Of a stretch of DNA of 46,760 bases, positions 1 to 46,760 are shown one piece after another; position 1 is the stretch's first letter; each line of letters starts with the position of its first letter. The DNA lies in NCBI GenBank assembly GCA_902790495.1, contig CADASK010000031.1, positions 1 through 46,760 of the forward strand, in the 5' to 3' direction. Source of the DNA: an uncultured Eubacteriales bacterium (GTDB lineage Bacteria; Bacillota; Clostridia; Christensenellales; Aristaeellaceae). Position numbers and translations under genes: made by a program. The notes under the pieces were generated by a model, which was not told the DNA's origin, did no database searches, and worked only from the letters and a program-made list of their open reading frames with translations.

Positions 1-198
1 GTGCACGACTACACCCGCTCCCTGCTCTCCGCCATTCCTGTGCCGCACCCGCGCGTGGAGAAAAAGCGCCAGCGCATCCTGTACGACAAGGACGCGCACC
101 GCTACGGCGAGAACGAGCATCCCGAGATGCGCGAGGTCGGCCCGGGCCACTATGTGATGATGTCGGATGCGGAATGGGTGGCGTGGCAGAAGCGATGA
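1..198 (+). CDS. Oligopeptide/dipeptide ABC transporter ATP-binding protein, C-terminal fragment
   Basis: Only the last 65 codons are present; the gene enters from the left edge, so the GTG at base 1 is an internal Val codon rather than a start. The peptide HDYTRSLLSAIPVPHPRVEK matches the C-terminal oligopeptide-transporter signature of OppD/OppF/DppF-type ATPases, which follows the ATP-binding cassette and carries the conserved HPYT-x-L-L-x-A-x-P motif. The family role is to drive import of short peptides across the cytoplasmic membrane with two permeases and a binding protein. The stop overlaps the next start (ATGA), so it is cotranscribed with the genes that follow. OppF-type is more likely than OppD-type, but the fragment is too short to be sure. 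Confidence 0.8.
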   Translation: MHDYTRSLLSAIPVPHPRVEKKRQRILYDKDAHRYGENEHPEMREVGPGHYVMMSDAEWVAWQKR

Positions 199-596
199 GA
201 GACTTATTCAGCGCGCTGAAGCCGCAGAAGAGGCGGCTGATCCAGTACGCCCTGTCCGCCGTCGTGTTCTGCTGCGCCTACGGCGTGTACCGCGGGCGCA
301 GCGGCGGGGGCGGCGTCTGGACGGAGGCCTTGTTTCTCACGGCGCTGCTCATGGCCGTTCTCGGCTGCTGGGCGCTGGTGAGAAGGCTGGGCCTTTTCGA
401 CCTGACCGAATACAGCTGGAAGCGCTTTGTGCGCGGGCTGAGCCGGTGGACGAACGCCGAGCGCGACCCGATGCCCGCCTACGCCGAATGGCTCCAGGAG
501 CCGCGGGAGCGGGCCGGCTTGGGCGAGCCGCTGCTGTGCGCCCTGGTTTTCTTTGTCCTTTATCTGATTGCTGAGTTTCTGCTGAAAGCCCAATGA
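195..596 (+). CDS. Small membrane protein of unknown function (3 predicted TM segments)
   Basis: The protein has 133 residues. The start at 195 is chosen because it forms an ATGA overlap with the stop of the ABC ATPase; an in-frame ATG at 174 would overlap much more. Three hydrophobic stretches are visible, at roughly residues 15-32 (QYALSAVVFCCAYGVY), 43-60 (ALFLTALLMAVLGCWALV) and 112-130 (LLCALVFFVLYLIAEFLL), with a basic N-terminus (KPQKRR) and a charged middle loop. I do not recognise a family. Its place between a peptide-uptake ATPase and two amidohydrolase paralogues suggests an accessory role in peptide or amide metabolism, but nothing in the sequence shows a function. Confidence 0.7.
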   Translation: MRDLFSALKPQKRRLIQYALSAVVFCCAYGVYRGRSGGGGVWTEALFLTALLMAVLGCWALVRRLGLFDLTEYSWKRFVRGLSRWTNAERDPMPAYAEWLQEPRERAGLGEPLLCALVFFVLYLIAEFLLKAQ

Positions 597-610
597 AAGG
601 AAGCCTGCCT

Positions 611-1765
611 ATGCTGCTGAAGAACGCAACCGTACATGACGGCCTCGGCCGGGCTGCCGTGCTGGACATCCTGGTGGAGGAGGGCAAGATCGCCCGCGTC
701 GCACAGCCGGGAAGCCTGCCCGGTGAGGGGATCGACCTGACGGGCAAGCACATCCTGCCCGGCTTTGTGCAGCCTATCTCCGCCTGGGGCGTCAACGGCA
801 CGGCTTTTGAGATCCGCCCCTCCTCCAACGACAACGACGAGCACTCCGATCCCATCACGCCGGAGCTGGACGGCTTCTATGCCTTCAACGGGCGCGCGGC
901 GACGGCCCAGCAGCTCGGCGCCTTCGGACTCATCACAGCGGGCGTCGCACCGTCGGACAACAACCTCTTCGGCGGCACGCTGGCGGCCTTCCACGTGGAC
1001 GGCGTCAACCCCTACAAGCTGTGCCTGCGGCGGGACATTGCCATGATGGCTTCCGTGATGCCCAGCCTGAAGCGTGTCTACGGCAAGAACCAGAAGGCGC
1101 CCATGACGCGGATGTGGATCTTCACCCAGCTGGCGGACCAGCTGCGCAAGGCCAGCGAGTACAAGGCGGATGCGGATAAGCCCGCCGACGCGAAGCTCCA
1201 GGCGCTCAAACGCGTGGTGGACGGGGAGCTGCCGCTGTTCGTGGCGGCCGACTCGGCGCTGGCCGCCCGGCACGTGTGGGAGATCGTGAGCAGGTACCCG
1301 TGCCTCCGGCTGGTGCTGGTCAACGGCTTCGGCCTCACCAGCGAGGAGGACTACATCGTGGAGCACAAAATCCCGGTGATCTTCCGCACCGCGTCGGCGG
1401 TGATGGACAAGGCGGCGATGACCCTGGACCTGCAGGCCATGCTGCGCTTCATGGAGCGGGGCGTGCCGGTGGCCTTCTCCGGGGAATGCTCGAACTACTT
1501 CGGCGCGCGGGAGGATATGCTCTGGAACGGCCTGGAGCTGATGCGCCTGACCCACGACGCGGAGAAGGTGCTGCCCCTGCTGACCAGCGCGCCGGCGGAG
1601 CTGCTGGGCCTGAGCAATGTCACCGGCTCGATCCGCGAGGGTCTGCAGGCGGATCTGGTGGTGTGGAGCGGCAACCCGTTGGAGAGCTGGGAGGCCAGGG
1701 TCGTCACCGCCTACCAGGCCGGCGAGGCCATCTATCGGGAAGGAGATGCGCTCAGATGTATGTGA
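611..1765 (+). CDS. Amidohydrolase-like protein lacking all metal ligands (probable pseudoenzyme)
   Basis: The protein has 384 residues. ATG 611 is chosen because it follows AAAGGAAG by 6-7 nt; the ATG at 593 would put that site inside the gene. The fold is the amidohydrolase superfamily (imidazolonepropionase-like): an N-terminal beta sandwich (LLKNATVHDG), then ILPGFVQPISAWG where active members have PGFVDAHSHxG, and a C-terminal GLQADLVVWSGNPLE that returns to the sandwich. Compared with its downstream neighbour, the HxH motif is replaced (QPISA, residues 54-58), the next His is Ala (PLFVAADS for PLKVHSYM), VDHAQG has become LVNGFG, and the Asp of MTDGP is lost (FSGECS). The frame is intact and shared blocks (TPELD, APMTRM) are kept. 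It overlaps the active paralogue by 10 bases, so a regulatory or structural partner role is plausible (inference). Confidence 0.8.
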   Translation: MLLKNATVHDGLGRAAVLDILVEEGKIARVAQPGSLPGEGIDLTGKHILPGFVQPISAWGVNGTAFEIRPSSNDNDEHSDPITPELDGFYAFNGRAATAQQLGAFGLITAGVAPSDNNLFGGTLAAFHVDGVNPYKLCLRRDIAMMASVMPSLKRVYGKNQKAPMTRMWIFTQLADQLRKASEYKADADKPADAKLQALKRVVDGELPLFVAADSALAARHVWEIVSRYPCLRLVLVNGFGLTSEEDYIVEHKIPVIFRTASAVMDKAAMTLDLQAMLRFMERGVPVAFSGECSNYFGAREDMLWNGLELMRLTHDAEKVLPLLTSAPAELLGLSNVTGSIREGLQADLVVWSGNPLESWEARVVTAYQAGEAIYREGDALRCM

Positions 1766-2901
1766 TCAAGAACGGCACCCTGTACACGATGAGCGACGCG
1801 GGCGTGGTGCGCGCCGACCTTCGGGTGGAGAACGGCAAGATCACGGAGATCGGTTCCGATCTGCCGCTGAACGGCGGCGAGTGCGTGGACGCTTCCGGCC
1901 TTGCGGTTACGCCGGGCTTCGTGGACGCCCACAGCCACATCGGCGGCTTCCCGGATGGCGAGGAGATCGCCGACCTCAACGAGATCACGAACCCGCTGAC
2001 GCCGGAGCTGGACGCCTACTATGGCATCAACCCGGATGCGAAAGATTTCGACTGGGCCATCCGCCAGGGCATCACCACCTCCTGCCTGGTGCCGGGCTCC
2101 GCCAACGTCATCTGCGGCTGGGGCATCGTGCTCAAGTCGGCGGGGGATGACCGGCTGATGCTTCACCCGGCGGTGATGAAGGGCGCCATGGGCATCAACC
2201 CCAAGGGCGCCTACAGCAATAAGAAGATGGCCCCGATGACCCGCATGGCCATCGCCAGCACGATGAAGACGTACCTGCGGAACGTGCGCGAATACATGGA
2301 GAAAAAGGCGGCCGCCGGCGACGATCCGTCGAAGCTGCCGCCCTACGATCTCGGCCTGGAGCATGGCATTCCCGTGCTGAAGAAGGAGATCCCGCTGAAG
2401 GTGCACAGCTACATGCACGACATGATGACCCTGCTGGAGATCGCGAAGGAGTTCGACATCCTCATCACGGTTGACCACGCCCAGGGCGCCAGCGATTTCG
2501 CCGACGAGCTGAGCGACCCCCACGTGCGCGGGGTCATCTTCGGGCCCACCAGCGAGCCGCTGTTCCCGGGCGAGGGCGGCAAGTTGGACTACGAGTGCTG
2601 CAACATGCTGGACGACCGGGGCGTGAACATCGCCGTGATGACGGACGGCCCTGTCACAGTCTTCAACATGCTGCTGTATGAGATGGGCGAGGCCGTTCGC
2701 CACGGCATGGACCCCGTCCGGGCCCTGGGCCTGACGACCATCCATCCCGCGCGGATCCTGGGGATCGACAGCCGCGTCGGGTCGCTGGAGGTCGGGAAGG
2801 ATGCGGATATCCTGCTGTGGAGCGCGCTGCCGACCCGGGCCGCCGACGCCGAGCTGAAGGCCGTCTATATCGACGGCAAACAGTACCTGGGCGAATGCTG
2901 A
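1756..2901 (+). CDS. Amidohydrolase family protein (imidazolonepropionase-like)
   Basis: The protein has 381 residues. ATG 1756 lies 8 nt after AAGGAGAT and inside the end of the preceding gene. It is a metal-dependent hydrolase of the TIM-barrel amidohydrolase superfamily: an N-terminal sandwich (MYVIKNGTLYTM), VTPGFVDAHSHIGG with the metal pair His59/His61, further candidate ligands in KVHSYMHD and TVDHAQGAS, the catalytic-type Asp in VMTDGP, and the typical ending TIHPARILGIDSRVGSLEVGKDADILLW. It probably hydrolyses a cyclic amide or a peptide-like amide. The upstream peptide ABC transporter points to imported peptides or their derivatives, but the substrate is not identifiable. It follows a paralogue that has lost every metal ligand. 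HutI itself is less likely because no other hut gene is present. Confidence 0.85.
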   Translation: MYVIKNGTLYTMSDAGVVRADLRVENGKITEIGSDLPLNGGECVDASGLAVTPGFVDAHSHIGGFPDGEEIADLNEITNPLTPELDAYYGINPDAKDFDWAIRQGITTSCLVPGSANVICGWGIVLKSAGDDRLMLHPAVMKGAMGINPKGAYSNKKMAPMTRMAIASTMKTYLRNVREYMEKKAAAGDDPSKLPPYDLGLEHGIPVLKKEIPLKVHSYMHDMMTLLEIAKEFDILITVDHAQGASDFADELSDPHVRGVIFGPTSEPLFPGEGGKLDYECCNMLDDRGVNIAVMTDGPVTVFNMLLYEMGEAVRHGMDPVRALGLTTIHPARILGIDSRVGSLEVGKDADILLWSALPTRAADAELKAVYIDGKQYLGEC

Positions 2902-2922
2902 CCAGAAAAAGATGAAGAAACA

Positions 2923-2964
2923 AAAAGGATGCCGTGGGTGATGAAAAGCCTTCGGCATCCTTTT
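2923..2964. terminator. Bidirectional intrinsic terminator
   Basis: AAAAGGATGCCG (2923-2934) pairs perfectly with CGGCATCCTTTT (2953-2964) around an 18-nt loop. The stem gives a U-run on both strands. It sits between two converging genes, the amidohydrolase (+) and ispDF (-), and can end both transcripts. Confidence 0.8.
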
Positions 2965-2980
2965 CGTGATGAAGAAAATG

Positions 2981-4168
2981 TCACACCGCGATCTGCATCA
3001 TCACCACAGCCTGGGCACTGATGCCTTCCCTGCGGCCCTCAAAGCCAAGGCGCTCCGTGGTGGTGGCCTTGACGCTGACGCGGTCCACCGGCACATCCAG
3101 GGCCTCAGCGAGCGAGGCGCGCATGGCGGGGATGTGCGGGGCCAGCTTGGGGGCCTGGGCGACGATGGTGACATCCGCGTTGACAAGGGAAGCGCCGTGC
3201 TGCGCCGCCAGCTCCCGGACGTGGCGCAGCAGCTCCATGGAGGAGATGCCCTTGTAGCGCGGGTCGGTGTCGGGGAAGTGCTGGCCGATGTCGCCCAGCG
3301 CCAGCGCGCCGAGCATGGCGTCCATCAGCGCGTGCACCGCCACGTCCGCGTCGCTGTGGCCGTCCAGGCCGTGGGTGTGCGGCACCTCGACCCCGCAGAG
3401 CATCAGCGGTCTGCCCTCGCTGAAGCGGTGCACGTCGTAGCCCTGTCCGATCCGCAGCGCGGGCACGGCGGACTGTCCCTCGCCGCGCAGATACACCTCA
3501 GCCATCGCGATATCCTCCGGTGTGGTCAGCTTCAGGTTGTGGCGGTCGCCCATCACCAGGCGCACGGGGAAGCCGGCGCGCTCGGCCAGGGAGGCGTCGT
3601 CGGTGCCCAGAAAGCCCTCGCGCTCCGCCTGGGCGTGGGCCTGCTCGATCCAGTCCCGGCGGAAGCCCTGGGGCGTCTGTACGGCCCAAAGGGTGTCCCG
3701 CTGCAAGGTTTCCTCGACGAGCAGGCCGTCTGTCACCCGCTTGATGGTATCCACCGTGGGCACGGCGGCGATGCCGGAGCCGTGGGCTTCGACGCTCTCC
3801 AGCACGCGGCGGATGGTCGCGGCGTCCACCAGACAGCGGGCCGCGTCGTGGATGAGCACGGCGCCGCAGTCGGGCTCCAGCGCCTGCAGGCCGTGGCGCA
3901 CGGAGGCCTGGCGGGTGTCGCCGCCGTCCACCACGCGCACGGAAAGGGCGGCGGGAAGGGCTGCTCGCACTTCCTCCAGCACGGCGGCCACGTCCTGCGT
4001 GTCCTCGGGCCGGCGCACGACAATCAGCTGATCCACGAAGGGACTCAGGGCCGCGATGGAACGGCCGAGCACGGTCTGGCCGCAGAGCCGCAGCAGCGCC
4101 TTGTTCCGGCCCAGGCCCATCCGCGTGCCGCTGCCGCCCGCCAGCACGATGCCCGCAACGCGGCTCAT
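2981..4168 (-). CDS. ispDF: Bifunctional IspD/IspF isoprenoid (MEP pathway) enzyme
   Basis: The protein has 395 residues and is a fusion. Residues 1-235 are IspD (4-diphosphocytidyl-2-C-methyl-D-erythritol synthase) with the nucleotidyltransferase loop VLAGGSGTRMG and the motif IHDAARCLV. Residues 238-395 are IspF (2-C-methyl-D-erythritol 2,4-cyclodiphosphate synthase) with metal ligands Asp245 and His247 in GYDVHRF, His279 in VHALMDA, and the C-terminal KATTTERLGFEGRREGI. It carries out two non-consecutive steps of the MEP route to IPP/DMAPP in the cytosol. The ATG overlaps the stop of the upstream RNA-binding gene by 4 bases, so it ends the yabM-yabN-yabO-like operon. The fused form is well known in proteobacteria and also occurs in some clostridia. 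Confidence 0.95.
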   Translation of the reverse strand: MSRVAGIVLAGGSGTRMGLGRNKALLRLCGQTVLGRSIAALSPFVDQLIVVRRPEDTQDVAAVLEEVRAALPAALSVRVVDGGDTRQASVRHGLQALEPDCGAVLIHDAARCLVDAATIRRVLESVEAHGSGIAAVPTVDTIKRVTDGLLVEETLQRDTLWAVQTPQGFRRDWIEQAHAQAEREGFLGTDDASLAERAGFPVRLVMGDRHNLKLTTPEDIAMAEVYLRGEGQSAVPALRIGQGYDVHRFSEGRPLMLCGVEVPHTHGLDGHSDADVAVHALMDAMLGALALGDIGQHFPDTDPRYKGISSMELLRHVRELAAQHGASLVNADVTIVAQAPKLAPHIPAMRASLAEALDVPVDRVSVKATTTERLGFEGRREGISAQAVVMMQIAV

Positions 4169-4440
4169 TCGCCGCGCTCCTCTTCCATACCGGCGTCCTC
4201 GCTGATGACGCGGTACATGGCGGAGGCGCCCTCCTTGCGGACGGTCTCGTTCACAGCGAGGATCTCATATTTGCCGATTTTGTTGCCGAAGCGGATGGTC
4301 ATGACGTCGCCGACCTTGACCTCCGCGCCGGGCTTGGCCACCTTGTCGTTGAGGGAGACGCGGCCGCCGGAGCAGGCCTCGTTGGCGACCGTGCGGCGCT
4401 TGATGATGCGGGAAACCTTCAGGTATTTGTCCAGGCGCAT
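4165..4440 (-). CDS. rqcP: RqcP/YabO-type S4-domain RNA-binding protein
   Basis: The protein has 91 residues. The start is ATG 4440, preceded by AGAAAGAAGG at 8 nt; a GTG three codons upstream would overlap that site. The S4 RNA-binding domain fills the first half: MRLDKYLKVSRIIKRRTVAN, then GGRVSLNDKVAKPGAEVKVGD. This is the family of Bacillus YabO (RqcP), which binds the obstructed large ribosomal subunit and supports C-terminal alanine tailing by RqcH. Hsp15 is the proteobacterial relative. Gene order (flippase, MazG/YabN, this gene) matches yabM-yabN-yabO and supports RqcP. It is translationally linked to ispDF by an ATGA overlap. Confidence 0.9.
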   Translation of the reverse strand: MRLDKYLKVSRIIKRRTVANEACSGGRVSLNDKVAKPGAEVKVGDVMTIRFGNKIGKYEILAVNETVRKEGASAMYRVISEDAGMEEERGE

Positions 4441-4471
4441 ACAGCGCACCTTCTTTCTAAGTTGATCAGGG

Positions 4472-5917
4472 TTAAGTGTTCTTCTTTTCCTCCGCCTTGA
4501 CGCGGTCCCAGTAGGCGTCCATCTCGGGGAGGGTCATGCTGATCAGCTGCTTGCCGTCCGCCAGCACCAGCTGCTCCATGGCGCGGAAGCGGCGGATGAA
4601 CTTTTCCGTGGCGAGCTCCAGGGCACGCTCCGGGTCGACGCCGCTCAGCCGGGACGCGTTGACGCAGGCGAAGAGCAGGTCGCCCAGCTCCTCCTGGGGG
4701 TCGCGATGACCGGCCAGCTCCTCCCGGGTCTCGGCGGTCTCCTCCAGCACTTTGTCCAGGGCGCCGTCGGGGCCGTCCCAGTCGAAGCCGACCTGGGCAG
4801 CCTTTTTCTGCACCTTGGCCGCGCGGGTCAGGGCGGGCAGGGAGAGGGCCACGTCCGCCAGCACGTCGGCCTGGGTGGAGAGACCCTTCTCCTCCTTCTT
4901 CAGCGCCTCCCAGTCGAGGGCGGAGATGTTTTTGGCCCCCGCAAAGACGTGCGGGTGCCGGTGGATCATCTTGCGGCAGATGGCGGTGGCGACGTCGGTG
5001 AGGCTGAAGTCGCCCACCGACTGGCCGATGCTGGCGTGGAACACGATCTGCAGCAGCACGTCGCCCAGCTCGTCCGCCAGGTGATCGGGGTCGCCCTCGT
5101 CGATCGCGCCGGCGGCCTCGTAGGCCTCCTCCAGCAGGTACTTGCGGAGGCTCTCGTGGGTCTGCTCGCGGTCCCATGGACAGCCGTTCTCGCCGCGCAG
5201 GATCTCCATGACCGCGGCGAGATCCTGCACCGAGAAGCGCGTTTTCGCCAGCAGCGGCACAGGAGGCAGCAGCAGGCAGACCGTGTGGTCATAGGCTGCC
5301 TGGCGATCCATCTCACAGAGGGAAATGGGCTTGGGCCTGCGGTTGATCTTCGCGGTGGAGGGGAAGAACAGCGCCTCCTGCTCCGGGTCGTAGACGTCCA
5401 TCAGCCGCAGCTTGACCTCGCTGGCGAGGGGCTGACTGTTGAGCTCGGTGATGAGCAGCGGGACATCCGTGTCCGCGAGGCTGGCAGGCATGGAGGAGGC
5501 GGACAGGACGCGGTAGCCGGAGGCCTGCAGTGCCTCGGGGGCCTGGGCGAGGGCGACGTCCGTGCGGCTGACGCCGGGGAGGATGGTCAGCTCGGCCCCG
5601 TCGGGCTTGAGCCGGGCGAGGGCCTGCACCGAGGCGTCCTGCAGCGGGTCGGCCACCGCGTAGGTCACCGGGTGCGCGGCCGCCTGCTCCCAGAGGGCGC
5701 GGGCCATGGCCTCGTGCATGGCGTCAAAGTCGTCATAGCGGTCGTAGTAGTCATCCAGGGTGGCGAAGCGGATGCCCTCGCTCTCCAGCCAGGGCGCGGC
5801 GCGGTGAATGGCGGTGCGCAGCACGAGATGCCGGGCGGCCTTCAGGGCCTCCGCCGTCTGCAGGGTCATCAGCCTTGCGTCGCCGGGGCCCAGGGCCGCC
5901 ACTGTGATGTGTGTCAT
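4472..5917 (-). CDS. mazG: YabN-type nucleoside triphosphate pyrophosphohydrolase (MazG) with N-terminal methylase-like domain
   Basis: The protein has 481 residues in two parts. Residues 1 to about 215 form a tetrapyrrole-methylase-like domain (ITVAALGPGDARLMTLQTAEAL; TYAVADPLQDASVQAL), with a GPGD motif at the usual N-terminal place. From about residue 230 there is a MazG domain: MEILRGENGCPWDREQTHES, LEEAYEAAGAIDEGD, ELGDVLLQIVFHA, and a second MazG-like repeat with EELGDLLFACVN. MazG hydrolyses (d)NTPs to monophosphates and PPi, a house-cleaning role in the cytosol. The fused architecture is that of Bacillus YabN. The start has GAGG 8 nt upstream, inside the end of the flippase gene. Residues EExxE and ExxD of the Mg site are visible. 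Confidence 0.93.
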   Translation of the reverse strand: MTHITVAALGPGDARLMTLQTAEALKAARHLVLRTAIHRAAPWLESEGIRFATLDDYYDRYDDFDAMHEAMARALWEQAAAHPVTYAVADPLQDASVQALARLKPDGAELTILPGVSRTDVALAQAPEALQASGYRVLSASSMPASLADTDVPLLITELNSQPLASEVKLRLMDVYDPEQEALFFPSTAKINRRPKPISLCEMDRQAAYDHTVCLLLPPVPLLAKTRFSVQDLAAVMEILRGENGCPWDREQTHESLRKYLLEEAYEAAGAIDEGDPDHLADELGDVLLQIVFHASIGQSVGDFSLTDVATAICRKMIHRHPHVFAGAKNISALDWEALKKEEKGLSTQADVLADVALSLPALTRAAKVQKKAAQVGFDWDGPDGALDKVLEETAETREELAGHRDPQEELGDLLFACVNASRLSGVDPERALELATEKFIRRFRAMEQLVLADGKQLISMTLPEMDAYWDRVKAEEKKNT

Positions 5918-5927
5918 AAGCTTTACC

Positions 5928-7511
5928 TCACGCCTTCCTCTTGTGTCCGCCGCGGCGGCGCAGGGAGGCGAAATCCTCCCGGGTGATGGCCTTGCACGCG
6001 AGGGCCGCGCCCAGGTACACGGCCACGCCCACGGCCACCTCCGCCAGCGTGCAGAGGCGGCTGACGGGCAGCACGGCGCGCAGCAGGTACACCGCCGCGC
6101 CCATGCAGAGGGTGGCGATGCCGGGACGGATCAGCCAGCCCGACCAGTTGGGCTTCATGCCGCTGTATTTCAGCACATAGTACAGGTTCGGCACCATGGA
6201 CACGGTGTAGCAGACCAGGGAGGCGATGGGGCCGCCGTGGATGTGCACGCCGGGGATGCCGACCAGGATGTAGTTCAGGGCGATCTTGCAGGCCACGCCT
6301 GCGATCAGCGTGTACATCGGGATGTGCTGCTTCTGCAGGCCCTGCAGGATGGCGGTGGTGGCCTGCACCACGGTGAAGAGCACCACGGTGAGGCTGGACA
6401 CGGCCAGCAGCTCCGAGGTCACCTGGATCTCCGCGGCGGAGAGGGTCTCCGCGTAGAAGAAGGAGATCAGCTGCCTGGACAGCAGGCTCATGCCGACGGA
6501 GCAGGGGAAGCCGATCAGGAAGGCGAAGCGCAGGCCCAGGTCGCTCTGCTGGCGAACGCCTGCGTGGTTCTCCAGCGCAGCCGCCGCGGAGATGGCGGGC
6601 ACCAGACTCATGGAGATGGAGAGGGCCAGGGCGGTGGGGATGTTGATCAGCCGGATCACCAGGCCGGTGAACAGGCCGTAGAGCGGGCGCGCCTCGGCGA
6701 GGGTGAGGCCCGAGGCCATCATGCGGTCCACCAGCATGGCGGAATCCACGAAGGAGGCCAGGGGCACGATGCAGGCGCTGATGGTGATGGGGATGGAGAT
6801 GCGCAGCAGGTTCCTGGCCACGGCCTTGGAGGTGGGCTCGGGGCTGGTGGACAGCTGCGGCAGCTCGTCGAAGGCTCGGCGTCTGCGCAGGTAGGTGAAG
6901 ACCATGAACAGCAGCGCGACGAACTCCACGATGGTGATGCCCAGCAGCGCGCCGGCCGCGCCGTACTCCACGCCGCGGTCCGCGCCGAGCTTCGCCAGGG
7001 GCAGGGCGATGAAGACCTTGCCGACCTGCTCGATCAGCTGGGACATGGCGGTGGGTACCATGTTCTGCTGCCCCTGCATGAAGCCGCGGAAGGCGCTGAG
7101 GATGCACACCAGCGCCACGCAGGGCGCGATGACCATGAAGCCGATGCGGGTCTCGGGCTGCTTGACGCGATGGGCCAGCAGGCCGGAGGACGCGAACATG
7201 AAGATCGAAAGCACGCAGCCGATGGCGGCGAGCAGGTACAGCGCGACGCGGAAGATGCGCTTGGCGTGGCGCGGGTCGTCCTTGGCCAGCGCGTGGGAGA
7301 TCATGCGGGACACCGCCACCGGCAGGCCGGCGGAGGACACGGTGAGCAGTAGGTTGTAGGTCGGGTAGACGGATTGGTAGATGCCCTGCCCGTCCGCGCC
7401 GATCAGCATGGTCAGCGGGATGGAGAAGAGGACGCCGAGCAGCTTGCAGATGATGCCGGTGATGCCCAGCACCGTCATGCCGCCGACCATGGATTTGGTG
7501 GTTTTACTCAT
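5928..7511 (-). CDS. Polysaccharide biosynthesis / SpoVB-family flippase (YabM-like)
   Basis: The protein has 527 residues, about 14 hydrophobic segments and a basic tail (RRRGGHKRKA). The start ATG 7511 (MSKTTKSMVGGMTVLGITGI) has TTGAGG 9 nt upstream; longer readings would run into a repeat element. It belongs to the MOP superfamily (SpoVB, MurJ, Wzx): FSIPLTMLIGADGQGIYQSV and SSAGLPVAVSRMISHALA are characteristic. Such proteins flip lipid-linked sugars across the cytoplasmic membrane. Position upstream of YabN and YabO points to a YabM orthologue, with SpoVB and MurJ as alternatives. The gap to the mazG start is 10 bases, so they are cotranscribed. Confidence 0.88.
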   Translation of the reverse strand: MSKTTKSMVGGMTVLGITGIICKLLGVLFSIPLTMLIGADGQGIYQSVYPTYNLLLTVSSAGLPVAVSRMISHALAKDDPRHAKRIFRVALYLLAAIGCVLSIFMFASSGLLAHRVKQPETRIGFMVIAPCVALVCILSAFRGFMQGQQNMVPTAMSQLIEQVGKVFIALPLAKLGADRGVEYGAAGALLGITIVEFVALLFMVFTYLRRRRAFDELPQLSTSPEPTSKAVARNLLRISIPITISACIVPLASFVDSAMLVDRMMASGLTLAEARPLYGLFTGLVIRLINIPTALALSISMSLVPAISAAAALENHAGVRQQSDLGLRFAFLIGFPCSVGMSLLSRQLISFFYAETLSAAEIQVTSELLAVSSLTVVLFTVVQATTAILQGLQKQHIPMYTLIAGVACKIALNYILVGIPGVHIHGGPIASLVCYTVSMVPNLYYVLKYSGMKPNWSGWLIRPGIATLCMGAAVYLLRAVLPVSRLCTLAEVAVGVAVYLGAALACKAITREDFASLRRRGGHKRKA

Positions 7512-7542
7512 AGAACGAAGCCTCAAGCTATTCTTGATGGAA

Positions 7543-7608
7543 GGGCGAAGGTTTGCAAAGGGCGATCGCAAAGCACTTTGCCCGCGCCCTCACGCGCGGA
7601 ACCCTTCG
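7543..7608 (+). repeat. Double-hairpin repeat, copy 1
   Basis: This copy lies between the flippase start and the end of trkH. It begins GGGCGAAGG, then stem 1 GCAAAGGGC / GCACTTTGC (one mismatch) around the constant loop GATCGCAAA, then stem 2 CCGCGC / GCGCGG, and ends GGAACCC. It is the only copy with a mismatch in stem 1. Confidence 0.85.
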
Positions 7609-7637
7609 TTGCCTGAAACATCAGTACAAGGAAAAGA

Positions 7638-9092
7638 TCAGGCCTTGTGCCACAGAGACGGATGGAAGAGCACCAGGATGGGATACAGCTCCAGCCTGCC
7701 GGCCAGCATCAGCAGGCTCAGCACCAGCTTGGAGAAGGGGCTGAATCCGGCGAAGTTGCCCACGGGGCCGACCACCTCGCCGAAGCCGGGGCCCACGTTG
7801 CTCACGCAGGTCAGGGCGGCGGTGAAGTTGGTCAGCAGATCGTACTGCCCGCCGAGGGAGACCAGCAGCCCGCCGATGAGCACCAGCAGCACATAGAGAA
7901 AGGCAAAGAGGGTCACGCGGTGGAGCATGTTCTCGTCCACGCCCTTGCCCTCGAAGCGGACGACCTGCATCTTGCGGGGCTGGAAGGTGCTGGCGATCTC
8001 GCGCTTGCCCTGCTTGAACAGCAGCGCCACACGCACGACCTTCATGCCGCCGGCGGTGGAGCCCGCGCAGGAGCCGACGAACATCAGCACCAGCAGCACG
8101 GCCTTCACCGCGATCGGCCAGAGGTTGAAATCGGTGGTGGCAAATCCCGTGGTGGAGACGATGGTCGCCACCTGGAACGCGCCGTAGCGCAGCGCGGTGC
8201 TGAAGCTGCCGTAGACCGGCAGCAGGCACAGCGAGCAGATGAGGATGGCGCCGCCGCTCATGCCCAGGTACCACTTCAGCTCCTCCGAGCGGAAGAAATC
8301 CTTCGCGCTGCCGGTGAACAGGCTGTAGAACAGGGCCAGGTTGACGCCGAAGAGCAGCATGTAGACGGTGATGACGACCTCGATGGCAGGGGAATGGAAG
8401 GCGGCGATGGATGCGCCGTAGTTGCTGAAGCCGCCCGTGCCCGCGGTGCCGAAGGTGTGGATGGCCGCGTCATAGGGGGACATGCCGAAGACCATCAGCA
8501 GTACGAACATGCTGGCCGACATGGCGGCATAGACCCGGTAGAGGATCTTGGCGGTGTCGCCCATCTTGGGCGCAATCTTGCTCAGGCTGGGACCTGGGCT
8601 CTCGGCGCGCACCAGGTGGGAGGTACGGCCGGTCAGCTTGGGCAGCACGGCCAGGGTGAGCACCAGCACGCCCATGCCGCCGACCCAGTGGGTGAAGGAG
8701 CGCCAGAAAGTGCAGCCGTGGGGGAGGTGGTCGAAATCCGCCACCACGGTGGAGCCGGTGGTCGTGAAGCCGGACACGGCCTCGAAGAAGGCGTCGACAT
8801 AGCTCGGCAGCATGCCGCTGAAGACGAAGGGCAGCGCCCCAAACAGGCTCATGAGCACCCAGGAGAGGCCCACCACCGCAAAGCCCTCCCGCGCGCGCAG
8901 GTCGGTGTGCTTCGGCTTGGCCAGCAGGCGCATCGGCAGGCCGGCGGCCAGCACGATGAGCATGGAGTAGAGCATGGCGGCGGCGTCGCCCGGGTCGCGG
9001 TAGATGAGGGCGACCACCAGGGAGGGCGCCATGCAGGCGGCCTCCACCAGCAGGATGGCGCCCAGCAGGCGAATGACTTGTCGTTTATTCAT
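7638..9092 (-). CDS. trkH: Potassium uptake protein TrkH/KtrB family, membrane subunit
   Basis: The protein has 484 residues. It is a K+ translocating subunit with four M1-P-M2 repeats. The four selectivity-filter segments are visible: VSGFTTTGST (about residue 105), TFGTAGTGGFSN (about 215), IVSTTGFATTDFN (about 310) and CVSNVGPGFGEV (about 430). The length is typical of TrkH (about 480) and longer than KtrB (about 440-450). The start overlaps the stop of trkA by 4 bases, so the pore and its regulatory ring are made together. It acts in the cytoplasmic membrane and is normally gated by TrkA bound to nucleotides. Confidence 0.95.
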   Translation of the reverse strand: MNKRQVIRLLGAILLVEAACMAPSLVVALIYRDPGDAAAMLYSMLIVLAAGLPMRLLAKPKHTDLRAREGFAVVGLSWVLMSLFGALPFVFSGMLPSYVDAFFEAVSGFTTTGSTVVADFDHLPHGCTFWRSFTHWVGGMGVLVLTLAVLPKLTGRTSHLVRAESPGPSLSKIAPKMGDTAKILYRVYAAMSASMFVLLMVFGMSPYDAAIHTFGTAGTGGFSNYGASIAAFHSPAIEVVITVYMLLFGVNLALFYSLFTGSAKDFFRSEELKWYLGMSGGAILICSLCLLPVYGSFSTALRYGAFQVATIVSTTGFATTDFNLWPIAVKAVLLVLMFVGSCAGSTAGGMKVVRVALLFKQGKREIASTFQPRKMQVVRFEGKGVDENMLHRVTLFAFLYVLLVLIGGLLVSLGGQYDLLTNFTAALTCVSNVGPGFGEVVGPVGNFAGFSPFSKLVLSLLMLAGRLELYPILVLFHPSLWHKA

Positions 9093-10453
9093 CGGCTGAT
9101 GACCTCGTTCAAATCCCGCAGTCCGCGCTCCTTGGCGATGACGACCACGCTGTCACCGGCCTCGATGTGATCGTTGCCGAAGGGCACGATCACCTTGCCG
9201 CGCCGCGCGATGACGGCGATCAGCGTGTTCTTGCGCATGGTCAGATCCTTGAGCGGGATGCCGATGTAGGAGTCCGTGAGGCGGGCCTCGAACTCCAGGG
9301 CCTCCGCCGCGCCGCCCAGCAGGCGGTAGAGCTTCTCGACCTTCGCGCCGTCGGCGTTGACGCGGGCGCGGACGTAGCGCAGCAGGGTTGCGCCGGTGAT
9401 GTGGCGCGGGCTGACCACGCTGTCCAGGCCCAGGGACTCGATGATGCTGGCGTAGGTGATGCGGTTGTTCTTCACCACCACCTTGGGCACGCCATGGCGC
9501 TCGGCGAACAGGCCGGTCATCAGGTTCTCCTCGTCCCGGTCGCACAGGGCGATGAAGGCGTCGGTGGTGGAGAGGCCCTCCTGCTCCAGCAGCTCCTGGT
9601 TGGTGCCGTCCCCGCAGATCACGTTGACCTGGGGCAGGTCCTCGCTCAGCTTGCGCGCCTTGGCCGGATTGATCTCGATGATGGTGACGCGGATGCCGGT
9701 GGGCACGATCAGCTTGGCCAGATAGTAGCTGATGCGGCCGCCGCCCAGAATCATCACGTCCTTGATGCGCAGGGTGTCGCGGCCCAGGTAGCGGAAGAAG
9801 CTGGTGACAGTCACCACATCGCCCGCGACGAAGACCCGGTCGCCGTCCTGCAGCACAAAGTCGCCGCTGGGGATCGTAACGTCGCCGCTGCGCTCCACCG
9901 CGGCGTACAGCACCCGGGGAAGGCCGGGGTGCTTGGAGGCGAGATCCTTCAGCGCCAGGCCATTCAGCCGGTCCTTGCTCTGCACGCGGAATTCGACCAT
10001 CTCCACCAGACCCTTGGCGAAGGGCTCGATGTTGCTGGCGAAGGGATAGCGGAGCAGGCGGCTGATCTCCTGGGCGGTGGCGCGCTCGGGGTTGATGGCC
10101 ATGTCGATGCCCAGCTCGCGCTGCAGCAGGGTCAGGCTCTCGTTGTACTGCGGGTCGCGGATGCGGGCGATGGCGTACTTCGCGCCAAGGCGCTTGCCCA
10201 TCAGGCACACGAGCATGTTCACCTCGTCGCCCGCCGTGGCGGCGATCAGGATGTCCGTGTGATCCACGCCCGCGTCGATCAGCGTCTTCGCGTTCGCGCC
10301 ATTGCCGTGGACGCACATGACGTCCAGCCTGTCCTCACACTCGCGCAGAATCTCCTCGTTCTGGTCGATGATGGTGACATCGTATTCTTCGCTGCTCAGA
10401 TGCTCGGCAAGCGTTCGTCCGACCTTGCCAGCGCCGATCACCATGATGCGCAT
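9089..10453 (-). CDS. trkA: Trk system potassium uptake regulatory protein TrkA
   Basis: The protein has 454 residues and two RCK modules in tandem, as in TrkA proper (KtrA has one). The first begins MRIMVIGAGKVGRTLAEHLS with the GxGxxG nucleotide loop and the acidic end of strand 2 (IIDQNEE). The second begins at about residue 230 with VMILGGGRISYYLAKLI and EINPAKA. TrkA_C domains follow each (about 140-220 and 375-450; GIPLKDLTMRKNTLIAVI). It forms the cytosolic gating ring on TrkH and binds NAD(H) or ATP/ADP. GGAGG and AAGGAA precede the ATG. A promoter is visible at 10502-10529. Confidence 0.95.
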   Translation of the reverse strand: MRIMVIGAGKVGRTLAEHLSSEEYDVTIIDQNEEILRECEDRLDVMCVHGNGANAKTLIDAGVDHTDILIAATAGDEVNMLVCLMGKRLGAKYAIARIRDPQYNESLTLLQRELGIDMAINPERATAQEISRLLRYPFASNIEPFAKGLVEMVEFRVQSKDRLNGLALKDLASKHPGLPRVLYAAVERSGDVTIPSGDFVLQDGDRVFVAGDVVTVTSFFRYLGRDTLRIKDVMILGGGRISYYLAKLIVPTGIRVTIIEINPAKARKLSEDLPQVNVICGDGTNQELLEQEGLSTTDAFIALCDRDEENLMTGLFAERHGVPKVVVKNNRITYASIIESLGLDSVVSPRHITGATLLRYVRARVNADGAKVEKLYRLLGGAAEALEFEARLTDSYIGIPLKDLTMRKNTLIAVIARRGKVIVPFGNDHIEAGDSVVVIAKERGLRDLNEVISR

Positions 10454-10501
10454 GTTTCCTTAAAGCCTCCGAATAATGGAATCGGGACAATATCCCAAGA
10501 T

Positions 10502-10529
10502 ATTGTATCATAGAACCGGTGATTTGCAA
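10502..10529 (-). promoter_or_regulatory. Sigma-A promoter of trkA-trkH
   Basis: Read on the minus strand: -35 TTGCAA (10529-10524), a 16-nt spacer, -10 TACAAT (10507-10502). It lies about 50 bases upstream of the trkA start, in the divergent gap shared with the PHP gene. Confidence 0.65.
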
Positions 10530-10572
10530 GCGCGGCGCGGGAAATAATCCGCTCCATCCGGCGGGAAAGCGC

Positions 10573-10601
10573 TTGCCAAGCCGCCCGCGCTTCGCTATAC
10601 T
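10573..10601 (+). promoter_or_regulatory. Sigma-A promoter of the PHP gene
   Basis: -35 TTGCCA (10573-10578), a 17-nt spacer, -10 TATACT (10596-10601). It is placed about 60 bases before the GTG start of the PHP phosphoesterase. Confidence 0.7.
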
Positions 10602-10663
10602 GTTACACTGCCGGACGCGCTCCGGCACACAGCACAAAGCATCGACAGAGAGGAACAGAAACC

Positions 10664-11452
10664 GTGAAATACATCTACGAGACCCACCTGCACACCAACG
10701 AGAGCAGTGTCTGCGGCAAAACGCCCGCGCGGGACTACGTGCCCTACTACCAGGATCAGGGCTTTGCCGGCATCGTGGTGACCGACCACTTCTGCGGCAA
10801 CCCGAGCTACACGGCGGATCGCTCGGCGCCCTGGAAGGACCAGATGGACGCCTACTGCCGCGGCTACGAGGAGGCCCTGGACGAGGGCATCCGCCGGGGC
10901 TTTCCGGTCTTTTTCGGCATTGAGCAGAAGTTTGACGACGACGAGTGCCTGATCTACGGCCCGGATAAAGCCTGGCTGGTGGCGCATCCGGACATCCCCA
11001 CCTGGGGCAGAAAACGGCTGATGCAGGAGGTGGAGGCCATCGGCGGCGCCGTGGTGCTGGCCCATCCCTTCCGCGTGCGGGACTATGTGGACACCATCTA
11101 CCTCAACACCTGCGTGCACGCGGTGGAGGCCTTCAACCGTGGCAACCGGCCGCAGGACGACATCTACGGCAGGGCCTACGCGCGCTACACGGGTCTGCCC
11201 ATGACGGCGGGATCGGACATGCATCTGATTGAGCCTGAGAAGGCGCTGTTCGGAGTCGTGTTCGACGAGCCCTGGGAAGACGTGTTCAGCTACGCGAGGG
11301 CGATCCGGGAGGGGAAGCCCTTCGGCGTGCAGGTGGCGGAGGGGCGCGGCGTCGGCGAGCCGCTGCCGCTGGAGAGACCGTATCTGTACTTGAATGATGA
11401 TGAACAGCCGGTGGCGTGGGATGTGAATCAGATCTTTCGGCAGAAGGGCTGA
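10664..11452 (+). CDS. PHP-domain phosphoesterase-like protein
   Basis: The protein has 262 residues. It starts with GTG at 10664 after AGAGAGGAACAG. The PHP metal-binding motifs are present: ETHLHTNES (residues 6-14, the HxH pair), VVTDHFCG, FFGIEQKF (the Glu of motif II), VLAHPFRVRD and AGSDMHL. These residues bind up to three metal ions and hydrolyse phosphoester bonds; relatives include histidinol phosphatase and the PHP part of DNA polymerase III. The substrate cannot be told from sequence. It stands alone on the plus strand behind its own promoter, divergent from trkA, and ends beside repeat copy 2. Confidence 0.85.
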   Translation: MKYIYETHLHTNESSVCGKTPARDYVPYYQDQGFAGIVVTDHFCGNPSYTADRSAPWKDQMDAYCRGYEEALDEGIRRGFPVFFGIEQKFDDDECLIYGPDKAWLVAHPDIPTWGRKRLMQEVEAIGGAVVLAHPFRVRDYVDTIYLNTCVHAVEAFNRGNRPQDDIYGRAYARYTGLPMTAGSDMHLIEPEKALFGVVFDEPWEDVFSYARAIREGKPFGVQVAEGRGVGEPLPLERPYLYLNDDEQPVAWDVNQIFRQKG

Positions 11453-11473
11453 AACCCTTTCGGCTTGCAGGGA

Positions 11474-11532
11474 TTCCGCGCCTGCGGGCGCGGCCAAAGG
11501 GCTTTCCGATCGCCCTTTGGAAACCTTCGGGC
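11474..11532 (-). repeat. Double-hairpin repeat, copy 2 (inverted)
   Basis: This copy is in reverse orientation, 20 bases after the PHP stop. Read on the minus strand: CGAAGG, stem 1 CCAAAGGGC / GCCCTTTGG, loop GATCGGAAA (one base different from the usual GATCGCAAA), stem 2 CCGCGCC / GGCGCGG with loop CGCA, then GGAATCC. Confidence 0.85.
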
Positions 11533-11571
11533 AGCAATCCTTTTTACGTTATTCTTATAGAAAATCATCAA

Positions 11572-11613
11572 AAAAGCCAATCTCCTTGCAAACATGCGTG
11601 GAGATTGGCTTTT
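11572..11613. terminator. Bidirectional intrinsic terminator
   Basis: AAAAGCCAATCTCC (11572-11585) pairs over 14 bp with GGAGATTGGCTTTT (11600-11613) around a 14-nt loop. It serves the epimerase (-), whose stop is 10 bases away, and can also stop PHP (+) transcripts. Confidence 0.85.
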
Positions 11614-11622
11614 GTGATGGGA

Positions 11623-12639
11623 TCAGCACAGGCTCTGCTTCAGGCTCTCCATGCCGGCGATGACACGGTCGCACCAGGCGTCGAACTCGGGGTCCTCCAC
11701 TTGGCACTCGGGGTGGGCGAGGACATAGTTCAGCGCGATGCGCACGCCCTCGTGGAAGGGCACGTGGGTGGTCATCTGGGGGACCAGGCTCTTCAGCTTC
11801 GCGTTGTCGAAGATGACGGTGTTGGACTTGTCGCCGATGAGGGAGCCGGTGTAGTCGTACTCTGGGCCGACGTCGGCGAGGAAGGCGGAGGCCACATAGT
11901 AGGGGTGGAGGGTCACGCCCAGGGCGTCGGCAATGGTCTCATAGATCTGGTTCCAGGTCAGCGATTCGTCGGAGGTGATCTGGAAGGCCTCGCCGATGGC
12001 GTGCCTGTTGCCCATCAGCCCGGTGTAGCCGATGGCGAAATCTGTGTTGAAGGTCAGCGTCCAGAGGCTCGTGCCATCGCCCTGGATGATGACGGGCTTG
12101 CCCTCCATCATGCGCTTGATGACCTGCCAGAAGCCCTTCTTGCCGTGGACGCCCAGCGGGATGTGCCGCTCGTCGTAGGTGTGGGAGGGGCGCACGATGG
12201 TCACCGGGAAGCCCTCTTCCCGGTAGCAGCGCATCAGGTAATCCTCGCAGGCGATCTTGTTCCGGGAATACTGCCAGTAGGGGTTGGCCAGGGTGGTGCC
12301 CTCGGTGATGAAGGGACTCCGCACGGGCTTGTGGTAGGCGGAGGCCGAGCTGATGTAAATGTACTGGCCGGTGCGGCCCCGGAACAGGCGGACGTCCCGC
12401 TCGACCTGGGGCACGGTGAATCCGATGAATTCGCACACGCAGTCGAAGGACTGGCCCTCGATGGCGGCGAGGACTGCGGCCTCGTCGTTGATGTCCGCCA
12501 CGATGCTGTGGATGCCCTCGGGCAGCTCGGCATTGCGGCTGCCGCGGTTGAGCAGGAAAACCTCCCAGCCGTCCTTCACCAGCTTTTTGGTGATCGCCAT
12601 GCTGATCTGACCCGTTCCGCCGATCAATAACGCCTTCAT
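11623..12639 (-). CDS. NAD-dependent epimerase/dehydratase (extended SDR)
   Basis: The protein has 338 residues. The start at 12639 has GGAGG 8 nt upstream. It is a Rossmann-fold SDR: MKALLIGGTGQISMAITKKL carries a GGTGxxS/G-type dinucleotide loop, VADINDE is the acidic stretch after strand 3, ISSASAYHK holds the catalytic Ser, and WQYSRNKIACE holds the Tyr-x-x-x-Lys pair. VTIVRPSHTYDERHIP is the region after the active site typical of extended SDRs such as sugar-nucleotide epimerases and reductases. The substrate is unknown. It is monocistronic, with a promoter at 12714-12742 and a strong terminator. It is divergent from an aldo/keto reductase, which may act on related sugars (inference). 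Confidence 0.85.
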   Translation of the reverse strand: MKALLIGGTGQISMAITKKLVKDGWEVFLLNRGSRNAELPEGIHSIVADINDEAAVLAAIEGQSFDCVCEFIGFTVPQVERDVRLFRGRTGQYIYISSASAYHKPVRSPFITEGTTLANPYWQYSRNKIACEDYLMRCYREEGFPVTIVRPSHTYDERHIPLGVHGKKGFWQVIKRMMEGKPVIIQGDGTSLWTLTFNTDFAIGYTGLMGNRHAIGEAFQITSDESLTWNQIYETIADALGVTLHPYYVASAFLADVGPEYDYTGSLIGDKSNTVIFDNAKLKSLVPQMTTHVPFHEGVRIALNYVLAHPECQVEDPEFDAWCDRVIAGMESLKQSLC

Positions 12640-12713
12640 GGAATACGCCTCCGTTCGTTTTCTGTCCGGGACGCGCCGCTGTCCGGCGCGCGCTCCCGCT
12701 TGCTTCTGGCACC

Positions 12714-12742
12714 ATTGTACCATGCGGAGAAAAGGCTGTCCA
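12714..12742 (-). promoter_or_regulatory. Sigma-A promoter of the epimerase gene
   Basis: On the minus strand: -35 TGGACA (12742-12737), a 17-nt spacer, -10 TACAAT (12719-12714), about 75 bases upstream of the start codon. An inverted repeat CCGCA/TGCGG lies just upstream (about 12756-12770) and might be an operator shared with the divergent gene; that is a guess. Confidence 0.65.
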
Positions 12743-12851
12743 CAGGAAAAATCGTACTCCGCACAGTATGCGGCAGGCAGGAAAAGCGACCGCGCCATCG
12801 AACCTGTTAAGCAGGTGTTTTCACGATTCATCCATCAAGGAGTGTGTTTCT

Positions 12852-13994
12852 ATGAATCTTCGCAGACTGGGCAAGACGGGGCTGATGGTGAGCGAGGTGG
12901 GCTTCGGCGGCGAGTGGCTGGAGCGGCACCCGGAGGAGGATTCGGTGCGGCTGATCCGCTACGCCCACAGCCGGGGCATCAACATCATCGACTGCTGGAT
13001 GCCCGATCCCAAATCCCGGGACATCATCGGCAAAGCCATCGCGGACTGCCGCTCCGAGTGGTATGTCCAAGGGCACATCGGCTCCACCTGGCAGAACGGG
13101 CAGTACGTGCGCAGCCGCGACATGGCCTTCGTCAAGCCGGCCTTCGAGGATCTGCTGGCGCGCATCGGCGGCAGCTACATCGACCTGGGCATGATCCACT
13201 ACATCGATTCCATGGAGGAGTGGGACACCTGCATGCACGGCCCGTACATCGACTATGTGCGCGACCTGCACGCCCGGGGCGTCATCCGCCACATCGGCCT
13301 GAGCACCCACAACCCGCGCATCGCCAAACTGGCGGCGGAGTCCGGCTTCATCGAGATGATCCTGTTCAGCCTCAATCCGGCCTTCGACATGAAGCCGGCC
13401 AGCGAGGAGCTGGAGACCATGTTCAAGGACTACGACGAGGGACTCAGCGGCATCAACCCCGAGCGCGCGGAGCTGTACCGCCTGTGCGAGACCCGGGACG
13501 TGGGCATCACGGTGATGAAGGGCTTCTTCGGAGGGGCCCTGCTGGACGCCGATCGCTCGCCCTTCGATGTGGCCTTCACGCCGGTGCAGCTGATCCACTA
13601 CGCGCTGACGCGGCCCGCCGTCTGCTCCATCCTCTGTGGCTACGACACGGAGGAGCAGGTGGATCAGGCGGTGGCCTATGAGACCGCCACGGCGGACGAG
13701 CGGGATTACGCCTCGGTGATCGCCAACGCGCCGCTGCACGCCTATCGCGGCCAGTGCACCTACTGCGGCCACTGCCAGCCCTGCCCGATGGAGATCGACA
13801 TCGCGATGGTCAACAAGTTCTATGACCTGGCCATCCAGCAGCCGGAGACGCCGGAAAGTCTGCGCGCCCACTACACGGCGCTTGAGAAGACCGCCTCCGC
13901 CTGCATCGGCTGCCAGAGCTGCGAGGCGCGCTGCCCCTTCGGCGTGGAGATTGCGGCACGGATGCGGAAGGCAGCTGAGCTTTTCGGCTGCTGA
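12852..13994 (+). CDS. Aldo/keto reductase with C-terminal ferredoxin-like 4Fe-4S domain
   Basis: The protein has 380 residues. ATG 12852 follows AAGGAG by 8 nt. Residues 1-295 form the AKR TIM barrel: LRRLGKTGLMVSEVGFGGEW at the N-terminus, YIDLGMIHYIDS and IRHIGLSTHNP in the core. The usual catalytic Tyr position after the Asp (D-x4-Y) reads DCWMPDPKS, so the canonical tetrad looks altered. The C-terminus holds two Cys clusters, CTYCGHCQPCP (about residues 300-310) and CIGCQSCEARCPF (about 356-368), matching a two-cluster 4Fe-4S domain. This AKR-ferredoxin form is common in anaerobes; the reaction is unknown and electrons may come from ferredoxin. A Card1-like nuclease starts 18 bases downstream. 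Confidence 0.88.
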   Translation: MNLRRLGKTGLMVSEVGFGGEWLERHPEEDSVRLIRYAHSRGINIIDCWMPDPKSRDIIGKAIADCRSEWYVQGHIGSTWQNGQYVRSRDMAFVKPAFEDLLARIGGSYIDLGMIHYIDSMEEWDTCMHGPYIDYVRDLHARGVIRHIGLSTHNPRIAKLAAESGFIEMILFSLNPAFDMKPASEELETMFKDYDEGLSGINPERAELYRLCETRDVGITVMKGFFGGALLDADRSPFDVAFTPVQLIHYALTRPAVCSILCGYDTEEQVDQAVAYETATADERDYASVIANAPLHAYRGQCTYCGHCQPCPMEIDIAMVNKFYDLAIQQPETPESLRAHYTALEKTASACIGCQSCEARCPFGVEIAARMRKAAELFGC

Positions 13995-14012
13995 CGGAAA
14001 GGAACACCCGCC

Positions 14013-15161
14013 ATGAAAACCCTGATCGAGCTGTATGACGAACGCCCGCTGGACAACGTGCTGGCGACGGAGATGTTTCACCCGGAGGAGACGATCTTTG
14101 TCTGCCCGCCGGAGATCGCGAGGAACAAATCGCTTCACGCGACGCTGAAGCGGTACTTTGAGTTGCGCGGCTGCCTGCCGAAGCTGGCCTTTGTGCCGGT
14201 GAGCCTGCTGGACGCAGTCGCGGTGGAGAAAAAGCTGCGCGAGGTGCTGGAGACCCACGAGGACTGCGTGATCGACATCTCCGGCGGAACGGACGCGGCC
14301 CTCTTCGCCGCCGGGGCGGTCAGCCGGGACACGGCGGTGATCACCTACAGCCGCGGCAAGAACGCTTTCTTCGAGATCCAGAACGCGCCCTATGCCCGCA
14401 ATCTGCCCTGCTCGGTGCGCCTGGACGCGGCCGCCTGCCTGATGATGGCCGGCGGCGAGCTGCTGCAGGGCCGGGAGGACAACCGCGAGCTGCGGGGAAG
14501 ACAGGAGCAGATCGACCGCCTGTTCTCGGTCTACAGGCAGCACCGCCGGCAGTGGAACGATCAGATCGCCTACATTCAGCGCATCTCCAGCGTGGAGGAG
14601 CTCAAAGCGGAGGGCACGCTGGCGGGCAAGGCGAACAACCGTCAGGTGCGCCTGGACGTCGATCTGCTGCGGGACCTGGCGGAGCAGCGCCTGATCGAGG
14701 AGCTGAAGCTGGACGGGGAGCGCGTCTCCTTCCGCTTCCCGGACGAGACGGTGCGCTTCTGGCTGCGGGACATGGGCTCCGTGCTGGAGCTGCAGGTCTA
14801 CCGCGCCTGCCTCGAGGCGGGCTGCTTCGACGACACGATCCTCAGCGCCGTGGTCAACTGGCGCAGCGACGATCCGCGGGGCCAGGCGGTGACCAACGAG
14901 ATCGACGTGATGTGCGTGCGCGGGGTGACGCCGCTGTTCATCAGCTGCAAGACCTGCGAGATCAAGACGGAGGCGCTCAACGAGCTGGCCATCCTCCGCG
15001 ACCGCTTCGGCGGCAAGGCCTCCCGCGCTGCCATCGTGACCTCCGCCAGCGCGACCCGCAGCCGCCGCGTGATGCTCAAGCGCGCCGCCGAGCTGAACAT
15101 CGATGTGATCGAGTGGGAGGACGTCGAGCTGCCTCGGCTGGTGAAGAAGTTGAAGGGATAG
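14013..15161 (+). CDS. Card1/DUF1887-type CARF-domain nuclease
   Basis: The protein has 382 residues, the usual size of Card1/Can2 proteins. GGAAAGGAA precedes the ATG. The N-terminal half (about 1-150) is CARF/Rossmann-like, with the ligand-loop-like IDISGGTDAALFAAG (87-101) where Card1 proteins have a TGGT-type loop. A linker winged-helix region (about 155-245) follows. The C-terminal part is a PD-(D/E)xK nuclease fold: GSVLE (Glu259), NEIDVMCVRG (Asp298) and LFISCKT (Lys313; Ser at the position often Glu). Known Card1 proteins cut nucleic acid when a cyclic oligoadenylate made by a type III CRISPR Cas10 binds the CARF domain. No cas gene or CRISPR array is in this window, so the activator here is unknown. 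It is probably cotranscribed with the aldo/keto reductase. Confidence 0.85.
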   Translation: MKTLIELYDERPLDNVLATEMFHPEETIFVCPPEIARNKSLHATLKRYFELRGCLPKLAFVPVSLLDAVAVEKKLREVLETHEDCVIDISGGTDAALFAAGAVSRDTAVITYSRGKNAFFEIQNAPYARNLPCSVRLDAAACLMMAGGELLQGREDNRELRGRQEQIDRLFSVYRQHRRQWNDQIAYIQRISSVEELKAEGTLAGKANNRQVRLDVDLLRDLAEQRLIEELKLDGERVSFRFPDETVRFWLRDMGSVLELQVYRACLEAGCFDDTILSAVVNWRSDDPRGQAVTNEIDVMCVRGVTPLFISCKTCEIKTEALNELAILRDRFGGKASRAAIVTSASATRSRRVMLKRAAELNIDVIEWEDVELPRLVKKLKG

Positions 15162-15173
15162 CGGCCTGATTCT

Positions 15174-15296
15174 GCGAAGGTTTCCAAAGGGTTCGGAGCG
15201 CCCGGAAAACTCCATGTTATGGAGTTTTCAGCGGAGAACGGGCGGCAGCCCCGGACCGATCGCAAAGCCCTTTGGTCGCCGCCGAAGGCGGCGAAA
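15174..15296 (+). repeat. Double-hairpin repeat, copy 3 (long form with 65-nt insert)
   Basis: GCGAAGG, stem 1 CCAAAGGG / CCCTTTGG, stem 2 CGCCGCC / GGCGGCG around GAA. Between the left arm (ending 15191) and the constant CGATCGCAAAG (from 15257) lies a 65-nt insert (15192-15256) that is identical to the one in copy 4. The insert contains its own 11-bp hairpin (15205-15215 with 15219-15229) inside a CGCCCG / CGGGCG pair. It starts 12 bases after the nuclease stop. Confidence 0.85.
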
Positions 15297-15349
15297 TTGG
15301 ACAATGAACCGTTCATGTGTGTAATACGCGTGAGCGGTTTTCGTTTGGC

Positions 15350-15388
15350 AAAACGAAAAGCCCGGGAAGGCTTTGAACCTTCCCGGGC
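15350..15388 (-). terminator. Intrinsic terminator of the PFOR gene
   Basis: On the minus strand an 11-bp stem GCCCGGGAAGG / CCTTCCCGGGC (15388-15378 with 15370-15360) and a 7-nt loop is followed by TTTTCGTTTT. It lies 14 bases after the PFOR stop. A weaker hairpin, AACCG / CGGTT (about 15307-15340), followed by TTTTCG on the plus strand may stop nuclease transcripts. Confidence 0.8.
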
Positions 15389-15402
15389 GGGAAACCAGGG
15401 GA

Positions 15403-18400
15403 TTACTGAGCGGCCAGCTTCTTGTAGGAGGCGAGACGCTCCTTGGCGTCCTCTTCCTGCTGCGCGAACAGGGTCGCGGCGGCATCCGGGAACTGCTGGG
15501 CCAGAGAGGTGTAACGCACCTCGCCCTTCAGGAACTCCTGATAATCGCCGGTGGGATCCTTGCTGTCCACGATCATGGGATTCTTGCCCTGAGCGGCCAG
15601 CTCGGGGTTGTAGCGGTAGGTCTGCCAGTAGCCGCACTCCACAGCCTTCTTGATCTCGGCCTGAGCCTTGCCCATGCCGCCCTTGGCGCGCAGGCCATGG
15701 TTGATGCAGGGCGCGTAGGCGATGATCAGGGACGGGCCGTCGTAGGCTTCAGCTTCCAGCATGGCCTTGATGACCTGAGCGGGATTGCTCATGGCGACCT
15801 GGGCCACGTACACATAGCCATAGCTGATGGCCATCATGCCGAGGTCCTTCTTCTTGGTGCGCTTGCCGGCGGCGGCGAACTTCGCCACAGAGCCGGTGGG
15901 CGTCGCCTTGGAGGCCTGGCCGCCGGTGTTGGAGTACACCTCGGTGTCAAGCACGAGGATGTTGACGTCCTGGTTCATGGCCAGCACGTGATCCACGCCG
16001 CCGTAACCGATGTCATAGGCCCAGCCGTCGCCGCCGAAGATCCAGATGGACTTCTTGGTCAGCAGGTCCTTGTTCTCCAGGATGTAGGCGCGCTTGTCGC
16101 AGCAGCCTTCCTTGGCCTCGAGCAGGGCAACCAGCTTGTCGCCGGCCTTGCGGCTGCCTTCGGCGTTGTCCTTGTTCTCCAGCCATTCCTTGGCAGCGGC
16201 CACAACAGCCTCATCCTTGCCTTCCTCGGCGACCTTGGAGATCACCTCGGCCAGCTTGGCGCGGCGCTGGGTCACAGCCAGGTTCATGCCGAAGCCGAAC
16301 TCAGCGTTGTCCTCGAACAGGGAGTTGGACCACGCGGGGCCAAAGCCCTTCTCGTTGGTGGTGTAGGGGCAGGTGGGCGCGGAGCCGCCGTAGATGGAGG
16401 AGCAGCCGGTCGCGTTGGCGATCATCATGCGGTCACCGAAGAGCTGGGTGACGAGCTTCACATAGGGAGTCTCGCCGCAGCCAGCGCAGGCACCGGAGAA
16501 CTCAAACAGGGGCTTGAGAGCCTGGCTGTTCTTCACGGTCGCCTTGTTGGTGATGCGGTCAGCCACCTCGGGCACGGTCATCGCGAACTCCCAGTTGGCT
16601 TCCTGGTTGCGCTGGCTGTCCAGGGGCTTCATGATCAGGGCTTCCTTGCCCTCCTTGCCGTGCAGCGGGCAGACATCCACGCAGTTGCCGCAGCCGGTGC
16701 AGTCCATGGGAGAGATCTGCATGCGGTACTTCATGCCCTTGAACTCAGCGCCGGTGGCGGGCTTGGTCGCAAAGGACGCGGGAGCCTCCATGTCTTCGGG
16801 CACGTAGATGGGACGGATGCAGGCGTGCGGGCAGACGATGGCGCAGTTGCCGCACTGGATGCAGTTGTCGATCTGCCACTCAGGCACGAACACGGCGATG
16901 CCGCGCTTCTCGAACTTGGTGGTACCGGTGGGCACCATGCCGCGAGGATCGAGCATGCTGACGGGCAGGCTGTTGCCTTCCTGGGCCAGCACGGGCGCGA
17001 CGAACTCGTCAAAGTACTTGGTGGTGCCAGCGACCTTCATCGGCACAGCGCCGGTGGTGGCATTGGCCCAGCTCTCGGGGATCTTCACTTCCACCAGGCC
17101 GTCGATGGCGGCGTCGATGGCGGCGAAGTTCATGTTGACCACGTCCTGGCCCTTCTTGCCGTAGGACGCGACAACCTTTTCCTTCATGTACTTGTCAGCA
17201 TCCTCGTAGGGGATGATGTTGGCAAGCTTGAAGAAGGCAGCCTGCATGGTGGTGTTGGTACGGCCGCCCATGCCGACCTTGCGGGCCAGGTCGATGGCGT
17301 TGATGATGTAGAACTTGGCGTGCTTCTTGGCCAGGGTCTGCTTCATCTTGGCGGGCAGACGCTCGTCCAGCTCGTCCACGCTCCACTGGCAGTTCAGCAG
17401 GAAGGTGCCGCCGTCGCGCAGATCCTTCGCCATGTCGTACATGGTGACATAGGCGGGGTTGGAGCAGGAGATGAAGTCAGCCGCGTCGATCAGATAGGGG
17501 CTCTGGATCACGGTGTCGCCGAAGCGCAGGTGAGACACGGTCAGGCCGCCGGACTTCTTGGAATCATAGAAGAAGTAGGCCTGCGCATACTTGTCGGTGT
17601 GGTCGCCGATGATCTTGATGGAGTTCTTGTTGGCGCCGACGGTGCCGTCGGAGCCGAGGCCGTAGAACATGCAGCTCTGGGTGCCGGCAGGAGCGGCCAC
17701 GAAGGTCTCGCCCAGCTTCAGGGAGCTGTTGGTCACGTCGTCGTTGATGCCGACGGTGAAGTGGTTCTTCATCTCGCCGTCGAGGTTGTCAAACACGGCC
17801 TTGACCATGGTGGGGGTGAATTCCTTGCTGCCCAGGCCATAGCGTCCGCCGACGACCTTGATGTCGGTGCGGCCGGCTTCCATCAGCGCGGTGCACACGT
17901 CCAGGTACAGAGGCTCGCCCAGAGAACCGGACTCCTTGGTGCGGTCCATCACGGCGATCTTCTTCACGCTGGCGGGCAGTTCCTTCATCATGTATTCCAC
18001 AGAGAAGGGACGATACAGGTGGCACTTGAGCACGCCGACCTTCGCGCCGGAGGCGTTGAGCTTGTTGACGGTCTCGTGGATCACGTCGCAGCCGGAGCCC
18101 ATGCAGATGATGATCTTCTCGGCATCGGGCGCGCCCTCGTACTGGAAGGGCTTGTAGTAACGGCCGGTCAGCTTGCCGACGTCGTTCATGACCTCTTCCA
18201 CGATGGCGGGCACGGCGGCGTAGAACTTGTTGCCAGCCTCACGGCCCTGGAAGTAGATATCGCTGTTTTGAGCGGTACCGGCCTGATGGGGATGCTCGGG
18301 ATTCAGCGCGCGGGCGCGGAACTCGTCGATCTTGTCCCACGGCACGATGCTCTTGAGCTCTTCATAGTTGTTCTTGGGATCGATGGCGTCGATCTTCTGG

Positions 18401-18936
18401 ATCTCATGGCTGGTGCGGAAGCCGTCGAAGAAGTGCAGGAACGGCACGGAGCTCTTCAGGGTGGCGATGTGGGCCACCAGCGCCATGTCGTGCGCTTCCT
18501 GGACGGAGTTGCTGGCCAGCATGGCGAAGCCGGTCTGGCGGCAGGCCATGACGTCGCTGTGATCGCCGAAGATGTTCAGAGCATGGTAAGCCAGGGCGCG
18601 GGCGCTCACGTGGAACACGGAGGGCGTCAGCTCACCAGCGATCTTGTACATGTTGGGGATCATCAGCAGCAGACCCTGGGAAGCGGTAAAGGTGGTGGTC
18701 AGCGCGCCCGCGGACAGGGAGCCGTGGACAGCGCCTGCGGCACCGGCCTCAGACTGCATCTCCTGAATCTTCACGGTCTGGCCAAAGACGTTGTTGCGCT
18801 TTTCAGCGGCCCAAACGTCTGCGACCTCGGCCATGGGGGATGAGGGTGTGATCGGATAGATCGCTGCCACATCGCTGAATGCGTATGCGATATGGCTGAC
18901 GGCGGTATTGCCGTCGACGGTCATCTTGACAGCCAT
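15403..18936 (-). CDS. nifJ: Pyruvate:ferredoxin (flavodoxin) oxidoreductase, single-chain
   Basis: The protein has 1177 residues, the normal length for the homodimeric enzyme. ATG 18936 ([20 protein letters not shown]) follows AGGAGG; a longer reading to 19029 has no family counterpart and would cover the promoter leader. Domains in order: pyrimidine-binding domain with [17 protein letters not shown], transketolase C-like domain, linker/EKR region, two 4Fe-4S clusters ([12 protein letters not shown] near 690, [12 protein letters not shown] near 745), the third-cluster motif [13 protein letters not shown], and the thiamine-diphosphate site [16 protein letters not shown] near 970 with [14 protein letters not shown]. 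It oxidises pyruvate + CoA to acetyl-CoA + CO2 with reduction of ferredoxin in the cytosol, supplying the hydrogenase. It is monocistronic, with a perfect consensus promoter and about 125 nt of leader. Confidence 0.98.
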
Positions 18937-19067
18937 TGGAAACAACCTCCTCTGAAAGAATCGCCGCGAATCATCCCGGCGTTGCGGCCGCGTCCGTTTC
19001 CGCGAGGGGACCCGGTTCAACGTGTCCACTCACGCATACCAAAAGCGCGGCACTATGGCACACAGGT

Positions 19068-19096
19068 ATTATAAGGCTTTGGGACACCCCTGTCAA
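19068..19096 (-). promoter_or_regulatory. Perfect consensus sigma-A promoter of nifJ
   Basis: On the minus strand: TTGACA (19096-19091), a 17-nt spacer, TATAAT (19073-19068). Every hexamer base matches the consensus. The predicted start near 19061 leaves a leader of about 125 nt before the ATG. The leader is GC-rich with short self-complementary stretches, but I recognise no riboswitch in it. Confidence 0.85.
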
Positions 19097-19237
19097 TGAC
19101 GCAATTGGTCAAATCCACCCTGCATTGCCGATTTTCAGCCCGTTTTTCCCATCCAAATCTTCTTATCGAAGGGATAATGAAAATGTTTTGAACTCAACCA
19201 CGACCTCAGCTTTCATCGCAGAAAGAGAGGATGCGAT

Positions 19238-19347
19238 GCGAAGGGGTGCAGGGGGTTCGGAGCGCCCGGAAAACTCCATGTTATGGAGTTTTCAGCGGAG
19301 AACGGGCGGCAGCCCCGGACCGATCGCAAAGCCCCCTGCCCGCGCGA
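19238..19347 (+). repeat. Double-hairpin repeat, copy 4 (long form, second hairpin lost)
   Basis: GCGAAGG, then stem 1 TGCAGGGGG / CCCCCTGC with the same 65-nt insert (19256-19320) as copy 3. After stem 1 the sequence reads CCGCGCGAG and the second hairpin is broken. Together with copy 3 it forms directly oriented repeats on both sides of nifJ. The rest of the 487-base gap (18937-19423) holds the nifJ leader and promoter and the terminator of the nucleotidase. Confidence 0.85.
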
Positions 19348-19353
19348 GTCTTA

Positions 19354-19388
19354 CAAAGAAAACGTCCCGCTTCCGAAGAAGCGGGACG
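19354..19388 (-). terminator. Intrinsic terminator of the 5'-nucleotidase gene
   Basis: On the minus strand CGTCCCGCTTC / GAAGCGGGACG (19388-19378 with 19373-19363) forms an 11-bp stem with a 4-nt loop, followed by TTTTCTTTG. It lies about 35 bases after the stop codon. Confidence 0.85.
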
Positions 19389-19423
19389 CCATAGGTTACG
19401 TCTCAGTCAGCTGCGTTCAAAAC

Positions 19424-21091
19424 TCAGCGGACCTGGGTCTGGCTGCCGTGGGGCTCGCCGTAGGCTTCGGCGGTGATCTTGCCGCCCAGCACGTCCGCGA
19501 CGTAGTCCATCACAGCCTCGTCCATCGGGATGCCGGTGTCGAAGCTGGAGCTGGAGCGCGCGAACACGTTGTAGGTATCGCCGCCGGCCGCGCAGAAGTT
19601 GTTGGTCACGACAGCGTAGGTGGCGTTCTCGTCGAAGGGCTCGCCGTTGATGGCAGTGATGGTGACACGCTTGATGGAGGCGGGAGCATAGTAGCTGCTC
19701 TCCTTGCCGTCGAGCACATACACCTCGCCCTGATCATAGGGCACGGTGGTGTCAAGGGTCCAGGTGATGCCGCTGGTCTGCGGATAGCCGCCGATGGAGG
19801 TGGGGGTGCAGAAGGTGGAGGCCTCAAGGGCTTCCAGCAGCTCGGCGCCGGTCACATAGACGACGGCCACGGTGTTGCCGAAGGGCAGCACGGTGTTGAT
19901 GTTGTTCATGGTGATGTCGCCGGCCTCGATGGTGGCACGGATGCCGCCGCCGTTGGTGACGCCGACCACGGCGTTGAGCTCATCCTGCTCGATGCCGCCT
20001 TCCTTGACGACGGACCATACCATGGCGTCGGTGATCAGGTCGCCCAGGTTGGTCTCCTCGGTGCGGTTGCCGGGATCACGGTCGCCGTTGAGGCGGACCT
20101 CGGTGGAGGCGAACACGGCGCCGTACTTGGCGTCCACTTCATCGATGATGGCCTGCGCCTTGGCGAGAACCTCCTGGTCCTGGGCCAGGTACTTGGTGTT
20201 CACCAGATAGTTGGCCTCGACAGCCTTGGTCTCGTTGTTGATGACCACGACGCCGATGTTGGCAAACTTGGTGCCGGTGGACTGAATGGGCTCGCCGTTC
20301 TCGCCGGCGGTCATCACGGTGTGGGAGTGGCCGTCCAGCACGAAGTCAATGCCGGAGATCTTGGCGAAGGCGTCGACGGAGCGGTAGCCGTTGGGGGCGG
20401 ACTCCTCGTCCACGCCCAGGTGGAACAGGCCGACCACGAGGTCCACGTTCTGGGCCTTCAGGTCGTCCACGGCCTTCTGGCCGGCCTCATAGAGCTTGTC
20501 GAAAGTGGAGAAGTTGATCTCCTTGATCATGCCGGGGTTGACCTTGGTCGCGGTCTCGGGCGTCTCCATGCCGAAGAAGCCGATCTTCAGGCCGGCCTTG
20601 GTCTCGATGACGGCCGTCGCGGGCAGGATGGTCTCGCCGGTCTCGTCCAGGTAGACGTTGGCGCAGATGGTGGTGAACTCGGCCTTGGACAGGTTCTCCA
20701 TCAGCTGGGCGTAGCCGAAATCGAACTCATGGTTGCCCAGGGTGACGATGTCGTACTTGGCGGCGTTCATCATCTCCACGGCGGTCAGGCCCTTGGAGGC
20801 GCTCACATACGTGGTGCCCTGGCTGAAGTCGCCGGCGTCGGCCACGATGACCTCGGCGCCCTGAGCCTCAAACCAGCTGCGGAGTGTGGGAATGTAGGCG
20901 TAGCCGGTCAGCGCGCCGTGCACGTCGTTGGAGTGCAGGATGACGGTGGTGCCGGCGTAGTCGGTACGAAGATCGCCCGCGAAGACCTTCGCGGCAGCCG
21001 CGTAATCAGCGTCGGTCATGTCCGCGAAGGCGGTGGCGCTCATCGCGAAGACCATGACCAGGGCCAGCACCAGGCTGAGAAGCTTTTTCAT
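19424..21091 (-). CDS. Secreted 5'-nucleotidase / UshA-type metallophosphatase
   Basis: The protein has 555 residues. It has a signal peptide (MKKLLSLVLALVMVFAMSATAFA, about 23 residues, Ala-x-Ala cleavage) and no lipobox. The metallophosphatase domain follows: LHSNDVHGALTG, VADAGDFSQGT, TLGNHEFDFG, and DGHSHTVM with the two His of the dinuclear site. The C-terminal nucleotidase domain carries NLGDLITDAMV, VTNGGGIRA (substrate loop) and NNFCAAGGDTYNVF. Such enzymes release nucleosides and phosphate from extracellular nucleotides or UDP-sugars. No C-terminal sortase or S-layer anchor is visible. It is monocistronic, with GGGAG upstream of the ATG. Confidence 0.93.
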   Translation of the reverse strand: MKKLLSLVLALVMVFAMSATAFADMTDADYAAAAKVFAGDLRTDYAGTTVILHSNDVHGALTGYAYIPTLRSWFEAQGAEVIVADAGDFSQGTTYVSASKGLTAVEMMNAAKYDIVTLGNHEFDFGYAQLMENLSKAEFTTICANVYLDETGETILPATAVIETKAGLKIGFFGMETPETATKVNPGMIKEINFSTFDKLYEAGQKAVDDLKAQNVDLVVGLFHLGVDEESAPNGYRSVDAFAKISGIDFVLDGHSHTVMTAGENGEPIQSTGTKFANIGVVVINNETKAVEANYLVNTKYLAQDQEVLAKAQAIIDEVDAKYGAVFASTEVRLNGDRDPGNRTEETNLGDLITDAMVWSVVKEGGIEQDELNAVVGVTNGGGIRATIEAGDITMNNINTVLPFGNTVAVVYVTGAELLEALEASTFCTPTSIGGYPQTSGITWTLDTTVPYDQGEVYVLDGKESSYYAPASIKRVTITAINGEPFDENATYAVVTNNFCAAGGDTYNVFARSSSSFDTGIPMDEAVMDYVADVLGGKITAEAYGEPHGSQTQVR

Positions 21092-21303
21092 GGTAACATT
21101 TCTCCCTTCTTGCGTTGAGTGAAAACAGAGAATGGAGTAACCGAAAAAAAGATAGTATAAACGACCATAAAAAGCAAGCCTTTAAAGGAAAAGTACCAAA
21201 ATTTCGCAATTTCTTCACACCGTTGTAACCTTCGTTGCAGAAATGAGCCCGCATATTGTTCTATAAATATAAAAACCGCCCGCGCTGTTGGGTTTGATTT
21301 GGT

Positions 21304-22023
21304 TTACAGCCTGTCCTCCGGCCTTCCGCGGCGAAGCTTCTCCAGGAAGGCGGCCACGGAGCGCTCCTCCAGGCCGATGGTGATCTCCGGCTCCAGCATG
21401 TCGCCGAGGTAATGCGCGTCGGAGGAGTGCAGGATCACCTTGCCGATCTGCACGTCCTGCGGGCAGGGGAGCGCGCGCCAGACCTCCAGGGCGGTGAGAT
21501 CCAGGCCCTCCGGCATAAAGCCCAGGTTGACCAGCAGGCCGTTGGCCCCGCGGTTGATGTGGGCCGGCACGGGCACGCCGCCGGCCTCGCGGATCAGCCT
21601 GACCCAGTCCTGCAGGGGCAGGTCGGTGGCGCCGATGAGCAGGTGCTCCTCCTCGTCGATCTGGTTGTCGTCCTCGTCCATCACGCGCTGGTTGCCGAAA
21701 TAGGCAGGCTTGTTCTTCTTCTTGGGCAGGTGGGACATCACGAAGTCGCCGAACTCCACGGCCACCGGCACCGTCGGGAAATACCCCAGCAGGTGCACCT
21801 CCTCGTGGGTGGTGATCTCCATGCCGGGGATCAGCAGCAGGCCGTAGGCGTCACAGCAGCGCTGCGCCGTGGGCAGGTTGCGCGCCGTGTTGTGATCGGT
21901 CACTGCGATCATCTGCAGCCCCTTGACCGCCGCCATGCCGCAGATGTTCGCCGGGGTCATGTCGTCGTCCCCGCAGGGCGAGAGACAGCTGTGGATGTGC
22001 AGGTCGCAGAACAGGCGTTCCAT
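21304..22023 (-). CDS. PHP-domain protein of the DRTGG / hydrogenase-like cluster
   Basis: The protein has 239 residues. PHP motifs: DLHIHSCLSPCGDDDMTP (HxH at residues 9-11), AVTDHNTARN, LLIPGMEITTHEEVHLLGYF, and the late SDAHYLGDM. An acidic middle (VMDEDDNQIDEEE, about 115-127) and the PAHINR motif complete it. It is a putative metal-dependent phosphoesterase; TrpH/RnaAM-type 3'-5' nucleases share the layout, but the substrate here is unknown. Only 3 bases separate it from the upstream DRTGG gene, and it ends a five-gene operon whose other members look like a redox-sensing and signalling unit. Confidence 0.85.
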   Translation of the reverse strand: MERLFCDLHIHSCLSPCGDDDMTPANICGMAAVKGLQMIAVTDHNTARNLPTAQRCCDAYGLLLIPGMEITTHEEVHLLGYFPTVPVAVEFGDFVMSHLPKKKNKPAYFGNQRVMDEDDNQIDEEEHLLIGATDLPLQDWVRLIREAGGVPVPAHINRGANGLLVNLGFMPEGLDLTALEVWRALPCPQDVQIGKVILHSSDAHYLGDMLEPEITIGLEERSVAAFLEKLRRGRPEDRL

Positions 22024-22026
22024 CGC

Positions 22027-22371
22027 TCAGCTGTGGGCGGCCACGCCGTGGGCCATCATGCGGCCGCAGATCTCGTAGGCGGTCAGCGGGGAGGTCAGCA
22101 CGGCCATGCCCTCGTCGTTGGCCTTCTGCAGGCTCTCGGCCTCCATGCGGATGCCCTCGGGCAGCACGATGCAGGCCATCTCGGAGAGCACCGCCACGGC
22201 CACCACGTTCATGTGCGTCTGCACGGTGACCCAGGCCATGCCCTCGTCGCCGTGGGCCATCACCCAGCTGAGCAGGTCGCAGGCATAGCCGCAGGTGATC
22301 TCCCTGTCCTCCTCAAGGGAGGGGGTCAGGTTTTCCGCCTGGATCAGTTCACAAAGCTCGGATACTTTCAT
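22027..22371 (-). CDS. DRTGG-domain protein (cluster copy 2)
   Basis: The protein has 114 residues. ATG 22371 (MKVSELCELI) has AAGGAG 10 nt upstream; an upstream in-frame reading adds ten residues of no family character. Single-domain DRTGG proteins are found in clostridia next to [FeFe]-hydrogenase-like genes; DRTGG domains also sit between CBS and other domains in pyrophosphatases and may bind nucleotides. Visible segments are EITCGYACDLLSWVMAH and ENP-like ESLQKANDEGMAVLTS followed by TAYEICGRM. Another DRTGG protein starts the same operon. The function is unknown. Confidence 0.8.
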   Translation of the reverse strand: MKVSELCELIQAENLTPSLEEDREITCGYACDLLSWVMAHGDEGMAWVTVQTHMNVVAVAVLSEMACIVLPEGIRMEAESLQKANDEGMAVLTSPLTAYEICGRMMAHGVAAHS

Positions 22372-22401
22372 GGGCAAACAGCTCCTTCTGTGGGAATTCA
22401 T

Positions 22402-23703
22402 TCAGCGCCGCTCGTTCTGGGCCAGGGCGACCATCTCCTCGGCCATCACCTTCAGGCGCTCCTTCATCAGGTGGATGCAGTCCATCTCGGTGGCGTAGCC
22501 GCGCACGATGTCCTCGGCGAAGGTCGCGCAGGTGGGCGAGCCGCAGGAGCCGCAGTCGTAGCCCGGCAGCTTCTCCACCAGCTCGTTGATGCGGTTCATC
22601 ATCTGCATGGCGACCACCAGGTTGTCGTCCAGGCGCATGGCGTCGTTGCGCTGGAAGGGCAGGTCGTTCTTCATCGGGTACTTGGTTAGCATGGAGGCGG
22701 GCACATCCACGTCCGGGTGTACCTTGGGCATGCTGTTGACCAGCTTGCGGATGCCGGACTTGGCCACGTAGGTGTTCTCAAAGGTCAGCGGGCCGCCGAC
22801 GCAGCCGCCCATGCAGGCGTTGCCCTCCAGGAATTCCAGATCGTTCAGCTTTTCGTTCTCCACATCCTCCAGCACCTTGATGACGTTGGGGATGCCGTCC
22901 ACGGAGAGGCTGGAGTGGGGGCACACGGCGTTGGCCTCGCCGTTGCTGCTGGCCCAGGCGATGCCGTAGCGGGTGGAGGGCACCAGGTCGGGATTGGAGA
23001 TCATCTCCTCCACATGGGGCAGCAGCTGGCCGTAGAGCTCCATCATGGAGATGGCCCCGTCCAGGGCGGACTTGCTCTGGCCCAGCGGGTTGTGGATCAC
23101 CGTCATCTTGGCCGGGCAGGGGGTGATGAAGAAGCAGCCGACCTCCTCCGGCAGGCAGCCGTGGCTGCGGCAGAACTCCGCCCGGGCGATGGAGGCGGCC
23201 ACCTCCATGGGCTGGCGGATGTCGATCACATGGTCCAGCAGATCGGGGAAGCGCACCTGGATCAGCCGCACCACGGCGGGGCAGGCGGAGGAGATCACGG
23301 GGCGCGGCAGGCTCGGGTCGCGCATGCGCTCGCGGATGGCCCGGGTGGTGACGTCCGCGCCGCGGGCGACGGGGAAGACGTCGTCGAAGCCAATGCGGCG
23401 CAGGGCTTCCAGCACGTAGTCCACCTTGGGCAGGTTGCGGAACTGCCCGTACAGCGAGGGCGCGGGCAGCGCGATGTTGTATTTGAAACGCTTCAGCTCA
23501 TCCATCGAATCCGTCACGGCCACCTTGGCGTGGTAGTCACAGACGCGGATGCACTCGCCGCAGTCGATGCAGAGGGTATCCAGGATGTGCGCGCGTCCGC
23601 CGCGCACGCGGATGGCCTCGGTGGGGCAGCGCTTGAGGCAGTTGGTGCAGCCGCGGCAGCGATCCCGGTCGAGGCGCACGGAATGATAGCGCGGTTCAGG
23701 CAA
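22402..23703 (-). CDS. [FeFe]-hydrogenase-like protein with ferredoxin and C-terminal 4Fe-4S domains (putative sensor)
   Basis: The protein has 433 residues. It starts with TTG at 23703 because an in-frame stop lies three codons upstream and the ferredoxin domain begins at once; AAAGGCGG precedes it. Two 4Fe-4S motifs (Cys16/19/22/26 and Cys45/48/51/55) are followed by an H-cluster domain in which all four cluster cysteines remain (Cys141 in SSACP, Cys196 in TPCPAK, Cys297 and Cys301 in NACMGGC) but the surroundings differ from catalytic enzymes: Ala140 precedes the first, L2 lacks Met and Glu, and L3 lacks the Met. A C-terminal cluster C-x2-C-x4-C-x16-C (384, 387, 392, 409) resembles the Fe-S domain of RnfB. 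It probably senses H2 or redox state rather than making H2. Confidence 0.85.
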   Translation of the reverse strand: MPEPRYHSVRLDRDRCRGCTNCLKRCPTEAIRVRGGRAHILDTLCIDCGECIRVCDYHAKVAVTDSMDELKRFKYNIALPAPSLYGQFRNLPKVDYVLEALRRIGFDDVFPVARGADVTTRAIRERMRDPSLPRPVISSACPAVVRLIQVRFPDLLDHVIDIRQPMEVAASIARAEFCRSHGCLPEEVGCFFITPCPAKMTVIHNPLGQSKSALDGAISMMELYGQLLPHVEEMISNPDLVPSTRYGIAWASSNGEANAVCPHSSLSVDGIPNVIKVLEDVENEKLNDLEFLEGNACMGGCVGGPLTFENTYVAKSGIRKLVNSMPKVHPDVDVPASMLTKYPMKNDLPFQRNDAMRLDDNLVVAMQMMNRINELVEKLPGYDCGSCGSPTCATFAEDIVRGYATEMDCIHLMKERLKVMAEEMVALAQNERR

Positions 23704-23799
23704 AGCGTGTCACCGCCTTTCTCTCTATATGTAAACGATTCTCGTATGTGTATCGGTGGAGGACGGCTTCCGGCAGACTGCGGACGGAAAACAGGCCCG

Positions 23800-24231
23800 T
23801 CACGCCAGGCGGAAGCGCATCGTGATGTTGGTGCCCACGCCGACGGTGCTTTGGATGTCGAACTCGTCCGCGTTGCGCTTCATGTTCGGCAGGCCCATGC
23901 CCGCGCCGAAGCCCAGGGAGCGCGCCTCGTCGTTGGCGGTGGACCAGCCCTCGCGCATGGCCAGGGACAGGTCGGGAATGCCAGGGCCCCGGTCGCTGGA
24001 GACCAGCTGCACGTATTCAGGATAGACCACCAGATCCAGCTCGCCGCCGAGGGAGTGGATCACCAGGTTCAGCTCCACCTCGTAGGAGGCGACGGCGACC
24101 CGTCGCAGCACGTCGCCGGTGATGCCCAGCTTCTTGAGCCGGCGCTTGATATCCGCGCTGGCCGAGCCGGCGCTTGTATAGTCAGCCGCCTCCACGGGGT
24201 AGACGGCCTTCATCAGTTCCATCATTGCCAT
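23800..24231 (-). CDS. HATPase_c ATP-binding protein (RsbW/anti-sigma-factor kinase-like)
   Basis: The protein has 143 residues and a single GHKL ATP-binding domain. The N-box reads SYEVELNLVIHSLGG, the G1 box SSDRGPGIPD, and the G2 box SLGFGAGMGLPNMKR, ending in VGVGTNITMRFRL. There is no sensor, dimerisation or His-box domain, so it resembles the serine kinases RsbW and SpoIIAB rather than a two-component kinase. It lies 6 bases after the first DRTGG gene and 96 bases before the hydrogenase-like gene. With those neighbours it may relay a redox or H2 signal (inference). No STAS partner or sigma factor is in the window. Confidence 0.85.
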   Translation of the reverse strand: MAMMELMKAVYPVEAADYTSAGSASADIKRRLKKLGITGDVLRRVAVASYEVELNLVIHSLGGELDLVVYPEYVQLVSSDRGPGIPDLSLAMREGWSTANDEARSLGFGAGMGLPNMKRNADEFDIQSTVGVGTNITMRFRLA

Positions 24232-24237
24232 GTTCGC

Positions 24238-24609
24238 TCAATCCTCCGAGTCCCATTCCAAGGGCACGGGCACGCCGCGCAGGCCCTCCTGGTAGAGCAG
24301 GCCGCAGGCGGTGAAGGCCGTCGCCTTGGTGGTGATGACGACCAGATCCTGCTCCGCCGCGCTCTCCAGAATCTCCTCGTTGGGCACCTTGCCGCGCACG
24401 AAGACCAGGCACTTGAGGTCGAGCATTTCGCTGGTGCGCACCACGTGGGGATTGGTCAGGCCGGTGATCAACACCGTCTTCTCGTCCACAAAGGCCAGCA
24501 CGTCGCTCATCAGATCCGAGCAGCAGGCGGTGTAGACCGGGGTCGAGAGCTTGTCCTCGCCGAGGAGAACATGCGCGTTGAGCACGCGCACCATATCCTG
24601 GATGGTCAC
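24238..24609 (-). CDS. DRTGG-domain protein (cluster copy 1)
   Basis: The protein has 123 residues and starts with GTG at 24609, 9 nt after GGGAGGG. Recognisable segments are MTIQDMVRVLNAHVLLGEDK (the N-terminal part seen in this small DRTGG/serine-kinase-associated family), ACCSDLMSDVLAFVDEKTVL, and VFVRGKVPNEEILESAAEQD with the LVVITTKATAFTACGLLYQEGL ending. It is the first gene of the five-gene operon running to 21304. It is a divergent paralogue of the DRTGG protein at 22027. The molecular role is unknown. No convincing promoter was found in the 259-base gap to deoC. Confidence 0.8.
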   Translation of the reverse strand: MTIQDMVRVLNAHVLLGEDKLSTPVYTACCSDLMSDVLAFVDEKTVLITGLTNPHVVRTSEMLDLKCLVFVRGKVPNEEILESAAEQDLVVITTKATAFTACGLLYQEGLRGVPVPLEWDSED

Positions 24610-24868
24610 GCGGAAATCCCTCCCATAAGATCAGGTCAGTCTCGGGACGGCCGCGCGGCGACGGGAGATCCCGTTCGCCCGCAAGATACGACCATCACAA
24701 CCCGAATAGAATTATTTTAATGCATCATCTGGTTGGTGTCAATCCATATGAGAAATGTTTTTCGCCTTTCAGCCTTGTGCAGGACTTTTCCCTTTTCCAT
24801 CGAATCATCATAAAGAATGCGTATCGCCTGCGGGGCGCGCGCGATGATGGAACGACAGGAAAGGATGT

Positions 24869-25585
24869 ATGCCTATGAAACTCACACCTCAGGATATCGC
24901 CTCCATGCTGGATCATTCGACCCTTCAGCCCTATCTGACCGAGGACGATATCCGCCACGGCGCGCAGGTCGCCCTGAAATACCACACAGCGAGCATGTGC
25001 GCCCGTCCCTGCGATGTGCCCCTGATGGCCGAGCTGCTCAAGGGCAGCGGCGTCAAGGTCTGTACGGTGATCGGCTTCCCCCACGGCGCGCACGAGACCG
25101 CCATCAAGGTGGCCGAGGCGGAGCTGGCCCTGAAGGAGGGCTGCGAGGAGCTGGACATGGTGATCAACATCGGCCGCATGCTGCGCGGCGACGAGGCCTA
25201 TGTCCGCGACGAAATCCGCCAGATCGTGGAGAAGGCCCATGCGGCGGGGGCCATCGTGAAGGTCATTATCGAGACCTGCTACCTCAGCGACGAGCAGAAG
25301 AAGCGCGCCTGCGAGCTGTCCGAGGAGGCCGGCGCGGACTTTGTGAAGACCTCCACCGGCTACGGCTCCAAGGGCTGCACCATCGAGGATCTGGTGCTGA
25401 TGCGCGCCGCCGTGTCCGACAAGGTGCGCGTGAAGGGCTCCGGCGGCATCCGCGACCTGGATACCGTGCTGAAGGCCCGCGCGGCGGGGGCTTCCCGCTG
25501 CGGCGTGTCCGCCACGGAGAAGATCATGGCGGAGGCCGAGGAGCGCTATGCCGAGGGCAAGCTGGAGGAAGTCAGCCTGTCCTGA
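24869..25585 (+). CDS. deoC: Deoxyribose-phosphate aldolase
   Basis: The protein has 238 residues, near the usual 220-250. ATG 24869 (MPMKL) is 4 nt after AGGAAAGG; ATG 24875, at 10 nt, is equally possible. It is a class I aldolase of the DeoC family: IASMLDHSTLQP at the start, GFPHGAHETAIKVAEAE, VINIGRML, VKVIIETCYLS (the second active-site Lys region), ADFVKTSTGYGSKGCT with the Schiff-base Lys, and VKGSGGIRD (phosphate/late Lys). It cleaves 2-deoxyribose-5-phosphate to acetaldehyde and glyceraldehyde-3-phosphate in deoxynucleoside breakdown. It has its own terminator. Confidence 0.96.
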   Translation: MPMKLTPQDIASMLDHSTLQPYLTEDDIRHGAQVALKYHTASMCARPCDVPLMAELLKGSGVKVCTVIGFPHGAHETAIKVAEAELALKEGCEELDMVINIGRMLRGDEAYVRDEIRQIVEKAHAAGAIVKVIIETCYLSDEQKKRACELSEEAGADFVKTSTGYGSKGCTIEDLVLMRAAVSDKVRVKGSGGIRDLDTVLKARAAGASRCGVSATEKIMAEAEERYAEGKLEEVSLS

Positions 25586-25597
25586 CGGACACAGGAG

Positions 25598-25640
25598 AGC
25601 CTGTCCGGCCGCGGTGATCGGCAGCCGGGCAGGCTTTTTT
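25598..25640 (+). terminator. Intrinsic terminator after deoC
   Basis: AGCCTGTCCGG (25598-25608) pairs with CCGGGCAGGCT (25625-25635, one G-T pair) and is followed by six T. It is 13 bases after the deoC stop and just before the esterase, which probably needs readthrough or its own weak promoter. Confidence 0.75.
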
Positions 25641-25667
25641 GACGAAGAGGCGGAGGGAAGAAAAAAG

Positions 25668-26366
25668 ATGGCTTCGACGGAAAACGCGCTGCGGATCGGC
25701 GGGCGCGAGGTAGTCCTGTTCGGCGACACCGACGCGCGGATCGGCTGCATCCAGCCGGTGGACACCCACGACCTCTCCGCAATGGAGGAGGAGCTGGCCG
25801 CGCTGCACGAGGCGGCGGGGGACATCCCCGTGATGCTGGCGGCGGTGCAGGTGCACGACTGGAACGCGGAGCTGACGCCCTGGACAGCGCCGCCGGTCTA
25901 TGGCAAGACGCCCTTCGGCGACGGCGCGGCGGCAACCCTTGCGGAGCTGACGGGTCTGATCCTGCCCGAGCTGAACGCCCGCCTCGGGGAAAAGCGGTGG
26001 CTCATCGCCGGGTATTCGCTGGCAGGTCTCTTCGCCCTGTGGAGCGTCTACCAGACGGATGCCTTCGCGGGCGCGGCGGCAGTCTCGCCCTCCGTGTGGT
26101 ACCCGGGCTGGCTCGACTACGCCGAGGCCCACACGCCTGCCGGCGTCCCCATCTATCTGAGCCTGGGTGACCGGGAGGAAAAGACCAAGCACCCCGTAAT
26201 GCGGGAGGTCGGCAATGCCATCCGCCGCCAGGAGGAGCTGCTCAAAGCCCAGGGCATCTCTACCACTCTCGAATGGAATCCCGGCAACCACTTTGTGGAC
26301 AGCGGCAAACGCACCGCCAAGGGCATCGCGTGGCTGGCGAAGAAGCTGACGAATGATTTGAAGTGA
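25668..26366 (+). CDS. Alpha/beta-hydrolase esterase (esterase D / BesA-like)
   Basis: The protein has 232 residues. ATG 25668 follows GGAGGGAAG. The nucleophile elbow is GYSLAG (about residues 119-124); a candidate acid Asp is in LSLGDREEKTKHP and the His in WNPGNHF. Between them is VSPSVWYPGWLDYA, typical of the putative esterase family that includes ferric-enterobactin and bacillibactin esterases. There is no signal peptide, so it is cytosolic. The substrate is unknown; no siderophore genes are nearby. It is 28 bases after the deoC terminator on the same strand. Confidence 0.85.
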   Translation: MASTENALRIGGREVVLFGDTDARIGCIQPVDTHDLSAMEEELAALHEAAGDIPVMLAAVQVHDWNAELTPWTAPPVYGKTPFGDGAAATLAELTGLILPELNARLGEKRWLIAGYSLAGLFALWSVYQTDAFAGAAAVSPSVWYPGWLDYAEAHTPAGVPIYLSLGDREEKTKHPVMREVGNAIRRQEELLKAQGISTTLEWNPGNHFVDSGKRTAKGIAWLAKKLTNDLK

Positions 26367-26428
26367 ACCGCAAGAAAAGTAATACCTTTTCTTTTCTCCA
26401 ATTTAATCGTTGTATGAGAAGGAAGCGA

Positions 26429-26486
26429 GCGAAGGGGTGCAGGGGGCGATCGCAAAGCCCCCTGCCCGCGCCCGCAGGCGCGGAAT
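26429..26486 (+). repeat. Double-hairpin repeat, copy 5
   Basis: GCGAAGG, stem 1 TGCAGGGGGC / GCCCCCTGC around GATCGCAAA, stem 2 CCGCGCC / GGCGCGG around CGCA, ending GGAATC. It lies 62 bases after the esterase stop. Confidence 0.9.
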
Positions 26487-26558
26487 CTCTGCTGCAACCG
26501 AATCGCATATATAAAGATGCAAAGGCGCAGTCTGCCCAAGACAAGGGCAAATTGCGCC

Positions 26559-26587
26559 TTGAATGATGCTAACCATTATGCTACAAT
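26559..26587 (+). promoter_or_regulatory. Sigma-A promoter of the EamA transporter
   Basis: -35 TTGAAT (26559-26564), a 17-nt spacer ending in TATGC (extended -10), -10 TACAAT (26582-26587). The -35 overlaps the end of an inverted repeat AAGGCGCA / TGCGCCTT (26522-26529 with 26553-26560), a possible operator. Confidence 0.7.
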
Positions 26588-26651
26588 CTGGCCTGTTTGC
26601 CGGTCTTTGCCTGAGGGCAAACCCCAAACAGAATCGAGGCGAAAGCTCCCT

Positions 26652-27515
26652 ATGACTCCCACCCGCGCAAGGCTGCTGCTGGCGGCCGTCTTCATGGCCA
26701 GAGGCACATCCTTCCTGTTCTCCAAAACCCTGATGCGCACCCTCCAGCCCATGAGCATCCTGGCCGTGCGCTTCCTGCTGGCCTTTCTGATCCTCGGCGC
26801 GATCTTTCACCGGACGCTGCTGCACTGCGACCACAAGAGCCTGCGGAGCGGCGTCATCTTAGGGGCGCTGTACACGGTTTGCATGGTCTTTGAGATGTTC
26901 GGCCTGCGCCTGATCGACACGGGTGTCAGCGCGCTGATTGAGAACATGGCCATCGTGCTGGTGCCGGTTTTCGCAGCTGTGCTGACGCGCACGCTGCCCC
27001 GGCGCAAGACCATGATCTGTGCGGCGCTGGCCGTGATCGGGGTGGGCTTCCTATCCCTGACCCAGCAGAGCAGCGGCAACGGCGGGCTGGGTATTTTCCT
27101 GGCGATCCTCGCCGCGCTGACCTACGCCTGGTGCATCATGGCGACAGAGACGGTGAGCAAGGACGCCGACCCCATGGCCATCGGTATCGTGCAGCTGGGT
27201 GTGATGGGGGTGCTGAGCGCGCTCATCGCCCTGCCGATGGGCGGCGTGGAGCTTCCGCACACCGGCGAGGAGTGGGTGATGCTGCTGATGCTGGTGCTGG
27301 TGTGCAGCTGCTTCGGCTTTGCCTTCCAGCCGCTGGGGCAGAAGTACCTCCCGGCTGAGGAGGCTGCGGTGCTGACGGTCATCAATCCGCTGACTGCGAG
27401 TGTGATGGGGATTCTGATTGCGGGCGAGAGCATGAGCGTAGCCAAGTGCGTTGGGTATGTGCTGATTCTGTCAGCGCTGGCGCTGTATAATATGAGGGAA
27501 AAGCAGAGAGCGTGA
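26652..27515 (+). CDS. EamA/DMT-family transporter (putative metabolite exporter)
   Basis: The protein has 287 residues with ten hydrophobic segments in two EamA repeats (about 5-135 and 148-283). The N-terminus MTPTRARLLLAAVFMARGTS is followed by FLFSKTLMRTLQPMSILAVR, the signature start of the first repeat, and the second repeat ends GQKYLPAEEAAVLTVINPLT, then GILIAGESMSV. Such proteins export amino acids, purines or other small metabolites across the cytoplasmic membrane; the substrate is unknown. The start ATG 26652 has GAGG about 12 nt upstream, rather far. A promoter is visible at 26559. Confidence 0.9.
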   Translation: MTPTRARLLLAAVFMARGTSFLFSKTLMRTLQPMSILAVRFLLAFLILGAIFHRTLLHCDHKSLRSGVILGALYTVCMVFEMFGLRLIDTGVSALIENMAIVLVPVFAAVLTRTLPRRKTMICAALAVIGVGFLSLTQQSSGNGGLGIFLAILAALTYAWCIMATETVSKDADPMAIGIVQLGVMGVLSALIALPMGGVELPHTGEEWVMLLMLVLVCSCFGFAFQPLGQKYLPAEEAAVLTVINPLTASVMGILIAGESMSVAKCVGYVLILSALALYNMREKQRA

Positions 27516-27572
27516 TTGCTTTCCGTCTTGATTCTTGATAAGAGTATAGATTATAGAAGTCTCAACGCGGGC

Positions 27573-27629
27573 GGCGAAGGGGTCCCGGGGGCGATCGCAA
27601 AGCCCCCGGGTCGGCCCGCAGGCCGAAAG
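27573..27629 (+). repeat. Double-hairpin repeat, copy 6
   Basis: GGCGAAGG, stem 1 CCCGGGGGC / GCCCCCGGG around GATCGCAAA, stem 2 CGGCC / GGCCG around CGCA, ending GAAAGCC. Both stems differ from the other copies and are perfectly paired. It is one of two copies in the 314-base gap 27516-27829, which holds no gene. Confidence 0.9.
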
Positions 27630-27661
27630 CCTTAGAAATAAGCATGTTAAATTGAAAAGAG

Positions 27662-27697
27662 GCAGAGATGTTTTCGCTACAGCTCTGCTGCTTTTTC
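27662..27697 (+). terminator. Probable intrinsic terminator in the gap after the EamA gene
   Basis: GCAGAG (27662-27667) pairs with CTCTGC (27683-27688), followed by TGCTTTTTCTTT. The stem is short and it lies 145 bases from the stop, so it is only a moderate candidate. Confidence 0.45.
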
Positions 27698-27730
27698 TTT
27701 ATCAGATTATAAACTCATTTTCTCAGAGAG

Positions 27731-27788
27731 GTTCCGCGCCTGCAGGCGCGGGTCCAGGGGCTTTGCGGTCGCCCCTGACAACCCTTCG
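27731..27788 (-). repeat. Double-hairpin repeat, copy 7 (inverted)
   Basis: Read on the minus strand: GCGAAGGG, stem 1 TCAGGGGC / GCCCCTGG (one G-T pair), loop GACCGCAAA (one base different), stem 2 CCGCGCC / GGCGCGG around TGCA, then GGAACC. It lies 42 bases after the methyltransferase stop. Confidence 0.85.
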
Positions 27789-27829
27789 CGCACCTGCTTT
27801 GTTACGGAGAAGTAATCTGGAAAAGATAC

Positions 27830-29002
27830 TTACCTCCACACCTGGAAGATCCCGCACTTGAGATACTGGGTCTCGGGGGAGGCGGGCAGGATCGGGTGAT
27901 CGCGGCCCTGGGTGCGGTACTCGATCTGCCGCAGCTGGACGCGGGCGTCCTGGGCCGCATCCTTCACAATCTGCAGGAAAGCGTCCGGCAGGATGTGCTG
28001 GGAGCAGGAGCAGGTCACCAGATAGCCGCCCGTGCGGATCATCTTCATGGCGCGCAGGTTGATCTCTTTGTAGCCGCGAGTGGCGCTGTCGATGGCCGCG
28101 CGGGTCTTGGTGAAGGCGGGCGGATCGAGGATGACCACATCGTAGGTGACCCCGGCGCGGCTCTGCTCGGAGAGCAGGTCGAAGGCGTTGGCCTCCACGA
28201 AGTGCACGCGATCTTCCAGGCTGTTGAGCTTCGCGTTTTCCGTGGCGAAGGCGCAGGCGTAATCCGAGATGTCCACGCCGGTGACCTCCGCCGCGCCGTA
28301 GTGGCCCGCGTGGAGGGCGAAGCTGCCCGTGTGGGTGAAGCAGTCCAGCACACGCTGGCCCTTCACGAAGGGTGCGATGGCCGCGCGGTTCTCCTTCTGG
28401 TCGAGGAAGAAGCCGGTCTTCTGCCCCTCCTTGACGTCCACCAGGAAGCGGACGCCGTTTTCGACCATCTCCACGCGGTCCGGCACGGTGCCATAGAGCA
28501 GGCCGGTCTTCATCTCCAGCCCCTCCAGACGGCGCACGGGCACGTCGCTGCGCTCCCAGATGCCCTGCGGATGCAGCTCCTCCACCAGGGCATCCACCAC
28601 GTCGGCCTTCAGGCGCTCCATGCCGGCGGCGAGGCACTGCAGCACCAGGGTGTCGCCGAAGCTGTCCACGATCAGGGCCGGCAGGCGGTCGCTCTCGGCG
28701 AAAACCATGCGGCAGGAGCGCAGGTCAGCGAAGGTGCGGCGGTAGTCGACGGCCTCCTTCACGCGCTGTTGGACGAAGGCGCGGTCGATGGGCTCCTCGT
28801 GGGTGGAGAGGATGCGCAGGCTGATCTGGGAGAGGGGATTGTAGTAGGCCATCGCGAGGAAGCGCCCGCGGGAGGAAATCACCCGCACGACCTCGCCGGG
28901 CTCACACGCGCCGTCCACGCGCTGGATATCGCTGCGGAACACCCAGGGATGCCCGCTCCACACGCGCTTTTCCTTGCCTGGATGCAGATAGACGTCAGCC
29001 AT
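27830..29002 (-). CDS. rlmI: Class I SAM-dependent rRNA methyltransferase, RlmI-like
   Basis: The protein has 390 residues. ATG 29002 has AAGGAGG 8 nt upstream. An N-terminal PUA domain (DVYLHPGKEKRVWSGHPWVF, first 80 residues) is followed by a central EEHEE-type domain and a Rossmann methyltransferase: LVDVKEGQKTGFFLDQKENR, RVLDCFTHTGSFALHA (SAM loop, near residue 220), GVDISDYA, VEANAFDLL, VILDPPAFTKT and a Cys-rich VTCSCSQHI. RlmI methylates C5 of a cytidine in 23S rRNA; the family also holds RlmK and uncharacterised relatives, so the exact base is inferred. The gene stands between repeat copies 7 and 8. Confidence 0.9.
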   Translation of the reverse strand: MADVYLHPGKEKRVWSGHPWVFRSDIQRVDGACEPGEVVRVISSRGRFLAMAYYNPLSQISLRILSTHEEPIDRAFVQQRVKEAVDYRRTFADLRSCRMVFAESDRLPALIVDSFGDTLVLQCLAAGMERLKADVVDALVEELHPQGIWERSDVPVRRLEGLEMKTGLLYGTVPDRVEMVENGVRFLVDVKEGQKTGFFLDQKENRAAIAPFVKGQRVLDCFTHTGSFALHAGHYGAAEVTGVDISDYACAFATENAKLNSLEDRVHFVEANAFDLLSEQSRAGVTYDVVILDPPAFTKTRAAIDSATRGYKEINLRAMKMIRTGGYLVTCSCSQHILPDAFLQIVKDAAQDARVQLRQIEYRTQGRDHPILPASPETQYLKCGIFQVWR

Positions 29003-29045
29003 GGTGAAACCTCCTTGAAATAATAGCAATCAGTAAAAGACGAGC

Positions 29046-29106
29046 GGGCGAAGGTTTCCAAAGGGCGATCGCAAAGCCCTTTGGTCGCCGCCCGCAGGCG
29101 GCGAAA
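29046..29106 (+). repeat. Double-hairpin repeat, copy 8
   Basis: GGGCGAAGG, stem 1 CCAAAGGGC / GCCCTTTGG around GATCGCAAA, stem 2 CGCCGCC / GGCGGCG around CGCA, ending GAAATCC. It fills the gap between the methyltransferase start and the HAD stop (29121). Confidence 0.9.
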
Positions 29107-29120
29107 TCCGAGACAAAGTA

Positions 29121-29771
29121 TCAGGCCTTCGCCAGACATGCCGGCAGCTCGCGCAGCGAACCCAGCAGATAATCGACATAGGGCTGCATCGTCGCGGGAT
29201 CATAGGGAATCACATCGGGAATCATCACCGACGTCATCCCCGCGGCCCGCACCGAGCGGATCCCGGAGAAGGAATCCTCGACCCCCGCGCACTCCGCCGG
29301 GGCCGCGCCGAGACGCGCCGCCGCGTAGAGATACATATCGGGCTTCGGCTTGGCGGCCGTGACATGATCCAGGGTCGCCACCGTCTCGAACACATCGCTC
29401 CAGCCGGCGATCTCCAGGTACTCATGGATGATGGCCGGCACATTGGAGCTGCACAGTGCCAGGTGCATGCCGCCCTCCCGCAGACCGCGCAGCACCTCGT
29501 CCGCGCCGTCCTTCTTCGGCATGCCGCTGCGGTGCACGTGCTCCAGCATCAGCCGCTGCCAGTCATCCAGGAACAGCGGCACGTCGAGGGCTGGGCACCA
29601 CGCCTGCAGGCGCTCCGCCGTAACGGCCATGGTGGTGCCGATGAGGGAGCGCCACTGGGGCTCGGTCAGGGTGCAGCCCTGTGCGCCGGCAGCCTCGCCC
29701 ATCACCGCGCCGCCGAGGTTCTCGGTGTCAAAGAGGACGCCGTCCATATCAAAGCAGACACATCGGATCAA
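29121..29771 (-). CDS. HAD-superfamily phosphatase (beta-phosphoglucomutase-like)
   Basis: The protein has 216 residues. It starts with TTG at 29771, which overlaps the stop of the upstream gene as TTGA; no in-frame ATG is available before motif I. Motif I FDMDGVLFDTE (nucleophile and acid Asp), motif II LALCSSN, motif III Lys in AAKPKPDMYLY and motif IV GVEDSFSGIRSVRAAGM place it in HAD subfamily I with a helical cap (type C1). It hydrolyses or transfers phosphate of a small sugar phosphate. The DxDGVLxD(T/S)E and PKPD forms are those of the PGMB/GPH group; the substrate is unknown. It is translationally linked to the FAD dehydrogenase. Confidence 0.9.
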   Translation of the reverse strand: MIRCVCFDMDGVLFDTENLGGAVMGEAAGAQGCTLTEPQWRSLIGTTMAVTAERLQAWCPALDVPLFLDDWQRLMLEHVHRSGMPKKDGADEVLRGLREGGMHLALCSSNVPAIIHEYLEIAGWSDVFETVATLDHVTAAKPKPDMYLYAAARLGAAPAECAGVEDSFSGIRSVRAAGMTSVMIPDVIPYDPATMQPYVDYLLGSLRELPACLAKA

Positions 29772-31366
29772 AGCAGAGCGCTCCTTTCCATCGCGGCGCG
29801 GGCCGCCACAATGCCGTCCACTGCCGCGCTCACAATGCCGCCCGCGTAGCCCGCGCCCTCGCCGACGGGGTAGAGGCCGCCGATGCCCTCGGCCACGCCG
29901 TCCGCGCCGCGCAGGATGCGCACGGGAGAGGAGGAGCGCGTCTCCACGCCGGTCAGAACGGCGTCCGGGTCGGCAAAGCCGCGCAGCTGCCCGTCGAGGC
30001 GGCGGATGCCCAGCGCCAGGTTGTCCGCAATCCAGGCGGGCAGCACGGCGCGCAGGTCACAGGGCGTCACGCCGGGCAGGTAGGTGGGCTGCACCTCGCC
30101 GAGGGCTGTGGTGGCGCGCTTTTCCAGAAAGTCGCCGACGCGCTGCACCGGCGCGCGGAAGCCGCCCCCGCCCGCGCGGAAGGCCGCCTGCTCCAGCGCC
30201 CGCTGCCAGACCATGCCGGCCAGCGGGTGGTCGTCGCCGAAATCCTCGGGGCGCACGCCGACCAGCAGGGCCGCGTTGGCGTTGCGGCCAGCCCGGGCGT
30301 GGAGGCTCATGCCGTTGACCACCACACCGCCCTCCTGGGAGGCCGCCGCGATGACTTCACCGCCGGGGCACATGCAGAAGGTGTAGACGCCGCGGCCGTC
30401 GGGGGTCGGGGTGTGCAGCTTGTATTCGGCAGGCCGCAGCGCCGGATGCCCTGCCGCACGGCCGTACTGCGCCCGGTCGATCTTCTGCTGGAGGTGCTCA
30501 ATGCGCACGCCGGCAGCGAAGGGCTTGGCGGCCATGCGGACACCCTGGTCAAACAGCCGCTGTACCGTGTCGCGGGCGCTGTGACCGATACAGAGCAGAA
30601 CATCGTCGGTTTGGAGCTGCTCTGTACAGACCGGAGTCTGGATCTCTGCGCCCACCACGTGCTCTCTGTCCAGCAGCAGGCCGGTGAGCCGGGTCTCAAA
30701 GCGCACCTCGCCGCCAAGGCGGATGATCTCCCGGCGGATGGAGGCGACGATGCCCCGCAGCAGGTCGGTGCCCACGTGGGGCTTCTGCAGGATGAGAATC
30801 TCCTCCGGCGCACCGCTCCTGACAAAGGTTTCGAGCACGCGGCGCTGGAAGGGGGACTTGATGCCGGTGGTCAGCTTGCCGTCGGAGAAGGCTCCCGCAC
30901 CGCCCTCGCCGAACTGCACATTGCTCTCGGGGTTCAAAAGGCCCTTGGAGCGCATCTGCTCGACGTCCATGGCGCGCTCCTCCACGGCTTTGCCGCGCTC
31001 GATGAGGATGGGCCTTGCGCCGGCCTGGGCCAGCTCCAGCGCCGCGAAGAGACCTGCCGGGCCCGCGCCCACCACTAAGGGACGCTGGGTAAAGTGCGGC
31101 ACAGGGGCCGGCATCTCCCGGGGCGGCTGCACCCGCTGGGCAATGCCGAGCTTCAGGCCGCGCAGAACGCGCTCCTCGTCCCGCAGGCTGACGTCGAGGG
31201 TCAGCACGAAGTGGACATCACCCTTGTCCCGCGCGTCCACCGACTTGCGGCTGAGGCGGACCGAGAGGATGTCGTCGGGCTTGACGCGCAGCTTGCGGCA
31301 CAAAACCGGACCGAAGTCGCTTTCCTGCACATCCAGCGGGAAGGACAGATTGGGTACACGCAGCAT
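29768..31366 (-). CDS. Uncharacterised FAD-dependent dehydrogenase (COG2509 type)
   Basis: The protein has 532 residues. ATG 31366 has GGAAAGG upstream. After an N-terminal alpha/beta part of about 90 residues (LSFPLDVQESDFGPVL), the FAD-binding Rossmann motif reads RPLVVGAGPAGLFAALELAQ (about 95-113) with LIERGKAVEER. Further marks of the family are NVQFGEGGAGAFSDGKLTT, LCIGHSARDT, VYTFCMCPGGEVIAAASQEG and the C-terminal ETRSSSPVRI and YPVGEGAGYAGGIVSAAVDG. This family is widespread in Firmicutes and its reaction is not known; a flavoenzyme reduction of an unsaturated compound has been thought possible. It overlaps the HAD gene by 4 bases. Confidence 0.88.
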   Translation of the reverse strand: MLRVPNLSFPLDVQESDFGPVLCRKLRVKPDDILSVRLSRKSVDARDKGDVHFVLTLDVSLRDEERVLRGLKLGIAQRVQPPREMPAPVPHFTQRPLVVGAGPAGLFAALELAQAGARPILIERGKAVEERAMDVEQMRSKGLLNPESNVQFGEGGAGAFSDGKLTTGIKSPFQRRVLETFVRSGAPEEILILQKPHVGTDLLRGIVASIRREIIRLGGEVRFETRLTGLLLDREHVVGAEIQTPVCTEQLQTDDVLLCIGHSARDTVQRLFDQGVRMAAKPFAAGVRIEHLQQKIDRAQYGRAAGHPALRPAEYKLHTPTPDGRGVYTFCMCPGGEVIAAASQEGGVVVNGMSLHARAGRNANAALLVGVRPEDFGDDHPLAGMVWQRALEQAAFRAGGGGFRAPVQRVGDFLEKRATTALGEVQPTYLPGVTPCDLRAVLPAWIADNLALGIRRLDGQLRGFADPDAVLTGVETRSSSPVRILRGADGVAEGIGGLYPVGEGAGYAGGIVSAAVDGIVAARAAMERSALL

Positions 31367-31413
31367 AGGGATTCCTTTCCTAAATCAAAGAACAGACCGT
31401 GATGAACTACGGT

Positions 31414-32196
31414 CTATTCGTCGTGCCAGCGCAGCTTCACCGGATCGGTGAAGGCGAGGTCGGGGTAATCCACGCGGGTCAGCTCCAGCCCGTGGGGCGG
31501 GGCGGTGACGCCCAGGGCCAGCCGGTCGCCGGTGGCGTAGGCGCGCTCGAAGGCGTCCGTGCCGCGCTTGCCCAGGCCGATCTCGATCAGCGTGCCCGCG
31601 ATGATGCGCACCATGTTGTAGAGAAAGGCGTCGCCCTCCACGGTGAGGATCAGCCGGTCGCCGTCCTGCGCGAGGCTGGCGCTGCGGATGGTGCGGACCG
31701 TGGTCTTCGCCGTACCGCCGGCCGCCTGAAAGGCCGCGAAATCGTGACGGCCCAGCAGCGTGGGCACAGCCTCCCGCATCCGGTCAACCTGCAGCGGCAC
31801 GGGCACGTGCACATGGTTCAGCCGGAGCAGCGCCGAGGCGTGACGCCGGTTGAGCAGGCGGTAGGTGTACTTTTTGCCCGACGTCAGAAAGCGGGCGTGG
31901 AACTCGGCGGGCACCTCGCGGCCGGTCTGGGCGCGGATATCGGCGGGGAGCATCGTGTTGAGCACAAAGGGGTACTTCTCGGGCGGGATGGAGCTGGAGG
32001 TGTCAAAGTGCAGGGCCTGTCCGGCGGCGTGCACTCCGGCGTCCGTCCGGCTGGCGCCGGTCACGGTGATGGGCTTCCCGCAGGCGCGGGTCAGGGTTTC
32101 CTCCAGCACCTGCTGCACGGAGAGACCGTTGATCTGCCGCTGCCAGCCGCAGTAATTGGTTCCGTCGTATTCGACCGTCAGCAGCACGCGCCTCAC
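31414..32196 (-). CDS. truA: tRNA pseudouridine(38-40) synthase TruA
   Basis: The protein has 260 residues. GTG 32196 is chosen because it overlaps the ecfT stop as GTGA and gives the normal start RRVLLTVEYDGTNYCGWQRQ. The catalytic Asp52 is in TGASRTDAGVHAAGQ. Other family motifs are FHARFLTSGKKYTYRL, FLYNMVRIIAGTLIEIG and AYATGDRLALGVTAPPHGLEL. It makes pseudouridine at positions 38, 39 and 40 of tRNA anticodon stems. It follows ecfT, the order known in many Firmicutes. A small hairpin (AGACCGT / ACGGTCT, 31394-31415) overlaps the stop. Confidence 0.96.
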   Translation of the reverse strand: MRRVLLTVEYDGTNYCGWQRQINGLSVQQVLEETLTRACGKPITVTGASRTDAGVHAAGQALHFDTSSSIPPEKYPFVLNTMLPADIRAQTGREVPAEFHARFLTSGKKYTYRLLNRRHASALLRLNHVHVPVPLQVDRMREAVPTLLGRHDFAAFQAAGGTAKTTVRTIRSASLAQDGDRLILTVEGDAFLYNMVRIIAGTLIEIGLGKRGTDAFERAYATGDRLALGVTAPPHGLELTRVDYPDLAFTDPVKLRWHDE

Positions 32197-33014
32197 AGCA
32201 GCCACCCCTTCGGCAGCAGCATCCCCTCGAGGATAATCAGCAGCAGAAGCCCGGCGACCAGCAGGCACGCGACGGTGTCCTGCTTCGTCAGCTTCAGGGT
32301 GCGCAGGCGGGTGCGGCCCTCGCCGCCGTGGTAGCAGCGGGACTCCATGGCCATGGCCAGATCGCCGGCCCGGCGGAAGGCGCTGACGAACAGCGGCACC
32401 AGCAGCGGCACCATCGCCTTGGCGCGGGCCAGCAGGTTGCCGGTCTCAAAATCCGCGCCTCTGGCCATCTGGGCCTTCATGATCTTGTCCGCCTCCTCCA
32501 TCAGCGTGGGAATGAAGCGGAGGGCGATGGACATCATCATCGCCAGCTCGTGGGCGGGGAAGTGGAGCTTCTTCAGCGGGGAGAGCAGCAGCTCCATGCC
32601 GTCGGAGAGCATGATGGGCGAGGTGGTCAGCGTCATCAGGGAGGTGCCCATCACCAGGAAGAGCAGGCGCAGGGAGTAGTGCACGGACTGCCTGAGGCCC
32701 TGGTCCGTGATCCGCACCGAGCCGATGCGGATAAGATCGTTGCCCGCCGTGGAGAAGAACAGGTTCAGCACGAAGGTCAGGATCAGGATGAAGCGCAGGG
32801 GCTTGATGCCCTTGAGCACGGTTTTGAAGGGGATTTTCGCCAGCCTGGCGGTGAAGAAGATGAAGGCGAAGATCAGCGCGTACCCGATGAGGGAGTGGGC
32901 GAGGAACACGCAGACGATCAGTGCCAGGGTGAGCACGATTTTGACCCGCGGGTCCAGGCGGTGCACAGGGCTGTCCACCGGATAATACTGACCGAGGGTG
33001 ATGTTGGTCATCAT
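32193..33014 (-). CDS. ecfT: ECF transporter transmembrane (T) component EcfT
   Basis: The protein has 273 residues. ATG 33014 overlaps the ecfA2 stop (ATGA) and has GGAGG 6 nt upstream. It begins with TNITLGQYYPVDSPVHRLDP, the usual start of group II EcfT proteins (GQY-P-x-S-x-(V/I)H-x-LDPR). Several membrane segments follow (KIVLTLALIVCVFLA, YALIFAFIFFT, FILILTFVLNLFFS, late VACLLVAGLLLLIILEG). The coupling helices contain AQMARGADFETG and AMAMESRCYHGGEGRTRL, the Ala-Arg-Gly and Glu-Ser-Arg motifs that contact the ATPases. It links EcfA1/A2 to interchangeable substrate-binding S components for vitamins and metals; no S gene is in the window. Confidence 0.97.
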   Translation of the reverse strand: MMTNITLGQYYPVDSPVHRLDPRVKIVLTLALIVCVFLAHSLIGYALIFAFIFFTARLAKIPFKTVLKGIKPLRFILILTFVLNLFFSTAGNDLIRIGSVRITDQGLRQSVHYSLRLLFLVMGTSLMTLTTSPIMLSDGMELLLSPLKKLHFPAHELAMMMSIALRFIPTLMEEADKIMKAQMARGADFETGNLLARAKAMVPLLVPLFVSAFRRAGDLAMAMESRCYHGGEGRTRLRTLKLTKQDTVACLLVAGLLLLIILEGMLLPKGWLL

Positions 33015-33868
33015 GCGCGCGCCTCCTTCCAGAGCTGCGCCAGATGCTCGCGAAGCTCGTCCTGCAGGTAGAGATCCTCCGGCAGCGGCACGCCGCGGGC
33101 GATCAGCGCCTGGCACAGCTTGGCCGCCTCCGGGATGTCCAGACCGGCCTCCGCCATCAGCTCACGCTGCTTAAACACCTCGCGGGGCGCGCCCTGGGTG
33201 GCCAAACGGCCGTGGCTGAGCACAACCATGCGCGTTGCGAGGGAGGCGACGTCCTCCATGCTGTGGCTGACCATGACGACCGTGGTGCCCTCGCGGTGCA
33301 GCTCGCGTACCATGCCGAGGATGCGGTCGCGGCCGCGGGGGTCCAGGCCGGCGGTGGGCTCGTCCAGCACGAGCACCTTGGGCTCCATGGCCAGCACACC
33401 GGCGATGGCGACGCGGCGCATCTGTCCGCCGGAGAGCTCGAAGGGGCTTCGCTCGACCAGCTTGTCGTAGTTCAGGTGCACGTGCTCCATGGCGCGGCGG
33501 ACCCGGCGGTCCACCTCGTCCGCGCTCAGACCCTGGTTTTTCGGGCCGAAGGCGATGTCCTTGGCCACGGTCTCCTCAAAGAGCTGGTACTCGGGGTACT
33601 GGAACACCAGGCCGACCTTCTGCCTCAGCTCGCGGCGGTTGATGCCCTCTCCGTTGATGTCCTGGCCGTCCAGCAGCACCTGGCCGGAGGTGGGCTTCAG
33701 AAGGCCGTTGAGGTGCTGCACGAGGGTCGACTTGCCGCAACCCGTGTGGCCGACGAGGGCGACAAACTCGCCGTCCTCGATGGTCAGGCTGATGTCGTCC
33801 AGCGCGGTGGCCTGGAAGGCCGAGCCGGCGGAATAGGTGTAGGTCACATGCTTCAGTTCGAGGGACAT
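33011..33868 (-). CDS. ecfA2: ECF transporter ATPase EcfA2 (EcfA')
   Basis: The protein has 285 residues. ABC motifs: Walker A VGHTGCGKSTL (about 39-49), Q-loop VFQYPEYQLFEETVAKDIAF, signature LSGGQMRR, Walker B VLVLDEPTAGLDP, and the His switch VSHSMED. The YPEYQLF(E/D)ETV Q-loop region is typical of EcfA2. The C-terminal extension (about 225-285) is that of ECF ATPases. It starts within the last 16 bases of ecfA1 and overlaps ecfT by 4 bases, so the three subunits are translationally coupled. It heterodimerises with EcfA1 under EcfT on the cytosolic side. Confidence 0.97.
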   Translation of the reverse strand: MSLELKHVTYTYSAGSAFQATALDDISLTIEDGEFVALVGHTGCGKSTLVQHLNGLLKPTSGQVLLDGQDINGEGINRRELRQKVGLVFQYPEYQLFEETVAKDIAFGPKNQGLSADEVDRRVRRAMEHVHLNYDKLVERSPFELSGGQMRRVAIAGVLAMEPKVLVLDEPTAGLDPRGRDRILGMVRELHREGTTVVMVSHSMEDVASLATRMVVLSHGRLATQGAPREVFKQRELMAEAGLDIPEAAKLCQALIARGVPLPEDLYLQDELREHLAQLWKEARA

Positions 33869-34701
33869 AGCAGCCGGCTCACCTCCTCCGCCATCTCGTC
33901 CACGGTCAGAATGCCCTCGCTCAGCGGCATCCCGTCCCCGCGCAGCTCATGGGCCAGGCTGGTCATGCGGGGCACGTCCAGGTGCAATTCGCGCATCCGC
34001 TCCACCTGGGAGAAGATCTCACGGGGTTTGCCCTGCAGCACGATCTCCCCGTCGGAGACCACGATGACCCGGTCGGCCTGCACGGCCTCCTCCATGTAGT
34101 GGGTGATCCAGACCACCGTGATGCCGCTTTCGCGGTTGAGGCGCTGCACCGTGGTGAGCACCTGACGGCGGCCCTTGGGGTCGAGCATGGCCGTGGCCTC
34201 GTCCGCGATGATGCAGCTGGGCTCCATGGCGAGGATGCCCGCGATGGCGACGCGCTGCTTCTGGCCGCCGGAGAGCATGTGCGGGGCGCTCTCCGCGTGC
34301 TTGGTCATGTTGACGGTCTCCAGGGCCTGGTCGACACGGCGCACCATCTCGTCGTGGGGGACGCCCAGGTTCTCCAGGCCAAAGGCCACGTCCTCGCGCA
34401 CGATGGTCGCGACGATCTGGTTGTCGGGGTTCTGGAAGATCATACCGGCCCTGGAGCGGATGTCCCAGAGCCTGTCCTCGTCGGCCGTATCCATGCCGCA
34501 GACGAACACCCGGCCTTCCGTGGGAAGATAAAGGGCGTTGAGCAGCTTGGCCAGGGTGGATTTGCCCGATCCGTTGTGGCCGAGGACAGCCACAAACTCG
34601 CCGGGCTTCACCTTCATATCGATATGCTTCAGCGCCGGCGAGGGATTGTCCTCATAGGCGTAGGACACCTGCTCCACGCTCAGCAGTTCAGACGAAGCCA
34701 T
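33853..34701 (-). CDS. ecfA1: ECF transporter ATPase EcfA1 (EcfA)
   Basis: The protein has 282 residues. ATG 34701 lies 7 nt after GGAGG; an adjacent ATG at 34704 (4 nt) is the alternative. ABC motifs: Walker A LGHNGSGKSTLAKLLNALYL, Q-loop IFQNPDNQIVATIVREDVAF (the QNPDNQ form typical of EcfA1), signature [14 protein letters not shown], Walker B CIIADEATAMLDP, H-switch WITHYMEE. It is the first gene of ecfA1-ecfA2-ecfT-truA, with a promoter at 34739-34767. It provides ATP-driven uptake of vitamins or metals together with separate S components. Confidence 0.97.
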   Translation of the reverse strand: MASSELLSVEQVSYAYEDNPSPALKHIDMKVKPGEFVAVLGHNGSGKSTLAKLLNALYLPTEGRVFVCGMDTADEDRLWDIRSRAGMIFQNPDNQIVATIVREDVAFGLENLGVPHDEMVRRVDQALETVNMTKHAESAPHMLSGGQKQRVAIAGILAMEPSCIIADEATAMLDPKGRRQVLTTVQRLNRESGITVVWITHYMEEAVQADRVIVVSDGEIVLQGKPREIFSQVERMRELHLDVPRMTSLAHELRGDGMPLSEGILTVDEMAEEVSRLLCPSN

Positions 34702-34738
34702 CATGTCACCTCCGATTAAATACGCACAAACCGCAGAC

Positions 34739-34767
34739 ATTGTAACACATCGGTGCAGGCGGCGCAA
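34739..34767 (-). promoter_or_regulatory. Sigma-A promoter of the ecfA1 operon
   Basis: On the minus strand: -35 TTGCGC (34767-34762), a 17-nt spacer, -10 TACAAT (34744-34739), about 38 bases before the start codon. The -35 is weak. Confidence 0.6.
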
Positions 34768-34812
34768 GGTGGGATTCGGCGCGGTTTCGGCGTGAATTTT
34801 ACAATTCCGGCA

Positions 34813-34841
34813 TTGAAAAGCCTTGGGAGTCGTGTTATACT
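34813..34841 (+). promoter_or_regulatory. Sigma-A promoter of the phosphofructokinase gene
   Basis: -35 TTGAAA (34813-34818), a 17-nt spacer, -10 TATACT (34836-34841), about 49 bases before the ATG. Confidence 0.75.
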
Positions 34842-34889
34842 TTTTCTATCTTGACGCAAGACTCCCGACCTGTAAGGAGGAACGGTTCC

Positions 34890-35966
34890 ATGAAAAGGCG
34901 TATCGGTATTCTGACCAGCGGCGGCGACTGCCCCGGCCTGAACGCAGCCATCCGCGGCGTGACCCGCGCGGCCTATGAGATGTTCGACGCGGAGATCATC
35001 GGCATTCACGACGGCTACCGCGGCCTGATCGAGGGCGACTACTCGCTGATGACCCGCAGCCAGTTCTCCGGCATTCTGACCCTGGGCGGCACGATCCTGG
35101 GCACGGCCCGCACGCCCTTCCGCAACATGCGCGTGATCGGCGAGGACAAGATCGACAAGGTCGCCGCGATGAAGAAGACCTACAAGGAGCTGAAGCTGGA
35201 TTGCCTGGTGACCCTGGGCGGCAACGGCACCCATAAGACCGCGAACCTGCTCAGCGAGGAAGGCCTCAACGTGATCGGCCTGCCGAAGACCATCGACAAC
35301 GACCTGTACGGCACCGACTTCACCTTTGGCTTTCACACCGCCATGGACATCGCCACCGGCGTCATCGACCGCATCCACACCACCGCCGCCTCCCACGGCC
35401 GCACCATGGTCATCGAGATCATGGGCAACAAGGCCGGCTGGCTGACGCTGTATTCCGGCGTGGCCGGCGGCGCGGACGTGATCCTGATCCCCGAAATCCC
35501 CTACGAGATCGAGGAGGTCGCCAAGGTCGTCGAGAAGCGCGCGAAGAACAACAAGGGCTTCACCATCATCGCCGTGGCCGAGGGCGCGATGAACCGCAAG
35601 GAAGCCAAGATGAAGAAGAAGGAGCGCGAGGCCAAGCGCGCCGCCGAGCACTATTCCGCGGCGGCCGACGTCGCGTCACAGCTCTCCGAGATGGTGGGCG
35701 TGGAGGCCCGCGCCGTGGTGCCGGGTCACATCCAGCGCGGCGGCAGCCCCAGCGCCTATGACCGCGTGCTGTCCACCCAGTTCGGCGTGCACGCCGCGGA
35801 GCTGATCCGCGACGAGTGCTACGGCGTGACCGTGGCTCTGAAGGGCAACCAGATCACCCACAACGCCCTGAAGGACATCGCCGGCGTGCCGAAGCTCGTC
35901 CCGACGGACGACCAGATGGTCAGCATCGCCCGCGATATGGGCATCTCCTTCGGCGAAAAGGAATAA
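34890..35966 (+). CDS. 6-phosphofructokinase (PfkA superfamily, phosphoryl donor uncertain)
   Basis: The protein has 358 residues. ATG 34890 follows AAGGAGG. Motifs: ILTSGGDCPGLNAAIRG (8-23), ILTLGGTILGTAR, TLGGNGTHKTANL (109-119), GLPKTIDNDLYGTDFTFGF (130-148) with the catalytic Asp136, EIMGNKAGWLTL, and the late GHIQRGGSPSAYDR. In PFKs, Gly113 in GGxG points to ATP use, while Lys133 before TIDND is the residue of PPi-dependent and mixed-clade enzymes; Asn112 replaces the usual Asp. The mixed group III (ATP or PPi) is therefore most likely. It commits fructose-6-phosphate to glycolysis. It stands alone with its own promoter and terminator. Confidence 0.93.
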   Translation: MKRRIGILTSGGDCPGLNAAIRGVTRAAYEMFDAEIIGIHDGYRGLIEGDYSLMTRSQFSGILTLGGTILGTARTPFRNMRVIGEDKIDKVAAMKKTYKELKLDCLVTLGGNGTHKTANLLSEEGLNVIGLPKTIDNDLYGTDFTFGFHTAMDIATGVIDRIHTTAASHGRTMVIEIMGNKAGWLTLYSGVAGGADVILIPEIPYEIEEVAKVVEKRAKNNKGFTIIAVAEGAMNRKEAKMKKKEREAKRAAEHYSAAADVASQLSEMVGVEARAVVPGHIQRGGSPSAYDRVLSTQFGVHAAELIRDECYGVTVALKGNQITHNALKDIAGVPKLVPTDDQMVSIARDMGISFGEKE

Positions 35967-35983
35967 GCCACACTTGGTGTTTG

Positions 35984-36012
35984 ACCGCCCGTGCTTGTCA
36001 CGGGCGGTTTTA
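35984..36012 (+). terminator. Intrinsic terminator of the phosphofructokinase gene
   Basis: ACCGCCCGTG (35984-35993) pairs perfectly with CACGGGCGGT (35999-36008) around CTTGT, followed by TTTTATG. Confidence 0.88.
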
Positions 36013-36060
36013 TGCTACGCAATTATTGAATGGTTTTAAAAAGCTCAATTATAAGGCGAC

Positions 36061-36119
36061 GGGCGAAGGGGTGCAGGGGGCGATCGCAAAGCCCCCTGCC
36101 CGCGCCCGCAGGCGCGGAA
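36061..36119 (+). repeat. Double-hairpin repeat, copy 9
   Basis: GGGCGAAGG, stem 1 TGCAGGGGGC / GCCCCCTGC around GATCGCAAA, stem 2 CCGCGCC / GGCGCGG around CGCA, ending GGAATAC. It lies between two converging terminators. It is nearly identical to copy 5. Confidence 0.9.
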
Positions 36120-36146
36120 TACTCTGTGTTCAGAGAAATAAAACAG

Positions 36147-36178
36147 CAGAAAAAACCGTCCCCCGAAGGAGACGGTTT
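36147..36178 (-). terminator. Intrinsic terminator of gpmA
   Basis: On the minus strand AAACCGTC (36178-36171) pairs with GACGGTTT (36160-36153), with inner TCC/GGG pairs and a TTCG-like loop, followed by a run of T. It lies about 20 bases after the gpmA stop. Confidence 0.82.
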
Positions 36179-36196
36179 CACCCGGAAAAACCAGAT

Positions 36197-36943
36197 TTAC
36201 TGCTTCTTGCCCTGGTTGGCGACAGCCTGCATCTTGGCGGCAATCGCGGCCTGGTCGCCCAGGTAGTAGTGGCCAAGCACCTTGAAATTGTCGTCAAACT
36301 CGTACACCAGCGGCACGCCGGTGGGGATGTTGACGCCGATGATCTCCTCGGGGCTCATGTTGTCCAGGTACTTCACCAGCGCGCGCAGGGAATTGCCGTG
36401 GGCGGCGATGATGACGCGCTTGCCCTCCGCCATGGCGGGCTTCACGGTGTCCTCAAAGAAGGGGATGACGCGCTCGATGGTGGTCTCCAGGCTCTCGTTG
36501 GCGGGCAGCAGGGCCGGATCCACGTCGCGGTACATCGCCTGCTTCAGGGCGCTGCGCTCGTCGTCGGGGCTCAGTTCCGGCGGCTTCACGTCGAAGGAGC
36601 GGCGCCAGATCTTCACCTGATCCTCGCCGTACTTCTCGGCGGTCTCAGCCTTGTTCAGGCCCTGCAGGGCGCCGTAGTGGCGCTCGTTGAGCTTCCAGGT
36701 CTTGATCACAGGCAGCCAGGCACGGTCCATCTCGTCCAGGATGTGGTTGAGGGTGTGGATGGCGCGCTTCAGGTAGGAAGTGTAGCAGATGTCAAAGTCA
36801 TAGCCCTCGGCTTTCAGCACGCGGCCGGCGGCCTTGGCTTCCTCGTGGCCCTTTTCGCTCAGGTCCACGTCGGTCCAGCCGGTAAACAGGTTCAGTTTGT
36901 TCCATTCGCTCTCGCCGTGGCGAACGAGCACCAGCTTCATCAT
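36197..36943 (-). CDS. gpmA: 2,3-bisphosphoglycerate-dependent phosphoglycerate mutase
   Basis: The protein has 248 residues, the normal length. ATG 36943 has AGGAGG 9 nt upstream; the next codon is also ATG. Histidine phosphatase fold: [12 protein letters not shown] (the phospho-His), [44 protein letters not shown] and [17 protein letters not shown] (second catalytic His) with the family's [15 protein letters not shown]. It interconverts 3- and 2-phosphoglycerate in glycolysis. It has a promoter (36983-37010) and a terminator and is monocistronic, facing the phosphofructokinase gene. Confidence 0.97.
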
Positions 36944-36982
36944 GGGAAAACGCCTCCTGTCTCGATAGTGGTTTCCGCCCAT

Positions 36983-37010
36983 AGTCTACCACAAAGGCGG
37001 GAGAAGTCAA
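36983..37010 (-). promoter_or_regulatory. Sigma-A promoter of gpmA
   Basis: On the minus strand: -35 TTGACT (37010-37005), a 16-nt spacer, -10 TAGACT (36988-36983), about 40 bases before the start. Confidence 0.68.
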
Positions 37011-37056
37011 GAACGCGGCGGAAATTCGCCATCGGCTTCATGGCGGAGGATGGGTC

Positions 37057-37623
37057 TCAGAACCTGAACACCACGCCGACAACGGCGGAGAGGGCGATCA
37101 GCAGGATCGGGTTCCACTTCAGCTTTCGCGCGAGGAAGAACAGGATCCCGGCCAGGACCAGGGCTTTCCAGACGAACAGATCCGCCAGGCTCCCGGACGC
37201 GGCGTAGGCGCTCAGGTTCACCAGGGCGACCTTCGCCACGTTCAGGCCCGCGGCGGTGATCATCGCGATGGAGGCCGGGCGCAGGCCGTAGAACGCACCC
37301 TCCACCAGCCGGTTCTGCCGGAACCTGGCCAGGAAGCGGGCGATGATCAGGATGATGACCACGGACGGCGCGGCTAGGGCGAGGCTGGCCAGGATGCCGC
37401 CGGGGATGCCGGCGGTGCGGAAGCCCGCGTAGGTGGACATGTTGATGCCGATGGCCCCGGGCGTGGATTCGGAGACCGCGATCATGTCGGCGATGTCCGC
37501 GTGGGAGAACCAGCCGGTGGCATCGCTCATCTCGTAGAGGAAGGGCAGGGTTGCCAGGCCGCCGCCCACGGAGAAGAGGCCAGTCTTGGCAAACTCAAAC
37601 ATCAGGCGCAGCAGGGTGTTCAC
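37057..37623 (-). CDS. Chromate-transporter-family half protein (second subunit)
   Basis: The protein has 188 residues. It is a short-chain CHR domain: LMFEFAKTGLFSVGGGLATL at the start is the GG(G)-containing CHR motif, followed by MIAVSESTPGAIGINMSTYAG with the PG motif, and four to six hydrophobic stretches. Short CHR proteins occur as gene pairs that together equal one long ChrA. It overlaps its partner upstream by 4 bases. Long ChrA exports chromate in exchange for other anions; the role of the short pairs in gut anaerobes is not established, so transport of another anion is possible. Confidence 0.88.
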   Translation of the reverse strand: MNTLLRLMFEFAKTGLFSVGGGLATLPFLYEMSDATGWFSHADIADMIAVSESTPGAIGINMSTYAGFRTAGIPGGILASLALAAPSVVIILIIARFLARFRQNRLVEGAFYGLRPASIAMITAAGLNVAKVALVNLSAYAASGSLADLFVWKALVLAGILFFLARKLKWNPILLIALSAVVGVVFRF

Positions 37624-38198
37624 TTCACGTCACCCGCCTTTCCGCTCCGGCGGTTTTTCGCGCCGGAGGCGAGGATGCCCGCCGCACCGGCCAGCAGCAC
37701 CAGCACGGCTGCTGGCACCTTGACCGGCAGGACGCCGGCGAAGGCGTGCAGGGCGAACACGATCAGGTAGAGCCCCAGGGTGAAGGGGTCGACCACCGAC
37801 TTCTTCCACAAGCGCAGCACGGCCTGGAGGATCAGCACACACACGCAAACGCGGATGCCCGCGAAGGCGTGCTGTACCAGCTCCAGCTGGGCGAAGTTCT
37901 GCAGAAACGCGGCGATCGCCAGGATGATGGCGATGGGCCCGGTCAGAAAGCCGCAGGTGGCCAGCAGGGCGCCGGCGATGCCGTGGCGCTTTTCACCGAT
38001 GAAGGTGGAGACGTTCAGCGCGATGATGCCCGGCGTGCACTGGCCGATGGAGAAGTAGTCGCGCAGGTCATCCATGGTGGTCCAGCCGCGCTTGTCCACC
38101 AGCTCGCGCTCAAGGATCGGCAGCATGGCGTAGCCGCCGCCGAAGGTGACACAGCCGATCTGGACGAAGGTCCAGTACAGCTCGAAAAGATCCCTCAC
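37620..38198 (-). CDS. Chromate-transporter-family half protein (first subunit)
   Basis: The protein has 192 residues. It starts with GTG at 38198, 8 nt after AGGAGG. CHR motif: WTFVQIGCVTFGGGYAMLPI near the N-terminus, then YFSIGQCTPGIIALNVSTFI (the PG motif). Membrane stretches follow (GFLTGPIAIILAIAAF, FTLGLYLIVFALHAF, AAVLVLLAGAAGILA). It forms a split ChrA with the next gene, to which it is coupled by a 4-base overlap. The promoter has a consensus -10. Confidence 0.88.
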   Translation of the reverse strand: MRDLFELYWTFVQIGCVTFGGGYAMLPILERELVDKRGWTTMDDLRDYFSIGQCTPGIIALNVSTFIGEKRHGIAGALLATCGFLTGPIAIILAIAAFLQNFAQLELVQHAFAGIRVCVCVLILQAVLRLWKKSVVDPFTLGLYLIVFALHAFAGVLPVKVPAAVLVLLAGAAGILASGAKNRRSGKAGDVK

Positions 38199-38235
38199 AG
38201 AAAAACCTCCTGTTCTTTCAACTATACAAGCTACT

Positions 38236-38265
38236 ATTATAGCAAACGAGGGCGAAGGGTGACAA
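38236..38265 (-). promoter_or_regulatory. Sigma-A promoter of the split chromate-type transporter
   Basis: On the minus strand: -35 TTGTCA (38265-38260), an 18-nt spacer, -10 TATAAT (38241-38236), about 40 bases before the GTG. Confidence 0.7.
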
Positions 38266-38306
38266 GCGAATTCGCGGAAAAATCGTAATGGTAAATTATG
38301 GAATTC

Positions 38307-39053
38307 TTACAACTGTCTGGCAAGGACGCGGCGCAGGAACTCCTGCGTGCGGGGCTGCTCGGGGTGGCTGAAGAGTTGCTGCGGGGGCGCGTCCTCCACG
38401 ATCAGGCCACCGTCCATGAACAGCACCCGGCTGGCCACGTCGCGGGCAAAGCTCATCTCGTGGGTCACGATCAGCATGGTCATGCCCGCGGAGGCCAGGG
38501 CCTGCATGACGTTCAGCACCTCGCCGACCATCTCGGGGTCCAAGGCGCTGGTCGGCTCGTCGAACAGGAGGATCTCCGGCTCCATGCACAGGGCGCGGGC
38601 GATGGCGACGCGCTGCTTCTGTCCGCCGGAGAGCTGGGACGGGCGGGCGGCGCGGTAGGCGTCCATGCCGACGCGGCTGAGGTAGGTGAGGGCCCGCTCC
38701 TCGGCCTCGGCGCGCTTGCGGCCCAGCACCTGCATCTGGCCGAGCACGCAGTTTTCCAGCACGTTGTGATTGCCGAACAGGTTGAAGGACTGGAACACCA
38801 TTCCGACCTTGCTGTTGTAGAGGGTGCGCTTCCACTGGGTGGCGGCGTTTTTGCCGTGGTAGAGGATCTCGCCGCCGGTGGGCTCCTCCAGGAAGTTGAT
38901 GCAGCGCAGCAGCGTGCTCTTGCCGGAGCCGGAGGAGCCGATGACGCAGATCACGTCCCCCTTGCTGACGGAGAAGCTGATATCGCGCAGCACGGCGTGG
39001 TCGCCGAAGCTCTTTTCCAGGTGCCGGATCTCTAAAATCTTCTCGTCGCTCAT
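38307..39053 (-). CDS. Amino-acid (probably lysine) ABC transporter ATP-binding protein
   Basis: The protein has 248 residues and belongs to the polar amino-acid family (GlnQ/HisP type). Walker [21 protein letters not shown] with the CINFLE continuation typical of the family, Q-loop [18 protein letters not shown], signature [15 protein letters not shown], Walker [16 protein letters not shown]-switch [12 protein letters not shown]. It overlaps the permease by 4 bases. Its substrate is inferred from the lysine riboswitch in front of the binding-protein gene; without that, only polar amino acid could be said. Confidence 0.93.
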
Positions 39054-39844
39054 GCTGTCGCCTCCTCATCCTCGGTCACGGTGATGCTCGCGTGGCTGTC
39101 GCTCTGGGAGCCGTAGATGGTGTAGTTCTTGCTGCCGTCCATCTTCCGCTCGAGCAGCCGCAAGAGGCGCGTCACAGTGAAGGTCAGCACGAGGTAGATG
39201 CAAGCGATGATGAAGAAGGACTCAAAGTACCGCCCGTAGTTGCCGGCGGCGCTCTTGCCGGTGAAGTAGAGCTCGCTGAGGGAGATCACGTTCAGCACGC
39301 TGGAGTCCTTGATGTTGACGACGAACTCGTTGCCGATGGAGGGCATGATGTTGCGCACGGCCTGGGGGAGCACCACGTGCACCATGGCCTGCCAGTGGGT
39401 CATGCCGATGGCGGTGGCAGCCTCCTTCTGACCCTTGTCCACGCTGATGATGCCGCCGCGGATGATCTCGGCCATGTACGCGCCGGTGTTGATGGACACG
39501 ATGAAGATGGCCGCGGGCAGCACGGGCGTGCCGCGGGCGATGAGGCCGATCATCATGGAGCCGTAGTAGATGACCATGGCCTGCACGATCATGGGCGTGC
39601 CGCGGAACACCTCAATATAGACATTGAGCAGGAAGTGGACGCAGCGCAGCGGGAGCTGCCTGTACCACTTGCCGCGGGGCAGGGGAATCGTGCGCACGAT
39701 GGCGACGAGCAGACCGATGACAAAGCCGATGATGGTGCCGCTGAGGGCCACGAGCAGGGTGACGCCGGTTCCCTGCAGGAAGAGCTGTCCATAGCGCTCC
39801 AGCAGAAAGGAAACCCAGCCGAAAAAGGACGTTGGTACGTTCAT
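39050..39844 (-). CDS. Amino-acid (probably lysine) ABC transporter permease
   Basis: The protein has 264 residues and belongs to the HisMQ/GlnP type. The first helices carry [20 protein letters not shown] and [20 protein letters not shown]; the family signature [18 protein letters not shown] follows; the EAA loop is [26 protein letters not shown]. The C-terminus has an unusual hydrophilic tail of about 35 residues ([20 protein letters not shown]). Only one permease gene is present, so it would act as a homodimer. It is separated from the binding-protein gene by 327 bases with two repeat elements and a hairpin. Confidence 0.93.
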
Positions 39845-39883
39845 GTGCGCTCCTTCTGGAATGATACTTCATGAAGTGAGGAC

Positions 39884-39940
39884 GCGAAGGTTTGCAAAGG
39901 GCGATCGCAAAGCCCTTTGCCCGCGCCTGCAGGCGCGGAA
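39884..39940 (+). repeat. Double-hairpin repeat, copy 10
   Basis: GCGAAGG, stem 1 GCAAAGGGC / GCCCTTTGC around GATCGCAAA, stem 2 CCGCGCC / GGCGCGG around TGCA, ending GGAACCCC. It is the first of two copies in the gap between binding-protein and permease genes (39845-40171, no gene). Confidence 0.9.
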
Positions 39941-39962
39941 CCCCTGCAGCTGAAATATGACA

Positions 39963-40003
39963 AGGACACACCTGCTGTGCATCAGATGGAAGCAGGTGTG
40001 TCC
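39963..40003. terminator. Long hairpin between binding-protein and permease genes (possible attenuator)
   Basis: GGACACACCTGCT (39964-39976) pairs with AGCAGGTGTGTCC (39991-40003) over 13 bp. The minus-strand tail is TTGTCATATTT, a weak U-run, so partial termination or mRNA-end stabilisation is more likely than full stop. Confidence 0.5.
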
Positions 40004-40046
40004 GTTTCAAACCTTTCTCAAGAAGCCATCATACTTGAAAGACGGC

Positions 40047-40104
40047 GGGCGAAGGGTTGTCAGGGGCGATCGCAAAGCCCCTGACCCGCGCCCGCAGGCG
40101 CGGA
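40047..40104 (+). repeat. Double-hairpin repeat, copy 11
   Basis: GGGCGAAGG, stem 1 TCAGGGGC / GCCCCTGA around GATCGCAAA, stem 2 CCGCGCC / GGCGCGG around CGCA, ending GGAACCCC. It lies 67 bases after the binding-protein stop. Confidence 0.9.
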
Positions 40105-40171
40105 ACCCCTTGCTGCCAAGCAGGATTTCTACCTGAGAAAAGCATCAGCCGAGCGATGAAGCCGGCCAGGC

Positions 40172-40981
40172 TTATTCAGCCACCAGCGGCTGACGGGCGG
40201 TGGCATCCACCATGATCTGCACCCGCTCCTCCTCGCTGATGGAGGCCAGCGTCGCGTTGACGGAATCCTTGTAGGGGCTGTTGTACACAATGCCGATGGC
40301 GATGGCGGTGTCGCTCTCGTCGGCCTCGAAGCCCTTTCCCGCCTCAAAGGAGACATAGGTCAGGCCCTGGTTGGCCATCACGTCGGCCTCGGCGCCGGGA
40401 CGCTCGGCGATGTAGCCATCGATGGCGCCGCTGTTCAGGGCGACGATCATGGCCGGGAAGGTCTCGCGGGGGGTGTCATGGACGACGCCGGGGATCTGGT
40501 CGACCACGGTGTCGTGGAAGGTGTTCAGCTGGGCGCAGATCACGGCGCCGGAGAGGTCGGCCAGGGAGGCGGCGTTGGCATAGGCGCCGTCCTTGCGCAC
40601 CACGACCACCAGCTCGCTCTGATAGTAGTAGTCGGTGAAGTCAATGGTCATCTTCCGCTCGGCGGTGGGGCTCATGCCGGCGATGATCAGGTCGATGTTG
40701 CCGCTGTTCAGCGAGGGGATCAGGCCGTCCCAGTCGGTCTTGACGATCTCGAGATCCATGCCGAGGTCGGCGGCGATGCGCTTGGCGATCTGCACGTCAT
40801 AGCCGTCGGCGTAGCCGTTGTTGTCGGCGATGGGCGCGGTGAACTCGGTCTCGTTGACCTGCTGCCAGTTGTAAGGCGCGTAGCCGCACTCCATGCCGAC
40901 GCGCAGGGTGCCTTCGCCCAGGGCGGCGGTCAGGGCGGTCATCATCATGAGGGCGAGCAGGGCGCAGAGAAGCTTCTTCAT
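40172..40981 (-). CDS. Amino-acid ABC transporter substrate-binding protein (probably lysine)
   Basis: The protein has 269 residues. AAGGAGG precedes the ATG. The signal peptide is MKKLLCALLALMMMTALTAA; Cys6 is not in a lipobox position, so it looks like an ordinary secreted form, unusual for a Gram-positive binding protein. Family 3 solute-binding fold: LRVGMECGYAPYNWQQ, GYDVQIAKRIAADLGM, WDGLIPSLNSGNIDLIIAGM, SPTAERKMTIDFTDYYYQSE, then the second lobe with LNSGAIDGYIAERPGA and IGIVYNS. It is preceded by a complete lysine riboswitch, which indicates lysine as the main ligand (inference from regulation). Confidence 0.92.
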   Translation of the reverse strand: MKKLLCALLALMMMTALTAALGEGTLRVGMECGYAPYNWQQVNETEFTAPIADNNGYADGYDVQIAKRIAADLGMDLEIVKTDWDGLIPSLNSGNIDLIIAGMSPTAERKMTIDFTDYYYQSELVVVVRKDGAYANAASLADLSGAVICAQLNTFHDTVVDQIPGVVHDTPRETFPAMIVALNSGAIDGYIAERPGAEADVMANQGLTYVSFEAGKGFEADESDTAIAIGIVYNSPYKDSVNATLASISEEERVQIMVDATARQPLVAE

Positions 40982-41000
40982 GGGAATCCTCCTTCAGAAA

Positions 41001-41037
41001 ATAAAACAGATGAGCGGCCTGTGTGCGCCGTTCATCT
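41001..41037 (-). terminator. Riboswitch-controlled terminator upstream of the binding-protein gene
   Basis: On the minus strand AGATGA-A-CGGC (41037-41027) pairs with GCCG-C-TCATCT (41018-41008) and is followed by GTTTTATTTTC. It is placed between the lysine aptamer and the start codon, as in transcription-attenuation L-boxes. Confidence 0.8.
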
Positions 41038-41073
41038 CATCGGATCCGCCATTGAAGGAGGGGATCGAAGCCC

Positions 41074-41239
41074 GAATAGCGCTCCATGGCCTGTGCCATG
41101 ACAGTCAGGCGGATCTTCTCCGTCTGCCCAACACGCGGTTCTGCCGGAACCTGCGCATTTCGGCGGCTTCCCCTTCTCACTCCGCTCAACGTCCCGGCTG
41201 GACTCCCGGAGCTACCTCATGTCGGCCGCGCCTCTATTC
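41074..41239 (-). ncRNA. Lysine riboswitch (L-box) aptamer
   Basis: On the minus strand the order of conserved blocks is that of the L-box: P1 GAATAG (41239-41234) closing with CTATTC (41079-41074); ATAGAGGCGCG and then GAGGTA early; GAGAAGGGGAAGCCGCCGAA in the middle; GACTGTCATGGC and GGAGCGCTATTC at the end. These correspond to ATAGAGGTGCG, AAGGGGAGCGTCGCCGAAG, GGCTGTCA and TGGAGGGCTAT of Bacillus lysC. The length of 166 nt fits. When lysine binds, the terminator at 41001-41037 should form and reduce expression of the downstream uptake gene. The stretch 41300-41520 beyond the promoter holds no gene that I can see. Confidence 0.9.
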
Positions 41240-41266
41240 CATCCGCGGTTGGCGGATGTTGCAGTA

Positions 41267-41295
41267 AACATACAACACGCAGGGCTGATTGTCAA
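41267..41295 (-). promoter_or_regulatory. Sigma-A promoter of the lysine riboswitch / ABC transporter
   Basis: On the minus strand: -35 TTGACA (41295-41290), a 17-nt spacer, -10 TATGTT (41272-41267). The predicted start near 41260 places the aptamer about 20 nt into the transcript. Confidence 0.78.
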
Positions 41296-41526
41296 TACAT
41301 AAAATGGCAGTCCGGAGGATTTTTGTATCTCCGGGCCGCCAGTGAAGAAAAAAAGGAAACGTGTGCTGTGCCGCAGGACCGGCACCGGACAGCCGGAGGA
41401 GAGCGCGCGGGAGCGCAATATCCGATCAATTCACTCGGTTTTATACAATAAATGGGAAGTAAAGGCCAGATCAACCATGTGGCTGATGAATGATGATTAG
41501 CGCGGTCTAACTTTCGGCCGTTTCCC

Positions 41527-41555
41527 TTGACAGCCCATATTTCATCTTATATAAT
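41527..41555 (+). promoter_or_regulatory. Perfect consensus sigma-A promoter of the hydrogenase operon
   Basis: TTGACA (41527-41532), a 17-nt spacer, TATAAT (41550-41555), all bases consensus, about 60 bases before the first start codon. Confidence 0.88.
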
Positions 41556-41559
41556 GCGC

Positions 41560-41577
41560 ATGTTAGAAATTAAACAA
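41560..41577 (+). promoter_or_regulatory. Candidate Rex operator at the hydrogenase promoter
   Basis: The 18-mer ATGTTAGAAATTAAACAA resembles the Rex site TTGTTAA-N4-TTAACAA, matching TGTTA on the left and T-AACAA on the right. It lies directly after the -10, where a bound repressor would block initiation. Rex senses NADH/NAD+, and hydrogenase genes are known targets in clostridia. Confidence 0.5.
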
Positions 41578-41615
41578 TCCTTTGGTGTTTAATCAAAAGG
41601 AGGTACATGTGACCC

Positions 41616-42092
41616 ATGAGTGAAATGGACAGCAAGTTTGCGGAACTCCATCAGATCATCGAGGCCCACAAGGATTGGCCCGGTGCCCTGATGCCCGTGC
41701 TGCAGGCCGCGCAGGAGATTTTCGGCTGCGTCTCTGAGGACGTGCAGAAGGTGATCGCGGAGGGCCTCGGCGTCACGCTGAGCGAGGTGTACGGCGTTGC
41801 GACCTTCTACGCGCAGTTCTCCCTGCAGCCCAAGGGCGAGTATGTCATCAGCGTCTGCCTCGGCACCGCGTGCTACGTCAAGGGCAGCCAGGCCGTGCTG
41901 GATAAGCTGAGCGAGGTGCTCGACACGCCTGTGGGCAGCACCACGCCCGACGGCAAGTTCACCCTCCAGGCGACCCGCTGCCTCGGCGCCTGCGGCCTCG
42001 CGCCTGTCATGACGATCAATGGCGACGTCTATGGCCGTCTGACCCCCGACCAGGTGCCCGCCATCATCGAGAAGTACCGCACTCCCGCCTGA
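41616..42092 (+). CDS. hydC: NADH-dependent [FeFe] hydrogenase subunit C (HndA/NuoE-like)
   Basis: The protein has 158 residues. ATG 41616 is 12 nt after AGGAGG; an in-frame ATG at 41625 is a less likely alternative. It is a thioredoxin-like [2Fe-2S] protein with ligands Cys81, Cys86 (VCLGTACYVKG) and Cys122, Cys126 (RCLGACGLAPV). The helical N-terminal part has VLQAAQEIFGCVSEDVQKVI and LSEVYGVATFYAQF as in NuoE. It passes electrons between the flavin subunit HydB and the rest of the complex. It is the first gene of the hydrogenase operon, behind a perfect promoter. Confidence 0.95.
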   Translation: MSEMDSKFAELHQIIEAHKDWPGALMPVLQAAQEIFGCVSEDVQKVIAEGLGVTLSEVYGVATFYAQFSLQPKGEYVISVCLGTACYVKGSQAVLDKLSEVLDTPVGSTTPDGKFTLQATRCLGACGLAPVMTINGDVYGRLTPDQVPAIIEKYRTPA

Positions 42093-42108
42093 GCGGATTG
42101 AACGGCGT

Positions 42109-42900
42109 ATGAAAGAAATCGCACTGCATTTGCTGGATATCGTGCAGAACAGCGTCCGCGCGGGTGCGTCCCACGTGGATATCTCCTTCATCCTGGGGGA
42201 GGATCGCGTGCTGGCCATGACCGTGAAGGACGACGGCTGCGGCATGTCGCCGGAGCTGCTGGAGCGGGTGAGAAGCCCCTTCACCACCACGCGCACGACC
42301 CGCAAGGTCGGCCTGGGCATTCCGCTCCTGCAGCAGAACGCCATGCTGACCGGCGGCGAGGTGACGCTGGAGAGCGAGGTGGGCCGGGGCACCGTGATCA
42401 CGGCGACCTTCCACACGGACTCCATCGACTGCCTGCCGCTGGGCGATCTGGCCTCTACGATGGCCTCCATCGTGATGGGCAGCCCGGACAGGCCGGAGTT
42501 CAGCCTCACGTGCAAGAGCCCGTCGGGGGAGATGAGCTTCTCCACCGAGGAGATCCGCGTGGTGCTGGGGCAGGAGGTCTCCCTGGCGGAGCCGGAGGTC
42601 GTGCAGTGGATGCAGGCGTCTTTACAGGAAGCCTGCGGTATCGCCGCCGGCGCGCGTCCCGTGATGCTCGCCTTTGTGGATGAAATCAATAAGCGCCAGC
42701 TGAACCACGTGACCGTCAGCCAGACCGGCTGCATCGGCATGTGCCGTCTGGAGCCCATGGTGGATGTGATCACCCCCGGCAAGGAGAAGGTCACCTATGT
42801 GCATGTGAAGCCTGAGATGGTGCCGCGCATTGTGGCTGAGCACATCGTCAACGGCCGTCCCGTGGCGGAATACACCATCGGCGCGGCTGAGAAAGAATGA
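42109..42900 (+). CDS. HATPase ATP-binding domain fused to an HndB-like [2Fe-2S] domain
   Basis: The protein has 263 residues. Residues 1-100 form a GHKL ATP-binding domain: LLDIVQNSVRAGASHVDISF (N-box), VKDDGCGMSPELL (G1), TRTTRKVGLGIPLLQQNAML (G2) and GRGTVITATFH. Residues 101-173 match the usual tail of these small ATPases (STEEIRVVLGQEVSLAEPEV). From residue 174 the chain becomes the HndB-type domain: EACGIAAGARPVMLAF, TVSQTGCIGMCRLEP (Cys208, Cys212), EKVTYVHVKPEMV, VNGRPVAEYTIG. In related operons these are two genes, and HndB has about 35 more N-terminal residues including its first strand. This is therefore a fusion with loss of that piece, or a sequence error. Confidence 0.82.
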   Translation: MKEIALHLLDIVQNSVRAGASHVDISFILGEDRVLAMTVKDDGCGMSPELLERVRSPFTTTRTTRKVGLGIPLLQQNAMLTGGEVTLESEVGRGTVITATFHTDSIDCLPLGDLASTMASIVMGSPDRPEFSLTCKSPSGEMSFSTEEIRVVLGQEVSLAEPEVVQWMQASLQEACGIAAGARPVMLAFVDEINKRQLNHVTVSQTGCIGMCRLEPMVDVITPGKEKVTYVHVKPEMVPRIVAEHIVNGRPVAEYTIGAAEKE

Positions 42901-42917
42901 TCGGAGGAAGCAGCAGC

Positions 42918-44717
42918 ATGGATATCTACCGCGCTCATGTACTGGTCTGCGGCGGCACGGGTTGTTCTTCGTCCGGCTCCGCGACCCTGATCGACCGCTT
43001 CAACGAGAAGCTGGCCGAGAACAATCTGGATAAGGAAGTCAAGGTCATCCGCACCGGCTGCTTCGGCCTGTGCGAGGCCGGCCCCGTGGTTATCGTCTAT
43101 CCCGACGGCACCTTCTACAGCCACGTGAAGCCGGACGACGTGGACGAGATCGTCACCGAGCATCTGCTCAAGGGCCGCAAGGTCGAGCACCTGGTGTATG
43201 TGGATCACTCCACCCACGAGCAGGATGCCGAGAAGAGCCTGGACGAGATCAACTTCTATAAGCATCAGCACCGCATCGCGCTGCGCAACTGCGGCGTGAT
43301 CGATCCGGAGAACATCGACGAGTACCTCGCCATGGACGGCTACAAGGCTCTGGAAAAGGCCCTGACCACCATGACCCGCGAGGAGGTCATCGACGAGATC
43401 CTGAAGTCCGGCCTGCGCGGCCGCGGCGGCGGCGGCTTCCCCACCGGCCTGAAGTGGAAGTTCACCTATCAGAGCCAGGCGGATCAGAAGTACGTGGCCT
43501 GCAACGCGGACGAGGGCGACCCCGGCGCGTTCATGGACCGCTCCATCCTGGAGGGCGACCCCCACGCCATCATCGAGGCCATGGCCATCGCCGGCTACGC
43601 CATCGGCGCGAGCCAGGGCTACATCTACGTCCGCGCGGAGTACCCCATCGCGGTCAAGCGCCTGTCCATCGCCATCGATCAGGCCCGCGAGTACGGCCTG
43701 CTGGGCAAGAACATCTTCGAGACCGGCTTTGACTTCGACCTGAACATCCGCCTGGGCGCCGGCGCCTTCGTCTGCGGCGAGGAGACCGCCCTGATGCACT
43801 CCATCGAGGGCAAGCGCGGCGAGCCCACCGCCCGTCCGCCGTTCCCGGCCGTGAAGGGCCTGTTCGAGAAGCCCACCATGCTCAACAACGTGGAGACCTA
43901 CGCCAACGTGGCGCAGATCATCCTCCACGGCGCTGACTGGTTCGCCTCCATGGGCACCGAGAAGTCCAAGGGCACCAAGGTCTTCGCCCTGGGCGGCAAG
44001 ATCAACAACACCGGTCTGGTGGAGATCCCCATGGGCACGCCCCTGCGCACCATCATCTATGATATCGGCGGCGGCTGCCCCAACGGCAAGAAGTTCAAGG
44101 CCGTGCAGACCGGTGGTCCCTCCGGCGGCTGCCTGCCCGAGTCCCTGCTGGACACCCCCGTGGACTATGACAACCTGATCGCGGCGGGCTCCATGATGGG
44201 CTCCGGCGGCATGATCGTCATGGACGAGGACAACTGCATGGTGGATATCGCCCGGTTCTACCTCGACTTCATCGTCGACGAGAGCTGCGGCAAGTGCGCG
44301 CCCTGCCGCATCGGCACCAAGCGCATGAAGGAGATCCTCGACCGCATCGTGGAAGGCAAGGGCGAGGAAGGCGACATCGAGAAGCTGGAGGAGCTGGCGC
44401 AGACCATCAAGTCCACCGCCCTGTGCGGCTTGGGCCAGACCGCGCCCAACCCCGTGCTCTCTACGCTGAAGTTCTTCCGCGACGAGTACGAGGCGCACAT
44501 CAAGGAAAAGCGCTGCCCCGCGCATCACTGCAAGTCGCTGCTGCAGTACAAGATCGATCCCGAGAAGTGCCGCGGCTGCACGGCCTGCGCGCGTGTCTGC
44601 CCGGCGGAGGCCATCACCGGCACGGTGAAGCAGCCGCACGTGATCGATGTCAAGAAGTGCCTGAAGTGCGGCTCCTGCATGGAGAAGTGCCGCTTCGGCG
44701 CCATCAGCCGCGAGTAA
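42918..44717 (+). CDS. hydB: [FeFe] hydrogenase subunit B (HndC/NuoF-like flavin subunit)
   Basis: The protein has 599 residues. ATG 42918 follows GGAGGAAG; a start at 42897 would overlap the previous stop. Domains: an N-terminal thioredoxin-like [2Fe-2S] domain (Cys11, Cys16, Cys48, Cys52), a NuoF core with the FMN loop GLRGRGGGGFPTGLKW (165-180) and NADH region LGAGAFVCGEETALMHSIEG, an SLBB-type segment, the 4Fe-4S motif ESCGKCAPCRIGT (Cys457/460/463 and Cys503), and a C-terminal two-cluster ferredoxin domain (Cys551/554/557/561 and 581/584/587/591). It oxidises NADH and, in bifurcating enzymes, couples this to ferredoxin oxidation for H2 formation. It is followed 15 bases later by hydA. 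Confidence 0.97.
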   Translation: MDIYRAHVLVCGGTGCSSSGSATLIDRFNEKLAENNLDKEVKVIRTGCFGLCEAGPVVIVYPDGTFYSHVKPDDVDEIVTEHLLKGRKVEHLVYVDHSTHEQDAEKSLDEINFYKHQHRIALRNCGVIDPENIDEYLAMDGYKALEKALTTMTREEVIDEILKSGLRGRGGGGFPTGLKWKFTYQSQADQKYVACNADEGDPGAFMDRSILEGDPHAIIEAMAIAGYAIGASQGYIYVRAEYPIAVKRLSIAIDQAREYGLLGKNIFETGFDFDLNIRLGAGAFVCGEETALMHSIEGKRGEPTARPPFPAVKGLFEKPTMLNNVETYANVAQIILHGADWFASMGTEKSKGTKVFALGGKINNTGLVEIPMGTPLRTIIYDIGGGCPNGKKFKAVQTGGPSGGCLPESLLDTPVDYDNLIAAGSMMGSGGMIVMDEDNCMVDIARFYLDFIVDESCGKCAPCRIGTKRMKEILDRIVEGKGEEGDIEKLEELAQTIKSTALCGLGQTAPNPVLSTLKFFRDEYEAHIKEKRCPAHHCKSLLQYKIDPEKCRGCTACARVCPAEAITGTVKQPHVIDVKKCLKCGSCMEKCRFGAISRE

Positions 44718-44732
44718 GAGGAGGACATTCAG

Positions 44733-46481
44733 ATGGAAAACATGATCGCCTTAACCATTGACGGCGTTTCCGTCGAAGTGCCCGCCGGTACTTCGGTGTT
44801 GGAAGCGGCGCGCAAGGCCGGCATTCATATCCCGACCCTGTGCTACCTGAAGGATATCAACGAGATCGGCGCCTGCCGCATGTGTGTGGTGGATGCCGGC
44901 GGCCGCAACCTGCAGGCTGCCTGCGTGCTGCCCGCCGCCAACGGCATGGTCGTGAAGACCAACACCCCCGCCATCAAGCAGTACCGCAAGGTGCTGCTGG
45001 AGCTGGTGCTCTCCGCCCACGACAAGAAGTGCCTCTCCTGCGTGCGCAGCCAGAACTGCGAGCTGCAGAAGCTGTGCCGCGACCTGGGCGTGGAGGACGG
45101 CGACGCCTTCAAGGGCGCGACCAACGAGTACAAGGTGGACGACGTTTCGCCCTCCATCGTGCGCGACAACAACAAGTGCATCCTGTGCCGCCGCTGCGTG
45201 GCGGTCTGCAGCAAGATCCAGCACGTGGGCGTCATCGGCCCGGTGATGCGCGGCTTCAAGACCGCCATCGAGTCCCCGTGGCAGATGCACCTGAACGACA
45301 TGGCCTGCATCAACTGCGGCCAGTGCATCAACGTGTGCCCCGTGGGCGCGCTGCATGAGAAGGACGACACCGCGAAGGTGTGGGCGGCCCTGTCCGACCC
45401 GACCAAGCATGTGGTGGTGCAGCCGGCTCCCGCCGTGCGCGCGGCCCTGGGCGAGGAATTCGGCCTGCCCATGGGCACCTCCGTCACAGGCAAGATGGCG
45501 ACGGCCCTCAAGCGCCTCGGCTTCGACAAGGTGTTCGACACCGACTTCGGCGCCGACCTGACCATCATGGAGGAGGCCAACGAGCTGGTGGAGCGCATCG
45601 CCAGCGGCGGCACCCTGCCCATGATCACCTCCTGCTCTCCCGGCTGGATCAAGTTCTGCGAGACCTACTATCCGGACTTCCTGCCGAACCTCTCCAGCTG
45701 CAAGTCTCCCCACGAGATGCTGGGCGCCATGGCCAAGAGCTACTATGCCAAGAAGGCCGGCATCGATCCCAAGGACATCGTGACGGTCTCCGTCATGCCC
45801 TGCACCGCCAAGAAGTTCGAGGCCGCGCGCCCCGAGCTGGGTCATGACGGCTTGGCCGACGTGGACATCGTCATCACCACCCGTGAGCTGGCCCACATGA
45901 TCAAGGAAGCCGGTATCAACTTCAACCTCCTGCCCGACAGCGACTTCGACAGCCTGATGGGCGAGAGCACGGGCGCAGCCGTCATCTTCGGCGCTACCGG
46001 CGGCGTGATGGAGGCGGCTCTGCGCACCGCGTATGAGACCCTCACCGGCAGCGAGCTGAAGGACGTCAACTTCACCGCCGTGCGCGGCGTGGAGGGTATC
46101 AAGGAAGCGACCGTGCGCATCGGCGACACCGATGTGAACGTGGCCGTGGCCTCCAGCACCGGCATGGCCGCGAAGCTGCTGGACAGCGTCCGCGCGGGCG
46201 AGAAGAACTATGCCTTCATCGAGGTCATGGCCTGCCCCGGCGGCTGCGTCAACGGCGGCGGCCAGCCCATCGTGGATGCGGATACCCGCGCCGTGGTGGA
46301 TGTGCGCGCCGAGCGCGCCAAGGCCCTGTATGGCGAGGACATGAACAAGCCGCTGCGCAAGAGCCACGAGAACGCCGAGATCAAGGCGATCTACAGCGAC
46401 TTCCTGGGCAAGCCCGGCAGTCATGTGGCCCACGAGCTGCTGCACACCCACTACACCAAACGTCCGCTTTACAACAAGTAA
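44733..46481 (+). CDS. hydA: [FeFe] hydrogenase catalytic subunit A (HndD type)
   Basis: The protein has 582 residues. GAGGAGG is 8 nt before the ATG. Clusters in order: [2Fe-2S] (Cys37, 48, 51, 64), the His-ligated 4Fe-4S (His96, Cys100, 103, 109), two 4Fe-4S motifs (Cys149/152/155/159 and 192/195/198/202), then the H-cluster with L1 ITSCSPGWIKFCE (299-309), L2 VMPCTAKKFEA (355-364) and L3 EVMACPGGCVNGGGQP (497-512). A small-subunit-like C-terminal tail follows (HENAEIKAIYSDFLGKPGSH). L1 has Ser302 where many hydrogenases have a second Cys. It reduces protons to H2 in the cytosol with electrons from HydB and ferredoxin. The operon ends in a strong terminator. Confidence 0.98.
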   Translation: MENMIALTIDGVSVEVPAGTSVLEAARKAGIHIPTLCYLKDINEIGACRMCVVDAGGRNLQAACVLPAANGMVVKTNTPAIKQYRKVLLELVLSAHDKKCLSCVRSQNCELQKLCRDLGVEDGDAFKGATNEYKVDDVSPSIVRDNNKCILCRRCVAVCSKIQHVGVIGPVMRGFKTAIESPWQMHLNDMACINCGQCINVCPVGALHEKDDTAKVWAALSDPTKHVVVQPAPAVRAALGEEFGLPMGTSVTGKMATALKRLGFDKVFDTDFGADLTIMEEANELVERIASGGTLPMITSCSPGWIKFCETYYPDFLPNLSSCKSPHEMLGAMAKSYYAKKAGIDPKDIVTVSVMPCTAKKFEAARPELGHDGLADVDIVITTRELAHMIKEAGINFNLLPDSDFDSLMGESTGAAVIFGATGGVMEAALRTAYETLTGSELKDVNFTAVRGVEGIKEATVRIGDTDVNVAVASSTGMAAKLLDSVRAGEKNYAFIEVMACPGGCVNGGGQPIVDADTRAVVDVRAERAKALYGEDMNKPLRKSHENAEIKAIYSDFLGKPGSHVAHELLHTHYTKRPLYNK

Positions 46482-46495
46482 GGATTGAACCATTG

Positions 46496-46520
46496 CCCCT
46501 CCCAACCGGGAGGGGTTTTC
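46496..46520 (+). terminator. Intrinsic terminator of the hydrogenase operon
   Basis: CCCCTCCC (46496-46503) pairs with GGGAGGGG (46508-46515) around AACC, followed by TTTTC. It lies 14 bases after the hydA stop. Confidence 0.92.
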
Positions 46521-46570
46521 TGATGCGTATGAGCAAATATGGCAGACTGTTCTTTTCCATAGCACAAGGA

Positions 46571-46636
46571 TTCCGCGCCTGCGGGCACGGGCAAAGGGCT
46601 TTGCGATCGCCCTTTGCAAACCTTCGCCCTTCGCCC
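46571..46636 (-). repeat. Double-hairpin repeat, copy 12 (inverted)
   Basis: Read on the minus strand: GGGCGAAGGGCGAAGG (a doubled left end), stem 1 GCAAAGGGC / GCCCTTTGC around GATCGCAAA, stem 2 CCGTGCC / GGCGCGG (imperfect) around CGCA, then GGAATCC. It follows the hydrogenase terminator. The last 120 bases of the window contain no gene start that I can support. Confidence 0.88.
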
Positions 46637-46760
46637 GTCGCATTGGTGACTGACATGGAGAAAAGAGGTTCTTCACGTTTTCTTAGGGAAAGGGCCGAAA
46701 AAAGGGTTGCAAAAAGAGCACAGAAGACTTCTAATTGTAGTTGCTACACCAACAAGAAGG

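What the first reader, a model, noticed from the sequence alone, without database searches (positions are those of the whole stretch)
7543..46636. Twelve-copy family of double-hairpin repeats with covarying stems and an invariant loop
Twelve elements of about 58-66 bases (two longer), on average one per 4 kb, share the frame CGAAGG - stem 1 - GATCGCAAA loop - stem 1' - stem 2 - GGAA. Stem 1 exists in at least five versions (CCAAAGGGC, GCAAAGGGC, TGCAGGGGGC, CCCGGGGGC, TCAGGGGC), nearly always matched by its exact complement, and stem 2 also varies while staying paired (CCGCGCC, CGGCC, CGCCGCC). Compensatory change with a constant loop means that structure, not just copying, is maintained. The core GCGATCGC is itself palindromic. 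The pattern resembles REP/BIME elements, but I do not recognise this family and no RAYT transposase is in the window.
Basis: seen in the sequence. Interest (0 to 1): 0.85.

Follow-up and report, generated by a model that had tools for sequence, protein, structure and literature searches.

The report
Mobile triple-helix pseudoknot DNA repeats
The twelve repeats belong to a family of several hundred small mobile DNA elements in a gut bacterium and its phages, whose letters vary as if each single strand folds into a knotted triple helix, which is evolutionary evidence that such a DNA shape matters in living cells.

Summary
In detail: 12 elements in the window, 326 exact core matches in the 2.47 Mb genome (reversed control 0). 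The 'double hairpin' is not the basic unit. The core is an H-type pseudoknot: 5' tag NCGA pairs with TCGN' in the loop (outer pair kept in 156 of 163 unique core types, shuffles at most 113). The short linker between tag and stem tracks the purine arm of stem 1: G over G-C, A or T over A-T (linker G-run = arm run minus 1 in 80 of 107 types, 10,000 shuffles at most 45), separately in phages, other hosts and this genome. That is the code of an antiparallel purine-motif triple helix, reported not to form in RNA, so single-stranded DNA is the likely acting form. Stem 2 and a 65-nt insert are optional. The family is patchy within one bacterial family (39 of 200 genomes) and occurs in phages; RAYT genes do not track it. 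Nearest known kind: intrastrand-triplex repeats (BoxC/PIT/TM_ECO); ours is class I, pseudoknot-clamped, and missed by the ITxF rule (0 of 59). Folding is untested; mobilising enzyme and role are unknown; no general target-site duplication.

The parts
7545..7601 (+). short element (core pseudoknot + stem 2); stem 1 has one mismatch (GCAAAGGGC/GCACTTTGC)
11474..11530 (-). short element, CCGA/TCGG clamp variant (loop GATCGGAAA)
15174..15295 (+). long element: 65-nt structured insert between the 5' arm of stem 1 and the loop
   Evidence: 3' part only
19238..19339 (+). long element with truncated stem 2
   Evidence: not matched by the covariance model
26429..26485 (+). short element, type GGGGT/GCAGGGGGC. 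Anatomy: 26429-26432 tag GCGA; 26433 A; 26434-26438 third strand GGGGT; 26439-26447 purine arm; 26448-26456 loop GATCGCAAA (TCGC pairs with the tag); 26457-26465 pyrimidine arm; 26466-26483 stem 2
   Evidence: pairing inferred
27574..27627 (+). short element, type GGGGT/CCCGGGGGC
27732..27789 (-). short element, loop GACCGCAAA, stem 1 with an inserted base
29048..29105 (+). short element, type GGTTT/CCAAAGGGC
36063..36119 (+). short element, type GGGGT/GCAGGGGGC
39884..39940 (+). short element, type GGTTT/GCAAAGGGC
40049..40105 (+). short element, type GGGTT/GTCAGGGGC
46571..46627 (-). short element, type GGTTT/GCAAAGGGC

Best explanation
A family of non-autonomous mobile DNA elements whose recognition structure is single-stranded DNA. 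SHOWN by sequence: a core of about 36-42 nt made of a tag (NCGA), a linker, a 6-9 bp hairpin and a 9-nt loop; the tag covaries with the loop (pseudoknot) and the linker covaries with the purine arm in the code G*G-C, A*A-T, T*A-T. INFERRED: the linker lies as a third, reverse-Hoogsteen strand in the major groove of the hairpin, antiparallel to its purine arm, and the 3-4 bp tag helix stacks on top and clamps it: a class I intrastrand purine-motif triplex tied off as an H-type pseudoknot. INFERRED: because the purine motif is reported not to form in RNA, the folded form is DNA made single-stranded during replication, recombination or phage DNA metabolism, where an unidentified enzyme recognises and copies it, or where it stalls replication and promotes template switching. 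Optional modules (stem 2 in hosts, a second pseudoknotted insert in the long form, inverted pairs in some species) are variants of the same unit. Copies persist where they do least harm, mostly 3' of genes and away from divergent promoters.
For: Pseudoknot: outer tag base versus loop base paired in 156 of 163 unique core types (C-G 105, G-C 48, T-G 3), shuffles mean 90, max 113 of 5,000. Third strand: in 107 of 117 unique linker+arm strings (10 dropped by my filter: nested tag, stem under 7, closing base not C, or start other than GG/GA) the linker G-run equals the arm G-run minus 1 in 80; shuffles mean 29, max 45 of 10,000. Among those 80, where the arm run ends in A (61) the linker letter is T 40, A 20, C 1. 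Opposite an A flanked by G: A 18, T 8, G 3 (types shared between groups counted in each). By group: phage 49 of 58 (shuffle max 33), other hosts 51 of 70 (max 29), own genome 10 of 12 (max 9); 19 phage types are shared with hosts. Watson-Crick pairing does not explain T over A and A over A in this register. Dispersal: the four commonest identical copies have unrelated flanks (mean identity 0.17-0.35); presence/absence between close phages; 0-405 copies per genome within one family. Placement: 76 of 77 own copies overlap no predicted gene; 4 of 75 classifiable ones lie in divergent gaps versus 39 of 222 gaps (p=0.008). Long form: 98.8% of cells paired over five helices, 89 double-sided changes versus 33.5 shuffled (22 of 32 distinct forms used). 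Purine motif not forming in RNA: a statement read in PMC4666352.
Against: No biochemical evidence of folding here, and for the nearest known repeat (TM_ECO) in vivo DMS footprinting did not support stable triplex formation (PMC4666352). The third strand is short (3-7 letters) and 27 of 107 types break the run rule; read in register without that condition, the first non-G linker letter stands over A in 68 of 107 (T 44, A 22, C 2), over G in 14 and over C or T in 25. Types are related by descent, so shuffles overstate significance, though three groups agree. Only the outermost tag pair carries the covariation; the fourth pair (A-T) is kept in 76 of 163 types. No autonomous copy or associated recombinase found; no general target duplication. 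The antisense placement in phages (62 versus 21, related phages not corrected for) could reflect an RNA role on the opposite strand.
Confidence: 0.72

Rival explanations
1. The acting form is RNA: a structured 3'-UTR element (exonuclease block, mRNA stabiliser or protein site), read from the sense or the opposite strand.
For: Many own copies sit some 20-60 nt after a stop codon. In phages 62 of 84 classified intergenic copies are antisense, and 35 of those 62 lie within 13 nt of the stop codon before them in mRNA sense. The opposite strand also folds as a hairpin and could make the same pseudoknot by complementarity.
Against: The covarying code fits the purine motif on the sense strand, whose RNA version is reported not to form; on the opposite strand the commonest variant would need A over A-T in a parallel motif. 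Both orientations occur in the own genome (34 sense, 21 antisense between co-directional genes, p=0.10). No Rfam match above gathering score in the window except a lysine riboswitch elsewhere; in five phage loci one chance-level match (PhotoRC-I, 19.0 bits, gathering 45, E 1.2) overlaps an element on its opposite strand.
Confidence: 0.18
2. A REP/BIME/REPIN family moved by a RAYT (Y1) transposase.
For: High copy, palindromic, extragenic, 3' of genes, head-to-head inverted pairs in some genomes.
Against: No PF01797 in the own genome; among the 36 family genomes, present in 1 of 9 with at least 30 model matches (G006, E 2.8e-8, over the cut-off) and in 7 of the other 27. Tag is NCGAAG, not GTAG/CGTC.
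Confidence: 0.06
3. Copies or decoys of type III toxin-antitoxin RNA pseudoknots.
For: Known antitoxins are short H-type pseudoknots (recalled); a few tandem copies exist; ToxN occurs in 3 of 36 genomes, one of them element-rich (G002).
Against: ToxN not found in the own genome nor in G001, G005, G010, G019; most copies are dispersed singly on both strands; the code is that of the DNA motif.
Confidence: 0.02
4. Intrinsic terminators, G-quadruplexes or methylation (GATC) sites.
For: GC-rich hairpins 3' of genes; GATC in many loops.
Against: T-rich tail in 3 (sense) and 2 (antisense) of 77 copies, not above the intergenic background of 6.9%; four or more GGG runs in 3 of 77. GATC in 76 of 163 types.
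Confidence: 0.02

Closest known systems
BoxC / PIT elements / TM_ECO intrastrand-triplex DNA repeats (Holder et al. 2015, PMC4666352; read: abstract, one 10,000-character part covering end of introduction and start of methods, sections 15 and 16, first part of the discussion, and search passages)
   Same: Short GC-rich dispersed intergenic repeats with the purine-motif intrastrand code (G*GC, A*AT, T*AT); large copy-number differences between close strains; both orientations
   Different: TM_ECO is class II (pyrimidine-purine-Hoogsteen), 9-nt stems, loops of 3-6 and 3 nt, in Proteobacteria, reported there not to be associated with phages or transposons; the word pseudoknot does not occur in that paper. 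Ours is class I with a shorter third strand of variable sequence and length, a pseudoknot clamp, optional second hairpin and insert, in one Clostridia family and in phages
REP / BIME / REPIN elements (PMC3733652, search passages read)
   Same: High-copy extragenic palindromes, often 3' of genes, sometimes as inverted pairs with a shared spacer
   Different: No GTAG or CGTC tag; no RAYT association; tag pairs with the loop and linker covaries with the stem
H-type RNA pseudoknots with loop-1 major-groove triplexes (telomerase RNA, SAM-II; recalled, no call)
   Same: Topology: loop 1 crosses the deep groove of stem 2
   Different: Those use parallel U*A-U Hoogsteen triples; here the third strand is antiparallel to the purine strand, the DNA purine motif
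PPRH purine clamps (PMC5220335, start of abstract seen in the listing)
   Same: Two mirror-symmetric purine stretches sharing one pyrimidine strand
   Different: PPRH are synthetic and bind an outside target; here the pyrimidine strand is part of the element

Membership tests
REP/BIME/REPIN | GTAG (or CGTC) tetranucleotide at the foot of the palindrome | tested here: not met
   CGAAG follows the first tag base in all 54 short copies profiled (the finding pattern allowed two mismatches in the tag)
REP/BIME/REPIN | RAYT/Y1 transposase in the genome | tested here: not met
   own genome 0; 1 of 9 element-rich genomes, own included
REP/BIME/REPIN | high-copy intergenic palindromes | tested here: met
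   326 exact cores; 76 of 77 overlap no predicted gene
REP/BIME/REPIN | inverted paired arrangement | tested here: inconclusive
   head-to-head pairs among adjacent pairs under 170 nt: 7 of 10 (G019), 7 of 9 (JAFRPG), 2 of 7 (G035), 1 of 7 (own); hosts chosen after seeing pairs
Intrastrand purine-motif triplex repeat (general kind) | third strand, purine strand, pyrimidine strand with code G*GC, A*AT, T*AT | tested here: met
   27 of 107 types break the run rule
Intrastrand purine-motif triplex repeat (general kind) | forms a triplex in solution | not testable with these tools
   needs CD/NMR/footprinting
BoxC/PIT/TM_ECO | class II consensus CCCTCNCCCN3-6GGGNGAGGGN3GGGNGAGGG | tested here: not met
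   0 with up to 2 mismatches in 437 kb of the own genome
ITxF class I definition | stems 6-15, loops 1-6, at most one mismatch for stems of 7 or more | tested here: not met
   0 of 59 short elements with my own coding of the rule; a relaxed rule (stem 4 or more, loop 2 up to 12) finds 24 of 59 versus 31 of 2000 random windows
Rfam families | match to a curated RNA family | tested here: not met
   window: only a lysine riboswitch elsewhere; five phage loci: one chance-level overlap, PhotoRC-I E 1.2
MITE with target duplication | target-site duplication | tested here: inconclusive
   two phage loci suggest a duplicated stop/SD segment, but 3 of 40 matched pairs reach score 8 versus 47 of 783 mismatched pairs
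Type III antitoxin RNA | tandem repeats beside a toxin gene | tested here: not met
   dispersed copies; ToxN not found in the own genome

The most novel reading that the evidence does not exclude
The mobile part is the tag, linker, purine arm and loop; it acts as a natural purine clamp that captures a polypyrimidine target strand (in phages, the complement of a Shine-Dalgarno run next to a stop codon) by Watson-Crick plus reverse-Hoogsteen pairing, so that the target strand becomes the element's own pyrimidine arm: triplex-guided, RNA-free DNA insertion. For it: in phages the pyrimidine arm lies within 13 nt of the stop codon in 35 of 62 antisense copies, the outer stem letters by eye follow the local stop codon, and the empty relatives of two filled junctions carry a G-run at that place. 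Against it: no general target duplication, and host copies carry fixed arms at unrelated sites.
Probability: 0.08. Interest if true: 0.97.

Novelty: new variant of a known kind. Interest (0 to 1): 0.82.

Why it matters
Whether intramolecular DNA triplexes are ever a selected structure in cells has, in the work I read, rested on abundance and in-vitro folding (PMC4666352). Here about a hundred natural variants show a third strand changing together with its duplex, in the letters of the purine motif, in hosts and in phages. That turns the question into a mutate-and-compensate experiment, offers ready substrates for finding a protein that reads a DNA triplex pseudoknot, and points to an unknown mobilisation route for RAYT-less REP-like elements and perhaps for exchange at phage gene junctions.

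Tried and rejected
Y1/RAYT (PF01797): not in the own genome, not tracking the elements. Reverse transcriptase (PF00078): not found in G000, G001, G002, G005, G006, G010; found in G019 and in element-poor genomes; G025 and G035 were outside this search. ToxN (PF13958). Autonomous copy with a gene between the halves: of 448 right halves with a matching left half, 410 are adjacent and 11 lie more than 100 nt apart; three of the wider pairs were left after a filter and none looked by eye like a matched pair of ends. Empty sites between the own genome and its closest relative G005: absence of an element is clear in places, boundaries are not resolvable. Target-site duplication: suggested by two phage pairs, not supported in 40 loci. 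Rfam, terminator, quadruplex and methylation readings. Gene contexts come from a codon-usage gene finder of my own, not from curated annotation. Literature searches showed no report of this family in their listings; the library holds open-licence papers only. One covariance model of three was built; the genome search used 11 of 12 searches.
Full report
CHECK. The window holds twelve copies: ten full short copies and two long ones. The genome (G000, 2.47 Mb, 78 contigs, 94.5% complete) holds 229 exact GGGCGATCGCAAA, 115 and 114 per strand, against 0 for the reversed pattern, and 326 exact matches to the core CGAAGRN6-16GGCGANCGSAAAGCC, control 0. In 437 kb read in detail (window plus 390 kb) my patterns find 59 short and 18 long copies.

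ANATOMY. A short copy reads: tag GCGA (or CCGA), A, a linker of 3-7 letters beginning with G, purine arm, loop GANCGNAAA, pyrimidine arm, then (in this genome) a second hairpin, mostly with a CGCA loop, and GAA. Weak conservation reaches about 10 nt upstream and 5 nt downstream (54 copies). The longer copies have the same stem with a 65-nt insert before the loop. Of 32 distinct long forms I aligned 22 of equal length: the insert carries a covarying hairpin and two helices that cross each other; one of these covaries at two pairs, the other is nearly invariant. Directly joined tandem copies in L127 and L238 show that the core unit ends at the pyrimidine arm, without stem 2.

PSEUDOKNOT. When the tag is GCGA the loop is mostly TCGC, when CCGA it is TCGG: in 163 unique core types C-G 105, G-C 48, T-G 3, seven unpaired; shuffles mean 90, max 113.

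THIRD STRAND. Linkers and arms go together: GGGGT with GCAGGGGGC, GGGTT with GCAAGGGGC, GGTTT with GCAAAGGGC, GGT with CCAGGGC, GAGT with CCAGAGGC, GGAGG or GGTGG with ...GGAGGGC, GGGGATT with CAAAGGGGGC. Read from the loop downwards, after the closing C and one G, each linker letter stands over an arm letter: G over G, A or T over A. In 107 of 117 unique strings the run lengths agree in 80 (shuffles mean 29, max 45 of 10,000); in those 80 the letter ending the run over A is T or A in 60 of 61. Without that condition the first non-G linker letter stands over A in 68 of 107, over G in 14, over C or T in 25. By group: phages 49 of 58, other hosts 51 of 70, own 10 of 12. This is the reverse-Hoogsteen purine motif, antiparallel to the purine strand; the pseudoknot topology would place the linker in the major groove as required (established geometry, recalled). 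[quoted passage not shown] the same paper reports that footprinting did not support stable triplex in vivo for TM_ECO.

DISTRIBUTION. Core matches occur in 39 of 200 genomes of the bacterial family (12 of 50 genera; up to 405 copies, G010) and in 2 of 391 genomes of the class sample, the own genome and one with a single chance-like hit. Rows from Alphaproteobacteria and Planctomycetota look like chance coding matches; I did not test each. Ninety viral stretches match the pattern, some of them (such as L209, L229, L237, L239) probably by chance. Of six phage contigs tested with PHROGs, five encode head, portal, tail sheath, terminase or helicase proteins; in all, two of ten proteins had no match, among them the only one from L204.

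PLACEMENT. In the own genome 76 of 77 copies overlap no predicted gene and 75 can be classified: 34 sense and 21 antisense between co-directional genes, 16 convergent, 4 divergent. Divergent gaps are avoided (p=0.008); the convergent excess (p=0.20) and the sense excess (p=0.10) are not significant. In phages, 115 distinct copies: 12 overlap gene calls, 19 lie at contig edges, 84 are intergenic (62 antisense, 21 sense, 1 divergent). Of the 62, 35 have the arm end within 13 nt of the stop codon. At the 3' junction of the major head gene, 1 of 48 loci examined (of 52 fetched) is filled, and that one is the query's own contig; most empty ones run stop-SD-start. Two closer comparisons show an element present in one phage and absent from relatives with 95-99% identical neighbouring proteins. 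Phages with 97-100% similar flanks can carry different element types at the same junction, so whole junction segments seem to be exchanged.

MOBILITY. Identical copies lie in unrelated flanks; presence/absence differs between relatives; head-to-head pairs with shared spacer sequence occur in some hosts. No candidate enzyme was found: Y1, RT and ToxN were not detected in the own genome, which is a draft.

KNOWN. The kind is known: intrastrand-triplex DNA repeats, whose best-studied member BoxC/PIT/TM_ECO forms a triplex in vitro and is linked to genome instability (PMC4666352). My coding of the ITxF rule given there finds 0 of 59 of our short copies, and its TM_ECO pattern is absent from the 437 kb. 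New here: the class I pseudoknot-clamped design, the covarying third strand, the occurrence in phages, and the host group. That this family is not in print rests on the listings of searches only.

Noticed in passing
window 41069-41244 (-): Lysine riboswitch, 98 bits.
   Followed up: no
L202:4151, L204:2607, L224:3795: Closely related phages (97-100% similar flanks) carry different element types and different neighbouring letters at the same gene junction, suggesting cassette exchange at junctions.
   Followed up: partly
G025:C15, G092:C47, G092:C55 (L355, L357, L358): Tandem arrays with about 110-bp period, near contig ends, suggesting collapsed longer arrays.
   Followed up: no
L026:10451-10551: A long-form copy lies inside a predicted coding region.
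   Followed up: no
L086, L101, L117, L121, L156 (JAFRPG genome): Head-to-head element pairs share a spacer, in several with complementary ends (GGCCGTC...GACGGCC), a possible larger mobile unit of about 250 bp.
   Followed up: partly
window copy at 46571-46627; L018:16137; L022:14337: The tag GCGAAG is sometimes doubled just upstream of an element (for example GCGAAGGGCGAAGG), perhaps a trace of insertion next to an older copy.
   Followed up: no
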